A stretch of 51,600 nt of DNA from a virus. Shown here one piece after another: positions 1-51,600 of the stretch. The translations under genes and the position numbers were made by a program. Each line of letters begins with the position of its first letter. The first letter of the stretch is position 1. The stretch lies in IMG/VR virus record IMGVR_UViG_3300030333_003501, positions 1-51,600 of that record. One strand, given 5' to 3'. A model generated the notes under the pieces. The model was not told where the DNA came from and did not search any database. It saw only the letters and a program-made list of their open reading frames with translations.

Positions 1-42
1 TGGTTGGATGTGAGAAAGCAGATGGAGGATAAGTTACAATGA
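1..42 (+). CDS. 3' end of an upstream gene (partial)
   Basis: The first reading frame is open from the window edge to a TGA at 40-42 and encodes the last 13 residues (WLDVRKQMEDKLQ). The stop overlaps the ATG of the next gene as ATGA, the arrangement seen repeatedly in this cluster. The next gene's ribosome binding site (GGAGGAT, 24-30) lies inside this tail. Nothing can be said about function from such a short piece. Confidence 0.6.
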   Translation, partial: WLDVRKQMEDKLQ

Positions 43-254
43 GTTGGGAAGATATAATGAAGCGTGTTCAAAGAGACACACATCTTCAATTGCAAGATTT
101 AGCATTTGAGTTTGAGGATGTTGTTGATATATTGAAAGATATGGCTACTGAAGAAATACCAAAGACAAGGGATATGACTAATCCTGACCATGTTAGAGAT
201 GTTAGAAAGGCTCTACAACAAATCAAAGAAATGGATTTATTCAAGTTGAGGTGA
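39..254 (+). CDS. Small MSW-tagged protein (71 aa), unknown function
   Basis: The 71-residue protein begins MSWEDIMKRVQRD, the tag shared by several proteins in this window, and the rest is predicted helical and charged. The start is supported by GGAGGAT eight bases upstream and by the tag itself. It overlaps the preceding stop by four bases and is followed after seven bases by another MSW-tagged gene. No catalytic motif is visible. By inference it is a virion-internal or assembly protein addressed by the tag, but only the tag supports this. Confidence 0.75.
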   Translation: MSWEDIMKRVQRDTHLQLQDLAFEFEDVVDILKDMATEEIPKTRDMTNPDHVRDVRKALQQIKEMDLFKLR

Positions 255-261
255 AGATGCA

Positions 262-711
262 ATGAGTTGGGAAAATATACTATCAAAGTCAATCATTCGC
301 AAGTCAGATTTCGATTTTACTTGGAATGAAATAGAAGTTGAGGACTTAGACCTAAAGAATGTTCCAAAAGAATTGGAGAACATGGATGAGGGTTTCAATA
401 CAGTAGATGTTACGGCTGGTGACGCTACCATTGAAGGCGGTATGAACTTAGAACTTAGGACTTGGGGAGTTAAAGGAATTTGGAGTAGTGCTAGAGACAT
501 AGAGTTTGTATTGACTTTTGAGGACACAGAATCCGACCTTTATGAAAACATAGATGTTAAAATCACAGATAATATTGAGGATGACAATATCGAATATCGT
601 GGATTAAACATAAATCCCTCATACATACATGTAGAAGTTGATATGAAAAATCAGAAAGACCCCTCACAGTTTGAAACGAAAGCGACTATCTATTGGCAAG
701 GAGTATATTAG
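262..711 (+). CDS. MSW-tagged protein (149 aa), unknown function
   Basis: The protein begins MSWENILSKSIIRK. After this helical tag the sequence looks beta-rich, with alternating acidic and hydrophobic residues (for example DIEFVLTFED and YIHVEVDMKN), which suggests a small beta-sandwich domain joined to the tag. A GAGGTGAAG ribosome binding site precedes the ATG. The gene lies between two other MSW-tagged genes, apparently in one operon. No known family is recognised. The shared tag on an otherwise unrelated fold is the main reason to treat the tag as a portable address signal. Confidence 0.8.
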   Translation: MSWENILSKSIIRKSDFDFTWNEIEVEDLDLKNVPKELENMDEGFNTVDVTAGDATIEGGMNLELRTWGVKGIWSSARDIEFVLTFEDTESDLYENIDVKITDNIEDDNIEYRGLNINPSYIHVEVDMKNQKDPSQFETKATIYWQGVY

Positions 712-719
712 GTGATAAC

Positions 720-2645
720 ATGAGTTGGTTTCAAGTTTTGAAGGATGAGGAAAAGCCTAAGAAAATTGAGCCAAAGAAAGTGAAGCCTCAAGTTATGGGA
801 TATAATGAAGAGAGGAAGAAGTTCCATAGAAGGAGAGATGAGAAAATTCGTAGGGAACGAGAATCTGCTAAGACTAAGGATGCTAACATCTTCGACTTTG
901 GAAAGCAGGAAGAGGAGAAAGAACCTGTTGACTATTCCACTAGCAGAAATTTCGCCACTGGAAGATTGAGGGAAGTGTGGCAAGCATCTTTCGAGGATGA
1001 CAGTTGGAACAAGTTTCTAGAGGAAAACTCACAAGATGGGAAACTAAAGCCTGATGTCAAACGCAGTGTGTTGGCTGCTAGGAAATTACTCGCAGGGGAA
1101 ACAGTAAATCTTAGTGGAACAAAATATAATTTGAAAAATCCATTTGGTGCGAAGAAAGACGCAATGTTGGAGAGATTGAACACTGTGACTTTGCGAGGAA
1201 CAAAGACCAGTAATATTCGTGAGTCCATGTTATCTGATGTGGATAAGTTCATCGAAGATGGGGAATATCAGAAACTACTTGAGATGCTACAAGGAGAAAA
1301 ATCTCGCAGTCGAGTTCGTAGATACATTGCTACAAAGGAAGAACTTTCTCGCAAGATTACAACTGACTCTGAAGAAGAACATCCTGAGTTGGTAGAGATA
1401 AGAAAACTTCTGAAGATAATGGGTATGCATAGTAAAGCAGACATACAGGGAAGTATAGATGAGGACACTGTGGTAACATACATCAAACTTGTCGCTGATT
1501 CATCTAGAGGAGCAACCCCATCGAAGAAGGCTGAAGCAATTAGTATGCAACATAGGAATTCTCTAAATGCCAAATCAATGTTTAGTGGAAAGAAACTCCT
1601 ACCTGCTTTGGATTATATTTTGCAGAATTCGCATTTGGATACTAGTAGAATACCAACTAGTTACAAGAAGAGGTCAGCGAAGGAACAGAATGCTATCACT
1701 AGGCTTATGTCAGGTAAGGGACTAAGACAATATCCCGCATTGAAGGTTTTGTATGAGAAGAATGATGGGATGGAATATCAACAACCGATAGAAGCCTACT
1801 ATGGCCCTGATAACAAAGAAGACAGAATCCTTGCTTATAGTAGTGGAGATTTGGGAACAAAATGGGACACTATGAAAAGAAAGGCAGATAAGGCGATTAG
1901 AGAATTGTTTATCCAAATTAAAGAAAACCCTTCAGCAGAAGATGAACTTCAGAGTCTCTTGGGTGGAGACACTGATGTTTCTATGACCCCTAAGATTAGG
2001 GATGATATCGTTGCTGCCTTGACGCATGAGGATGATGAGGACATCCCCAAACTGTTTAACTCCGCTATTGATGATTTAGGCATTAGAGATAATTTCACAA
2101 CCATTCGTGAGATAGAATCCAAAATTGGTGATATTGGAGATGAGGAAGAAGAAGGTGAAGTGGTTATTGCCTTGAGGAGAATGAATGAGGTAGAAGGTAA
2201 ACTGATACCAAAGGCTGCTGATAGAGAAATACTATCGTTTTTCCATGAGGAGAAGATGGATATGTGGTCAATTCTAGATAGTGCATTGGATGATGATTTG
2301 GACACATTCAATACACAAGGCAAAGCAGGTGGAACTCTGAATAATATCATTATTGTATTGAGGACATTAAGTAGGATGTTTAGCACAGCAGAAAATCAAA
2401 TAGACCCTGAAGACATTCTAGATGGTGAGATAACAGCAGACGAATTCAAAGAACAACTGTCGGATAAATACAACACCATCAGGCAAGATTTCTTTGATGC
2501 AGTAGAAGCAAACATGAAGAGAATAAGTTCTGAAGGTAGAAGGTTAGGGTTTACATTGCCTCTGCAAGCGGGGTCGAAGTATGGAGTCAAGAAGAAAATC
2601 GAACCCATCACATGGATACAGTATGCTACGGGGGTATTAGAGTGA
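720..2645 (+). CDS. Large MSW-tagged helical protein (641 aa), unknown function
   Basis: I place the start at ATG 720, giving MSWFQVLKDEEKPKK, because GGTGAT lies just upstream and the tag matches its neighbours. The upstream in-frame start at 693 would overlap the preceding gene and hide the tag. The first 60 residues after the tag are very basic and probably disordered. The rest is long, charged and predicted alpha-helical, with no enzyme motif seen. The end overlaps the GTG start of the next gene (GTGA). A large basic helical protein with a putative capsid-address tag could be an internal core or ejected protein, but this is inference. Confidence 0.8.
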   Translation: MSWFQVLKDEEKPKKIEPKKVKPQVMGYNEERKKFHRRRDEKIRRERESAKTKDANIFDFGKQEEEKEPVDYSTSRNFATGRLREVWQASFEDDSWNKFLEENSQDGKLKPDVKRSVLAARKLLAGETVNLSGTKYNLKNPFGAKKDAMLERLNTVTLRGTKTSNIRESMLSDVDKFIEDGEYQKLLEMLQGEKSRSRVRRYIATKEELSRKITTDSEEEHPELVEIRKLLKIMGMHSKADIQGSIDEDTVVTYIKLVADSSRGATPSKKAEAISMQHRNSLNAKSMFSGKKLLPALDYILQNSHLDTSRIPTSYKKRSAKEQNAITRLMSGKGLRQYPALKVLYEKNDGMEYQQPIEAYYGPDNKEDRILAYSSGDLGTKWDTMKRKADKAIRELFIQIKENPSAEDELQSLLGGDTDVSMTPKIRDDIVAALTHEDDEDIPKLFNSAIDDLGIRDNFTTIREIESKIGDIGDEEEEGEVVIALRRMNEVEGKLIPKAADREILSFFHEEKMDMWSILDSALDDDLDTFNTQGKAGGTLNNIIIVLRTLSRMFSTAENQIDPEDILDGEITADEFKEQLSDKYNTIRQDFFDAVEANMKRISSEGRRLGFTLPLQAGSKYGVKKKIEPITWIQYATGVLE

Positions 2646-5188
2646 AACCAAATGTAGACTATGGCAAGGCATTTGCTCTTTTCATTGAATCAGGAGCAGA
2701 TTCTCTGAGAGAATACATGAACAGTCTCAACGGAGATGCTACTGAAAAACTTACGATGAGGGATATGAAGGCATGGCCGGATGACATATTGCATTCATAT
2801 TTGAGTAAGAAGTCTAGTTCTTCTGATGAAAGTGACATAGCGATATTGCGAGGAAATCAGTTTCAAGGTAGGTTAATCTACAATCAAGATGGTTCTTTTA
2901 GGGACACTGACCAAATCAGAGAATTAGTGGAAACTGAATTGGATAGTAAGTTTCCTGCTCTAGATAACATACGAGCAAAAAAGAGGGCCGTGTTAATTGA
3001 CAAATTGATGACTCTATCTGCACCGAAGGAGTCCGGTAAAGCGTCAGCAATTATGGGGAGTAAATCACAAGTAATTGAGGCTGCTTCTAAAGATGCTGAT
3101 TTGGAAAAAATAGTAGGGCTATTCATTGAAAATAGGGATAGGAGAAAACTGACCCCAAAGAAACTTTTTGAAGATTATTACAATACCATTCACGAAGACA
3201 AGACTCCCAATTATAGAAAGTGGGCAACTTACGCACAGAGAAATTACAGACTAACATTCACTAGTGCAGATTTGAAGGAAGCAATTGACCTTCTAAGAAA
3301 TGAGATACCTCCTGAGTTCAAGCGACCTACACAACCGTTGCTTGAAGAACTGATTCAACTTCATGATACTAAGAGTTCTAAACAAGGTCGGTATCAAATA
3401 TCAACCTTGAGTGCTTCAGATATCATAGGTAGATTGGACATGAAAAAGGCAGAGAAACGCAATGACATCTACAAGTATTGGAAGGGAAAACATTCAGAGT
3501 TTGCAGAATTTACAAAGGCACATAATGCATTTGTGGCTGCTATTGTTGATTTGGATTTATCACAACATGAGGAACTCAAAAGAAAAATAGATGAATTTTC
3601 TGAGATTGAAGTTGATGAATTGAATTACATAAAATTGTATAATCCTGTTGAGATTAAGGATATTGATAAGATTGAGGACAAGGCACTGATACTCCTAGAA
3701 GAGTTCCTAAAAAATCAGAGTGAGTTACCTGAAGAGAAGATAATGTATACGCAAAAAGTTCCCGGCGTAAAGGATAGTTCTGATGTTACAGACTATACTG
3801 CTTCTGAAGCAGATACTGAACCAGTAAAAGACGATTTGGAAGAAGAGATACTAGATACATTAACAGATATTACTGTGAGAAAGGTTGACCCGCTTTATGC
3901 CTATATCTTAGAAGAAACTGATGCTTTACCTGCTGGTGCTGTGATAGAAGACCAGTTAGATGACATCGAAGATTTATTGAAGACTGGACTAATTATAGTA
4001 GAAGTTGGAGACCTACTACCTGCATTAGAGAAGTTCTTGGCTCATCTTAAGAAAAGTAAGGCAGGTAAACTAAAGGAATATTATCTTCCTGCTATGACTA
4101 AAATGATGCCTCGTAAAGACCCTAATCCAGCAATTGCAGAATATCTCAAGATGTTTGCTCAATTTATTGAATATGGTGAAAAGAATGAACTCCAATCTAA
4201 AGGTGGAACTACTGGTTTGAAACCAAAGGGTGGGCGGAAAAGAACAGTAATTGGTAGGTCAGGAGTAAATGCTAAGACACATATGAATGACTTCAAGGAC
4301 TTGGGGATTACTGAGAAGTTTCAACTGCTTCTTGAAAGCATTGTGAAGTTTTTCATTGAGCCTAGTAGAAACCAAAACAGACCATTCGATGATGAACTTC
4401 CGTTTATCGAGCAGACAGGAAGTAGGCCAATTGAGAGAATTGCTCAACAGCCACAAACAGGTGAAAGCCCATTCATACATCTTCTAAGGATGGAAGGGGC
4501 AGATTGGAAATTGAATAAAGAGCAGTTGAAGCAAATTGCAGACTTTATGAAAACTATTACTGGAATTAATGTAGGAAGCGCACAGAATGAACTGTTGAAT
4601 AAAACTGAGAATCTAGGCGATTTATTGAATGATATCTTTGCTGGTGAGTTAGAAGAAATGATAGAGATAGAATTGGGTAATTTCCTTCATGGTGTTTTCA
4701 GAGATGCAAACCTACCTGATATGAAATTCGGTTTGGGAACAAAGCAGAGTGTAGCAGAATTAAGTGGGAAGTATAAGAAAAATGAAATCTATCCCTTTGA
4801 GGCTCTGTTTAATCACATCTATCTCAAGAAGGAATCTTACACTGACAAAGACAGTGGCGTAGACGGAGCAGAAGAATACATTAGACAGATTCAAACTGCG
4901 GAACGGGAGTTAGATATCATCAAGTCTCAAGAACAGAAATTGATTCTTCAAGCACATGATGAAATCAGAAAGATGTTAGGTAAACCAATCTACTATGGGA
5001 TGGCTAGTATTGATAATTATGATGCTGTAAACAGTGCTATCTCTTACATGAGCGAGACATACAATACAGACATAACTGCAATGGATGTCGAGAATGTAGT
5101 TAATGAATTAGACTCAATGAACAATATCAGTGTGAAGTATGGTGTTCCTGAAGAGGGGGTCTATTTCCTCAAGGCAAACTTCAGGTGA
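2642..5188 (+). CDS. Large helical protein (848 aa), unknown function
   Basis: The chosen start is GTG 2642 (VKPNVDYGKAF), which overlaps the previous stop as GTGA and is preceded by GGGGGT at 2630-2635. An ATG at 2612 is possible but lacks a good ribosome binding site. The product is acidic and mostly helical, with low-complexity acidic stretches around residues 385-425 and a basic GGRKR patch near residue 540. It lacks the MSW tag of its upstream neighbours. No family is recognised. Its position just before the GNAT-like and terminase genes suggests a virion or packaging role, without direct evidence. Confidence 0.75.
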   Translation: MKPNVDYGKAFALFIESGADSLREYMNSLNGDATEKLTMRDMKAWPDDILHSYLSKKSSSSDESDIAILRGNQFQGRLIYNQDGSFRDTDQIRELVETELDSKFPALDNIRAKKRAVLIDKLMTLSAPKESGKASAIMGSKSQVIEAASKDADLEKIVGLFIENRDRRKLTPKKLFEDYYNTIHEDKTPNYRKWATYAQRNYRLTFTSADLKEAIDLLRNEIPPEFKRPTQPLLEELIQLHDTKSSKQGRYQISTLSASDIIGRLDMKKAEKRNDIYKYWKGKHSEFAEFTKAHNAFVAAIVDLDLSQHEELKRKIDEFSEIEVDELNYIKLYNPVEIKDIDKIEDKALILLEEFLKNQSELPEEKIMYTQKVPGVKDSSDVTDYTASEADTEPVKDDLEEEILDTLTDITVRKVDPLYAYILEETDALPAGAVIEDQLDDIEDLLKTGLIIVEVGDLLPALEKFLAHLKKSKAGKLKEYYLPAMTKMMPRKDPNPAIAEYLKMFAQFIEYGEKNELQSKGGTTGLKPKGGRKRTVIGRSGVNAKTHMNDFKDLGITEKFQLLLESIVKFFIEPSRNQNRPFDDELPFIEQTGSRPIERIAQQPQTGESPFIHLLRMEGADWKLNKEQLKQIADFMKTITGINVGSAQNELLNKTENLGDLLNDIFAGELEEMIEIELGNFLHGVFRDANLPDMKFGLGTKQSVAELSGKYKKNEIYPFEALFNHIYLKKESYTDKDSGVDGAEEYIRQIQTAERELDIIKSQEQKLILQAHDEIRKMLGKPIYYGMASIDNYDAVNSAISYMSETYNTDITAMDVENVVNELDSMNNISVKYGVPEEGVYFLKANFR

Positions 5189-5192
5189 GGAA

Positions 5193-5678
5193 ATGGCAGA
5201 CATACAAATCAAAGAAGTATCCCAACAAGATGCTTTTGATATGTGGAATAGGGATAACCCTGATGACCCGTTTGTGAGGGATGTTCCTTCTTGGTATGAT
5301 TTGGATAATTGGCTTATCAGAACAAATGATGGTGAAGTTGTTGGTGTTGCTGGATACAGTGACAAGGGAGACTATGGTATCTTAGGCGGGTTGAAGGCGA
5401 GAGACAAAGATGCACCGAAGGGTGGAGGAAACTGGAAGGCACTCTTGCAATATAGGATGGACAAGTTAGCAGGTAAGCCTAAGATTGTAGGTCTTAGGTC
5501 TAAAAAAATGCCACAGAAAACATGGGTTGCTATGCATAGAAATCTAAAATTTCAAACTGATGACTTGATGGGAATACCTGAAGATGTAGTGAATAACTTT
5601 CGACAGAGATATGGAGATGATTGGGGAATCAAGAAGAACTTGGGTTGGAGATTTATTATTACGAGAGGTGCTTTCTAG
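5193..5678 (+). CDS. GNAT-like acetyltransferase fold protein (161 aa)
   Basis: The start at ATG 5193 follows a GGTGAGG ribosome binding site and gives MADIQIKEVSQ; the longer frame from 5139 would overlap the preceding gene. The order of elements resembles the GNAT fold: an N-terminal strand-helix, a strand GEVVGVAGY, a glycine-rich turn (APKGGGNWKALLQYR) where GNAT proteins bind the acetyl-CoA pyrophosphate, and a late segment ending WVAMHRNLKFQ. The Q/R-x-x-G-x-G/A signature is only approximate, so the enzyme may be divergent or inactive. The substrate is unknown. The stop (5676-5678) overlaps the terminase GTG, which suggests translational coupling. Confidence 0.5.
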   Translation: MADIQIKEVSQQDAFDMWNRDNPDDPFVRDVPSWYDLDNWLIRTNDGEVVGVAGYSDKGDYGILGGLKARDKDAPKGGGNWKALLQYRMDKLAGKPKIVGLRSKKMPQKTWVAMHRNLKFQTDDLMGIPEDVVNNFRQRYGDDWGIKKNLGWRFIITRGAF

Positions 5679-7114
5679 TGAATGAACTGGACAATCTCGA
5701 TTTTGTATCTGCAATGGATATGGAGATTTCTAAGACTTCTTTTCCATATTTCTTTCAGAATGTATTGGGGATGATGTTTCCTCCTTACATGCAAGAATGG
5801 TTAGAATCAATGGAGAAGACAGACAGGACAGTTATTATTTGTAGCAGAGACCACGGAAAATCCGTCTTCATGCATTGTTGGGTTGTATGGAATTTGATAT
5901 TCCAAGAGCCACCATTTCAGATGCTTTACATTTCTTCTAACCAAAAGCAGACTCTCGTTCACATGAGGGAGATTGACAGATACTTCAATCATCCAGCATT
6001 GAAACAATTCAAGCCTAGTCGTGGATGGGCAATTGGAAATATTCAACTTACCAACGGCAATGCGATTCTAGAGCGTTCCGTTGGTTCTCAGATTCGTGGA
6101 CTTCACCCACAGGAGATTATCATTGACGACCCCTTGAAGGAGTTCAGCCTCGCTGGTATTCAGAGAGTCACTGACTGGTTCTTCGGTGACATGATTCCTA
6201 CTTTGCATCACACATCTAAGTTACGAATGATTGGAACTCCGTTCACATATACTGATATTTTTGCACAGTTAGAAGAAAATCAAGCCTACACGGTGACAAA
6301 GTATCCATGTCTAAATGCATTGAATGAACCATTATGGCCTGAGCGTTGGGACTTCGATGCACTCATGCAGAGAAAGGCTGAGATAGGTTCTCTCAAGTTT
6401 ACAAGAGAATACTTGTGTGTTCCTATCTCTACTGGAACTGCTCTCTTCAATCCTGAGTTCGTGAATAATTGTAAGAACAAAGAATATGTTCTGAAGTTGG
6501 GTCATAGAAAGGATAAGGGATACCGATACTATGTTGGTGTTGACCCTGCTATTTCGACTGATGGAGACTACAATGTAATCACAGTTCTAGAAGTTGATGA
6601 TGAACAAAACAAAACTATCGTGCATATTGACCGAGCAAAGAACATAGAATTCAGAGAGAACATAGAGAAGATTCGTTTGATTGGTAAAGTCTTCGAGCCG
6701 GAAGAGATTCTGTTTGAGACTAACACATTTGCGAAGGCGTTTACTCAAGAATTGAAAAACATGACAGATTTGAATGTTAGAGATTTCAATACAACAAGAA
6801 GGAAGAAACAAGAGATTATTCTTAATTTACAAATGAATATAGAGAATGGTAAGATGAATTTTCCATATGGCGATAATTCTAGTAGAAGGGTAACTAACTT
6901 ACTCATAGAAGAGTTGTCTATGTTCTCAATTACTGCCGCAGGTAAATTTGAGGGAGTAGGAGCGCATGACGATTTAGTGATGAGTTTGGCTTTAGCAAAT
7001 GCTGCCTCACAGGGAACAGGAGAGCAGTTTGTTTTACTAGATGACATGGACATCTTTGATGAACCTACTACTACTCGCAATCGTGTATCGGGTATCATGG
7101 GCATGAATTTTTGA
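5678..7114 (+). CDS. terL: Terminase large subunit (DNA-packaging ATPase/nuclease)
   Basis: This is the motor that pumps viral DNA through the portal and cuts the concatemer. Numbered from GTG 5678, the ATPase domain has a Walker A-like CSRDHGKS at residues 55-62, a Walker B IIIDD at about 147-151 followed by a polar PLKE, and a GTP coupling motif near 186. The RNase H-like nuclease domain has VGVDPA (Asp about 289), an ILFE strand (Glu about 347) and a C-terminal AHDDLVMSLALA carrying the last acidic residues. The GTG start is chosen because GAGGTG lies eight bases upstream; the ATG at 5621 falls inside the preceding gene. At 478 residues the length is normal for the family, and no intein is present. 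Confidence 0.93.
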   Translation: MNELDNLDFVSAMDMEISKTSFPYFFQNVLGMMFPPYMQEWLESMEKTDRTVIICSRDHGKSVFMHCWVVWNLIFQEPPFQMLYISSNQKQTLVHMREIDRYFNHPALKQFKPSRGWAIGNIQLTNGNAILERSVGSQIRGLHPQEIIIDDPLKEFSLAGIQRVTDWFFGDMIPTLHHTSKLRMIGTPFTYTDIFAQLEENQAYTVTKYPCLNALNEPLWPERWDFDALMQRKAEIGSLKFTREYLCVPISTGTALFNPEFVNNCKNKEYVLKLGHRKDKGYRYYVGVDPAISTDGDYNVITVLEVDDEQNKTIVHIDRAKNIEFRENIEKIRLIGKVFEPEEILFETNTFAKAFTQELKNMTDLNVRDFNTTRRKKQEIILNLQMNIENGKMNFPYGDNSSRRVTNLLIEELSMFSITAAGKFEGVGAHDDLVMSLALANAASQGTGEQFVLLDDMDIFDEPTTTRNRVSGIMGMNF

Positions 7115-7123
7115 GGTGATAAA

Positions 7124-8584
7124 ATGGGTGAGAAGGGAGATAAACTTAGGGAAGCGGCAGAACTTGCTGACCAAGAAGAAGAACTCCGTGAAAGGCAAGA
7201 AGCACTCACTGAAGAACTCAAAAGCCAATGGTTAGAATCACAACCAATAAGCAGTCACTTTGAGATAGAGAAGAGATTTGCAGAAGAATACAATCTTGGT
7301 CTCACTGATGCTAGAAAGGCAATTCGATTTGATTTGAAAAAATATCAGATAGAAGGAAAAGACATCCCTATGATGATAAAGGAACTCAGGCTATATCGTA
7401 GAACACTGAAAGGTGAGCCTAAGATAGCGGTAACAAAATCCATTGACAATCTCATCAATGCCTATTCTTCTCATTTAGATAGTAGTTTAGATAAGGTCTA
7501 TTGGATTAAGAAGTATAAATCTGCATTGAAGGATATGGCGTTATCTGAAGAAAACATAATCAAATTATCATTGATTGATGATGAAGAGACTAGAAGAAAA
7601 GTTGTAGATACATTATGTAAGTATTGGGAAGCGAGAATAGAAAGAGATGGTATCCCATATAATTCAGAATATGCCAAGTTAACTAAAGAGATGTCTGAGA
7701 CAAAGAGAGAGGTCAAGAAATCAATCAAAAAATATGTTGTTAACATTGGCCCTAAAGAATTAATCAAGAAACATATCGTCAGATTGGTCACTGAAGAACA
7801 AGGCATTTCTGCAAGACAAGTTCATGAAAGATTACCAAAGAATTTGTTTAGAAAATCTTCTCCTAGCATGATTGCTAAATTAGCAAAATCATCTAATGTG
7901 ACAAATGTTGATGGTGCATTGTTCAAGATGAGTGATGAAATCAAGAAAGACATCTATGCATACACTGCGGCATTCATTGACTCGGATGGATACATCACAA
8001 TGGATAAGAATCACAACCCAAGAGTAGGATTAGTAGCAACAGGAGATAGAGGTAAAGCCTTCATGTTGGAGATGCATAAATCACTAGGATGTGGTAGATT
8101 GCATCTAGACCAAAAATCCCCACAAGACACTAAACCAATTAATAGGTTAAATTTCTATTCTAGAAAGGATGTGGGTGAAATCCTAAGTAAGTGTATGCCC
8201 TATTTCAAATTGAAGAAAAAGAACGCTCAAATTCTTGTGGAACTTCTTCGTATGAAAAAGAGCCATAAGAAAGCAGACTGGTATAAGGCTAGGAAAGTAG
8301 AACTATTCAAACTCATGAAGTATGAAAATCATAAGGATGATAAGAATTATGATTTCGCAAAGTATGAAATTGATATAGATACTGTTGCTAAATACTATGA
8401 CAATGACAAGACAAAGGAGATGGATAAGTTGGAGGCCGTGTTGAAAGAGGATTCTGTTGATGCGGCTATTGATGACTTAGAAGAAATCGCAGAAGATTAT
8501 GATTTGGATGAACATGATTGGAGTTCTGTGGATGATGCTTCTGATTATTTATTCGAGCATAAAGTGAACGATGAGGAGGAATAA
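7124..8584 (+). CDS. Winged-helix plus LAGLIDADG-domain protein (486 aa)
   Basis: The start at 7124 follows GAGGTGAT. The N-terminal part (about 1-210) is charged and helical. Residues about 210-268 look like a winged helix (VTEEQGISARQVHERL, then a small basic helix). Residues about 275-385 resemble one LAGLIDADG homing-endonuclease repeat: YTAAFIDSDGYI carries the family motif with its acidic residue at about 280-291, followed by the strand and basic-helix pattern (HKSLGCGRLHL, RLNFYSRKDVGEIL). The tail is acidic. The gene sits between the large terminase and the portal, where a small terminase is often found. It may be a domesticated DNA-binding protein that fills this role, or a free-standing homing endonuclease. 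Active status is unknown. Confidence 0.7.
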   Translation: MGEKGDKLREAAELADQEEELRERQEALTEELKSQWLESQPISSHFEIEKRFAEEYNLGLTDARKAIRFDLKKYQIEGKDIPMMIKELRLYRRTLKGEPKIAVTKSIDNLINAYSSHLDSSLDKVYWIKKYKSALKDMALSEENIIKLSLIDDEETRRKVVDTLCKYWEARIERDGIPYNSEYAKLTKEMSETKREVKKSIKKYVVNIGPKELIKKHIVRLVTEEQGISARQVHERLPKNLFRKSSPSMIAKLAKSSNVTNVDGALFKMSDEIKKDIYAYTAAFIDSDGYITMDKNHNPRVGLVATGDRGKAFMLEMHKSLGCGRLHLDQKSPQDTKPINRLNFYSRKDVGEILSKCMPYFKLKKKNAQILVELLRMKKSHKKADWYKARKVELFKLMKYENHKDDKNYDFAKYEIDIDTVAKYYDNDKTKEMDKLEAVLKEDSVDAAIDDLEEIAEDYDLDEHDWSSVDDASDYLFEHKVNDEEE

Positions 8585-8585
8585 A

Positions 8586-10217
8586 ATGGTAGAAGAAAAA
8601 AGACCCTCGTTGTTTCGGCGTTTAACTCGCAGAACAACACCCAAACCACAAGACAGAACAATATACAATCCGGGTATTCAGGAGAAGGACACTTCTTATC
8701 TGATTACTGCCCCAATCATTTATCATGTAACATATCAATCAGTGATTGCTAGAACCTGCATTACACAATTGAAGAACGAGATATTCAGGAGAGGATATAC
8801 TTGGGAAGAGAAATTTACGGTTAGATGTGGAGACTGCGGAAGAGAACACAAACAGGCAACTCTAGAATGTGTTGATTGTGGTAGCACTAATCTCATTAAG
8901 CCTGATAGAGAACAACTCAAGTATATTCACAAGTTATTAGATGGTCATGTAAACAAAGGGGAGCAGATGTTCATTGATGTTCTCAAGGAACTTGAAGATG
9001 ACTTGAATATCATGGATGATGCATATCTTGTGATGGTCAAGGAATACTATGTAGATGGGAACGGAGATATTCGTATGCATCGAATCAAGGAAGTTTATCG
9101 TGGAGACCCCGTTACTATGCATATCTATGCGGATGAGAATGGTGAGAGAGGACATCAAGGTTATACTTGCTTGAATCATAGAGATTTCATTAGCACATCA
9201 ATTAGTGAGTGTTGTGAGCATTGTGGTTCTGAATTACATCCTGTTCACTATGTAAATAGGGTGAATGGAACTGAACAGTATTTCATTGAGGGAGAAGTTC
9301 TACACTTCAGTAAATATGCTCCTTCAAGATTGTATGGTCAGTCTCCAATCATGACTCTTTGGAATCACATTACAACTCTAATTGCTATGGAGAACTATGT
9401 CAATTCTTCATACACCAAAGCAAGGATGCCAAGAGGATTGCTTGCTGTGCAGACTAGAAACATGGAATCCATGAAGTCGTTTTGGCGAGGTGTCAAGGAG
9501 AAGATGGAGCAAGACCCTCATTTCATACCAGTTATGGGGATAGAATCTGAAGGTGGAAAGGGAGGTATTGAATGGATTAAATTCATGGATAGTCTGAAGG
9601 AGATGGACTACATACAAGTCAAGGAAGACTTGAGAGATAGAATCGCTGCCTTCTATGGAGTGAGTAAAATCTTCATGGCAGATAACTCTGCAAGTGGTGG
9701 TTTGAACAACGAGGGTATGCAGATACTCGTAACTAACAGGGCAGTTGAGATGGCACAGACGATTTGGAATGAATATGTATTCCCATTCATGACGAAGGAG
9801 TTTGGAATCACAGATTGGGAATTGAAACTGCCACCTTCTGAAGAAGAGGATGAGATTGCCAAATTGAGGAAGAGAGAGATTGAGGTTAATGTGGCTGCAT
9901 CAATCAAGAATCTAGGGTTTGAGGTTGACATGGATGATGAGGGTAGATTCACTTTCAAGAAACCTGACCCTCAACCTGAAGCCCCACCACAAGAAGGGGC
10001 AGAGGGGGAAGTAGAAACTGACCCATACGCAGGAACTGATATTGATGCAAGTCAATTAGGACAGTTGCAAGAACAGGCTTTGATGGGTGGTCAAGGCGGT
10101 GGAGAGACTAGAAACAAACCATCTATGGAAACTGGCCCTGATAAGAGATTCACTGGATTACCAAGAGAGGCAGGGAATGAAAATGTTGATTCACGGACAG
10201 AGAGGCGGGTAGGTTGA
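8586..10217 (+). CDS. Portal protein with two zinc-binding insertions (543 aa)
   Basis: This forms the ring at one capsid vertex through which DNA enters and leaves. The start at ATG 8586 follows GAGGAGGA. Portal features include an N-terminal segment with SYLITAPIIYHVTYQSVIARTC (shown here only as the landmark at residues 38-59), the KYAPSRLYGQSPI stretch, the long stem helix region, and FYGVSKIFMADNSASGG followed by a helical crown. Unusually, it carries CGDCG and CVDCG (Cys 81, 84, 95, 98), a complete zinc ribbon, and a second CxxH / CC-x-x-C set at about 195-213. The C-terminal 80 residues are Pro/Gly/Glu-rich and probably disordered. It follows the terminase as in most tailed viruses. 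Confidence 0.85.
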   Translation: MVEEKRPSLFRRLTRRTTPKPQDRTIYNPGIQEKDTSYLITAPIIYHVTYQSVIARTCITQLKNEIFRRGYTWEEKFTVRCGDCGREHKQATLECVDCGSTNLIKPDREQLKYIHKLLDGHVNKGEQMFIDVLKELEDDLNIMDDAYLVMVKEYYVDGNGDIRMHRIKEVYRGDPVTMHIYADENGERGHQGYTCLNHRDFISTSISECCEHCGSELHPVHYVNRVNGTEQYFIEGEVLHFSKYAPSRLYGQSPIMTLWNHITTLIAMENYVNSSYTKARMPRGLLAVQTRNMESMKSFWRGVKEKMEQDPHFIPVMGIESEGGKGGIEWIKFMDSLKEMDYIQVKEDLRDRIAAFYGVSKIFMADNSASGGLNNEGMQILVTNRAVEMAQTIWNEYVFPFMTKEFGITDWELKLPPSEEEDEIAKLRKREIEVNVAASIKNLGFEVDMDDEGRFTFKKPDPQPEAPPQEGAEGEVETDPYAGTDIDASQLGQLQEQALMGGQGGGETRNKPSMETGPDKRFTGLPREAGNENVDSRTERRVG

Positions 10218-10339
10218 GCGAACTCCTCGACATCGTGAAGAAGTGGAAAGAAGAAACAGAAAAGCGTAATGCAGAAACGGATGAGAGAATAAGAAAAGAT
10301 TTGGAGAGAATACAAGATGACATGGTGGAACATAATTAA
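10214..10339 (+). CDS. Short coiled-coil protein (41 aa), TTG start
   Basis: A TTG at 10214 overlaps the portal stop (TTGA) and follows a strong GGCGGGTAGG ribosome binding site. The frame encodes SELLDIVKKWKEETEKRN and continues as a charged amphipathic helix to a TAA at 10337-10339. It fills the otherwise empty gap between the portal and the next gene and overlaps that gene's start by 23 bases. The ribosome binding site, fit and composition favour a real gene, but it is short and has no recognised family. Confidence 0.5.
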   Translation: MSELLDIVKKWKEETEKRNAETDERIRKDLERIQDDMVEHN

Positions 10340-10499
10340 AGTCGCAGGACAAGAAATGGCAGGTGGAGATATGGGGGCTACTAGTGATGGTGGAATCAAA
10401 CCTGCAAAGGATTTGGAAGAAGCAAGGGAACATCCAGTTGACCCGGAATTGGCAGAGGAAAAGCAGGATATAGAAGATGTAGAATATGCAGATTACTAA
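10317..10499 (+). CDS. Small protein with variant MTW tag (60 aa)
   Basis: The protein begins MTWWNIIKVAGQEM, which fits the pattern M(S/T)W-x-x-I-x-K of the MSW-tagged proteins, then continues as an acidic, glycine-rich, probably disordered tail ending DIEDVEYADY. GGAGAG lies upstream of the ATG. The gene overlaps the preceding 41-aa frame and ends just before the next ribosome binding site. The function is unknown. If the tag is a capsid address, this is one of the simplest carriers of it. Confidence 0.7.
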   Translation: MTWWNIIKVAGQEMAGGDMGATSDGGIKPAKDLEEAREHPVDPELAEEKQDIEDVEYADY

Positions 10500-10509
10500 G
10501 GTGAATAAA

Positions 10510-10740
10510 ATGACAGAAGAAAAGAAAAGTGTAAGACAATTAGAAAGAGAACTAGCGAATGCAAGGGCAGAGCAATATGCTCACCATAATAGAGAAGCCA
10601 CAAAGAATAGAGATTTCTCTGTTGGTGGTGTAGACCCTAACACAGTAAAGAAGGAACGACCTGATGCTTCAGATGTTCCTGATGCTGTGTTGCTTCCTAA
10701 GAAAAAAAGGCCAAGAACTCCTAACAATCCTTGGGGATGA
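10510..10740 (+). CDS. Small charged protein (76 aa), unknown function
   Basis: The start at ATG 10510 (MTEEKKSVRQLER) follows AAGGTGAAT. An upstream in-frame ATG at 10486 lies inside the previous gene and has no clear ribosome binding site. The protein has an N-terminal amphipathic helix (VRQLERELANARAEQY) and a basic proline-rich tail ending KKKRPRTPNNPWG. It carries no MSW tag. No family is recognised. The basic tail could touch nucleic acid, which is speculative. Confidence 0.65.
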   Translation: MTEEKKSVRQLERELANARAEQYAHHNREATKNRDFSVGGVDPNTVKKERPDASDVPDAVLLPKKKRPRTPNNPWG

Positions 10741-10744
10741 TTAA

Positions 10745-12187
10745 ATGACACAGACGCAAAATTTCATGGATGTTTTGCGTAAGAAGAAGAAAGATGAAGA
10801 TTACTTTACTGGTGAAGAGGATATTGCTGATTTCGGAGGCGATGTTGAGCAAGATACTGATGCAGCAGTTGAGGTTTCGTCTGATGATGCATATGAAACA
10901 TCTTTAGGTGAATATCGGGAAAAGGATGTTAAGAGGACTAAAAGGCAAAAAGAAGCAGAACAGTCAAAAAAGGATAGAGCCGCTAACATTCGTTTATGGA
11001 AAATAATCCTAGAAGAATACAGCCAACATGGTGATATTCAACATGAGAATTTAAGTCAGCCTCTGATTCAATTTTCTAAATCGTTTCTTAGGCCGAAGGC
11101 AGCAAGTGCTGAGAAAATTATGAGGTTCTATCGTTCTTTAGTTCCTAAAAATAAGGATGAAATGCCAACGGCAGATGAAGAATTATTAGATTTGTTCTAT
11201 GAAAAAATGACTGTTGAGAACATAAAGGGTTTAGAATTACTTCAAAATAAATTTCAACGAGAAGAAAGAATATACAATGGTAAAGAGTCATTAGAAGTTT
11301 TACGAGATTTCCTTCAAACGGTAAGTGAGGTCAGAGCCTCTGCTCTTACTGGAAAGGGTATGACTAGACTGAAATTGGATAAACTAAACCGACTCATTAA
11401 ACTAGGATTGAAACAGGCTGATTTCAGTGAAGGAGGAAATTTGCAAGCAGATGATTTGGATATGTTATTGCAGAAGTTTAGGGTAGTTATCCTCACTCTT
11501 TCAAAGATAAAAAGAGAGCAAAAAAAGTTATTCAAGAAGGCCGACAACCCATCTCAAACTAGACTTCCCAAGTATGTCCAGCGTAAGATAAACCAAGTAA
11601 AAATAAAGGATGAGAAAAAGAGGAAAGAAGCACAGCAAAAAATAGCGAGGGATTATTGGGACTCTATAACGGGTAAAAAGGAACGAACACCCAAAGAACA
11701 AAAAAGAGTTCAAAGAATAATGGATTCTGTAATAAATCGCTACAAGACAAAGTGGGATTCTCTTTCTCCTGAAGAACAGAAGAAATTCAGAAAGAAGAAA
11801 GATGTAACTGGGCTGCTTAGAAGATTTAATCAGGATGCAAAGACTTACAGATTTGACCTAAATGTTGAAGATAGAAATTGGGAAGTTGATGAAACACAGG
11901 ATGAAACACAGGATGAATCAGAACCAACGCCGTATGATAATCTTGATTTCACAAGAAGAGGAACTATACTGCCTGATGAGACAGCAGACCAAATTGACTA
12001 TCTGATTGATAAGGTCGAAGAAGCATATCAAACTGTTTCTAATTTAGTAGATACTCCTAAAGAAAAGGGAATCTTTGCGACAGCAGAAAGAACCAAGAAA
12101 ATAATGAAAACATTAGTAGATGAAATGATAGGAGATTTCAAATTCACTATAAATAATAATGAAAAGAGGGCAATTAAAATTAACTGA
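10745..12187 (+). CDS. Charged helical protein (480 aa), unknown function
   Basis: The ATG follows GGGGATGATT. The N-terminus, MTQTQNFMDVLRKKKK, resembles a degenerate form of the MSW tag (aromatic-x-x-V/I-L-K/R) followed by lysines, as in the 720-2645 protein. The body is helical and very rich in Lys and Glu, with a basic central part (for example TPKEQKRVQRIMDSVINRY) and a short tandem DETQ repeat encoded at about 11888-11918. No enzyme motif is visible. Together with the 720-2645 protein it could be a bulky internal virion protein, but only composition and context point there. Confidence 0.7.
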   Translation: MTQTQNFMDVLRKKKKDEDYFTGEEDIADFGGDVEQDTDAAVEVSSDDAYETSLGEYREKDVKRTKRQKEAEQSKKDRAANIRLWKIILEEYSQHGDIQHENLSQPLIQFSKSFLRPKAASAEKIMRFYRSLVPKNKDEMPTADEELLDLFYEKMTVENIKGLELLQNKFQREERIYNGKESLEVLRDFLQTVSEVRASALTGKGMTRLKLDKLNRLIKLGLKQADFSEGGNLQADDLDMLLQKFRVVILTLSKIKREQKKLFKKADNPSQTRLPKYVQRKINQVKIKDEKKRKEAQQKIARDYWDSITGKKERTPKEQKRVQRIMDSVINRYKTKWDSLSPEEQKKFRKKKDVTGLLRRFNQDAKTYRFDLNVEDRNWEVDETQDETQDESEPTPYDNLDFTRRGTILPDETADQIDYLIDKVEEAYQTVSNLVDTPKEKGIFATAERTKKIMKTLVDEMIGDFKFTINNNEKRAIKIN

Positions 12188-12208
12188 GTAGTTTTGGGAA
12201 TGGATAAT

Positions 12209-12529
12209 ATGTCATGGCAGGAGATACTCAAGGCTTCAGAATTTCTTGAGAAATTAGAGCCTAAGCAGAAGAAGAAACTCAAGAAGTTGCTTCAATCCAC
12301 ACAACCCACAGAATACATGGGTCAAGAAATGACAAAGTTAGAAGATGTAATCAATGAGTTATCAGAACTTGATATGGTGAAAGCAGATAAATCTCTTACT
12401 AAGAAGATGAAGTCCTTTTCCGAAAAGAACCTAGATATACTCGCAAGTGCTGCTGAACTTCGTAAAGACTACGAGACACTGTATGACCAAATCAGAGGTG
12501 TCGTATATCCAAAGGGGGAGAAGAAATGA
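12209..12529 (+). CDS. Small MSW-tagged helical protein (106 aa)
   Basis: The start at ATG 12209 gives MSWQEILKASEFLEK. In-frame starts at 12194 (TTG) and 12200 (ATG) exist, but the tag lines up with its neighbours at 12209. The ribosome binding site is weaker than usual, so the start rests mainly on the tag. The rest is a lysine- and glutamate-rich helical protein. Its stop overlaps the next ATG (ATGA). It is the first of three consecutive small tagged genes. The serine codon in the tag (TCA) differs from the AGT of its neighbours, which argues that the peptide rather than the DNA is conserved. Confidence 0.75.
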   Translation: MSWQEILKASEFLEKLEPKQKKKLKKLLQSTQPTEYMGQEMTKLEDVINELSELDMVKADKSLTKKMKSFSEKNLDILASAAELRKDYETLYDQIRGVVYPKGEKK

Positions 12530-13032
12530 GTTGGCAAGATATACTAAAAGATACTAGAAGTGAACTTAAGGAAATGTTCAGTCAGGATGAAGATATAATA
12601 GAAAGATATGATTCATCACCCGATGAAGTAAAAAGTTTTGTAGATATGCTATTGGAAAAGATTTCCGAAAATCCTAACACGAAGGCACGATACAAGTCGA
12701 GTATTTACGCTATGCTTGGTTTTGGAAGAGAGGATTATTCTACTTCAAAGACTATTGATGCTGAAACTAAAGCAGCAGCAGAATACCTTGAAGATTTAAG
12801 CATACAAGATGTTCCTGAATTCAAAGAACTAAAGAGAATGTTTGATGATTTAGAAGAAATGCTTGAAAATAAATTGCCTGTTGCTATTATGAAAAAAGCA
12901 CCGAAAGAGGCTCAAGAAGGCTTAAGGGATGATAATATCAGAGAACACATTGTTCATTTAGTGCAAGATATGTGGGGCAATAATGATACATTTATTGATG
13001 AAACGCTTAGAGCATATATGGAGGGAAGATAA
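12526..13032 (+). CDS. MSW-tagged helical protein (168 aa)
   Basis: The protein begins MSWQDILKDTRSELK. The ATG overlaps the previous stop and is preceded by GGGGGAGAAG. The remainder is acidic and helical, with no cysteine cluster or catalytic motif. Its stop is followed at once by the next tagged ATG (TAAATG). Its first 18 coding bases are identical to those of the next gene, yet the proteins diverge after the tag. Confidence 0.8.
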   Translation: MSWQDILKDTRSELKEMFSQDEDIIERYDSSPDEVKSFVDMLLEKISENPNTKARYKSSIYAMLGFGREDYSTSKTIDAETKAAAEYLEDLSIQDVPEFKELKRMFDDLEEMLENKLPVAIMKKAPKEAQEGLRDDNIREHIVHLVQDMWGNNDTFIDETLRAYMEGR

Positions 13033-13290
13033 ATGAGTTGGCAAGATATAATTAAAGAAGAGAGAGAACTATCGCCCGGTCAGAAGTCATTTATTGATAG
13101 GGCAACACGCACATTACATTCACAGAAACAAGAAGAGGCAGAAACCAATGAGGTTATGCAACAACTAAAGGTCATCTATGAATCGCAGATGCAGGATGCC
13201 ATGCGACAAGCAAGGACAGGAGCAACAATCGCAGAGTTGAAAGATGGCTTAGTTAATGCCTTAGAAAGTGAATTAGAAATCATGGAGTGA
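13033..13290 (+). CDS. MSW-tagged helical protein (85 aa)
   Basis: The protein begins MSWQDIIKEERELSPGQ, with GGAGGGAAG upstream and an ATG directly after the previous TAA. The body is a single charged helical region rich in Gln and Glu (SQKQEEAETNEVMQQLK). No family is recognised. The gene is the third in the run of small tagged proteins that leads toward the ligase and capsid genes. Confidence 0.8.
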   Translation: MSWQDIIKEERELSPGQKSFIDRATRTLHSQKQEEAETNEVMQQLKVIYESQMQDAMRQARTGATIAELKDGLVNALESELEIME

Positions 13291-13295
13291 TTAAG

Positions 13296-13532
13296 ATGAG
13301 TAAAGAAGAAGAAAACAGTGAGATGCTACTATTGATGAAAGAACTAGTGGATAGAGTAAAATCCCTAGAAGAACAAGTATACAACAAGGACAATGTTTTG
13401 ATGAAGGCTGGTCTTGTTGTTCATGAGACTCCAACACCTGCAATGAGTAACAATATGACAACTCCAACAGGTGAAACAATTGGGACTATGTCTTGGGAAG
13501 ACATACACAAAATGGTGGAGAAAGCAGGGTGA
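13296..13532 (+). CDS. Coiled-coil protein with C-terminal MSW tag (78 aa)
   Basis: The start at ATG 13296 follows GGAGTGA (13284-13290); the GTG at 13287 overlaps the previous stop and is less likely. Residues about 5-35 form a coiled coil (LLLMKELVDRVKSLEEQVY), then comes a Pro/Thr-rich linker. The protein ends in TMSWEDIHKMVEKAG (tag codons from 13488). The same tag closes the scaffold protein as MSWGDIHNFARKVN, also after a coiled coil and linker. This protein may therefore be a small second scaffold or a tag-bearing adaptor. Confidence 0.78.
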   Translation: MSKEEENSEMLLLMKELVDRVKSLEEQVYNKDNVLMKAGLVVHETPTPAMSNNMTTPTGETIGTMSWEDIHKMVEKAG

Positions 13533-13536
13533 TTAA

Positions 13537-13758
13537 ATGCCGGAAAAAGTTACGAAAGAAGAGAAGATTGTCGAGTTGGCAATCAATAAAGCGAAGGAAG
13601 TTATACAGGAAGCAGAGCATCTAGGCACTATTGAATTGGATGAAGATGTTATGGGTGAAGAGGTTAAAGTCAAGAAACCAAAGAAGAACCCATCTGAAGA
13701 GTCACTACCAAAAACTAGCAACATTGATGGTAAGGAAGACAAAGTAAACGAAGGCTGA
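13537..13758 (+). CDS. Small charged protein (73 aa), unknown function
   Basis: The ATG at 13537 follows GGGTGATT. The first half is helical (KEEKIVELAINKAKEVIQEAEH) and the second half is a disordered Lys/Glu/Pro/Ser stretch. No tag and no known family are seen. It lies in tight spacing between the C-terminally tagged protein and the ligase. Confidence 0.65.
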   Translation: MPEKVTKEEKIVELAINKAKEVIQEAEHLGTIELDEDVMGEEVKVKKPKKNPSEESLPKTSNIDGKEDKVNEG

Positions 13759-13771
13759 AGGTAGATGAGAG

Positions 13772-16339
13772 ATGACTACTTCAGGCGTGGCCTTTGAAAA
13801 AGAGACTAAGGCATTAACAAAACGAGTCTTAGATTTTTTTGAGAGGGTGCGCTATGCATACCTTTCTGCTAAAGAGAATCCAAAGGAATATGGTAAGAAG
13901 TGGAAATCTACTGTCAAATCAATACGAGAGGAACACGATGGTCTTGGTGAGTTTGCTAGGGAATTGAAAGAATTCGTCACTGAAAAAGAACTCTTTGATG
14001 ATAAGGCATATGATGTAGAATCAAGCACTGCTAAAGGCATCTATGAAGATATCAAAAGAATGAGGTTTGAGTCTGCTGGTGCGGCAGACCCATTCTCTAA
14101 ACAACTTGGAGAAAAGGTCTTGGAAGTTTTGTTGAAAGACAAAGCGACATTTGCAGCATTCATTCATTATGCCATGCGTAGCCATGCTAACCCAATACCG
14201 AAAAAGGCATGGGAAGAAAATAATTTGAAGCCTGATGAAATAACTCAGGGTTCTATGGGTCTTGATATAGAAGAGAAGGATATCCCATTGTATATCATTG
14301 AGCATTATGGTGACGACAAGGATAGTAAAAGAGTGAAGGGTAAATTCAAGGAAGCACTTGCAACATTGAAGGAAGTATTTGGTGAGACATATTCAGATGA
14401 TAAATGGCAAGCGTTGGAAGAAATAGACATCGCTAAGTCTGATGATGAGAAGCAAGAGATAGATTTTCTAATCCCTAACAAGCCGATGTATCGAATATTT
14501 GAATTGAAGGATATGGAAGATATCAAGGGGATGAGTGGGGAGTTTGTAGTCCAAGAGAAGTATGATGGAATGCGAATACAGATTCATAAGTTTGAGAAGA
14601 AGGTGAAAGTCTACTCCTATAATCAAAAAGATATCACCGATAAATGTCCTGATATAGTGGAGAAGATGGACAAGAAAGCATTTGGTGATTGCATCTTAGA
14701 TGGAGAACTAATGTTGTTTCAAGGAGATGAGGCACTACATAGGGCGAGTGTAATTACTCATATATTCAAGAAGGAGATTGAGGGAACTAAACTTAGAGCG
14801 CATGTTTTCGATGTAATGAAACATGAAGGAAAAGACTTGACTGATGAGCCTCTTCGTGAAAGAATCAATATTATGTTCTATCAATATGCACAACACTCAT
14901 CTGAAGAATTGGCGTTTCCTTCCAAGAAAGATACTAGAATAGCAGATTCGGTTAAGGAAGTTGGAGAATATGCTGAGAAGATTATGGAGATGCCAACTTC
15001 TGAAGGTGTAGTCATAAAGGACATAGAATCCACATATTACATCGGCAAGAAGAAGAATCCTAAGTGGATTAAATGGAAGAAGTATGTTGATTTGGATGTG
15101 ATTGTTCTAGAAGACAAGAAAACCAAGAGTGGCCTACATTCCTATACAATGGGGATAGGGCCATTAAGTGCTGAACAAACTAGGGAATACAAGACAGTGG
15201 AATTAGAAGATAAGAACTATCTTCCTGTTGGTAAGGCTCTAAATACGAAAGTTTCTGTTGATGTCGGTAGTATAATTCGAGTTAAGGTAGATGAAGTCAC
15301 CAAGAAAGAAAAAGGATTCAGTCTTTACTCTGCTAAAGTCATAGAATTACCTGAAGTAGAAGAGTCTGATAAATTAGAGACATTAGAACAGTTAGCAACG
15401 AAAACAAAGAAAGCACTAGTGCCAAAGCATCCTTTCATTAAGCCATCTGATTTGGCTAACCCTCTTACTGTAATTGCAGAGTTACAAAGAGAGAAGAAAA
15501 ATAAGAAGAAAATCAAAAAATATCTTGTCACAGATTACATTCATGGTGAAGCAGAAATAATCTGCAAGCACGACTTAGAGGGTTTTACCATCTATGGGTT
15601 TGAAGGAGATTCTCTAATGCAGAAGAATGCTATTGCGTCTATGGATGAGATGAAAGAACAGTTAGATAAATTCATGAAGTCTCGTAAGTCAAAACTAAGG
15701 GTTGCTATAAGGGCAATGTTAGAAGAGAATGATGCTCCAATGGAGTTTGATGACATTGAAGAAAAACTCAGAGTGACCGATGGAGATGCGTATGAGGAGA
15801 TATTTGAGAATAAACCAAAGGAACTAATGTCTTGGATGAAGAATCAAGATTCGTTTATTTTCATATCACCAAACAAATTCGATGCATCTCCTTACAATAT
15901 CCAAAAGGACAATGAAGAAGATGAGGTAGTTGGAGAATTTGAAGTTCGTCAGCGTGATGATGGAAATCTAGATTTTATTATTCAAACTGAGAATAAGAAA
16001 ATGGCTTGGCTTATTGATATTGACGAGCCTGAGAATATCTATGATTTGTTTGGTAAGTCAGGAAAGTATCCTGCTAAGGTTGCAGAAACCGTAGATAGCA
16101 CAAAGATACTTGATGAGGGGGATTTAATCTTCGGTGTTCAGAAAGATGGATATCATGAATATAGAATGGAAGGAGATAAGTTTCAAACACGCATTCATTT
16201 CCGAGTAGTTCCATTAGATGAAAAGAAGTCTTGGATAGTATGGACAGGAAAGAAACAAGAGATGTTAGATGATTCATCTGATGAAGGAATCATTGATATT
16301 ACAAAGGATAAGTTTAGCAATTTAGAACTGCCTGAATAA
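13772..16339 (+). CDS. ATP-dependent DNA ligase with unusual N- and C-terminal extensions (855 aa)
   Basis: It seals nicks in double-stranded DNA using an AMP-lysine intermediate. The nucleotidyltransferase core lies at about 255-440: motif I EKYDGMR with catalytic Lys 263, DGELMLF at about 310-316, HVFDVMK at about 344-350, motif IV EGVVIKD at about 411, and motif V WIKWKKY at about 432-438. An OB-fold-like domain follows to about 535 (SIIRVKVDEV, FSLYSAKVIEL). The first 250 residues do not resemble the usual ligase DNA-binding domain to my eye, and about 300 residues follow the OB fold. Those include a winged-helix-like segment (about 650-710) and a beta-rich end of unknown role. Its position just ahead of the capsid genes is unusual and could mean the enzyme works on, or inside, the packaged genome. 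Confidence 0.88.
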   Translation: MTTSGVAFEKETKALTKRVLDFFERVRYAYLSAKENPKEYGKKWKSTVKSIREEHDGLGEFARELKEFVTEKELFDDKAYDVESSTAKGIYEDIKRMRFESAGAADPFSKQLGEKVLEVLLKDKATFAAFIHYAMRSHANPIPKKAWEENNLKPDEITQGSMGLDIEEKDIPLYIIEHYGDDKDSKRVKGKFKEALATLKEVFGETYSDDKWQALEEIDIAKSDDEKQEIDFLIPNKPMYRIFELKDMEDIKGMSGEFVVQEKYDGMRIQIHKFEKKVKVYSYNQKDITDKCPDIVEKMDKKAFGDCILDGELMLFQGDEALHRASVITHIFKKEIEGTKLRAHVFDVMKHEGKDLTDEPLRERINIMFYQYAQHSSEELAFPSKKDTRIADSVKEVGEYAEKIMEMPTSEGVVIKDIESTYYIGKKKNPKWIKWKKYVDLDVIVLEDKKTKSGLHSYTMGIGPLSAEQTREYKTVELEDKNYLPVGKALNTKVSVDVGSIIRVKVDEVTKKEKGFSLYSAKVIELPEVEESDKLETLEQLATKTKKALVPKHPFIKPSDLANPLTVIAELQREKKNKKKIKKYLVTDYIHGEAEIICKHDLEGFTIYGFEGDSLMQKNAIASMDEMKEQLDKFMKSRKSKLRVAIRAMLEENDAPMEFDDIEEKLRVTDGDAYEEIFENKPKELMSWMKNQDSFIFISPNKFDASPYNIQKDNEEDEVVGEFEVRQRDDGNLDFIIQTENKKMAWLIDIDEPENIYDLFGKSGKYPAKVAETVDSTKILDEGDLIFGVQKDGYHEYRMEGDKFQTRIHFRVVPLDEKKSWIVWTGKKQEMLDDSSDEGIIDITKDKFSNLELPE

Positions 16340-16340
16340 C

Positions 16341-16371
16341 CACCTACTTATTATAGTAAGAAAAATAGGTG
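16341..16371 (+). promoter_or_regulatory. Hairpin covering the ribosome binding site of the protease gene
   Basis: CACCTA (16341-16346) can pair with TAGGTG (16366-16371), and inside it CTTA (16347-16350) with TAAG (16357-16360), leaving an AAAAA bulge. The right arm contains AGGTG (16367-16371), the likely ribosome binding site for GTG 16378. Folding would therefore hide that site. It lies in one of the few real gaps in the window (16340-16377), and the central TTATTATAG could alternatively be a weak TATA-like element. Only the pairing is observed; regulation is inferred. Confidence 0.45.
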
Positions 16372-16377
16372 CAGTGA

Positions 16378-17592
16378 GTGTTCGCAGAGCAGGAGGTATT
16401 GATTAAGCAAGATAGTGTTGCTGGTTTTCAGATTCTAAAGTCGGATAACTTAGTGATTGGAGGCTATGCATCTATCGAAATAGTAGACAAGCAGAATGAC
16501 TTGATTACTCTCGAAGCACTAGAAAAAGCAGTTCAAGATTTCATGAGTGAGAAATCTTACAGAAATGTCATGTCTAATCATTCCAATGTTCAGGTAGGAG
16601 AGGTGATAGAGCAATACCGAGATACCAATGGTGTATTACACAAGACAGGTGTAGATGGTGTCGGATTCTATGTGGTTATCAAAATGAGAGATGACATAGA
16701 GAAGGCAAAGGAAATCAATAGGGGTATCAGGAAAGGAACATTACGCTCTTTCAGTATAGGTGGACAAGCAATATCAAAGAGAGAGAGAAAATCGGAGGAA
16801 TACGGGGAATACAACGAGATTGACAACTTGGAGTTGCATGAAGTTACTATATGTGAAAAAGGAATAAACCCTGAAGCGAAATTCGACATTTTGAAACAAG
16901 CGAAAGGAGGTAAAGAAATGACGGAAAAACTAGAGAAAGCACTAGAGGAACTTAATGGTCTGTTAACTCAGGTCAGAGAGGTCACTGGTGACTCAATCGA
17001 AAAGGAAGAAGAATTGGAGACAATGGATATGAATGAAGAAGAAATGACGAAAGAAGAAGAGGAAGTCGAGATGATGGAATCTGAGGAAGTTGAGAGCATG
17101 GATATGGAAGAGAAGGCTCTTGATGAGGACTCTACAAGAGACTATGAGGCCGGAGAAGAGGTAGTTAGTGGCGGAAAGCCAAAGGCTGCTCCTGCTGCGC
17201 TATCAGTTTCTAAGGGTCTAGAATCAGAAGATTTCACTACTCTCGATTTGAGTGCTGAAAATGTAGAGAAGGCTTACGAGGCTTTCAAGGCAGAGCAATT
17301 GGAGAAACTTGCATACGATAATCTATCGAAGCAGTTTGCTGACAGATTTGCTGCTGAACTTGATGTTAAGAAGTCGGCTGCTGAGAGAGCAGAATACGAT
17401 GCTCACGCAGAAGTTAGTGCTTTGAAGGAGGAGTTTGCAGAACTACGCAAGTCTCTTTCAGCAAAGGACAGCGAGATACAAAAGGCAACAGAAGTTGCAA
17501 TGTCACTCCCTGAAGGATTCCCAACAACTGCTGAAGCAGTCGCTGAGATGTCATGGGGAGACATACACAACTTTGCAAGGAAGGTGAACTAG
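16378..17592 (+). CDS. Prohead protease fused to scaffold (404 aa)
   Basis: Residues 1-175 are an HK97/XkdF-type prohead serine protease: GGYASIEIVDKQND, the catalytic histidine in MSNHSN (His 68), a serine in LRSFSIGG (Ser 124 or 126), and the closing strands LELHEVTICEKGINPEAKF. Residues about 181-404 are an acidic, Met/Glu-rich, coiled-coil scaffold that ends in EMSWGDIHNFARKVN. The GTG start at 16378 is supported by AGGTG six bases upstream; a later in-frame TTG has a poorly spaced site. The protease matures the shell after the scaffold has shaped it. A second start inside the gene is listed separately. The major capsid gene follows directly. Confidence 0.85.
   Translation: MFAEQEVLIKQDSVAGFQILKSDNLVIGGYASIEIVDKQNDLITLEALEKAVQDFMSEKSYRNVMSNHSNVQVGEVIEQYRDTNGVLHKTGVDGVGFYVVIKMRDDIEKAKEINRGIRKGTLRSFSIGGQAISKRERKSEEYGEYNEIDNLELHEVTICEKGINPEAKFDILKQAKGGKEMTEKLEKALEELNGLLTQVREVTGDSIEKEEELETMDMNEEEMTKEEEEVEMMESEEVESMDMEEKALDEDSTRDYEAGEEVVSGGKPKAAPAALSVSKGLESEDFTTLDLSAENVEKAYEAFKAEQLEKLAYDNLSKQFADRFAAELDVKKSAAERAEYDAHAEVSALKEEFAELRKSLSAKDSEIQKATEVAMSLPEGFPTTAEAVAEMSWGDIHNFARKVN
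16918..17592 (+). CDS. Nested scaffold protein from internal start (224 aa)
   Basis: An in-frame ATG at 16918 (residue 181 of the fusion, MTEKLEKALEEL) follows AAAGGAGGTAA, with GGAGGT at 16906-16911 and a six-base spacer. That is one of the best ribosome binding sites in the window. It lies exactly at the border between protease and scaffold. Translation from it would give free scaffold with the C-terminal MSW tag, in excess over the protease fusion. Nested scaffold genes inside protease genes are established in lambda (C/Nu3). That this start is used here is inference. Confidence 0.65.
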   Translation: MTEKLEKALEELNGLLTQVREVTGDSIEKEEELETMDMNEEEMTKEEEEVEMMESEEVESMDMEEKALDEDSTRDYEAGEEVVSGGKPKAAPAALSVSKGLESEDFTTLDLSAENVEKAYEAFKAEQLEKLAYDNLSKQFADRFAAELDVKKSAAERAEYDAHAEVSALKEEFAELRKSLSAKDSEIQKATEVAMSLPEGFPTTAEAVAEMSWGDIHNFARKVN

Positions 17593-18954
17593 ATGAGTGG
17601 ATATATTAACACAGTTAAAGACTTAGAAGCAGCCACCTACGGATACGCTGGCGCACAGGGCAATGCTCTGTTGAAGGCTGCTGGTGTTGTCGGTGGTTTC
17701 GGAACGCCCCACGATGCAGCAAGCAACCCGTTTTCTGCTGCTAGTGGGTTAGGAGACCTATACAATGTTCTTTACGGACAGAAAGTATGGTCTATGCTAA
17801 ACCAAGAGGTTAACCCTCTTGCTATGCTCGCAAAGAGACCATACACATCCAGTGGATGGAGAGTCCTAAAGAGCAGAGCGCAGGGTGGTTCAGGTTCTGC
17901 ATTCGGAATAGGAACTGGCAGCGAAGGTTCAGATACACCAAGAGCCGACAAGATTGGTGGTGTTGGTGAGAACGCAACTCTAGGAACTGGAAATGATATC
18001 CCACCGATTGCTCCTCAGTATGAGAAACTATATGTCAGTCCAAAGACTGTTGCTCATCTGTTTGAGTTCTCGGAACTTGGTATGGAACTAGCCGCTATTG
18101 ATGACGGTGTTGGTGACATTCGTGCAATCGTTAGAGAGGACATGGGTAAACTACACGCAGAGACTCAGAGCAAGATGCTAGTAATGCCTCTTGAGAGATA
18201 TGATGACGGAACTGCAACAACCATCGAGCGAAACTACACTTCTCTGATGAAGGTATGTTCGTCTGCTGGTGAGATTGCCGCTATGTATAACGCAAACCTA
18301 CTAAACACTGGTGCTAACAACGGAGATAACTCCGCAGTTGTAGCAGATGTAGTAAGACTATTCGGAACTTCCCGAACTGTGTCTGTTTCAAGCAACAGTG
18401 CAACTGGAACTGCTTCCTTCTTGGATGCAGAGGTTGACTTCGGTGACGGATACGCCGCAGGTGATGCTAGAGTTCTAACTCTAACAATGCTTAACGACAT
18501 GATTCGCAGAATCAGGCAGAACGGCGGAAACCCAAAGGTTATCCTAACAGGATACGACACTGTTCAGCATCTTGCTGACCTTCTACAAAGCCAAGAGAGA
18601 TTCATGGACAGGAAGGAAGTCGTGCCTACCCACAATGGAGTTCGTGGAGTAAAGGGAGCAGAGGTTGGATTCAGAGTTGCAACATACTACGACATCCCAA
18701 TCATCCCAACCAAGGACATGCCATCTACTGGTAGCAACACCACAAACGAGTTGAGTGACATACTCATTCTAGATACAGACCATCTATGGCTATCTGTAAT
18801 GAAGCCTACTCAGTATTTCGAGGATGGTATCACTAGTGGAAACCCATTCGGTGTTGGCAAACTCGGAAACCAAGGAATGTATCGAACTATGGCTGAGACC
18901 GGATGTTCGTTCTTCAAGGGTCAAGGAAAGATAACCAACATCAAGAGTGCGTGA
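17593..18954 (+). CDS. Major capsid protein, HK97 fold (453 aa)
   Basis: It builds the icosahedral shell. Evidence is its place directly after the protease-scaffold gene, its length, and a pattern typical of HK97-fold proteins: a small-residue-rich N-terminal arm, an E-loop-like Gly/Ser-rich section (about 95-140), a spine helix region (LTMLNDMIRRIRQNGGNPKVIL, described here by its position near residues 295-317), and a C-terminal part with RVATYYDIPIIPTKD and LILDTDHLWL. AAGGTGA precedes the ATG. Codon choice is richer in C-ending codons than in flanking genes, as expected for a highly expressed protein. It bears no MSW tag, consistent with being the receptor rather than the cargo. Confidence 0.85.
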   Translation: MSGYINTVKDLEAATYGYAGAQGNALLKAAGVVGGFGTPHDAASNPFSAASGLGDLYNVLYGQKVWSMLNQEVNPLAMLAKRPYTSSGWRVLKSRAQGGSGSAFGIGTGSEGSDTPRADKIGGVGENATLGTGNDIPPIAPQYEKLYVSPKTVAHLFEFSELGMELAAIDDGVGDIRAIVREDMGKLHAETQSKMLVMPLERYDDGTATTIERNYTSLMKVCSSAGEIAAMYNANLLNTGANNGDNSAVVADVVRLFGTSRTVSVSSNSATGTASFLDAEVDFGDGYAAGDARVLTLTMLNDMIRRIRQNGGNPKVILTGYDTVQHLADLLQSQERFMDRKEVVPTHNGVRGVKGAEVGFRVATYYDIPIIPTKDMPSTGSNTTNELSDILILDTDHLWLSVMKPTQYFEDGITSGNPFGVGKLGNQGMYRTMAETGCSFFKGQGKITNIKSA

Positions 18955-18965
18955 GGTGATTAGAG

Positions 18966-19301
18966 ATGGCACATTCGGTTGCTTTGGTGGCTGACCATAA
19001 GGGCGTTACTGCCCCAAAGGTCGCTGGCGATGAGTATCTTGTAGATGCTACCATCAATATCACTGCCTATGTTCAGGGTGGAGTAACTGTAACTGCTGCT
19101 TCATTGGGTCTGTCTTCCCTACACTGTGTCCTTGTGACTGGTGTAGAGGAGATTGGACACTCTGCAAGAGCCGTAATCAGCACCGCAGGTGCATATGAGT
19201 CAGGAACAAGTTTCAAACTAATCCTGTCTACTGGTGCGGCACAACAGTCAGGAACAGGTGACGAAGGCATGGTAAGAGTCCGTGTCTACGGAAATCTCTG
19301 A
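18966..19301 (+). CDS. Probable capsid decoration/stabilising protein (111 aa)
   Basis: A small, Ala/Gly/Thr/Val-rich, beta-strand protein (NITAYVQGGVTVTAASLGLSS; EGMVRVRVYGNL at the end) directly behind the major capsid gene, after a GAGGTGATT site. The position, size and composition suit a decoration protein, and codon use resembles that of the capsid gene. No sequence family is recognised, so a minor head or head-fibre protein is also possible. Confidence 0.5.
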   Translation: MAHSVALVADHKGVTAPKVAGDEYLVDATINITAYVQGGVTVTAASLGLSSLHCVLVTGVEEIGHSARAVISTAGAYESGTSFKLILSTGAAQQSGTGDEGMVRVRVYGNL

Positions 19302-19329
19302 AATAAAAACGATTAAGTGATGACGCAAA

Positions 19330-19367
19330 GTAGTGGCCTCTGCCCGTCATAGGGCAGGGGTCACTAC
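19330..19367 (+). terminator. Strong 16-bp hairpin after the capsid genes
   Basis: GTAGTGGCCTCTGCCC (19330-19345) pairs along its whole length with GGGCAGGGGTCACTAC (19352-19367), with two G-U wobbles and a 6-base loop (GTCATA). It is the strongest hairpin noticed in the window and lies in the gap 19302-19390 after the capsid and decoration genes. An A-rich run, not a T run, follows on the + strand, so it is not a classical intrinsic terminator. It may stabilise the 3' end of the capsid transcript or mark RNA processing. Confidence 0.55.
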
Positions 19368-19390
19368 CAACAAAAAAATTAGGTGTTATT

Positions 19391-19921
19391 ATGGCAAAAG
19401 TAAAGTTAGCAAGGCATAGACCAACTGGCCCTCTTCTATTGCGAAGAGGTGGTCAGACATACGCATTAACAGCGCAAGAAGAAACAGTTGTTCCTTTAGG
19501 AATAGCAATTGGAATGCTAGGAGATGAAGGACTCCTAGTGGAACTAGATGCACAAGATGCAACAGAAGTTCTAACACTAAATGAGTATCTTCTCAATCTA
19601 CTAAAGAGAGAATTTAGTATTGAGGGAGATGCTAAGGCAGTTAAGGCTGCATTATTTCCTTCAGCAAAGAAGGCATTCATACCCAATCTAATCAAGGAGA
19701 CTCCCGTAGAGGAGACTCCCGTAGTTGAAGAACCAGTCATAGAAGAGGCTGTTGAAGAGGAAACTGCGGAAGAAGAGGTTGTGGAAGAGCCAACAGAAGA
19801 TGAGTCAGAGGACTTGTCTAAACTTACCGTCAAGGAATTAAAAGAAAGACTAGAGGAGAAGGGTCTTTCCACTGACGGTCTCAAAGCAGATTTAATAGAG
19901 AGATTGTCGGGGGCAGAGTGA
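19391..19921 (+). CDS. SAP-domain protein with acidic linker (176 aa)
   Basis: Residues 1-100 are a compact domain with KLARHRPTGPLLLRRGG and strands QTYALTA and TVVPLGIA. Residues about 103-142 are a low-complexity Glu/Val/Pro linker (EETPVVEEPVIEEAVEEE) with a short repeated DNA unit near 19698-19727. Residues about 143-175 match the SAP motif, a helix-loop-helix that binds DNA: LTVKELKERLEEKGL followed by LKADLIERL. TTAGGTG precedes the ATG. The stop overlaps the next ATG (TGATG). Its place among head genes suggests a virion protein that touches the genome, which is inferred. Confidence 0.7.
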   Translation: MAKVKLARHRPTGPLLLRRGGQTYALTAQEETVVPLGIAIGMLGDEGLLVELDAQDATEVLTLNEYLLNLLKREFSIEGDAKAVKAALFPSAKKAFIPNLIKETPVEETPVVEEPVIEEAVEEETAEEEVVEEPTEDESEDLSKLTVKELKERLEEKGLSTDGLKADLIERLSGAE

Positions 19922-20220
19922 TGGCTACTCCAACCTGCAATTCAACAGGAGTTCTTTCTACATCTACGGTTGCAGTAAAGAACCATGCTAAAATCATGAG
20001 TGTTCATGCTACATCTACTGCAAACGCTCTAATGACTGTCAAGATATGGGACAGTAACAATACTACTACTTCGGGCAAGAAGGAGGTTGCTCGATTACAA
20101 TTACATGCAGGTGGAACAGCACAAACAATAGAACAAGACCTACACGGTGTCCTAGTTGCAAATGGCATATATGTTCAAATATCCACAGGCACAGGAACTG
20201 TTTCAGTTAATTACGCTTGA
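19921..20220 (+). CDS. Small beta-rich structural protein (99 aa)
   Basis: The ATG at 19921 overlaps the SAP gene stop. The sequence is Thr/Ser/Ala/Val-rich with strands such as ALMTVKIWDSN, KEVARLQL and GIYVQISTGTGTVSVNYA, typical of small virion proteins. No family is recognised. By position it may be a head-decoration or spike protein. Confidence 0.55.
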   Translation: MATPTCNSTGVLSTSTVAVKNHAKIMSVHATSTANALMTVKIWDSNNTTTSGKKEVARLQLHAGGTAQTIEQDLHGVLVANGIYVQISTGTGTVSVNYA

Positions 20221-20230
20221 GGTGGATAGT

Positions 20231-20656
20231 ATGCCAAGTATAGATACAGATACAAAACTAATAATGACTATACTGTTCGTAGGAGCAGTAAGTGGAGTAA
20301 ATGTCTACTTCTACGCCACAGTAGCAGACATGCTATTGTTTGGCACATACATTCATGCCATTCTATTTGGTGTTTTGACTGTCGGTGGAATAATGATAAT
20401 GAAAGCATTGTTCGACTTACTCCTGAATGACTACATTGAGGATTTCTTACTACAACGACAAATCAACAACTATTGGGATAGAAAGGCGAGAGAGGAAGAC
20501 AACAGGAAGAGGGTCAGGGAGTCATTAAGAAACTTCCAGCAGCAATTTGGTATAGCCAACACACCTTATGGTGACAACATGATGCCTAATTTGCCAATTG
20601 AGAACAAAGAACCCACTACGGTTAGTCCTACTTTCTTGACTGGATTCCAAGAGTGA
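20231..20656 (+). CDS. Two-helix membrane protein (141 aa)
   Basis: The start at ATG 20231 follows GAGGTGG; the in-frame ATG at 20156 lies inside the preceding gene. Two hydrophobic segments at about residues 10-32 (IMTILFVGAVSGVNVYFYA) and 36-62 (ILFGVLTVGGIMIMK region) are joined by a very short turn, so this is probably a helical hairpin. A basic, charged helix (WDRKAREEDNRKRVRESL) and a disordered tail follow. It lies two genes before the GTPase gene. A membrane anchor or recruiter for the GTPase is conceivable, but this is only context. Confidence 0.65.
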   Translation: MPSIDTDTKLIMTILFVGAVSGVNVYFYATVADMLLFGTYIHAILFGVLTVGGIMIMKALFDLLLNDYIEDFLLQRQINNYWDRKAREEDNRKRVRESLRNFQQQFGIANTPYGDNMMPNLPIENKEPTTVSPTFLTGFQE

Positions 20657-20661
20657 TTTGA

Positions 20662-20883
20662 ATGGTAAGTGAAATCTTATTCGGAATGGATGAGACTACA
20701 CTGGCCTACGATTTACAAAGAGCGCATTCGGCTGATGTTTGGTTTCTAAGAGCAAGATTTTGGCTTTGGGGAACAATTGGTTCAGTAGTAAGTTTCTTTT
20801 TGGGACATGCTATTTCTCTTTGGGGAATTAACCTTTACAGTAGTGGATGGCATCTGCTTTCCTCACTTTGGGGCGGTCACTGA
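20662..20883 (+). CDS. Single-span membrane protein (73 aa)
   Basis: The ATG follows AAGAGTGATT. The N-terminal part is soluble (DETTLAYDLQRAHSADVWFL). From about residue 32 onward the protein is hydrophobic and Trp/Gly/Ser-rich (LWGTIGSVVSFFLGHAISLWG), forming one or two short membrane segments and ending SSLWGGH. The function is unknown. A holin-like role is possible from size and hydrophobicity but cannot be shown. Confidence 0.6.
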   Translation: MVSEILFGMDETTLAYDLQRAHSADVWFLRARFWLWGTIGSVVSFFLGHAISLWGINLYSSGWHLLSSLWGGH

Positions 20884-20899
20884 TTTCTCAATCATTTTA

Positions 20900-20913
20900 A
20901 TGCTAATTAGCAT
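20900..20913. promoter_or_regulatory. 14-bp perfect palindrome before the GTPase gene
   Basis: ATGCTAATTAGCAT is a perfect inverted repeat without spacer, located 24 bases upstream of the GTPase ATG within the short gap 20884-20937. An A/T-rich CATTTTAATG overlaps its left side and could serve as a TATA-like element. It looks like an operator for a dimeric regulator. Only the symmetry is observed. Confidence 0.35.
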
Positions 20914-20937
20914 CCGACTCACTGACGAGGTGATAGC

Positions 20938-21609
20938 ATGTCGGTGATGGCAGGTTTTGCAATACTCATTGTAGAGGCTATGAATAAATTGTATAATAGA
21001 CTTCATGCTATCAATTTTGGTGTATATGGAGCAAGTCAGGCAGGTAAAACAACACTGCATAAACAATTAACCACAAGAGGTGAAGTTCCTGACATACGGA
21101 AAAGAACTGTTGGCAGACAAAGAGCGACACGCAAGTTTGTCAAATTAGATGGTGATGCTCATACTGTCAAGACTGCTGATATTGGGGGTCAGACTGTTTA
21201 TTGGGAAGAATGGGTTAGAGATATGCGAGGAAGACATGTCAAGTATATCATATTCTTATTTGATGATAGACATTTAGATAAGCACTATGATATCGAGCAA
21301 CAACTGTCTTGGACATTTTTAGTTGACACCATCTGTAATCCATATTGGGAAATTGGTGGTAGAAAAAAGAAGAAACAAGAACATGATTATCCTTTAGCAG
21401 TCGGCCTTTGGGCAAATAAGTATGACTTGTGGAAAGATAGGTATCCTTTCGATGGCAAAATAGAGAACCATCCTATTTTTGAATCCTTCAAACCCGGCCT
21501 TCAGAAACTAAATGATAGTGGAATTCCTTGCTTCAAATACATCGTTAGTGCAAAATCAGATTCTGAAATGGTATATCGTGGAATATTAACAATGATAAAA
21601 GACTACTAA
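20938..21609 (+). CDS. Arf/Ras-like small GTPase (223 aa)
   Basis: The protein carries a full set of small-GTPase motifs. G1 is GASQAGKTT (31-39, with Gly 31, Gly 36, Lys 37, Thr 38). A switch I threonine is probably Thr 57 in RTVGRQ. G3 is DIGGQ (81-85), the DxGGQ form typical of Arf, SR-beta and Rag-like families. G4 is NKYD (160-163) and G5 is SAK (204-206). The first 25 residues are hydrophobic to amphipathic (MSVMAGFAILIVEAMNKL), like the membrane-attaching helix of Arf proteins. An insertion rich in Lys lies at about 138-150. GAGGTGAT precedes the ATG. Two membrane proteins lie just upstream. Its cellular target is unknown; action at a membrane is inferred. Confidence 0.85.
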   Translation: MSVMAGFAILIVEAMNKLYNRLHAINFGVYGASQAGKTTLHKQLTTRGEVPDIRKRTVGRQRATRKFVKLDGDAHTVKTADIGGQTVYWEEWVRDMRGRHVKYIIFLFDDRHLDKHYDIEQQLSWTFLVDTICNPYWEIGGRKKKKQEHDYPLAVGLWANKYDLWKDRYPFDGKIENHPIFESFKPGLQKLNDSGIPCFKYIVSAKSDSEMVYRGILTMIKDY

Positions 21610-21650
21610 TACATCACAGTAGTCAGGTCTAACTGCCAGCATGGGCTGGC
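21601..21650 (+). terminator. Two consecutive hairpins after the GTPase gene
   Basis: GACTACT (21601-21607, overlapping the stop codon) pairs with AGTAGTC (21618-21624), and GCCAGC (21635-21640) pairs with GCTGGC (21645-21650) around the loop ATGG. They occupy most of the short gap 21610-21672. No T run follows, so termination is uncertain. RNA processing or transcript stabilisation is equally possible. Confidence 0.35.
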
Positions 21651-21672
21651 TATTAGAATAGGAGTTGAAAAA

Positions 21673-22356
21673 ATGACAATGCAACAATTTAATCCGCCTA
21701 GTTTGATTGGTGCTACGAATGCCACTGTTAATGCAGGAACTAATCCATTTATGGATAGGCTAACTGCTGCAAGAGCCGCAGGGCCAATAATGGCATACGA
21801 GTATAAATCATTGAAACCAAAGAAACAATTGAAAGAAATCATCAAGGTATTGAAACCGGAAAAGAAAACATTCCTCAAGATACCTTATGGTTTCAAATAC
21901 AATTTCAAAGATAGATGCGTGATATGTGGAACACAGAAATTTTGGACAGCAGATGACAATAGGAGACCTCCATTACCATTGCATAAAGTTCGCAAGGGAT
22001 ATCCGATGAGAGGAACTTACTGTGAGAAGCATGGTGCAATACACATGCAATATGAGATGTTAGAACAACAGATACTAGCAGAAGAGCATGGGCTTTCTTT
22101 TAGTGCCTACATCCCATCAGCAAAGAGTCTTAATCCAGTTAATCTAGTAAAGTCAGGGCCAATCACACAATTGAAGCAGGAAGATATCAATTCTCTTGCC
22201 TCTTTAGGATGGAAAATTACACCTCCTGCGAATGAGGCTTCTTCTAAGGAAGAACAACTGTATGCATTAATGATAGAGAACGCTGCTATGTCTGAGAGAA
22301 TAAAATCTTTATTGACCGAAGGCGTTAAGGTAGAATCACAGGAAGGTGGCGAGTGA
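21673..22356 (+). CDS. Probable zinc-binding protein (227 aa)
   Basis: AGGAGTTG precedes the ATG. Residues 82-85 (CVICG) and 117-120 (CEKHG) make a CxxC...CxxH site, with further histidines at 104 and 124, which would hold one zinc ion. The N-terminal 40 residues are low in charge and the C-terminal 80 are helical. The sequence resembles no family I know. It lies between the GTPase and the protein at 22356-23060, whose ATG overlaps its stop. Confidence 0.65.
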   Translation: MTMQQFNPPSLIGATNATVNAGTNPFMDRLTAARAAGPIMAYEYKSLKPKKQLKEIIKVLKPEKKTFLKIPYGFKYNFKDRCVICGTQKFWTADDNRRPPLPLHKVRKGYPMRGTYCEKHGAIHMQYEMLEQQILAEEHGLSFSAYIPSAKSLNPVNLVKSGPITQLKQEDINSLASLGWKITPPANEASSKEEQLYALMIENAAMSERIKSLLTEGVKVESQEGGE

Positions 22357-23060
22357 TGGGTGTATTCGGAACAAGCAACTCTGCCCTTGCCACACAAATG
22401 AATCAGATGGGTCAACAGAACTTCAAGTCTGTTAACAACCTACTTACTCTACAAGAAAATCATGTAGAAGAGTTCTTTCAATATCATGGAGAGCCGTTCC
22501 TTCAAGCATTGGAGAAGTTAATTGAAGACATTGTTGAAAGAGTAACAAGTCAAATGTTGACTAAACTAAAGTTTGTCAGTAATGCTAATGGTGATTTGGA
22601 AGTGCATCCTGATGCATTAGTAGAGTATCAAGGAATAACCCAAGAGAACATTGACTTGGACATCGTGAATCTACTAGCGACTGCTGTTAATTCAGAAGTA
22701 ATAATGCAAAGGAGAATGGCAAAGCAACAGTATCTAGAATCACAAGGATTTGCTGCACCTTCTGCTGATGGAATGCAAGGAGCGCAAGCAAGTATGGGAA
22801 GTAATATGCAAGGCATGACCCCCCAAAACATACAGGGCGCACCTGCTATGGGAGGAATGAACCAGCAGATGATGCAACAGCAGATGGCTATGAACAATGG
22901 TAGCGGATATCCAATACCCCCTAGTGGCTATGACCAATACAATAACCCATACTGGATTGACCCTACTACGGGACAACCCTCATACACTCCACCAACAAGT
23001 GGTCTTGGATTGGCTGGTGCTTTGAGCAAAGGCGTTGCATGGGCAAAGTGGTTAGCATAG
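22356..23060 (+). CDS. Protein with Met/Gln/Gly-rich tail and PYWID motif (234 aa)
   Basis: Residues about 1-130 are helical (VEEFFQYHGEPFLQALEKL). From about 130 to 185 the sequence is low-complexity Met/Gln/Gly/Ala. Near the C-terminus the motif PYWIDPTTGQPSYTPPTSG occurs, a close match to a motif in the next protein. The end (LAGALSKGVAWAKWLA) is a short amphipathic helix. The ATG overlaps the previous stop. The function is unknown; the two proteins may bind the same partner. Confidence 0.65.
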   Translation: MGVFGTSNSALATQMNQMGQQNFKSVNNLLTLQENHVEEFFQYHGEPFLQALEKLIEDIVERVTSQMLTKLKFVSNANGDLEVHPDALVEYQGITQENIDLDIVNLLATAVNSEVIMQRRMAKQQYLESQGFAAPSADGMQGAQASMGSNMQGMTPQNIQGAPAMGGMNQQMMQQQMAMNNGSGYPIPPSGYDQYNNPYWIDPTTGQPSYTPPTSGLGLAGALSKGVAWAKWLA

Positions 23061-23074
23061 GTGGAGTTTGATGT

Positions 23075-24661
23075 ATGACCATAACTATCAGCGAGAATAA
23101 TGCTAAAGGAATTAAAGCAAAATTTGTTCTTACTGATGGAGAAGTAAACACTGCTGATTTTGATAAATCAACAGACGCTTCAAGGCTATTGAAAGTATTT
23201 GTCTTGAAGATGCTTGCACAGGTTACTAGATTAAAATTCAAGAAATTCGGTGAGTTAGACAAACAAGCAGTTAATCGTATCTTTGCTAAAGTAAGACGAT
23301 TAGATAATGATGATTTTGATACCGAAGAAGAATATGACAAATACAAGGAATACATGGAAACCTTAACTAGAAAAGCGATGAATGCACCAGTCTTAGAAAC
23401 AATGTCTACATTATCAGGACACTTCAAAGGTAAGTCTCCGAAGGTTAATGTCTTTGGTGAAAAGAAAAAAGGAAAAACAAAGCAGGATGTTTCTGTTCAT
23501 GAAGCCGTAGAAAACAACAGAGCCACATTTAATGAGATAACCAACCCGATATATCTAGGTCAGACATATGAAGGAATGCATGGTAAATCATCACCTCTTA
23601 TGCAAAGAGTAGATGAAGGCAGGTCATTGTTTGACGATGACTTTCCTACTCCAACTGGTGAGAATGACAGAACCACTCCTCATCACGAACATTCTTGGCA
23701 AAGAACGATAGTGTATGATACTGAAGATTACATTCGTAAGAAGTTTACAAATGCTGGTTATGATATTAGAAAACCATACTGGATTGACTCTGATGGTGAA
23801 GAAACCTATACTCCACCATCAAGTCCCGGCCACTTAGTAATGGATACTGACTTGAAAGAGAAGGGGCAGTTCCAACCAGTCTCAACCGCAGTGTCACAAT
23901 ATAGAAGACTAGGAAGCAAAGGGAAGAGAACTACTCAAAGGACAACAATAGACAATAAAAGGATACCAACTGCTCAAGCAAAAATGCTTGGTCATGAATA
24001 TTCTATAATGTGGCTTATTGAAGATAAAAAACCCGGAAAGAGGGGCGGCATGATAAAGGGTAAGCGGATAAAGGAAATACATTTACTCAAAGATGATACT
24101 GTTATTGGTAAATATGATAGTTACTCTACTACTCAACCTGACCCACATACTGTAACTGAAGATGATATTCCACTTGCAAATTCACAACCCAGTTATACTG
24201 AATTGAAGGCGAAAATAAAAGAAGAACTCAATGGCTTAGATGCTGATAAAATTGGAAAATATCTACTAGAAGAATCCAATCTGATGAAGCCTAGAAAAAC
24301 AAGAGATAGAGGTAAGCAAGAAAGAGGGCCATCAAAAAAGATAGGGGAGGAAGTTCTGAATGTTCCATCTGTCGGAGAACTAACCTTGAATTACCGAGAC
24401 TTAGATGTAGGCACTCTAACTCTTAGAATATCAACTCTTGATGATGTATTAAAAGACATGTTTGAGAAACTTGAATTCGGTGGAAACATAACGGACAGAC
24501 CGATATTTATGACCGAAATTAAATTAGATAAAACTGCTGAACTGCAACTTGCAGGAGAAGGAGCATTTGCCAATATTGGTGAAGAATATGTTAAGAGCCT
24601 GAATGAATTAGTCAGGGGCGTTAAGACCTTCGCTAATGCGACACGGAGATTTAGGAGTTGA
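23075..24661 (+). CDS. Protein with PYWID motif (528 aa), unknown function
   Basis: GGTGGAG precedes the ATG. The N-terminal 130 residues are charged and helical; a disordered region with many His, Pro and Thr follows; then comes KPYWIDSDGEETYTPPSSP at about residues 233-251, shared with the preceding protein. The C-terminal 150 residues are charged with strands such as LTLNYRDLDVGTLTLRI. No family is recognised. It lies just before the head-tail adaptor, so a neck or head-completion role is possible. Confidence 0.65.
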   Translation: MTITISENNAKGIKAKFVLTDGEVNTADFDKSTDASRLLKVFVLKMLAQVTRLKFKKFGELDKQAVNRIFAKVRRLDNDDFDTEEEYDKYKEYMETLTRKAMNAPVLETMSTLSGHFKGKSPKVNVFGEKKKGKTKQDVSVHEAVENNRATFNEITNPIYLGQTYEGMHGKSSPLMQRVDEGRSLFDDDFPTPTGENDRTTPHHEHSWQRTIVYDTEDYIRKKFTNAGYDIRKPYWIDSDGEETYTPPSSPGHLVMDTDLKEKGQFQPVSTAVSQYRRLGSKGKRTTQRTTIDNKRIPTAQAKMLGHEYSIMWLIEDKKPGKRGGMIKGKRIKEIHLLKDDTVIGKYDSYSTTQPDPHTVTEDDIPLANSQPSYTELKAKIKEELNGLDADKIGKYLLEESNLMKPRKTRDRGKQERGPSKKIGEEVLNVPSVGELTLNYRDLDVGTLTLRISTLDDVLKDMFEKLEFGGNITDRPIFMTEIKLDKTAELQLAGEGAFANIGEEYVKSLNELVRGVKTFANATRRFRS

Positions 24662-24665
24662 TTAA

Positions 24666-25742
24666 ATGCCGAAACTATCCTCCCCAAGTGATTTCACGAA
24701 TATCAATGCAAACTATTCGCAAGGCAGGGGTTATTACACCACACATACTGATGTATCGCAACTCTTACAGATACAAGCATTCAGTTCATCCACTACTCCT
24801 TCAATTGCTGAAGTAGGCTCATTGATTAAGAGAGCAGAAGAAAGAGTTGATGATATTGTAGGTCACTCATATCGGCCTGTAATTTACCATAATGAGTTTC
24901 ATGGGTTTGAAGCATTCAAGATGGGTGCTTATCCAGTTAACAGATACAAGGACTACATTGGGTTTGTGCAATTGGATAGGAACAATGTTCAGAAGATAGT
25001 TCGTTTGGAGGCTTGGCAAGGAACAGAGTATGTTGACTTGGCTTCTGCAACTGCTAAGGTGAAAGTTCCTAGTAGTCCTGAAAGCGGTGCTTGGGTTATT
25101 GCGTTGGGAGTAGGAGCATATACATTCAACATAGTAAAGGGAACAGACTTCTACGACAACTATGGGCCTAAGACAACTGCTAGTCAGATAGCAGATGCAA
25201 TCAATGAGGTATTCCCACATAAAACTGCAAAGTTTACTGGTGAGACTTCTGCTAAATCTGTGACTGCTCAAGGAGCATCTTCCGTAAATATATCTGATTT
25301 CTTCTATGCCACAACAGACAGTGAAGCAGGAGATACAGTTGTTATATCATCACTATTGATGGGAGATGACGGGTCTGCTTGCACTATAACATCCACAGTC
25401 GGAACAGTCACTCAATTCACAGATAATCAAGACCAACGAAGGTTAGGAGATTATTGGACAATTAACAAGGATGGTAAGATATTCTTTTTGAAGAACTACC
25501 CATACTTACATTCCCATTCAATTAGAGTAACTTATGTTAGTGGAGAGTCTAGAGTCCCTGCAACTATTCAAGATGCTACGACAAAGTTGGTTGCGGCTGA
25601 AGTAATTCGCCATGATGACAATTCCATACTCATTGCTGAAACAGGCTCTAACATAGACCTAAAGACGAAGCATGATATTCTTCTTGAGGAAGCAAACGCT
25701 ATACTGAAAGGGAAGAGAGACATTATCCATTTCATACAGTGA
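24666..25742 (+). CDS. Head-tail adaptor (connector) with beta insertion (358 aa)
   Basis: GGAGTTGATT precedes the ATG. The N-terminal helix pair (PSIAEVGSLIKRAEERVDDIVG) and the C-terminal helices (VPATIQDATTKLVAAEVIR and LEEANAILKGKRD) match the layout of adaptor proteins that sit under the portal (HK97 gp6/SPP1 gp15 type). Between them, about residues 100-270, lies a beta-rich insertion, which makes the protein roughly three times the usual length. The next genes are neck and tail proteins, as expected. Confidence 0.6.
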   Translation: MPKLSSPSDFTNINANYSQGRGYYTTHTDVSQLLQIQAFSSSTTPSIAEVGSLIKRAEERVDDIVGHSYRPVIYHNEFHGFEAFKMGAYPVNRYKDYIGFVQLDRNNVQKIVRLEAWQGTEYVDLASATAKVKVPSSPESGAWVIALGVGAYTFNIVKGTDFYDNYGPKTTASQIADAINEVFPHKTAKFTGETSAKSVTAQGASSVNISDFFYATTDSEAGDTVVISSLLMGDDGSACTITSTVGTVTQFTDNQDQRRLGDYWTINKDGKIFFLKNYPYLHSHSIRVTYVSGESRVPATIQDATTKLVAAEVIRHDDNSILIAETGSNIDLKTKHDILLEEANAILKGKRDIIHFIQ

Positions 25743-25746
25743 TTAT

Positions 25747-25950
25747 ATGAGCGAAGCCAAGAAGAAATTTATGCAAATACTTGCGTTAGAAAAGGAACGC
25801 AATGAAGCATTGAAGGAGTATGAAGAGATATTGGGATTCGATATCAGTTTCTCAGATGATGATGTTCTAAAGAATGCAAAAGATACATTTCTTGCTATAT
25901 ATGTAGAGAATGCTCCACTGGTTATTATGGGGTTAGAGAAGGAGATATGA
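25747..25950 (+). CDS. Small neck-region protein (67 aa), unknown
   Basis: A GTGATT site precedes the ATG. The product is a charged helix (FMQILALEKERNEALKEYEE) followed by an acidic segment and a hydrophobic end. Its stop overlaps the next ATG (ATGA). No family is recognised. It lies between the adaptor and the tail-completion protein. Confidence 0.6.
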   Translation: MSEAKKKFMQILALEKERNEALKEYEEILGFDISFSDDDVLKNAKDTFLAIYVENAPLVIMGLEKEI

Positions 25951-26483
25951 GTATGGATGAAGTGACTTTTGTAATTAGGTTATTACAGGATAATTGGTCA
26001 TCTTCAGCATCCGCATTGGTTTCGGCAGGGAATATCACAGCAAACCACAATGCAACTCCAAAATTTATTGATGTTAGGTCAATAGAACCAAATGAAGGAA
26101 GAAGAGTTGATGTGGATTCAGAATCAGTATTGATTGTGTATGAAGATAGTGCTTCTACTGATTATCGGACAATTGACTATTCGGCTAGAGATGAAACCTT
26201 CACATTCACTTTACATCTTAGAGTTCTACATAGAAGAGATATGACTAGTAACACCTTCTCTAGAGATAGATTGGCAGCATTATACAAAATTGTCAGATAT
26301 GTTTTTGAAAACAATGCTTTTAGGCCAACTGTATATACGACAGCCGGAGATAGTAGCACACCAGCACTTGGAGATGCAGATTTAATTAAAATTACAAGCA
26401 GAAATGAGGCAAACGACAGAGGCAAAAAACTATTGGGATACAAGATTGGAGTCGAAATGAAGAGGTTTGCTAGAACAACATGA
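25947..26483 (+). CDS. Probable tail-completion/terminator protein (178 aa)
   Basis: The layout is that of neck and tail-terminator proteins: an N-terminal helix (VTFVIRLLQDNW), a middle strand set ending in FTFTLHLRVLHRRD, a helix (RDRLAALYKIVRYVFE), and a last strand pair (KLLGYKIGVEMKRFAR). It caps the tail tube and joins it to the head in other siphoviruses. The place between adaptor and tail tube fits. Sequence similarity to a named family is not obvious. Confidence 0.5.
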   Translation: MSMDEVTFVIRLLQDNWSSSASALVSAGNITANHNATPKFIDVRSIEPNEGRRVDVDSESVLIVYEDSASTDYRTIDYSARDETFTFTLHLRVLHRRDMTSNTFSRDRLAALYKIVRYVFENNAFRPTVYTTAGDSSTPALGDADLIKITSRNEANDRGKKLLGYKIGVEMKRFARTT

Positions 26484-26493
26484 GGGATAAAAA

Positions 26494-28035
26494 ATGGTAA
26501 GTAATGAAGTATTTGTTGGAGCAAACGCACAAGTCGGACTCTGTCCTGAGATGGATTTGTATTTTCAGGATGCAGTTTTGTCAAATAGCACAACCTTGAC
26601 GCTATCTACTGGTCAACAGGATTTAGTTCATTTAGTTCCTAGTTTGTATGTAGGATGCACAATTAAGATTGGTGCATTGGCTAGTAATAGTGCTACCTCA
26701 TATAGAACCATCACAGCAAACACTGCTACTACCATAAGCATAGATTCAGCACCAGTTGACTCTAATGGGGATGCAGTGAGTTCAGGAACTGTGGATGCGA
26801 CAATACTCTCTTTCGGTGCGCCAGTTTATGCTTCTAGAGATGGTGGAACAAATCCACGAATAGGTTCAGATAATTGGATTGGGCTAGTAAACACATTTAC
26901 TCCACCTGCTGTCGAAGTGGAAATGAAACAACTCAACCTTGCTGCCGCAGGTGGTAGGAACTTCGATTTCCAATACAAGGGTGCAGAGAGCGTAAGCGGA
27001 GGGTCACTAGACCTCTCTCTCAATAACGGTTCTTGGTTATACTACGCATTAGGTAAACTTACTTTCGCCCTTCCGGGAACACATGCTACTCTAGCCAGTG
27101 GAACTGGAGAGAACGCAATTGCTGTCAATGCATCGGCAAACAGAATACTCAGGGCTTACGAACACAACAACTACCCTGAGATAGATGCTGGTGGTTCTGA
27201 CTTGGGTATTGGCAACTTGAGTGTATACAATGGAACAGATATGTTCACCTATACTATCACTGAGGCTGATGATGATGTTCTACCATCCTTTGCTCTTGAT
27301 GTTGTATACAGAAAGGCGGGACAAGGCGATGGAGCAGTTCTAGATGGTCTTTCACCAAATGAAAATATGCACAGTGTAATCTATACAGGTTGTCAGGTCA
27401 ACACTATGACTCTCAACTTTGAAGAGGGTCAGGAATTGAAGACAAGCCTAGACTTGGTGACAAGAAGAGCCTTTGACCCTGCCGCCAATTATCTTCCGCT
27501 AGGTGGTAATGCTTCTCTTGCTGCTCTAAGTGATACTGAGAATGGAAGAGGCATGGTAAATTACAGTGCTACTGCTGAAGACAACTACCCATTCCTATTC
27601 TCTGATGGAACAATCAAACTATTCGGACAAACGCTGGCTAGAGTCAAGGGAGGCTCTTTGACCATCAACAACAACCTAACTCCACAGAGATTCATTGGAC
27701 AATACAGTAGGGATATTACATCTGCACATCTACCGGGTCAGAGGACATACGAACTCGCATTAACTATGCTCATCACCGACACCAAACTGTGGGATGAGAT
27801 GAGAAACAAGAACGAATCCACAGGTGCTTTACAACTTACATTCGAGAAGAGTGGCGGGGAGAAGATAGACATTCAACTGGCTGATTACCTAATCAATTCA
27901 GTGACTATTCCTTTCCCTGAAGACAAAGGCCCATTAGAAGTAGAAGTAGCCGCTAGTGCTAGAACTTTGACCAGTGCGACATATGTAGGTAAGTGGGCAA
28001 TTCAAACATTAGGCGGGTCTGCAACAGGTAATTAG
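26494..28035 (+). CDS. Probable major tail tube protein (513 aa)
   Basis: GAGGGAT precedes the ATG. The protein is beta-rich and Thr/Ser/Asn-rich throughout, with strands such as KGGSLTINNNLTPQRFIGQ and RTYELALTMLITDTKLW, and a C-terminal QLADYLINSVTIPFPEDKGPL-type segment (around residues 462-482) that resembles tail tube proteins. It lies directly upstream of the tail assembly chaperone pair, the standard position. Codon choice is similar to that of the capsid gene. It is longer than usual, which suggests extra surface domains (about residues 60-150). Confidence 0.65.
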   Translation: MVSNEVFVGANAQVGLCPEMDLYFQDAVLSNSTTLTLSTGQQDLVHLVPSLYVGCTIKIGALASNSATSYRTITANTATTISIDSAPVDSNGDAVSSGTVDATILSFGAPVYASRDGGTNPRIGSDNWIGLVNTFTPPAVEVEMKQLNLAAAGGRNFDFQYKGAESVSGGSLDLSLNNGSWLYYALGKLTFALPGTHATLASGTGENAIAVNASANRILRAYEHNNYPEIDAGGSDLGIGNLSVYNGTDMFTYTITEADDDVLPSFALDVVYRKAGQGDGAVLDGLSPNENMHSVIYTGCQVNTMTLNFEEGQELKTSLDLVTRRAFDPAANYLPLGGNASLAALSDTENGRGMVNYSATAEDNYPFLFSDGTIKLFGQTLARVKGGSLTINNNLTPQRFIGQYSRDITSAHLPGQRTYELALTMLITDTKLWDEMRNKNESTGALQLTFEKSGGEKIDIQLADYLINSVTIPFPEDKGPLEVEVAASARTLTSATYVGKWAIQTLGGSATGN

Positions 28036-28077
28036 GAGGCGTGACCAAGTAGGTAACGCTATCCAATTTTTTATTCC

Positions 28078-28099
28078 ACCAACATGTTTGTTTGTTGGT
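28078..28099 (+). terminator. Hairpin between tail tube and chaperone genes
   Basis: ACCAACA (28078-28084) pairs with TGTTGGT (28093-28099) around an 8-base loop, and is followed by ATTTTG. A run of six T lies just before it at 28067-28072. It occupies the gap 28036-28121. It may end or thin out the tail-tube transcript, while the T run may itself act as an archaeal terminator. Only the pairing and T run are observed. Confidence 0.4.
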
Positions 28100-28121
28100 A
28101 TTTTGTAAGGTGGAAAGAAAA

Positions 28122-28490
28122 ATGACAGAAAGAAAAATTGTAAGTGATAAGAACATGCTGTTCGCAAGAGCAGCAACCGAATGCCATCAGATTAGGGTAT
28201 CTCCTGATTCTGATGAATATCTCCAAGTTTGGATTAAAGAACCAACTTGGCTTCAGGTAGAACAGGCACTATCGTCTGTTATGGATATGGATAGTCAAGG
28301 ACAAACTATGGGTATTAACCTGAATAAAATGTATAGATACATGGTTGAGAACTTCGTAGAGAAGACAGAGCCTCAACTATCTACTACTGATTTAATTCGA
28401 CTCAACCCCTATATCGGGGCGCAACTAAAGGACATTCTCCCAAATCCATTCATGGATGTTATGGGGGATGATACGGGAAACGAAAACTAA
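28122..28490 (+). CDS. Tail assembly chaperone, short form (122 aa)
   Basis: The start at ATG 28122 follows AAGGTGGAAAG; the in-frame ATG at 28092 overlaps the hairpin and has no site. The protein (MTERKIVSDKNMLFARAAT; later EPTWLQVEQALSSVMDM) lies between tail tube and tape measure, where the lambda gpG-type chaperone is found. It ends DDTGNEN at a TAA. A slippery GGGAAAC eight codons or fewer from the stop connects it to the next frame. It binds the tape measure protein during assembly in related viruses. Confidence 0.7.
   Translation: MTERKIVSDKNMLFARAATECHQIRVSPDSDEYLQVWIKEPTWLQVEQALSSVMDMDSQGQTMGINLNKMYRYMVENFVEKTEPQLSTTDLIRLNPYIGAQLKDILPNPFMDVMGDDTGNEN
28475..28481 (+). promoter_or_regulatory. 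GGGAAAC slippery site for -1 frameshift
   Basis: In the zero frame the bases read G GGA AAC, exactly the X XXY YYZ heptamer, as in the lambda G-GT site (GGGAAAG). The -1 frame is open from just upstream (TGA at 28469-28471) through the slip site to 28693. An SD-like GGGGGATGAT lies a few bases upstream (28463-28472) and could stimulate slipping. The zero-frame stop is at 28488-28490. Confidence 0.8.
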
Positions 28491-28693
28491 TTCGCAGGGC
28501 TTTGAAAGGAGGAAGTGTATCAGTAGATGTGGGGATGAAAATTATGCTCTATACTTATTGCACTACCTTCTCAATTAATCCTGCGGTTGCCTACGATACA
28601 CCAGCGACACTGATTAAAGAAATGTTAGAAATACATAGCGAAGTTAAGACAATGGAACAGGAGGCAATGGAACAAGCAAGAAAGAAGGCGTAA
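28481..28693 (+). CDS. Tail assembly chaperone, frameshift extension (long form about 190 aa)
   Basis: After a -1 slip on GGGAAAC, decoding continues RKLIRRALKGGSVSVDVG and ends MEQEAMEQARKKA at a TAA. The extension adds 70 residues to the 120 decoded from ATG 28122. A separate start at TTG 28502 is possible, but its ribosome binding site is weak. In lambda-like tails this domain (gpT) recruits the tube protein to the chaperone-bound tape measure. The gene directly downstream is the tape measure. Confidence 0.75.
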   Translation, partial: RKLIRRALKGGSVSVDVGMKIMLYTYCTTFSINPAVAYDTPATLIKEMLEIHSEVKTMEQEAMEQARKKA

Positions 28694-28696
28694 TAG

Positions 28697-30667
28697 ATGG
28701 GCGATGACATAGAGGACATGCTTGACAGTTTCAAGGATATAGATAGGTCTATTGTTGAAGGTGCTAAGAATTACAGAACCCTTCAAGCATCCATTAGCAA
28801 AACTAATTCTCTTTTAACATCTAAAAATTGGGAGATTTTCTCTCGATTCATTTCAGGAACTGGCCTGTGGAGAGTGCAGAATAGAATCAAGGCTATGGTA
28901 ATGTTTCTGAATGAAATGCAAGATGGTGCTGAAAGAAGAAGGATTGAAGAAGCAAAAAATCTCAAGCAGTATGCTGAGATAGCAGATAATCTAGAGAAAG
29001 CAAAAACAATGCAAGAGCAACTACAAATAGCATCATCAGGAACTGCTGCTGAACAAGAAAAGGCATTAGCATATCTAAGAGAAGAATCTCAAATATTCAA
29101 AGGGCTTGAGTTCCAATATGGTAAGGGTGAGAAGTCCTTAGAGAAAATGGGAGACTTGATGGAAAGACAAGTTGAAAATGCAAAGAAATTGCAAAAAATC
29201 GCTGATAAGGCAGCAGCAAAAAATGAAAAAGGGTTGAAGGGAATAAAGGCTAGGTCTAAAGTTCTACAATCTATTTCTAAATTTACCACTAAGATAAGTG
29301 AAACCTCTGAGTATAATGCAGACATACAAAAGAAAATTGATAGTGCTGGTGGTGCAAATCCAATTGATACTTTGGATTTAGGTTCTGCCAAACAGAGTCT
29401 CGATAAGAATCAACGAACAGTTCATTTTGCAAAAACCAAAGATGGCGTTACAAAGAAAATCAGTGAAAAACAATACAAAACAATGATAGAAATGCAAAAT
29501 TACAATAAAAAAATATTCAGATTAAGAAGTAAGACAAGTAAGGTTATAGTTGGTGAAATAGCAAAACCATTCAAGAAAGTATGGAAAAATATCAAGAATA
29601 TAGCAAAGGGAATAGGTAAACTTGTTCTAGGTATGGCGAAATTAGCAATAGGCTTGTTTTTAGTGTTATTATCAATAATGGTAGGATGGAAATTAATTGA
29701 ACCATATATGGAAAGCATACGCAAGGCTTTGGATACCTTATGGACAGTATTCAAATCAGGAATGGATTTAGTTGCTTCAGGTGTAGGACAAGTATGGACT
29801 GGCCTGAAAGACCTATTCGATGCATTCGTTAATATGGATATTATGGCATTATTGTCTGCTTTTGGAATAATTCTTGGAGGGATATTCAAAATAGGTGTCG
29901 GCCTTCTAATGATGACTTTGGGAGCATTATTAGCAGCAGGATGGACATTTATCACAAGTGCTTTTGCTGATGGAGTCACAAAGGCAGAGACTGCTCTTGG
30001 GCAAGTTATTGCTGGTGTAGCAAATGTCATTCAGGGAGTATCAGCAGTAGTTGCAGGAGTCTTCTTAGTAATAGGAGTAATTGGACTTGTCGTTGGGGCA
30101 GCATTTGCGCTTCCAGCACTAATAGTTGCAGGAATAGCACTAATAATTTGGAAGGTTGCAAGTTGGGTGGTTAAACATGCAGATGAGATTGCAGCATTTA
30201 TTCAACCAGCAATAGATGAAGTATCCAGTTTCCTTTCATGGATTGGTGGTCTACTTGCTAATATCAAGGATTTGTTTGATAACTTACCATCTGAGATTGC
30301 TGACTTCATAGGTGAGAAATTCCAAGAAGCAATGGATGTTGGTGGTAAAGCCAAAGATAAGGTGAAAGAAGTAGGAGGAGCAGTCAAGGGCTTCTTTGGA
30401 TTAGCAGAAGGAGGAAGAATAAGCAGAGGAGGACTTGCGATTGTAGGAGAGGAAGGGCCGGAATTAGTTTCCCTACCAACAGGCGCACAGGTTCACTCTA
30501 ATTCAGCATCTAAAGCAATGGCATCCACAGTCACAAATAACATCACTGTGCAAGTAACCGGAAGAGTCGGTGCTTCTGATAATGAGATACGAGACATAGC
30601 AAACAAGGTAGCAAGGGAAATCAATTCAAGAATGAATAGAACAGCAACATCGGTGGTGAAATTCTAA
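28697..30667 (+). CDS. Tape measure protein (656 aa)
   Basis: It sets tail length and leaves the tail during genome entry. The N-terminal 290 residues are coiled coil (AEIADNLEKAKTMQEQLQIA). Three hydrophobic zones follow at about 300-335, 380-423 and 436-492 (for example LAIGLFLVLLSIMVGW). Near residue 570 is the signature GRISRGGLAIVGEEGPELV, common to tape measure proteins, and the end is NNITVQVTGRVG. It is rather short for a tape measure, implying a fairly short tail. It follows the frameshifted chaperone, and its stop overlaps the next ATG. Confidence 0.88.
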   Translation: MGDDIEDMLDSFKDIDRSIVEGAKNYRTLQASISKTNSLLTSKNWEIFSRFISGTGLWRVQNRIKAMVMFLNEMQDGAERRRIEEAKNLKQYAEIADNLEKAKTMQEQLQIASSGTAAEQEKALAYLREESQIFKGLEFQYGKGEKSLEKMGDLMERQVENAKKLQKIADKAAAKNEKGLKGIKARSKVLQSISKFTTKISETSEYNADIQKKIDSAGGANPIDTLDLGSAKQSLDKNQRTVHFAKTKDGVTKKISEKQYKTMIEMQNYNKKIFRLRSKTSKVIVGEIAKPFKKVWKNIKNIAKGIGKLVLGMAKLAIGLFLVLLSIMVGWKLIEPYMESIRKALDTLWTVFKSGMDLVASGVGQVWTGLKDLFDAFVNMDIMALLSAFGIILGGIFKIGVGLLMMTLGALLAAGWTFITSAFADGVTKAETALGQVIAGVANVIQGVSAVVAGVFLVIGVIGLVVGAAFALPALIVAGIALIIWKVASWVVKHADEIAAFIQPAIDEVSSFLSWIGGLLANIKDLFDNLPSEIADFIGEKFQEAMDVGGKAKDKVKEVGGAVKGFFGLAEGGRISRGGLAIVGEEGPELVSLPTGAQVHSNSASKAMASTVTNNITVQVTGRVGASDNEIRDIANKVAREINSRMNRTATSVVKF

Positions 30668-31434
30668 TGGCGACAAGTGATAGTTATAGCAACTTCAGCG
30701 TATGGCTGGAATTACAAAGAAGGAATGAGATAGGTGGAGACAGAGCCGTGAATCGAATACCATTATTCGTTTCAGAAATAGGAATCAATACCACTAAGTC
30801 TGTTCCTACAATACCAGTTCCATTTGCTTCGATGGCTACTGGTAAATCTGAAACTCTCGCTTTTGATATGGGTATTGCACAAAAAGCAATATCATTAACA
30901 GGTGTGCTATTGAATCAAAGAGTATCTAAGGATACAGGAGAGAGTTCCGCATCCGCAAAGGAAAGAACACTAAGCCCATTTGAAATGGCTCAATTGATTC
31001 ATTCATATGTAGATAGTAGTGCTGCACAAGACGACCAATCAATGAACAAACTAATCATTCTTATTCCTAGTAGAGTGAACACTAACTTTGACTACCATAC
31101 CCCGTCAAGCACAGGTCTCATAGGCACTGATGTTAGAGATACAAGTGGGTTGCCCCTCATCCCTTTCACATATGAAAATAGAAGATATGATGAGAGGTTC
31201 AAAAGAGCCGCTAACGACTTCTTCGATTCTGTAACTGGCGACACCAATCTTCTATCAATGGCTGACACATCTGCATTTTCTGATGTTAGGAATGCTGATG
31301 AGTTAACAGGGATGATGGGATTCATTCGCTCTTTCAATACAACCTTTTCAGGAGAAGAAGGAAATACAGTTCCATTCACCTTGGAGTTTGAGGTTGCTAA
31401 GGTTCTAGCAGAGAACCCAATCAACAACATGTAG
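30667..31434 (+). CDS. Probable distal tail protein (255 aa)
   Basis: GGTGGTGAA precedes the ATG, which overlaps the tape measure stop. The product mixes strands (FSVWLELQRRNEIGG, VPFTLEFEVAKVLAEN) with a helix (SPFEMAQLIHSYVDSS). The position directly after the tape measure is that of the distal tail protein in siphoviruses. Sequence similarity to Dit is not evident, so the call rests on order. Confidence 0.5.
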   Translation: MATSDSYSNFSVWLELQRRNEIGGDRAVNRIPLFVSEIGINTTKSVPTIPVPFASMATGKSETLAFDMGIAQKAISLTGVLLNQRVSKDTGESSASAKERTLSPFEMAQLIHSYVDSSAAQDDQSMNKLIILIPSRVNTNFDYHTPSSTGLIGTDVRDTSGLPLIPFTYENRRYDERFKRAANDFFDSVTGDTNLLSMADTSAFSDVRNADELTGMMGFIRSFNTTFSGEEGNTVPFTLEFEVAKVLAENPINNM

Positions 31435-31442
31435 GTGAAGGG

Positions 31443-33950
31443 ATGGCAACAACAGCACATGTAGGAGATACAAGGGCATTGGTCTTTCCTGTGATGTGTG
31501 ATGGATATCTGAAGATAGAGTATGATGACTACAATAGTGACAATCTAACTGGCAGTAACACAATAGATTTGTCTAGAAATCAACTATGGGATTATGGTGG
31601 GCCTTTCTCGATAGAGGCAATTATAACTCCGTATGATGTAAATGGAATCGGACACAGAACAAGTGGTCAGGGAAGATTGGATAGCACTAAGACTCCACCT
31701 AGCCCTAACTTGTCCTTGGATGACCAAACAAATAATACATCTAATTATCAAAGCGTATCTTATTTCGGGGCTGGAAGAAACACACACAAGATGATGATAT
31801 TTTGCAATGACTATCTGAAGTTCTATCTACAAAACACGACATCATCTAATTTCAATCAACCAGCAGAATACAAACTAGTTGTTGAATTAACAGATTCTGT
31901 TGGAACACCAATAGCACACACAGTAGCGAGTGACCCTGTATTTGTATCTAAGAAAAATCTGCATGGATACTATGATGCTGATGGATTTTATGATGGTATT
32001 ACAACATCTAAAACTAAGATAACTAGTAGTGCAACAGGGTCTCTACCAACTGCGACAGCAGAGATAACAGGGAATTTGGCTAGTTTCACTAACACTGCGG
32101 CAGTTCCTGCCACATTAGGAACAGCAACTGTCACAGTGGCAAATCAACCTACCGTAGCCGATGGCTCGTTAGACACATCTCCCATTAGTGGAGTAAAAGC
32201 AACTGGAACTATTGCAGTGAATGGCGACATTAGTGGTGCATGTGTTGATTTAACTGCATTAACCAGTTTAAATCAAACGGCTTCTGAAGCAGAAATAAAT
32301 GCCGCAGCAGTAACAATATACAATGATGGAACAGGCACAGATGATACATTCAGATTTGTTGCAGTAGATGCTGGTGATTTTAGCGGCGACACAAGAAGCG
32401 GAAGCACATTAGCAGATGTCATTGAGGCAAGTGGTGGAACTTATATGCCTGATAATCCTAATAGAACTATTACCTTTTCAGTAAGTGGAACTAATACTAC
32501 TGATATGACTGAACTTCGGACAATTATCGGAACTCATGTGGGTGGAACTGTGACTGGATTAGATGTATACTCTAATAGCACAGCAGATGCAAAAACAATG
32601 AATCTCACTCTTACTTCAGGGGCTTCTTCTAGTTCATACGCTAGTTACAACAATAGCATTGTAGTAGGGAGTGGTATTGGTAGTAGTAGTTATGTAACTG
32701 CAAGTGGAATGTCAGGTGGTGTAAATCAAAACAACTCCACCACTAACATAAACGAATACATACGAATAAAGGTAGCAGATGCTAATGGTAGTGTTACGGG
32801 AGATAGACAGCAGTATTTCAAATTCTATCCTTCCACTTCAGGAACTAATGGAGCAACTACGACAACATCGGATGGAACTACTGTTCGTAGAGTATTAGTT
32901 GGGGGGAGTGTCAGTGCAACTGCCAATTATTTGCGGTTGGCAATAAATACTGCATTCGGGAGTGGGACTGCTACTCTTTCAGGTGCTGTTGTAACTATAA
33001 CCTCACCAAATACATCGGGAACGAATCAACCTCCAAGTGGGGTATTCCAAAGGAGCAGTGAATACATTACTCATAGTGTTGTGACAGTTGGCTCTAACCC
33101 ATATCAAAACTATGTTGCGGCAACTCCTGCTACTACGCCAACTGCCTTCATTACCATAGAGGATAGTGCTGGTCTTGTCAAGAAGTATAAGCCTAGTAAG
33201 GGAGATAACAGTGAGACTACTGGTTCTACTGCATCAGAAGGTAGCAATGATGTTGTGTTTTTCATTAATGATGCAAGCAGCACTGCCACTACTGCCACTA
33301 ATCTAAGAACTGCTATACTCGGTTCTAGTGGTCACAATGGTTCTCTAACTGCTGTTAGAAGTGGAAGCACACTTAGCATAGGGGCTGCTTCAGCAGGAGA
33401 CCAAGCAATTAGTAGCACAGGGATATCTTCAGGCATCTCATTGACTGCATTCAGCACTAACACACAAACAATAACTGTGGCTTCAGGAGAAACAGATGGG
33501 TTAGGTGCAGGGAATCAGATATATGATAACAATGGAACTCTGATTGGAACTGTGTCTACTATTAGCGGGAATGATATCAATCTTGCAGAAAACCCTGACA
33601 CGACTGTTACTTCAACGCTATACACTGACCAACTTAAGGAAGCACTATACTTAGAGCAACTGAGTAAAGTTGGGGTTTCTTTCGATAAGAATACAATTAC
33701 GCTATATGTCAATAATCAGCCTGTGACAAGAGCCAAAGTAAACATCGGTAAGTTCAGACTGGACACGAATCCGGGCGATTGTTATATTGGTCAAGATGCA
33801 AGTCTGTCGGCTACTGCTAGAAAGGCCACACAATTCATGGGCGAACTCTATGAGATTGCATTTCATAAGTCTGCTACTCCATGCGCGACTATCAATACTC
33901 TAACTCCTAATTATAGTGACACACTATTCTACTACTCTTTTGGTGATTGA
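31443..33950 (+). CDS. Tail protein with split LamG-like domain (835 aa)
   Basis: An AGGTGA site precedes the ATG. The N-terminal 180 residues (WDYGGPFSIEAIITPYDVNG) and the C-terminal 110 (KVGVSFDKNTITLYVNNQPV; MGELYEIAFHKSATP) together read like the two halves of a LamG/concanavalin-like sheet. The span between, about residues 190-690, holds Ser/Thr/Gly-rich beta repeats. At least two share a layout: an ITIEDSAGLVKKY or IRIKVADANGSV strand pair, a NLRTAILG or YLRLAINTAFG helix, then SGSTLSIGAAS or SGAVVTITSPN. Such proteins usually bind sugars or sit at the tail tip. Confidence 0.6.
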   Translation: MATTAHVGDTRALVFPVMCDGYLKIEYDDYNSDNLTGSNTIDLSRNQLWDYGGPFSIEAIITPYDVNGIGHRTSGQGRLDSTKTPPSPNLSLDDQTNNTSNYQSVSYFGAGRNTHKMMIFCNDYLKFYLQNTTSSNFNQPAEYKLVVELTDSVGTPIAHTVASDPVFVSKKNLHGYYDADGFYDGITTSKTKITSSATGSLPTATAEITGNLASFTNTAAVPATLGTATVTVANQPTVADGSLDTSPISGVKATGTIAVNGDISGACVDLTALTSLNQTASEAEINAAAVTIYNDGTGTDDTFRFVAVDAGDFSGDTRSGSTLADVIEASGGTYMPDNPNRTITFSVSGTNTTDMTELRTIIGTHVGGTVTGLDVYSNSTADAKTMNLTLTSGASSSSYASYNNSIVVGSGIGSSSYVTASGMSGGVNQNNSTTNINEYIRIKVADANGSVTGDRQQYFKFYPSTSGTNGATTTTSDGTTVRRVLVGGSVSATANYLRLAINTAFGSGTATLSGAVVTITSPNTSGTNQPPSGVFQRSSEYITHSVVTVGSNPYQNYVAATPATTPTAFITIEDSAGLVKKYKPSKGDNSETTGSTASEGSNDVVFFINDASSTATTATNLRTAILGSSGHNGSLTAVRSGSTLSIGAASAGDQAISSTGISSGISLTAFSTNTQTITVASGETDGLGAGNQIYDNNGTLIGTVSTISGNDINLAENPDTTVTSTLYTDQLKEALYLEQLSKVGVSFDKNTITLYVNNQPVTRAKVNIGKFRLDTNPGDCYIGQDASLSATARKATQFMGELYEIAFHKSATPCATINTLTPNYSDTLFYYSFGD

Positions 33951-33952
33951 TA

Positions 33953-36900
33953 ATGGCAAAGGCAAACGGCACGATGGTTTATCCCTTGACATCACAAGTA
34001 AATGATGCTGATGCAAATGAAGCCTATGCTACCATGACAACTGAGTTTTCTTCAGGGAAGGCATTCAAGGATGTCTCTGTTAATCCTAAACTAAAGGCTA
34101 CATATGTAGAAGCAGAGCAGAACGGAACTGGTAGTGCTACCTCTGATGTTGTCGCATCTGCTATCTTCACTGAGATTAGGAAAGGGCCACATGGGGCTTC
34201 TATCTCTAATGATAAGGCTGACCAAATCGGAAATAGAATTCTGCCAGTAGATACTACATTAACCGCATATGCAACGAACAAGGAACTTACTGCATCATAC
34301 AAAATGAAGGTATATGATACCAGTATTAGTGCTGGAAATACTAATCGAAAGTTGGTGTATGCTGATACTTCGTTGGGTGCAACTGTGATAGACCATCCTG
34401 CTACTGATATAGTAGCGTTGGATATTGAGAACTATGATTATTTCATTATGATTAATCCTGAGATATTTGATTCTACCACTCAAACAGATAGTGCTAGACC
34501 GCATTTCGCCAAGATAACTCAGATAGCAACCTTCTCTGAGTTTGGTGATGGAGTGGAATTTACACCTAAGTATCCTAGTCCAATACCAAAAGGAACTAAC
34601 TTTGAGATATTCAAAGGGCCAGCAAAGACAGCCACAGATGTTATGGCGGTAAGTTATGGGTTGAGAGGAGACAATCAGGCTTCAACGGATAACTATGATG
34701 TTCTCAATCTAGTTGCTACTCCTACCTTCTACTTCTACAATGATAGGTTGGAACAAGACGACCAGTTAGACTACATGGAGAAATACACTCTAACTAGACT
34801 TAGATGGTATGACTACTCTGCTTCTGTGACTATGACATCTAACACTGAAATAGCATTATACTCAGAGGGAAGTAGCACTGTCAAATTCACAACAAATGGC
34901 ACATCTGAAACAGACAAATTGTGTGCAGGGATGTCTCTTTTTGATAGTGCAACAGATGAATGGTATGGTAACATCAAACAAATTGTAAATTTGAGTAATG
35001 ATATCTATCTAGAAGTTGCATACAAAGCAAAGACTGCAACAACAAATAACTTCACTGTGAAGATAGGAAAGGGAATACAGAATATAGTGTTCAGGACAGA
35101 AGCAAGGCTCAAAGGAACTATACCAAATATAGGAAAAAGCAAATTGGATGCCACTCTTGTAGATAATCTTAGAACCACAGATGATGGAGATGGTAGTTTT
35201 GACCCGATGTTTTGGCAGAAGGCATTTCCTAATATGAAAAGGCATGAAACAGATAGCACTACTGCTAGTGCTTCTACTCTTGATGGTAATATGAATGGCC
35301 CATCAAGATACATTACAACAGACCCAAGACCCCGTAGAAATGACATCATACCACTGACTACTGATGTTATTGTGAATAGCCCTCAAAACAAAATGAGCAA
35401 GATATGTAAAGTCATCACTATGAATAATTCAGGTATGATGCCTCATAAGATAAGGCAATCACAGACTCTGAAAGTAATGAAAACTGTATTCAGTGATAAA
35501 TCAACATTCAAGAAACTGCCCTTCAAGGCTTCTAAGGTAGATGGTGCTAATGAGATTAGATTTATTGAGATGGATGATGCTCATGATTACAATCTCTCAG
35601 ATAAACTCCCTACAAATTCGATACTCAGGATAGATGGGTATTACTATGTGGTAAATGAACAACAGGCTGTATCTTCAGGAACACAAGATATTACAGTCAA
35701 GGCAAATAAGACTCTGAAGGCAAATACATTCACTGTTGCTGCAACGGTGCATGAGTTTCAGAATGAGGATGTGGAGATTGCTTCTTGGACTGGTGTATTA
35801 AACACAGAGAACTTCGATTCGGATACGCAAGTAGAATATGCTGATGGAGACAGACTCACTGTTTCAGGCACAACTGTCAAGAAGGAAGATTCCAAATTCT
35901 ATGACACGAAGGTAGTGTTTTCTAATTTGAGTGGACATCAAAACAGTGTTGACTTAATTGACAAGGATATGGAGTATGTTAAGTTCCAAGATGCTAGTCG
36001 AAAGTTCTACCAAAATAGTAGCATTCAACGCTTTTACTATTATGAAGACACTTACAGCCTACAAGAAGAAGTGTTCAGTGGAATAGTGGAATTAACAGAG
36101 ACATCAGCAGAGAAGGGTCTCTCTATGATGGTTATCGAAGGTAGGGACAAGAATGCATCATTGTTGAATACTCTAGTGGACAAGAACCTTGCTTTCTCGG
36201 AGGATATGGTGTATAGTGGATTAAACCCAATCGCTCCGTCTTCTGCATTGACTTCTACTTCAATGCGAGTTGCAGATGTCACAAGCCATACAATAACTAT
36301 GCATAGCGATTCGCAATCATTCAACCCAAAGAGAAAAACTCTATTGTTCACTAGAAGCACTACTGAAGCAGACAATATGAAGTTCATTGGTGAGGTTGCT
36401 TCAACAGGAACAGCACCAGTAAGTGGTGCTAGAACAGTAACGCTATCACATAGACCATTAACTAACATATTAGCAGGTAATACTTGGAATAGCATCTACA
36501 CCTATGACCCATTATTAGCAGTAACATACCTTTCAGGAGTGAAGGCATTAGGGAGCAATCCTGCACTCACAAATACCACCACTGATTTTTCAAGGGTTAG
36601 CGATAAGGGAGTTGTGTTCTCTGACTCTTATCAGATTTCAAGGATAAACAATAGTCCAACTCACACTTTGACTAAACTTGAGTCTACATCCAATACAGGG
36701 TCATTTGGTGAGAATAGAACACTAGGCTACGATATAACAGACCCGATTAGCATTAAGTCATTAGATAGCAGTGTTGCTACACAGGATTCCACTTTCGCAT
36801 TCCAACTATCAAACGAGACTGGTGTTTCAACTGATAAAATAAATAAGATGACCTTTGCATCTGAAATGTTCGATGTAGTTGAAACCATATCAAAAGACGA

Positions 36901-39900
36901 TGGCGGATTCCGAATGTCCATTGCTCCTGTATGTCCAATAGTAATGGGAAGGATAGAGAGTAACACTAGTGATACTAGAGCCTCTCATTCTCTTTATCTT
37001 GTTAACAACAACATCAACTCAGGTGGATTCATACATCGAATAGATGCACAGGATGGAAGCACAGGAAATCTAGATTATACTAGTGCAGATAATATGTATA
37101 CTCCGAGAGAGACCTATCGCTATTGGGATTTGCAAAAACTGTCTTATGGTTCACTTACTAAGTCGGATGCTGGAATATACTTGAACAGCAAGAGTCCACA
37201 GGCTATTGGTGGATATGCCATAGCCTATCCAATAAAGGGGAATGGTATTGCTCCTTCTACTTCTACTCTATCTCCTTCTACTGCTCCCATTCTTGGTAGC
37301 AACATGCTGGATGATAACTATACTCTGCGACATACGGCTGGAAGCCCATTCGCAACGGTGAGTCCCACTTCTCTTCCCCACGAAACGGTATTGAGATATG
37401 GAAGCAATAATTCTACTGCCAGCGAGATAGGTAATTTGTTGAATCATTCTCCCTCTGCACAGAACTACGAGTTGTTTGCGACAGGGGATTTGTTCCCGTA
37501 TTCTAAACTAAGATACAATAACATAGGATATGAGACACTTAATTTTGAGACTCTTTCTTGTCTTTTGGAGAGTGAAGGTGCTGCTTCTACAACAAGCATT
37601 TCACACTCATCATACTCAGGAAAGACGAATTCTGCCGAAAAGAGGGATACTAACTATGAGAGAGCATCAATAAAGTCTGCTAGTAAGACTACGAATCAGA
37701 TGAAGAGATTTGGGGTAGTTAGATTAGTAGAGGCAACATATGATTGGCATTTCAATCCAATAGACCCCGATGATTTACCATCCCCTAGTGATTCAGTGAT
37801 TGAGTTAGCAAAGTATCAGATGGTCAAGCCCCCTGAAAGCGTTAGCAATCTAAATCTAAATGTAGTCATTGATAGTGGTAATCACAAAATCACATTTACT
37901 GGTGGAGGCACTGTATCTCTCAGTTCAGGAGATGTGCTATTCAGAAAGGATACAGGGCAAGCGGTGTTCGTAGTATCAGCAGATGTGAATTTAGCAACAA
38001 ACACCACATCTGCAAACTTGAAGAATGTGACAGGAAGCACAGATGCCTTGAATACACCCGCTTATCTAATCAAGGAGTATGGGAAACTGTCCTTCGATGT
38101 GAGGAAATTTACCGGAGATTCATTCTCCAATCCCATTCTGAACGGTCAAGATAATGCAACAAAAAAATTCGACTTTACGAGTGTCTATTTGGTTAGGCCA
38201 AACCATTGTGCTGATGATGGGAATTTCAAGTATGCACGATTACAGCGTTCAGATGCTGGCACAGGAGGAGCAGATGCAAACAATGTATACCTTCCCCTTG
38301 TCTTTAATGCGACAAAGAGTTCAGACGCAACCATTGGGACACTAGACATATCGGATGAATCTCCATATCACCCACCTGAGACTTGGCATACTCTTACTGG
38401 TGGAGATGCGTATGTTAACACATCAAGGGTTATTGCTGGACTGCTGAAAAATACAACGGCGAATAGTAGTAATGGGTTTATCACAACGAGCATTACTACT
38501 TCACAGAAGTATGGATTAGCCGAGTCTGCAAATATCTATGATAACTGCGTGGGAGTTTTCAGAAATGTTAGGAAGGCATCTCATGGTGGCCCTGATGTTC
38601 CTGAAGACCTGTATCAGACAAGTGCTAGATTAGGAATAGAAGATGATAGCATAAGTTCCCATTCGTCAATGCTCCATTCGAGTGTAGGCACTGCCAATGG
38701 AAGTCATACTGATAACACTAGAGTCTTTCAAATCCCCCCAACAGGAAGCAGTGGTGTGGTTTCTTATGCAATATCAGGAACATCCACAAGGTCTTCGCAA
38801 GTATCGCAAGCAGACGGAACTAGTATAATAAATGATATTAATTTCTTCTTATCAGATGGGGAGCATACTCCGATTGGCTTTACTAGGAAATATTCACACA
38901 GTTCACTTGACCACACAACAGAAACAGACGGAATTCCTGATTCACAGGACAAAGGTGGATTATACAGGGCGCAAATGATGATAAAGCCAATCTTGGATAT
39001 ATCTAGGTCGGATGTGTCACTGAATACCGAGAGAGATGTAATAACAATCACAACATCCGGCGCGACAAAACATGCATGGGTGACTTTTGTTCCCAAGTTG
39101 ACTGGACACTATCTAGTTTCTGAGAAGGAGCAAGAAGAAGGAGCAGATGTAAACTTGGGTTCAGTTGGTGTAAATATAGTAGATAGAGACCACCATGAAA
39201 TCACCATGCAGTCTTCAGGCGGTAATATAGGGCATCTCTCTAAGATAATTAAACATACAACTGACCAAACATCCGTTAGTCAAGGAACAGTTACTCATGT
39301 TCTTTACTTAGATAGGCCACTACCTGCTGTGGAACAGGTTGGAAGTCAGTATCATAGTCTCAGGCCACTTTACAGATTGATGAGGATATCAGAGAAAACT
39401 TTCAGGAATACTCCTAATGAAATAATATTGAACAGAATGCATTCTACCGGATTGGATTACAGTGAAACATCTTCATGCTTTACTAGTGGAGAGATAGATG
39501 GTCGGAGTCCTTCAGGATTTAATCATATGAATTTGAATGAAGGAGTGTTTGCTGCTTATGTTCTGATGAATTTAGATGTAGCACCTCCTTCACCTTCCAA
39601 CCAATCTCTGATTCCTGAGTTCGCATCGTTATCTTCTGCTAACCTGCCTTATTCTGATGGGGATGTTTTTGATTGCTTTATCACGGATGGAATAAATAAA
39701 CAGAGAAAGCAAGTAACTGTGTCAATCAAGGCTAAGTCAAAAACTAATGGAATCAGGAGAGATGAGAGAAAACTTACTTTTGAGGGGGAAATAACAGGCA
39801 ATGGAGTAGTTTCCTTTGGTGAAATAATTGATTTAGAACTCAGAAAGAAGCCTGACTTGGCTAACATCACGAAATGTCATATTGGGACAAGCATCATTAT

Positions 39901-41014
39901 CGGTGAGGAAGTAGAAACAGAGATGGAAAATCTTGCCAAAGAAGCAGGATTAGGCGTGAATATGATACAGACCCAAGCAGACTTCACAGGAAACATCGTT
40001 CAATCGGTAAGCAACAATGTGATAACTTGTAAGGCAGAAATTGAGAATGTTGTAGCGGGAGATGTAATCTATACTCATGAGGGATATCCAATAGGTGTGG
40101 TAGGTTCTGTATCAGGAAGCACCATCACTGTGACTGATATTCACACAGATGCAGATGTAGATTTATGGTTTGTGCCTCTTCTAAATGATGAGATAGTTAA
40201 GAGAAACAAGAAGACTTTCATTTCTACGAATAATTTCACACAGACCTCTGCGTTTAACGCATTGAACAAATTAGCGGCAAAGAAGAACTTGGATTTTAAT
40301 ATCAAAGATAAAAAAGTGGTATTTCGGGACTTAGATAATGCACCTCTGTTGAGAAAACAGCGAATTTCCTATCTAACTAACAAAGTGTTCTCTGTGAAGA
40401 AGAATAGTTCCTTGTTCGCTAAAGCGAATAAAGTCACAGTTATTGGTGATAAAATAAGAACTAGTGTCTCCAATGACGATGATGGCACACACATCAGTTT
40501 CGTTGACCCTACGATTAGAAACATCACTGATGCTAAAGTGAAGGCAAACGAATTACTAGAACTTCATTCATCAGATGCTAGAAAGATAACTCTAAATCTA
40601 GAAAAAACAGGGCTTGAAACATTAGAAGCAGGAGATATTGTGTTCCTTGATTTCCCACAATATGATATTCCACCGGATGACTACATCATATTTGAGATAG
40701 AAAATGTATTGACTCCTACATTAACAATGACAGTAGGGACTTTCGACAAGACAATTGCCGAGAGATTAGCCGAATTAGGAACTCAACAGAGGTCTAGTAG
40801 TTCTACTCTATTCAATAGAAACGCAGAGCAAGTTAGTAGTGGTAAACTTCTAACAGACTCTATACCGTTAAAGACTACATTGGTTCAGTATACAATCACA
40901 GGGACAGGTGAGACAGCCAATATGGGCTTTGATGACCTGTTCGGTTTTGGTGAGACAGTAGGATTTGAGACAACAGCGAATCAAGTGATAGGATATTACA
41001 CAAGTGAGGACTAA
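33953..41014 (+). CDS. Giant tail hub/tip protein (2353 aa)
   Basis: The start at ATG 33953 follows GGTGATT. The long protein is beta-rich. Around residues 700-745 the segment FSGIVELTETSAEKGLSMM and EGRDKNASLLNTLVDKNLAF resembles the first part of a tail hub (gpD-like) domain. Near residues 2100-2320, FNALNKLAAKKNLDFNIKD and the strand run to IFEIENVLTPTLTMTVG resemble its second part. Between lie about 1300 residues of Ser/Thr/Asn-rich sequence. The hub would anchor the fibres and hold the tape measure end. The domain call is based on pattern, not on an alignment. Confidence 0.6.
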   Translation: MAKANGTMVYPLTSQVNDADANEAYATMTTEFSSGKAFKDVSVNPKLKATYVEAEQNGTGSATSDVVASAIFTEIRKGPHGASISNDKADQIGNRILPVDTTLTAYATNKELTASYKMKVYDTSISAGNTNRKLVYADTSLGATVIDHPATDIVALDIENYDYFIMINPEIFDSTTQTDSARPHFAKITQIATFSEFGDGVEFTPKYPSPIPKGTNFEIFKGPAKTATDVMAVSYGLRGDNQASTDNYDVLNLVATPTFYFYNDRLEQDDQLDYMEKYTLTRLRWYDYSASVTMTSNTEIALYSEGSSTVKFTTNGTSETDKLCAGMSLFDSATDEWYGNIKQIVNLSNDIYLEVAYKAKTATTNNFTVKIGKGIQNIVFRTEARLKGTIPNIGKSKLDATLVDNLRTTDDGDGSFDPMFWQKAFPNMKRHETDSTTASASTLDGNMNGPSRYITTDPRPRRNDIIPLTTDVIVNSPQNKMSKICKVITMNNSGMMPHKIRQSQTLKVMKTVFSDKSTFKKLPFKASKVDGANEIRFIEMDDAHDYNLSDKLPTNSILRIDGYYYVVNEQQAVSSGTQDITVKANKTLKANTFTVAATVHEFQNEDVEIASWTGVLNTENFDSDTQVEYADGDRLTVSGTTVKKEDSKFYDTKVVFSNLSGHQNSVDLIDKDMEYVKFQDASRKFYQNSSIQRFYYYEDTYSLQEEVFSGIVELTETSAEKGLSMMVIEGRDKNASLLNTLVDKNLAFSEDMVYSGLNPIAPSSALTSTSMRVADVTSHTITMHSDSQSFNPKRKTLLFTRSTTEADNMKFIGEVASTGTAPVSGARTVTLSHRPLTNILAGNTWNSIYTYDPLLAVTYLSGVKALGSNPALTNTTTDFSRVSDKGVVFSDSYQISRINNSPTHTLTKLESTSNTGSFGENRTLGYDITDPISIKSLDSSVATQDSTFAFQLSNETGVSTDKINKMTFASEMFDVVETISKDDGGFRMSIAPVCPIVMGRIESNTSDTRASHSLYLVNNNINSGGFIHRIDAQDGSTGNLDYTSADNMYTPRETYRYWDLQKLSYGSLTKSDAGIYLNSKSPQAIGGYAIAYPIKGNGIAPSTSTLSPSTAPILGSNMLDDNYTLRHTAGSPFATVSPTSLPHETVLRYGSNNSTASEIGNLLNHSPSAQNYELFATGDLFPYSKLRYNNIGYETLNFETLSCLLESEGAASTTSISHSSYSGKTNSAEKRDTNYERASIKSASKTTNQMKRFGVVRLVEATYDWHFNPIDPDDLPSPSDSVIELAKYQMVKPPESVSNLNLNVVIDSGNHKITFTGGGTVSLSSGDVLFRKDTGQAVFVVSADVNLATNTTSANLKNVTGSTDALNTPAYLIKEYGKLSFDVRKFTGDSFSNPILNGQDNATKKFDFTSVYLVRPNHCADDGNFKYARLQRSDAGTGGADANNVYLPLVFNATKSSDATIGTLDISDESPYHPPETWHTLTGGDAYVNTSRVIAGLLKNTTANSSNGFITTSITTSQKYGLAESANIYDNCVGVFRNVRKASHGGPDVPEDLYQTSARLGIEDDSISSHSSMLHSSVGTANGSHTDNTRVFQIPPTGSSGVVSYAISGTSTRSSQVSQADGTSIINDINFFLSDGEHTPIGFTRKYSHSSLDHTTETDGIPDSQDKGGLYRAQMMIKPILDISRSDVSLNTERDVITITTSGATKHAWVTFVPKLTGHYLVSEKEQEEGADVNLGSVGVNIVDRDHHEITMQSSGGNIGHLSKIIKHTTDQTSVSQGTVTHVLYLDRPLPAVEQVGSQYHSLRPLYRLMRISEKTFRNTPNEIILNRMHSTGLDYSETSSCFTSGEIDGRSPSGFNHMNLNEGVFAAYVLMNLDVAPPSPSNQSLIPEFASLSSANLPYSDGDVFDCFITDGINKQRKQVTVSIKAKSKTNGIRRDERKLTFEGEITGNGVVSFGEIIDLELRKKPDLANITKCHIGTSIIIGEEVETEMENLAKEAGLGVNMIQTQADFTGNIVQSVSNNVITCKAEIENVVAGDVIYTHEGYPIGVVGSVSGSTITVTDIHTDADVDLWFVPLLNDEIVKRNKKTFISTNNFTQTSAFNALNKLAAKKNLDFNIKDKKVVFRDLDNAPLLRKQRISYLTNKVFSVKKNSSLFAKANKVTVIGDKIRTSVSNDDDGTHISFVDPTIRNITDAKVKANELLELHSSDARKITLNLEKTGLETLEAGDIVFLDFPQYDIPPDDYIIFEIENVLTPTLTMTVGTFDKTIAERLAELGTQQRSSSSTLFNRNAEQVSSGKLLTDSIPLKTTLVQYTITGTGETANMGFDDLFGFGETVGFETTANQVIGYYTSED

Positions 41015-41016
41015 AC

Positions 41017-41373
41017 ATGACAGTGGTAAATGAAGGAGCAAGCGCAATAGCGACACTAATAGCAAGCAACTACGATGTAATTGCTATTGGAGATGGGAGA
41101 GATAGCACATCTTCTAGCCAAACAGGGTTGAATAATTTCACCTTTCAAAAGACAGGGCAAACACCCACTGTCATAGGTTCTACTTTGATTTACAATGTTG
41201 ATTTCACAGGAGCGCAAATACCAGCATCAGGCGTTTCAGAATTAGGTATCTTCGCATCGGGAACTACTAACGGGAACGGCACTTTATTGAGCCGAGTCAC
41301 TTTCACGAATACTGGTGTTGTAGCGAGTGGGGATACTGTTTCGTTTACGATTAGGATAGAGGTGGGTAACTAA
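41017..41373 (+). CDS. Small tail-tip/fibre attachment protein (118 aa)
   Basis: GTGAGG lies upstream of the ATG. The sequence is Thr/Gly/Ser-rich with strands such as DVIAIGDGRDST, SELGIFASGTTNG and TVSFTIRIEVGN. Proteins of this kind often sit between hub and fibre genes and link them. The stop overlaps the fibre ATG (TAATG). No firm family assignment can be made. Confidence 0.5.
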   Translation: MTVVNEGASAIATLIASNYDVIAIGDGRDSTSSSQTGLNNFTFQKTGQTPTVIGSTLIYNVDFTGAQIPASGVSELGIFASGTTNGNGTLLSRVTFTNTGVVASGDTVSFTIRIEVGN

Positions 41374-44300
41374 TGACGACAAATCCGGGTATTATTTCGA
41401 CTTTAGCAAGCAATCCCTCAACTACACAACTGAAGGATGGGACAGATAATATCCATTCAGGAATCATCAAAGCACTACATGCTGCTAGTGGTGAGAATAG
41501 AGCAATAAGCGGATTTGGATTAACTCAAGGAACTACGAGCAGTAGGACACATTTCCAAGTAGCAGCAGGAAAGATTCTGAGAGATGGTAAGTTTGTTGAT
41601 GTATCTACTGCAACACTAACAACAACCACATCAACCATTTCTGCTAACTCTAATGATTGGTATGGTGTCATTGTTGTTTGTGATGGAACAGAGAGTAGTG
41701 AGACTGCTAATACTCTCAAATGGAGACACGGCGAAGTCACTGGCAAGACGACAACATCTGCTGCTACTGTCGCAGAACTAAAGGGAGGAGACATACCGAT
41801 AATAGTGGTTAAGATAGATACTGCTGAAGCGAATAACGCTACTAGCAGACTTCACCAGTTCGTGTTTTACACTCAAGCAGATAGGAATTTCTCAGCAATT
41901 AATTCAGGCTCAGAAACAATGAAAATAAACGCTGATGGAACTTTTGAGAAATCAGGAAATACCGGAAAGATATCGTTACCTGCTGTTGGAAGCAATAACA
42001 GGACATTAGTAACTGACAATCAAATTACAAGTCTAGGAACTTCTAGTTTAGTAGACGATGCGGTGACTGCGGCTAAGTTAGCATCAAATGCTGTTGTGAC
42101 AGCGAGCATTCAAGACTCGAATGTAACTACTGCGAAGATTGCTGATGCCAATGTGACTACTGCAAAGGTAGCGGATGATGCTATTACTTATGCTAAGATG
42201 CAAGACATCGGAACTGCGAACAGGGTTTTGGGTAAGGCTTCTACCGGAACAGTAGAGGAAGTCCAAGTAACTTCAGCAATGATAGCAGATGGAACAATAG
42301 CGACAGCAGATGTGGCTAACGATGCAATCACATATGCCAAGATGCAGAATGTCTCTGCTACAAACAGGATACTTGGTAGAGACTCTTCCGGCTCAGGAAA
42401 CATAGAGGAGATAACTCCTGCTAACCTAGTGACTATGCTTGGTATAGAAGCAAGTGCAGATGTCACAGACACGACAAATGTGAGGGCTGCTTTGCACAAT
42501 GCGAATCTAGGAACATTTAGTCTTGGGGATACTAACGATACTGTTACAGTTGGAAACCTAACTGTTGGAGGCAATCTCACAATATCAGGAAGCACGACAA
42601 CCGTTAACTCAAGCACAGTGAATATAGGAGATAGTATAATCACTCTAAATTCAGATGAAACAGGAACTCCCTCTCAAGACGCAGGTATTGAAGTAGAAAG
42701 AGGAACATCAACTAACAAGAGTCTCTATTGGGATGAAAGTGCGAGTAGATGGACAGTTGGTGGAGAAACCTTTGTTGCTGGAACTTTCATAGGAAACCTT
42801 ACTGGAACTGTGGATTCTGCTGGAACTTTATCTACTGCTAGAAATTTTTCATTGACAGGGGATGTAACTGCTAGTGCAGTATCTTTCGATGGCTCAGGGA
42901 ATGTTGCTCTATCCACTTCTATCGGAGCAAACACAGTTGGTGCAACTGAGATTTCAGATGGGTCAGTAGGCACTACACAATTAGCAAATACAAGCGTTAA
43001 TACTAACAAGATTATAGATTCAAATGTCACTACTGCTAAACTAGCAGATGACGCTGTAACCTCTGCAAAGATTGCAGATGACGCAGTCCAAACTGCTCAC
43101 ATCGCTGACGACCAAATCACTGCTGCTCTAATGGCAAACAATGCAGTTGGAACTGCTGTGATAGCAGATAGCGCAGTGACTAATGCAAAACTAGCAGGAA
43201 GCATTGCTCAATCCAAGATAACAAACCTAGTCTCAGACCTAGCAGGGAAACAAGCCTCTTTGACTTTCGGCTCAGGATTATCTAATTCCGGTGCAACAAT
43301 CAATGTTGACATTAGCGAATTGTCAACTGAGAATGGAATTAACAAGACAGCAGATTTCTTCATGTATCATGATGCTGGTAGCGGGTTGAAGAAAATCAAC
43401 CTATCAAACATCTATGCCCAATTAGTTGCATCTGACATACCTAATCTAGCAGCGAGCAAGATAACTAGTGGTAGTTTTGCAGATGCTCGCATTCCTAATC
43501 TTGCTGCCAGTAAAATAACAAGCGGAACTTTTGCTACTGCAAGGTTAGCAGACGATGCTGTTACATTTGCAAAATTACAGAATGTAGATTCAGGAGTAGT
43601 GCTTGGAAGGTCGAGTAGTAATACAGGTGCAGTTGAGACACTTTCTGCTGCTGCTGCTAGGACTCTTCTAAGCGTGGATGTAAGTGGAACTGACAACTCC
43701 ACCAATGTTACTCTAGCAGGAAGCAGAAATTATCTGACTCTCAATGGTCAGCAAATTACTGTTGGTGAAATAGACATATCAGATGACACTAACTTAGTGG
43801 CTGGTAATCGTATTAGTTTGAGTGGAGATACCCTCAATGTAGATGGTGACTTGGCTAATTACAGTAATGCCAACACTGGTTTCTTAACTGCTCATCCCAC
43901 TATATCAAATGCAGCAAGTAGTGTTGATAATTCCGGTAGTAGGACATACATTCAGTCAATAACTTTGGATTCTAATGGACATATAACCAATCTCACTTCA
44001 GCAACAGAGTCTGTGACTGACACAACATATAGTGTAGGAGATGGCGGTTTAACTCAGAACAACTTCACAAATGCCTTGAAGTCTAAATTGGATGGTATAG
44101 AAGCAGGGTCTAACAGTTACTCTTTACCCAATGCTACTGCTTCTGCTCTTGGTGGAATAAAGGTAGGAGACAATCTCAGTATCAATTCAGGAACAGGTGT
44201 TCTATCTGCTGATACACAATCAGATGTCAACTTCACTTCAACACTCAACACCAAATTAGCAGGTATTGCTGCCGGAGCAACTGTTGGTGCTAATTGGGCA

Positions 44301-47300
44301 AGCAATGTTTCTAATATTTCGGTAACAAATGCTCAACTGGCAGGTAGCATAGCAAATAGCAAACTTGCTAATTCTTCAATCACAATCAATGGAAGCACAA
44401 TTGCTCTTGGTGGTAGTGCAACTCTAACCACAGCAAATATTGCTGAAGGAGCAAATCTATACTACACAGATGAGAGAGTGGATGATAGAGTTAATGCACT
44501 ATTCACTGACGCTGAAGGAATTACTTCTGTATATGACGACACTAATGGAACTCTGACAATATCTGCTGAAGACGCTACTGCAAGCAATAAGGGAATAGCA
44601 TCATTCACTAGCGATGATTTTGCTATTAGTAGTGGAGCAATAAGTGTAAAAACAGGCGGAATAAGCAATGCACAACTTGCTGGTTCTATTGCTAACGACA
44701 AACTATTGGATATAGCACAAAGCAAAGTTACAGGTTTAGTGTCTGCTCTTGCTGGAAAGGCTGGCAGTCTAAGTGACTTGAGCATAACTGCTTCTGCTGC
44801 GGAGATAAATATTCTAGATGGTGTAACAGGAGTGTCTGCTACTGAGATTGGATACTTGGATGGAGTAACATCAGCAATACAAACACAACTGAATGCAAAG
44901 CAAGCAGCAGGAAACTACCTAACAACTTCTGCTACTATCACTGATTTGAATGGAATTACTGCTTTAGATACAGATTTGTCTGTTGCAAGTAATAGTGATG
45001 ATACTATTCCATCTGCTAGAGCAGTAAAGAACTATGTTGATGATACATCTTTTGATGCTAATGACACACAATACACATTCACAGTAAACGACATTGATGG
45101 GTCTGCTAACTCAAAGAAACTCAAACTCACTGGAACAGATGGAACATTTACTTCAGTCAACTTTGAGGGTAGCGGAAACATATCTGTAAATAGAATCAAT
45201 GAAAGAATCATCATAAATGATGCCAATAAACCAGTTACTTCAGCAGCATTTAGTGAAGGAACACTCACATTTACTAAATCAGATGGCACGACATTCACAG
45301 CCACATTGCCTGATGCAACAACATCTGCTCATGGTCTAATGACTGACGACCAATTTGATAAACTGGCTGGCATCGAAGTCTCAGCAGATGTTACGGATAA
45401 AACAACTGTTTCAGCATCTCTTGCACTTCTCAATGAGAGTGATACTCTCTATATTGGTGACGCTGGCAATGACACTACTGTTCGTGTTCGGGGCAATCTC
45501 TATGTTGACGGAACAACTACAACTGTGAATCAAACTAAAGTGGAAGTTCAAAATGCATTTGTGTTTGAAGGGGCTACTGCTGACCAATATGAAACAACAC
45601 TAACAATAGTTGACCCAACTGGTGATAGAACAATCAGCCTACCTGATATAACTGGAACTCTGATTACACATGCAGATACTGGAACTATCTCTTCAAACAT
45701 GATTGCAGCAAATGCAATAACAGCAAGTAAAATTGCAACGAATGCCATAACTAATGCTAAGTTAGCAAACGATGCTGTTGATACTGCCGAGATAGCAGAT
45801 GATGCTGTTACTACTGCTCAACTAGCAAATCTAAGTGTGACTACTGCTAAAATAGCAAATGCAGATGTTACAACAGGAAAACTGGCTGATGATGCAGTTA
45901 CTCCTGCTAAGATTAGTATCATTGATGACATAATAAACACAACTGATACACATATTATGATTGCCAATGGTTCTCATTACACAAACAAAATCGTTTCAGG
46001 AGATGCAACCCTCAGTAATACTGGTGTATTAACAATAGGAAACAATAAGATTACTACTGGAAAAATAGTCAATGACGCGGTAACTTATAGCAAAATGCAG
46101 AATGTATCTGCTGATGAAAGAATACTCGGTAGAGTTTCAGGTGCTGACGGAGTAATAGAAGAACTCACAAAGTCTCAGGTTCTAACCATGATAAATGTTG
46201 AAGATGGTGCTGATGTTACTGATGCAACAAATGTCGCAGCAGCAGGTGCAATCATGGATGGGGATTTCTCATCTAATGGATTGATGAAAAGAACTGGTGC
46301 AGGAACTTACACAGTAGTCGCAGTTGATGCTTCAGGACATCCTGACATAACCGCAGCAAGCACCAGTAATAATTCAGGAAGAACATACATACAAGATATT
46401 ACTCTTGATGATAATGGACATATAACTGGTTTAGCGACTGCTACTGAAACAGAAGTAAAGAGAACACAAGAAGAGATTGAAGACTTCGTTGGTGGAATGG
46501 TTACAGGAAACACTGAGACTTTCATTACAGTTACATATGAAGATGGAGATGGGACTCTTGACTTCGTAGTTCCTGTATTAGATGAAGATGATATGAATAC
46601 AAACTCTGCTACTCATCTTGCAACTCAACAATCTATCAAGGCTTATGTTGATACTGAAGTAGCAAGTTTAGTTGATTCTGCTCCTGCTGCATTGGATACT
46701 CTAAATGAATTGGCTGCCTCAATCAACGATGATGCTAACTTCTCAAACACTATTACTACGGCGTTAGGAAACAGACTGAGAGTTGATACTGCTTCACAGG
46801 GACTTAGCGGAACACAGCAATCTAATGCTAGAACGAACTTGAATGTGGATGTTGCAGGGACTGATAACTCAACAAATGTAACTCTAGCAACTGTTTCTAA
46901 CAATTATCTAAGTATCTCAGGACAAGCAATAACTGCTGGAACAGTGCCTCTAACATTAGGAGGAACAGGAGCAACATCAGCATCTGCGGCTAGAACAGCA
47001 TTAGGTGTTGATGCTGCTGGAACAGATAACTCCACTAATGTCACACTGGTTGGAAGTGGAAACTATCTGAGCATTAGTGGTCAAGCAATAACAGTAGACC
47101 CAATAGACATTTCAGATGACACTAATCTAACTGCTGGAACGGGACTGACTCTAAGTGGGGATACGCTGAATGTAGATGCAGCACAATCAGGAATTACAAG
47201 TGTTGGAACATTGTCTTCCCTAACTGTATCAGGAGATGTGACAGTTGATACTAGCACTTTAAAAGTTGATTCTACAAACAACCGCGTAGGTATTGGAACA

Positions 47301-47672
47301 GCAACACCCGGATATAAACTACAAGTAGAAGGCTCGTTTGCAGCACAAACTAAGTCTTTCGTTATTCCTCATCCAACCCAAGAAGGAAAAACACTGCAAC
47401 ACGGTTCGCTTGAAGGGCCGGAACATGGAGTATATCATAGAGGAAGATTGGAAGGTAATATCATACAACTCCCTGAATATTGGACAGAATTAGTTGATGA
47501 AGATACAATCAGTGTTCAATTAACCGCTAATGGTGACTTCCAAATGTTATATGTAGAAAAGATAGAAGACAACCAAGTGTTCGTGGCTAATGCAGCAGAC
47601 GAGGGCATAGACTGTTTCTATCTGATTCATGGTGAAAGGAAGGATGTTGGAAAAATGGAGGTTGAATACTAA
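41373..47672 (+). CDS. Tail fibre 1, modular and repeat-rich (2099 aa)
   Basis: GAGGTGG precedes the ATG. The N-terminal 200 residues look like a tail-attachment domain (FGLTQGTTSSRTHFQVAAG; WYGVIVVCDGTES). The shaft has three blocks of about 10-residue repeats (ADDAVTTAKI type), modules of the LYVDGTTTTVNQTKVEV type, and TQEEIEDFVGGMVTGNTET. The end has VGIGTATPGYKLQVEGS followed by a globular domain of about 115 residues (SFVIPHPTQEGKTLQHG; EGPEHGVYHRGRLEG), which resembles the C-terminal domain of fibres in marine tailed viruses. It probably forms a trimer that binds the host surface. Confidence 0.75.
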   Translation: MTTNPGIISTLASNPSTTQLKDGTDNIHSGIIKALHAASGENRAISGFGLTQGTTSSRTHFQVAAGKILRDGKFVDVSTATLTTTTSTISANSNDWYGVIVVCDGTESSETANTLKWRHGEVTGKTTTSAATVAELKGGDIPIIVVKIDTAEANNATSRLHQFVFYTQADRNFSAINSGSETMKINADGTFEKSGNTGKISLPAVGSNNRTLVTDNQITSLGTSSLVDDAVTAAKLASNAVVTASIQDSNVTTAKIADANVTTAKVADDAITYAKMQDIGTANRVLGKASTGTVEEVQVTSAMIADGTIATADVANDAITYAKMQNVSATNRILGRDSSGSGNIEEITPANLVTMLGIEASADVTDTTNVRAALHNANLGTFSLGDTNDTVTVGNLTVGGNLTISGSTTTVNSSTVNIGDSIITLNSDETGTPSQDAGIEVERGTSTNKSLYWDESASRWTVGGETFVAGTFIGNLTGTVDSAGTLSTARNFSLTGDVTASAVSFDGSGNVALSTSIGANTVGATEISDGSVGTTQLANTSVNTNKIIDSNVTTAKLADDAVTSAKIADDAVQTAHIADDQITAALMANNAVGTAVIADSAVTNAKLAGSIAQSKITNLVSDLAGKQASLTFGSGLSNSGATINVDISELSTENGINKTADFFMYHDAGSGLKKINLSNIYAQLVASDIPNLAASKITSGSFADARIPNLAASKITSGTFATARLADDAVTFAKLQNVDSGVVLGRSSSNTGAVETLSAAAARTLLSVDVSGTDNSTNVTLAGSRNYLTLNGQQITVGEIDISDDTNLVAGNRISLSGDTLNVDGDLANYSNANTGFLTAHPTISNAASSVDNSGSRTYIQSITLDSNGHITNLTSATESVTDTTYSVGDGGLTQNNFTNALKSKLDGIEAGSNSYSLPNATASALGGIKVGDNLSINSGTGVLSADTQSDVNFTSTLNTKLAGIAAGATVGANWASNVSNISVTNAQLAGSIANSKLANSSITINGSTIALGGSATLTTANIAEGANLYYTDERVDDRVNALFTDAEGITSVYDDTNGTLTISAEDATASNKGIASFTSDDFAISSGAISVKTGGISNAQLAGSIANDKLLDIAQSKVTGLVSALAGKAGSLSDLSITASAAEINILDGVTGVSATEIGYLDGVTSAIQTQLNAKQAAGNYLTTSATITDLNGITALDTDLSVASNSDDTIPSARAVKNYVDDTSFDANDTQYTFTVNDIDGSANSKKLKLTGTDGTFTSVNFEGSGNISVNRINERIIINDANKPVTSAAFSEGTLTFTKSDGTTFTATLPDATTSAHGLMTDDQFDKLAGIEVSADVTDKTTVSASLALLNESDTLYIGDAGNDTTVRVRGNLYVDGTTTTVNQTKVEVQNAFVFEGATADQYETTLTIVDPTGDRTISLPDITGTLITHADTGTISSNMIAANAITASKIATNAITNAKLANDAVDTAEIADDAVTTAQLANLSVTTAKIANADVTTGKLADDAVTPAKISIIDDIINTTDTHIMIANGSHYTNKIVSGDATLSNTGVLTIGNNKITTGKIVNDAVTYSKMQNVSADERILGRVSGADGVIEELTKSQVLTMINVEDGADVTDATNVAAAGAIMDGDFSSNGLMKRTGAGTYTVVAVDASGHPDITAASTSNNSGRTYIQDITLDDNGHITGLATATETEVKRTQEEIEDFVGGMVTGNTETFITVTYEDGDGTLDFVVPVLDEDDMNTNSATHLATQQSIKAYVDTEVASLVDSAPAALDTLNELAASINDDANFSNTITTALGNRLRVDTASQGLSGTQQSNARTNLNVDVAGTDNSTNVTLATVSNNYLSISGQAITAGTVPLTLGGTGATSASAARTALGVDAAGTDNSTNVTLVGSGNYLSISGQAITVDPIDISDDTNLTAGTGLTLSGDTLNVDAAQSGITSVGTLSSLTVSGDVTVDTSTLKVDSTNNRVGIGTATPGYKLQVEGSFAAQTKSFVIPHPTQEGKTLQHGSLEGPEHGVYHRGRLEGNIIQLPEYWTELVDEDTISVQLTANGDFQMLYVEKIEDNQVFVANAADEGIDCFYLIHGERKDVGKMEVEY
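42051..42210 (+). repeat. Decapeptide repeat block A in fibre 1
   Basis: About five units of a roughly 30-base repeat encode DDAVTAAKLA, SNAVVTASIQ, DSNVTTAKIA, DANVTTAKVA and DDAITYAKMQ. The DNA copies differ from each other while the protein pattern is kept, so the repeat is old and selected at the protein level. Confidence 0.7.
43015..43221 (+). repeat. Decapeptide repeat block B in fibre 1
   Basis: About six to seven units of the same pattern: DSNVTTAKLA, DDAVTSAKIA, DDAVQTAHIA, DDQITAALMA, NNAVGTAVIA, DSAVTNAKLA. It is followed by GSIAQSKI, which recurs later in the fibre. Confidence 0.7.
45701..45918 (+). repeat. Decapeptide repeat block C in fibre 1
   Basis: About seven units: ANAITASKIA, TNAITNAKLA, NDAVDTAEIA, DDAVTTAQLA, NLSVTTAKIA, NADVTTGKLA, DDAVTPAKIS. 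It follows the TADQYETTLTIVDPTGDRT module, which fibre 2 also contains. Confidence 0.7.
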
Positions 47673-50600
47673 TGGCTGACTCAGACAAAGATATTCTAAT
47701 TACGCCTAACACCGGAGAAAGTGCAAGCCCAAAGATAGAATTCACAGGTGCTAACAATGCAACTAAAACAATTACAGTTAATGATGATGGAACTCTATCA
47801 TTTAATTCTACAATAGCCGCAACTTCAGGTTCTGTTGCTGATGGTAATGGAAATCTAGTGACTGGCGATGCTGTATATGATTACATTGCAGCACAGGGAT
47901 TCACTACGGAAGTTGGAGACATAACTGCTGTGACAGCAGGAACAGGACTGTCAGGGGGCGGAACATCAGGGGCAGTAACTCTAACAAACGCAGGTGTTAC
48001 TTCGATTGTTGCTGGAAGTAATATCTCAATTGATAGTTCAACAGGCGCAGTAACCATCACAGCAACTGACACTAACACTCAACTTTCCAATGAACAAGTG
48101 CAAGATATTGTAGGTGCGATGTTTACAGGCAATACAGAAACTAACATCACCGCGACATATGAAGATGGTGATGGCACAATTGATTTGGTTGCAACAGATA
48201 CCAATTCTTTCAGAACTGTGACAGCAGGAGGAAACACATTAGGAGCAACAGAGACACTAGCCTTTACTGCGGGTTCTAATGTAACAATAACCGAAAGTGG
48301 TGGAGCAGTAACTATTGCATCATCGAATGCTAGTCTTTCATCAGAAGAGGTTCAAGATATAGTTGGAGCAATGGTTGATGGTGGAACAGAGACCAACATA
48401 GCAGTCACTTATGATGACACTAGCGGTAAACTAAACTTCGTTGCCACAGACACGAATACCCAACTGACTCAAGAGCAAGTCGAGGACTTTGTAGCAGGTG
48501 TAATCGTAGCAGGTTCTAACATAACCAAAACTTATGATGATGCGGCAGGAACACTAACACTTGCTGCCACAGATACCAATACTCAACTAACCACTGAACA
48601 AGTTCAGGATATAGTAGGAGCAATGGTCAGTAGTAATACAGAGACCAATATTGCTGTAACATACGATGACACTAATGGTAAACTCGACTTTGTATCCACA
48701 GATACCAACACTCAGTTAACACTACTAGACCAAGATGACATGAGTTCAAACAGTGCTACTGCGGCTGCTAGTCAACAGTCAATAAAGGCATATGTTGATA
48801 CCGAAGTTGCAGGACTTGTGGACTCAGCCCCATCTGCTTTGAACACATTAAACGAACTCGCTGCTGCTCTTGGTGATGATGCCTCTTTCTCAACAACAAC
48901 TGCTACATCTTTAGGTAATAGATTAAGAGTTGATGTTAGTAATCAAGGACTTACTTCCACACAACAGGGAAATGCCTTGACAAATCTAGGTATTACTGCT
49001 TCTTTAGCAGAAATAAACATACTAGACGATGGGCTTGCGGCAAGCGATATACCAAACTTAGCGGCTTCTAAGATAACATCAGGAACTTTCGCAACTGCAA
49101 GAATTGCTGATGATGCAATCACTTCTGCAAAAATAGCAGATGATGCCATTACAACCGCACTTATTGCTGATGACGCGATTACATCTGCTTTGATAGCAGA
49201 CGATGCTATTACAACGGCATTGATTGCCGATGACCAAATAACAAATGCTCTGATGGCCGATGATGCGATTGATAGCGCACAATTAGCCGATGCATCAATT
49301 GACGAAGTGCATCTTAATGCTACTAATTCTCCTACTGATAACTACATTCTAAGTTATGATTCCTCAAGTGGTGGATTCACTTGGATTGCAGCAGGTGCTG
49401 GTGAGGCTAATCAGAATGCTTTCAGTAATGTGGCTGTAAGTGGTCAAACAACTGCGGCGGCGGATTCCGCAACTGATACTCTAACATTAGTAGCGGCTGG
49501 CGGAATGACCATTACTACAAGCGGAGATTCAATAACTCTGAATTCTGCTAATACGAATACACAACTTAGCACTGAAGAAGTGCAAGATATTGTTGGAGCA
49601 ATGTTTAGTTCAAACACTGAAACTAGAATCAGTGCAACTTACGAAGATGGTGACGGAACAATAGACCTCGTAGTAGATGATATGACTGCTAATGACAATA
49701 CTTGGAGACCTGTTACAGCAGGGGGTAATACTCTTGCATCAAGCGAAACATTAGCCTTCACTGCTGGAACAGGAATCACTATCAGTGAAAGTGGTGGTGC
49801 GGTTACAATCACTAATTCCGTTACAGACACAAACACTTGGAGAGGAGTAACAGCAGGAGGTAATACACTTGGAAGTAGCGAAACCCTTGCTTTCACCGCA
49901 GGAAGTAATGTAACAATAACTGAGTCAGGTGGGGCTGTCACAATTGCATCAACTGATACAAATACAACTTACTCAGCAGGAACTGGTTTAGATTTGAGTA
50001 GCACTACCTTTAGTGTTGATGTTTCAGACTTCATGGCTAATGGTGCAGATAACCGTGTTTTAACTGCAACAGGAACTGATGCCATGACAGCAGAATCAAC
50101 GCTGACTTATGACCCTTCAGGACAACTGAGTATTGCAGTAACAGGCAGTGGTTCTTGGGCTAGACATGAGATGAGTGGTGCATCAGGAGCATACATAGAC
50201 TTGAAGAATAGTGCGTCTGATGACTATGACACTCGTTTAATTTCAACAGGTTCAGGATTAGACATCATTACTGCGGCTGGTTCTTCACCAATTCAACTCA
50301 AGACGAATGGAGCGACTAGGTTCAAGGTTGAGGATGCTGAAACTACTGTCTCAACTCCCCTCACTATCACAGCAGCAAATTCTGCATCGTTAAACATCAC
50401 TGCAACAGATGGAGGAAGTAGTCCTGCACAGACTACATTCATCAACATGACTGGCTATGAGACTAGAGGACAGGGAATTAGGTTCTTTGATGAGGATGCT
50501 TCAGGAGAAGAATGGTTTGCAGGACTGAGGTATGGAGGTGCTTTCGATGAGTATATGATTGGATACGATGCCAGTGGTGGTCAATCAGAGTATGTAGCAA

Positions 50601-51600
50601 GCGCACTTCTTCAGGTTCATAAAAACGGAAATGTCACAGCATCTACCTTTGTTGGTGACTTGACAGGTGATGTGACTGGGACTGCATCCAATGTGACAGT
50701 CTCCGACAGCACGGCCAACACCAACTTCCCTGTAGTGTTCCATGATGAGTCAAATGCATTGTTAGACGATACTGGTGCTTTGAGATACAACCCAAGCACA
50801 GGAACGCTATTGGTCCCCAATTTGACGGTGGCAGGGACTACGACTCAAGTGAATACTGTGACGATGGAAGCTGCAAATGCAATCGTGTTTGAAGGTGCGA
50901 CCGCAGATGGGTATGAGACTACTCTGACCATAACCGATCCAACAGCGGATAGGACAATTACACTACCAAATGCAGGTGGAACCGTTCCTGTTTCTGCATC
51001 AGGTGGGATAGCTCTATCTGCGGCAGGAGATATTACTGCCAACTTATCGGCATCGCACATTCCTAATCTTGCTACGAGTAAAATCACTTCAGGCACATTT
51101 GCTGACGCTAGAATAGCAGAAAGCAATGTCACTCAACATCAAGCTGCAATCACTGCTCTTGGAACCCTTACTGCACTTACAGGTGGGACTGGAGATTTGG
51201 TTTGGGACACAGATACCCTGTTTGTTGATTCATCGGCAGATCGGGTAGGAATAGGCACTTCAAGCCCCGACCAACTGCTCCATGTCGTAGGCGGTTCCAA
51301 TGACGATACTGTTGCACTCTTCTCGACCGCAGGGGGAACGAGCGGTAGCACACAAGGATCAGTCCACATCGGTCTGAGCCATTTCAGTAGCGATGCCAAC
51401 CCTTCGGTGAGGATAGGGGCGGAGGAAAACGGCACAGGTAGCTATCAAGCTGCCATGACCTTCGGAACTAGAAGTGCGACTTCCGATGCCGCACCTGCTG
51501 AGAGGATGAGAATAACCCATGACGGTAATGTTGGAATTAACGATTCTTCACCTGATAAGGAATTATCCATCATAGGTATTGGTGGAGGAAATGCTGATAT
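47672..51600 (+). CDS. Tail fibre 2, modular (partial, runs off the window)
   Basis: The ATG at 47672 overlaps the fibre 1 stop and follows GGAGGTTGA. The frame is open to the window end (at least 1309 residues, MADSDKDILITPNTGES). It contains five copies of an EQVQDIVGAM...NTET...TYDD module, three copies of a VTAGGNTL...ETLAFTAG module, a decapeptide block, an AYVDTEVAGLVDSAP module also present in fibre 1, and the ATADGYETTLTITDPTADRT module. The end repeats VGIGTSSP-type units. From about 50,690 the bases look richer in G and C than before. It is probably a receptor-binding fibre or an alternative to fibre 1. Confidence 0.75.
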   Translation, partial: MADSDKDILITPNTGESASPKIEFTGANNATKTITVNDDGTLSFNSTIAATSGSVADGNGNLVTGDAVYDYIAAQGFTTEVGDITAVTAGTGLSGGGTSGAVTLTNAGVTSIVAGSNISIDSSTGAVTITATDTNTQLSNEQVQDIVGAMFTGNTETNITATYEDGDGTIDLVATDTNSFRTVTAGGNTLGATETLAFTAGSNVTITESGGAVTIASSNASLSSEEVQDIVGAMVDGGTETNIAVTYDDTSGKLNFVATDTNTQLTQEQVEDFVAGVIVAGSNITKTYDDAAGTLTLAATDTNTQLTTEQVQDIVGAMVSSNTETNIAVTYDDTNGKLDFVSTDTNTQLTLLDQDDMSSNSATAAASQQSIKAYVDTEVAGLVDSAPSALNTLNELAAALGDDASFSTTTATSLGNRLRVDVSNQGLTSTQQGNALTNLGITASLAEINILDDGLAASDIPNLAASKITSGTFATARIADDAITSAKIADDAITTALIADDAITSALIADDAITTALIADDQITNALMADDAIDSAQLADASIDEVHLNATNSPTDNYILSYDSSSGGFTWIAAGAGEANQNAFSNVAVSGQTTAAADSATDTLTLVAAGGMTITTSGDSITLNSANTNTQLSTEEVQDIVGAMFSSNTETRISATYEDGDGTIDLVVDDMTANDNTWRPVTAGGNTLASSETLAFTAGTGITISESGGAVTITNSVTDTNTWRGVTAGGNTLGSSETLAFTAGSNVTITESGGAVTIASTDTNTTYSAGTGLDLSSTTFSVDVSDFMANGADNRVLTATGTDAMTAESTLTYDPSGQLSIAVTGSGSWARHEMSGASGAYIDLKNSASDDYDTRLISTGSGLDIITAAGSSPIQLKTNGATRFKVEDAETTVSTPLTITAANSASLNITATDGGSSPAQTTFINMTGYETRGQGIRFFDEDASGEEWFAGLRYGGAFDEYMIGYDASGGQSEYVASALLQVHKNGNVTASTFVGDLTGDVTGTASNVTVSDSTANTNFPVVFHDESNALLDDTGALRYNPSTGTLLVPNLTVAGTTTQVNTVTMEAANAIVFEGATADGYETTLTITDPTADRTITLPNAGGTVPVSASGGIALSAAGDITANLSASHIPNLATSKITSGTFADARIAESNVTQHQAAITALGTLTALTGGTGDLVWDTDTLFVDSSADRVGIGTSSPDQLLHVVGGSNDDTVALFSTAGGTSGSTQGSVHIGLSHFSSDANPSVRIGAEENGTGSYQAAMTFGTRSATSDAAPAERMRITHDGNVGINDSSPDKELSIIGIGGGNAD
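49101..49314 (+). repeat. Decapeptide repeat block in fibre 2
   Basis: About seven units: IADDAITSAK, IADDAITTAL, IADDAITSAL, IADDAITTAL, IADDQITNAL, MADDAIDSAQ, LADASIDEVH. The units are more alike than in fibre 1, at both protein and DNA level, which suggests more recent expansion. Confidence 0.75.

Follow-up and report, generated by a model that had tools for sequence, protein, structure and literature searches.

A short peptide at the ends of head-block proteins and of the prohead scaffold, a probable capsid-loading tag of Magrovirales-type viruses

A short peptide of the type M-S-W-x-D-I-L-K recurs in a marine virus fragment and its relatives, where it is real and all but confined to the termini of proteins, N-terminal in some and C-terminal in others. 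With moderate confidence, we consider this peptide to be a terminal capsid-loading tag of Magrovirales-type viruses, which would dock where the tail of the scaffold docks. The window, the whole 51.6-kb stretch of DNA that was analysed (IMGVR_UViG_3300030333_003501), encodes a terminase, a portal, an ATP-dependent DNA ligase, an S78 protease-scaffold and the major capsid protein, as assigned with Pfam and PHROG. A six-frame scan together with the open reading frame list confirmed that all nine copies of the peptide reported by the initial annotation lie in real frames. The proteins concerned, together with the proposed docking partner, are the following:

39..254, + strand, N-tagged protein of 71 aa, tag MSWEDIMK at 39-62
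262..711, + strand, N-tagged protein of 149 aa, tag MSWENILS at 262-285
720..2645, + strand, N-tagged protein of 641 aa, tag MSWFQVLK at 720-743
10317..10499, + strand, small N-tagged protein of 60 aa, tag MTWWNIIK at 10317-10340
10745..12187, + strand, variant-tag protein of 480 aa, QNFMDVLRK near the N-terminus with Phe for Trp (MTQTQNFMDVLRKK)
12209..12529, + strand, 106 aa, member of the core N-tagged family, tag MSWQEILK at 12209-12232
12526..13032, + strand, N-tagged protein of 168 aa, tag MSWQDILK at 12526-12549
13033..13290, + strand, N-tagged protein of 85 aa, tag MSWQDIIK at 13033-13056
13287..13532, + strand, small, probably coiled-coil protein of 81 aa, C-terminal tag MSWEDIHKMVEKAG at 13488-13529, followed by the stop
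16378..17592, + strand, 404 aa, fusion of an S78 prohead protease with the scaffold, C-terminal tag MSWGDIHNFARKVN at 17548-17589, followed by the stop
17593..18954, + strand, major capsid protein of 453 aa, putative docking partner of the tag

The 16378..17592 product matched Pfam Peptidase_S78 and the PHROG category head maturation protease. The gene at 720 starts with an ATG within an open reading frame listed from a TTG at 693, and homologues of its product in G001, G004 and G015 keep MSWQDVLK or MSWQEVLK; likewise, the 12209 tag lies inside a frame listed from 12194. The suggestion that the 10745 protein opens with a looser form of the peptide gained support, as its relatives begin with MSFMDILRK or LSFMDILRK at the same place. 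The only other M[ST]W in a credible gene of the window is internal to the ligase (MSWMKNQD at 15827) and is not followed by the remainder of the motif.

Two other genes of the head block were recorded. In the window (13772-16339) as in the relatives read, the gene for the ligase, of about 855 aa, immediately precedes that for the protease-scaffold and is on the virion strand. Most long relatives have a further ligase, of about 515 aa, within their replication block; the head-block ligase might be packaged. Between terminase and portal (window 7124-8584) lies a gene for a 486-aa protein with a weak match to HNH endonucleases (phrog_5046, 2e-6) and a homing-endonuclease-like stretch.

The capsid protein of the window has 576 relatives in IMG/VR. 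A family-B DNA polymerase was found in 11 of 12 long relatives and an ERCC4-type nuclease likewise in 11 of 12, and most long relatives, whose records reach 99 kb, encode a second ligase on the other strand; the window itself is a fragment without the PolB/ERCC4 module. Morphogenetic and replication modules are oppositely oriented in the long relatives, as in the definition of Magrovirales, which have genomes of 90-110 kb (PMC12999244) and are associated with Poseidoniales (PMC12999244, PMC10160649). The capsid protein of the haloarchaeal virus HVTV-1 aligned with that of the window at 27% identity over 87% (E 4e-17). PolB, ERCC4 nuclease, ligase, opposed modules, prohead serine protease and a Druskaviridae-related capsid protein are all shared with the Magrovirales morphogenetic module (PMC12999244, PMC10160649), and on these sequence characters this group of tailed viruses matches the published description. 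The hosts are probably abundant marine archaea, with Poseidoniales presumed from that match. A GTDB scan with the capsid protein gave no host link, its matches being three contigs only. Capsid relatives with 69, 60 and 45% identity occur on L142, L143 and L144, two of them binned in MAGs with the label Maricaulis and one with the label Altibacter, and are most likely on viral contigs mis-binned into these MAGs. One further record, G033 (IMGVR_UViG_3300021958_000021, 184733 bases), carries two different capsid genes at 70457 and 161908, about 91 kb apart, and may represent two joined magrovirus genomes or a chimeric assembly.

The distribution of the N-terminal tag was determined in the window and 13 relatives, 14 genomes in all, with head-module genes defined as those within 27 kb upstream of the capsid gene on the same strand. 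Genes were called by a simple longest-ORF rule; the automatic list caught five of the N-tagged genes of the window and direct reading seven. The strict motif M[STN]W..[ILVM][ILVMF][KRNS] opened 91 of 430 head-module genes versus 2 of 1149 elsewhere (Fisher 5e-52), and a broader motif 125 of 430 versus 4 of 1149 (3e-71), with these Fisher values treating kindred genes as independent and thus overstating significance; given this and the simple gene calling, they are indicative rather than exact. By the broader motif, each genome carried 4-15 tagged genes. After internal Met residues the strict motif was never found (0/8168). One of its two exceptions lies 1.8 kb downstream of the capsid gene. 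The density of the core motif per 10^4 residues was 22.6 at N-termini, 8.7 at C-termini and 0.15 in protein interiors, corresponding to enrichments of about 150-fold and 58-fold, respectively, over interiors. The motif thus clusters near capsid genes, and within these viruses it is not equally common in non-structural proteins.

At the DNA level, the tag pattern gave 2-14 matches per related virus record, and its reversed control gave 0, or 1 in two records. Among the matches listed in a scan of IMG/VR with the DNA form of the tag, 36 of the 50 contigs tested carried the same capsid protein; of the other 14, most of those with several matches were fragments with tagged genes from the same kind of virus, and several had a single match in unrelated sequence. 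Judged from these scans, the tag appears to be largely confined to the virus group of the window. No tags were seen in the head genes of HVTV-1 and two methanogen-virus relatives. Two tagged genes, G001:C1:86219 and G004:C1:3003, lie in the opposite gene block, some 57-59 kb from the capsid gene, and their tags have a common upstream reading (WGVCMSWF / RGVCMSWF).

We analysed 89 distinct N-terminal tags, in which Met1 and Trp3 are fixed by the search pattern itself. Within the limits of that pattern, Lys8 carried 4.1 bits and Ile/Val6 3.2 bits, and at pattern-free positions the information dropped to 0.8 bits at residue 9 and 0.3 bits at residue 12, so that conservation ends past residue 8. 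When residue 2 was left free it was S in 116, T in 13 and N in 8 of 160 cases, and residue 5, free in the pattern, was mostly D, E or N. Only M1, W3 and K8 align across 84 tagged proteins. By helix-capping rules, this residue pattern would correspond to a helix N-cap with a capping box and a hydrophobic staple. In AlphaFold models the predicted helix begins at the Trp both in the scaffold C-terminal tag (393-403) and in the 12209 N-terminal tag (3-9), with low confidence for the tag (about 50-60); in the 12209 model the body is confident, unlike the tag. Low tag confidence beside a confident body fits, as a model feature and no proof, a peptide that may fold upon binding.

The initial annotation had argued from differing serine codons that the peptide and not just the DNA is conserved. 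This argument proved weak for the N-terminal tags, where Ser2 is encoded by AGT in 67 of 69 cases versus 117 of 222 untagged genes, a bias suggestive of shared descent of the 5' ends or of an effect of start context; it stood for the C-terminal copies, which use TCT and TCA. Since the codons at positions 5-8 of the N-terminal tags are diverse and the C-terminal copies carry TCT and TCA, selection acts on the peptide, and the claim itself was upheld. The AGT bias is also the evidence for regarding the motif as a feature of the DNA or of translation initiation (ATGAGTTGG start context), or as a relic of 5'-end duplication, with no function at the protein level. We find this hardly credible, given the varied codons at positions 5-8, the other serine codons in copies at protein ends far from any start, the tagging of a third family (about 370 aa, see below) at its C-terminus, and the retention of the Trp despite GTG starts and shifted spacing. 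The translation-signal and duplication-relic readings were set aside on account of the C-terminal copies.

The bodies behind the tag are otherwise unlike each other, in agreement with the first reading of the window, and in the 14 genomes fell into 60 clusters without detectable mutual similarity. In the core 12209 family, Trp3 was invariant in 59 homologues down to 45% identity, and the linker between tag and body varied by up to about 12 residues; the homologues in L035 and L037 carry a Cys-rich segment between the two. Almost all family members missed by the first pattern carry variants of the tag (MSWFDTLK, MSWETTLK, VSWQTILK, MWFDILK), of which VSWQTILK begins with a GTG start. Scans of 84 tagged proteins against Pfam, PHROGs and PADLOC yielded almost no functions and no convincing defence-system match. 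The clearest match was a PAP2-type phosphatase domain in a tagged protein of G002 (Pfam 2.2e-7), and two tagged bodies matched DUF1540 (Pfam). A Foldseek search of the PDB with the 12209 model gave nothing with E below 3. The tagged protein L120:9940-10464 has two PAP2 phosphatase motifs, PSGH and SR...GxHxxxD, but not the usual full-length domain, and its sequence makes it a rare candidate for enzyme-like cargo.

The peptide also closes the scaffold, as had been reported for the window, and proved near-universal at the scaffold C-terminus in relatives. In the head loci, almost all complete scaffolds have [MLIV][STDA]W-x-[DE]-[IVL]-[HN] at their C-terminus, 13-17 residues from the end, and Trp393 was invariant across 57 aligned sequences. 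The C-terminal tag of the small protein family (about 80 aa) is the closely related M[DES]W-x-[DE]-I-[HN], found in 39 distinct forms and kept in relatives. A third conserved family, of about 370 aa, is encoded 20-25 kb upstream of the capsid gene, just outside the window, and carries the tag at its C-terminus:

L104:15984-17087 and homologues, - strand, C-tagged protein of about 370 aa, conserved family

After a variable linker these proteins end with [SDN]W-x-x-[IMV]-[MILV]-K or a close variant, with the Trp invariant in 12 sequences; a Pfam search with the body of the L104 protein and its homologues gave no match. N-terminal tags and scaffold C-terminal tags diverge past residue 6, with [LI]K at positions 7-8 in the former versus H at position 7 in the latter, and the docking site therefore need not be identical for both.

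Linkage to head genes, the terminal peptide of the scaffold and the dissimilarity of the bodies make it the simplest model that cargo borrows the docking peptide of the scaffold. The tag would be an eight-residue helix start, consisting of a hydrophobic residue, a helix N-cap (S/T/N/D), the invariant Trp, any residue, an acidic cap, Ile/Val, Leu/Ile and Lys, and its Trp, Ile and Leu face would fit a groove. The protease-scaffold and the small scaffold-like protein would attach through their C-terminal tags to the growing prohead shell, most likely by binding the major capsid protein on its inner face. The rapidly evolving N-tagged cargo proteins, several to about fifteen per genome, would, like the C-tagged family of about 370 aa, be incorporated into the prohead as it assembles. 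Release of the cargo by the linked S78 protease may follow, and the cargo would stay in the head for delivery with the DNA. Helix docking, partner, loading, cleavage and delivery are steps that we infer. The original idea of capsid targeting thus stands as to the peptide-level tag, its restriction to the head block, the dissimilar bodies and the scaffold copy, and the binding, virion location and cleavage that it implies are predictions. Profiles of the scaffold and the capsid protein gave no significant solved relatives. A read-through scaffold-stop-capsid chain, which is in the same frame in the window, was modelled with 70 aligned sequences, many of them covering one half, and gave a mean pLDDT of 44, a confidence too low to judge docking or contact with the capsid N-arm.

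The partner could instead be the scaffold or scaffold core, to which cargo would dock and still reach the prohead, the scaffold C-terminal tag serving self-assembly. The tail of the scaffold is also present on the small coiled-coil protein, and an affinity for the internal scaffold core is described for the internal-protein tag of T4 (PMC9026906); docking of the tag where the scaffold docks on the capsid protein, as first proposed, is therefore one live possibility of two. Against it, the C-terminal helices of the P22 scaffold bind the N-arm of the coat protein (PMC9965877), and we rate docking on the scaffold as rather unlikely.

We also considered recruitment to another morphogenesis hub (portal, terminase or a host factor, for instance); the tagged proteins would then act in assembly or takeover and stay outside the head throughout. 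Tagged genes flank those for terminase and portal, and the few tagged genes in the other gene block (G001 86219, G004 3003) fit this idea and are counter-evidence to head loading. The scans nevertheless found portal, terminase, ligase and capsid protein untagged and the scaffold tagged, which favours the prohead and renders another hub improbable.

Cleavage of the tags is possible, an S78 protease being present. A tag that is mainly a recognition or processing signal for this linked protease, marking cleavage rather than loading, would agree with the protease forming the N-terminal part of the tagged scaffold and with T4 head propeptides, which unite targeting and processing (PMC9026906). In the 89 distinct N-terminal tags, however, no conserved residues that could mark a cut site were found past residue 8, and the C-terminal copies leave only 3-7 residues past the core; we judge this reading slightly more improbable still than another hub.

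Loading of cargo through the scaffold's docking peptide, the reading that we prefer, has a working likeness in T4, where an N-terminal capsid-targeting sequence of about 10 residues loads internal proteins with hypervariable bodies (PMC9026906, PMC3012670). Both systems have a short N-terminal peptide common to diverse, fast-changing small proteins (IPI-IPIII in T4), a prohead protease and a scaffold, and the T4 trait of a short N-terminal peptide on unrelated head-module proteins is present in these viruses. Here, however, the host domain is another one, the scaffold and two other conserved families carry the peptide at their C-termini, and far more genes per genome are tagged. No family membership is claimed, and loading and cleavage in these viruses are predicted from sequence. 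By analogy with T4 internal protein I (PMC3012670), one may speculate that the cargo has a role in host takeover.

For the scaffold end, the C-terminus of P22 gp8 and the N-terminus of SPP1 gp11, a helical hook that fits density on the capsid protein (PMC6813328), offer a parallel: the scaffold end is helical, as is predicted here with low confidence, and the binding element can lie at either end (PMC9965877, PMC6813328). The P22 element is a helix-loop-helix of about 30 residues, whereas the viruses of the window would have one short predicted helix of about 11 residues. Moreover, unlike in P22 and SPP1, the scaffold-end element is here copied onto many non-scaffold proteins. In encapsulins, cargo-loading peptides also put unrelated cargo into an HK97-fold shell by means of a short terminal peptide. 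This is a likeness of description rather than of compared sequences, and encapsulins are bare protein shells, whereas the virus has a scaffold and a protease and places the tag at either end. A shared terminal peptide is not described in the open-access text of the magrovirus literature found (PMC12999244, PMC10160649), and on that literature the peptide is provisionally new.

A bolder extension, which we put forward tentatively and hold to be somewhat less than an even prospect, is that one terminal peptide serves as a universal head address code. Scaffold, helper and up to about fifteen cargo proteins would compete for one site on the shell, and the virion would be a modular delivery vehicle that gains cargo with each gain of a tag, including enzymes and small metal-binding proteins acting early in the infected cell, for example against host defence. 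If the loading interpretation is true, it would provide a sequence rule predicting which uncharacterised proteins of very abundant ocean viruses are packed and probably injected, as well as a portable tag of very few residues with which proteins could be loaded into capsids. It would also suggest that cargo can be recruited by copying a scaffold docking peptide onto unrelated genes, which the T4 tag shows less directly.
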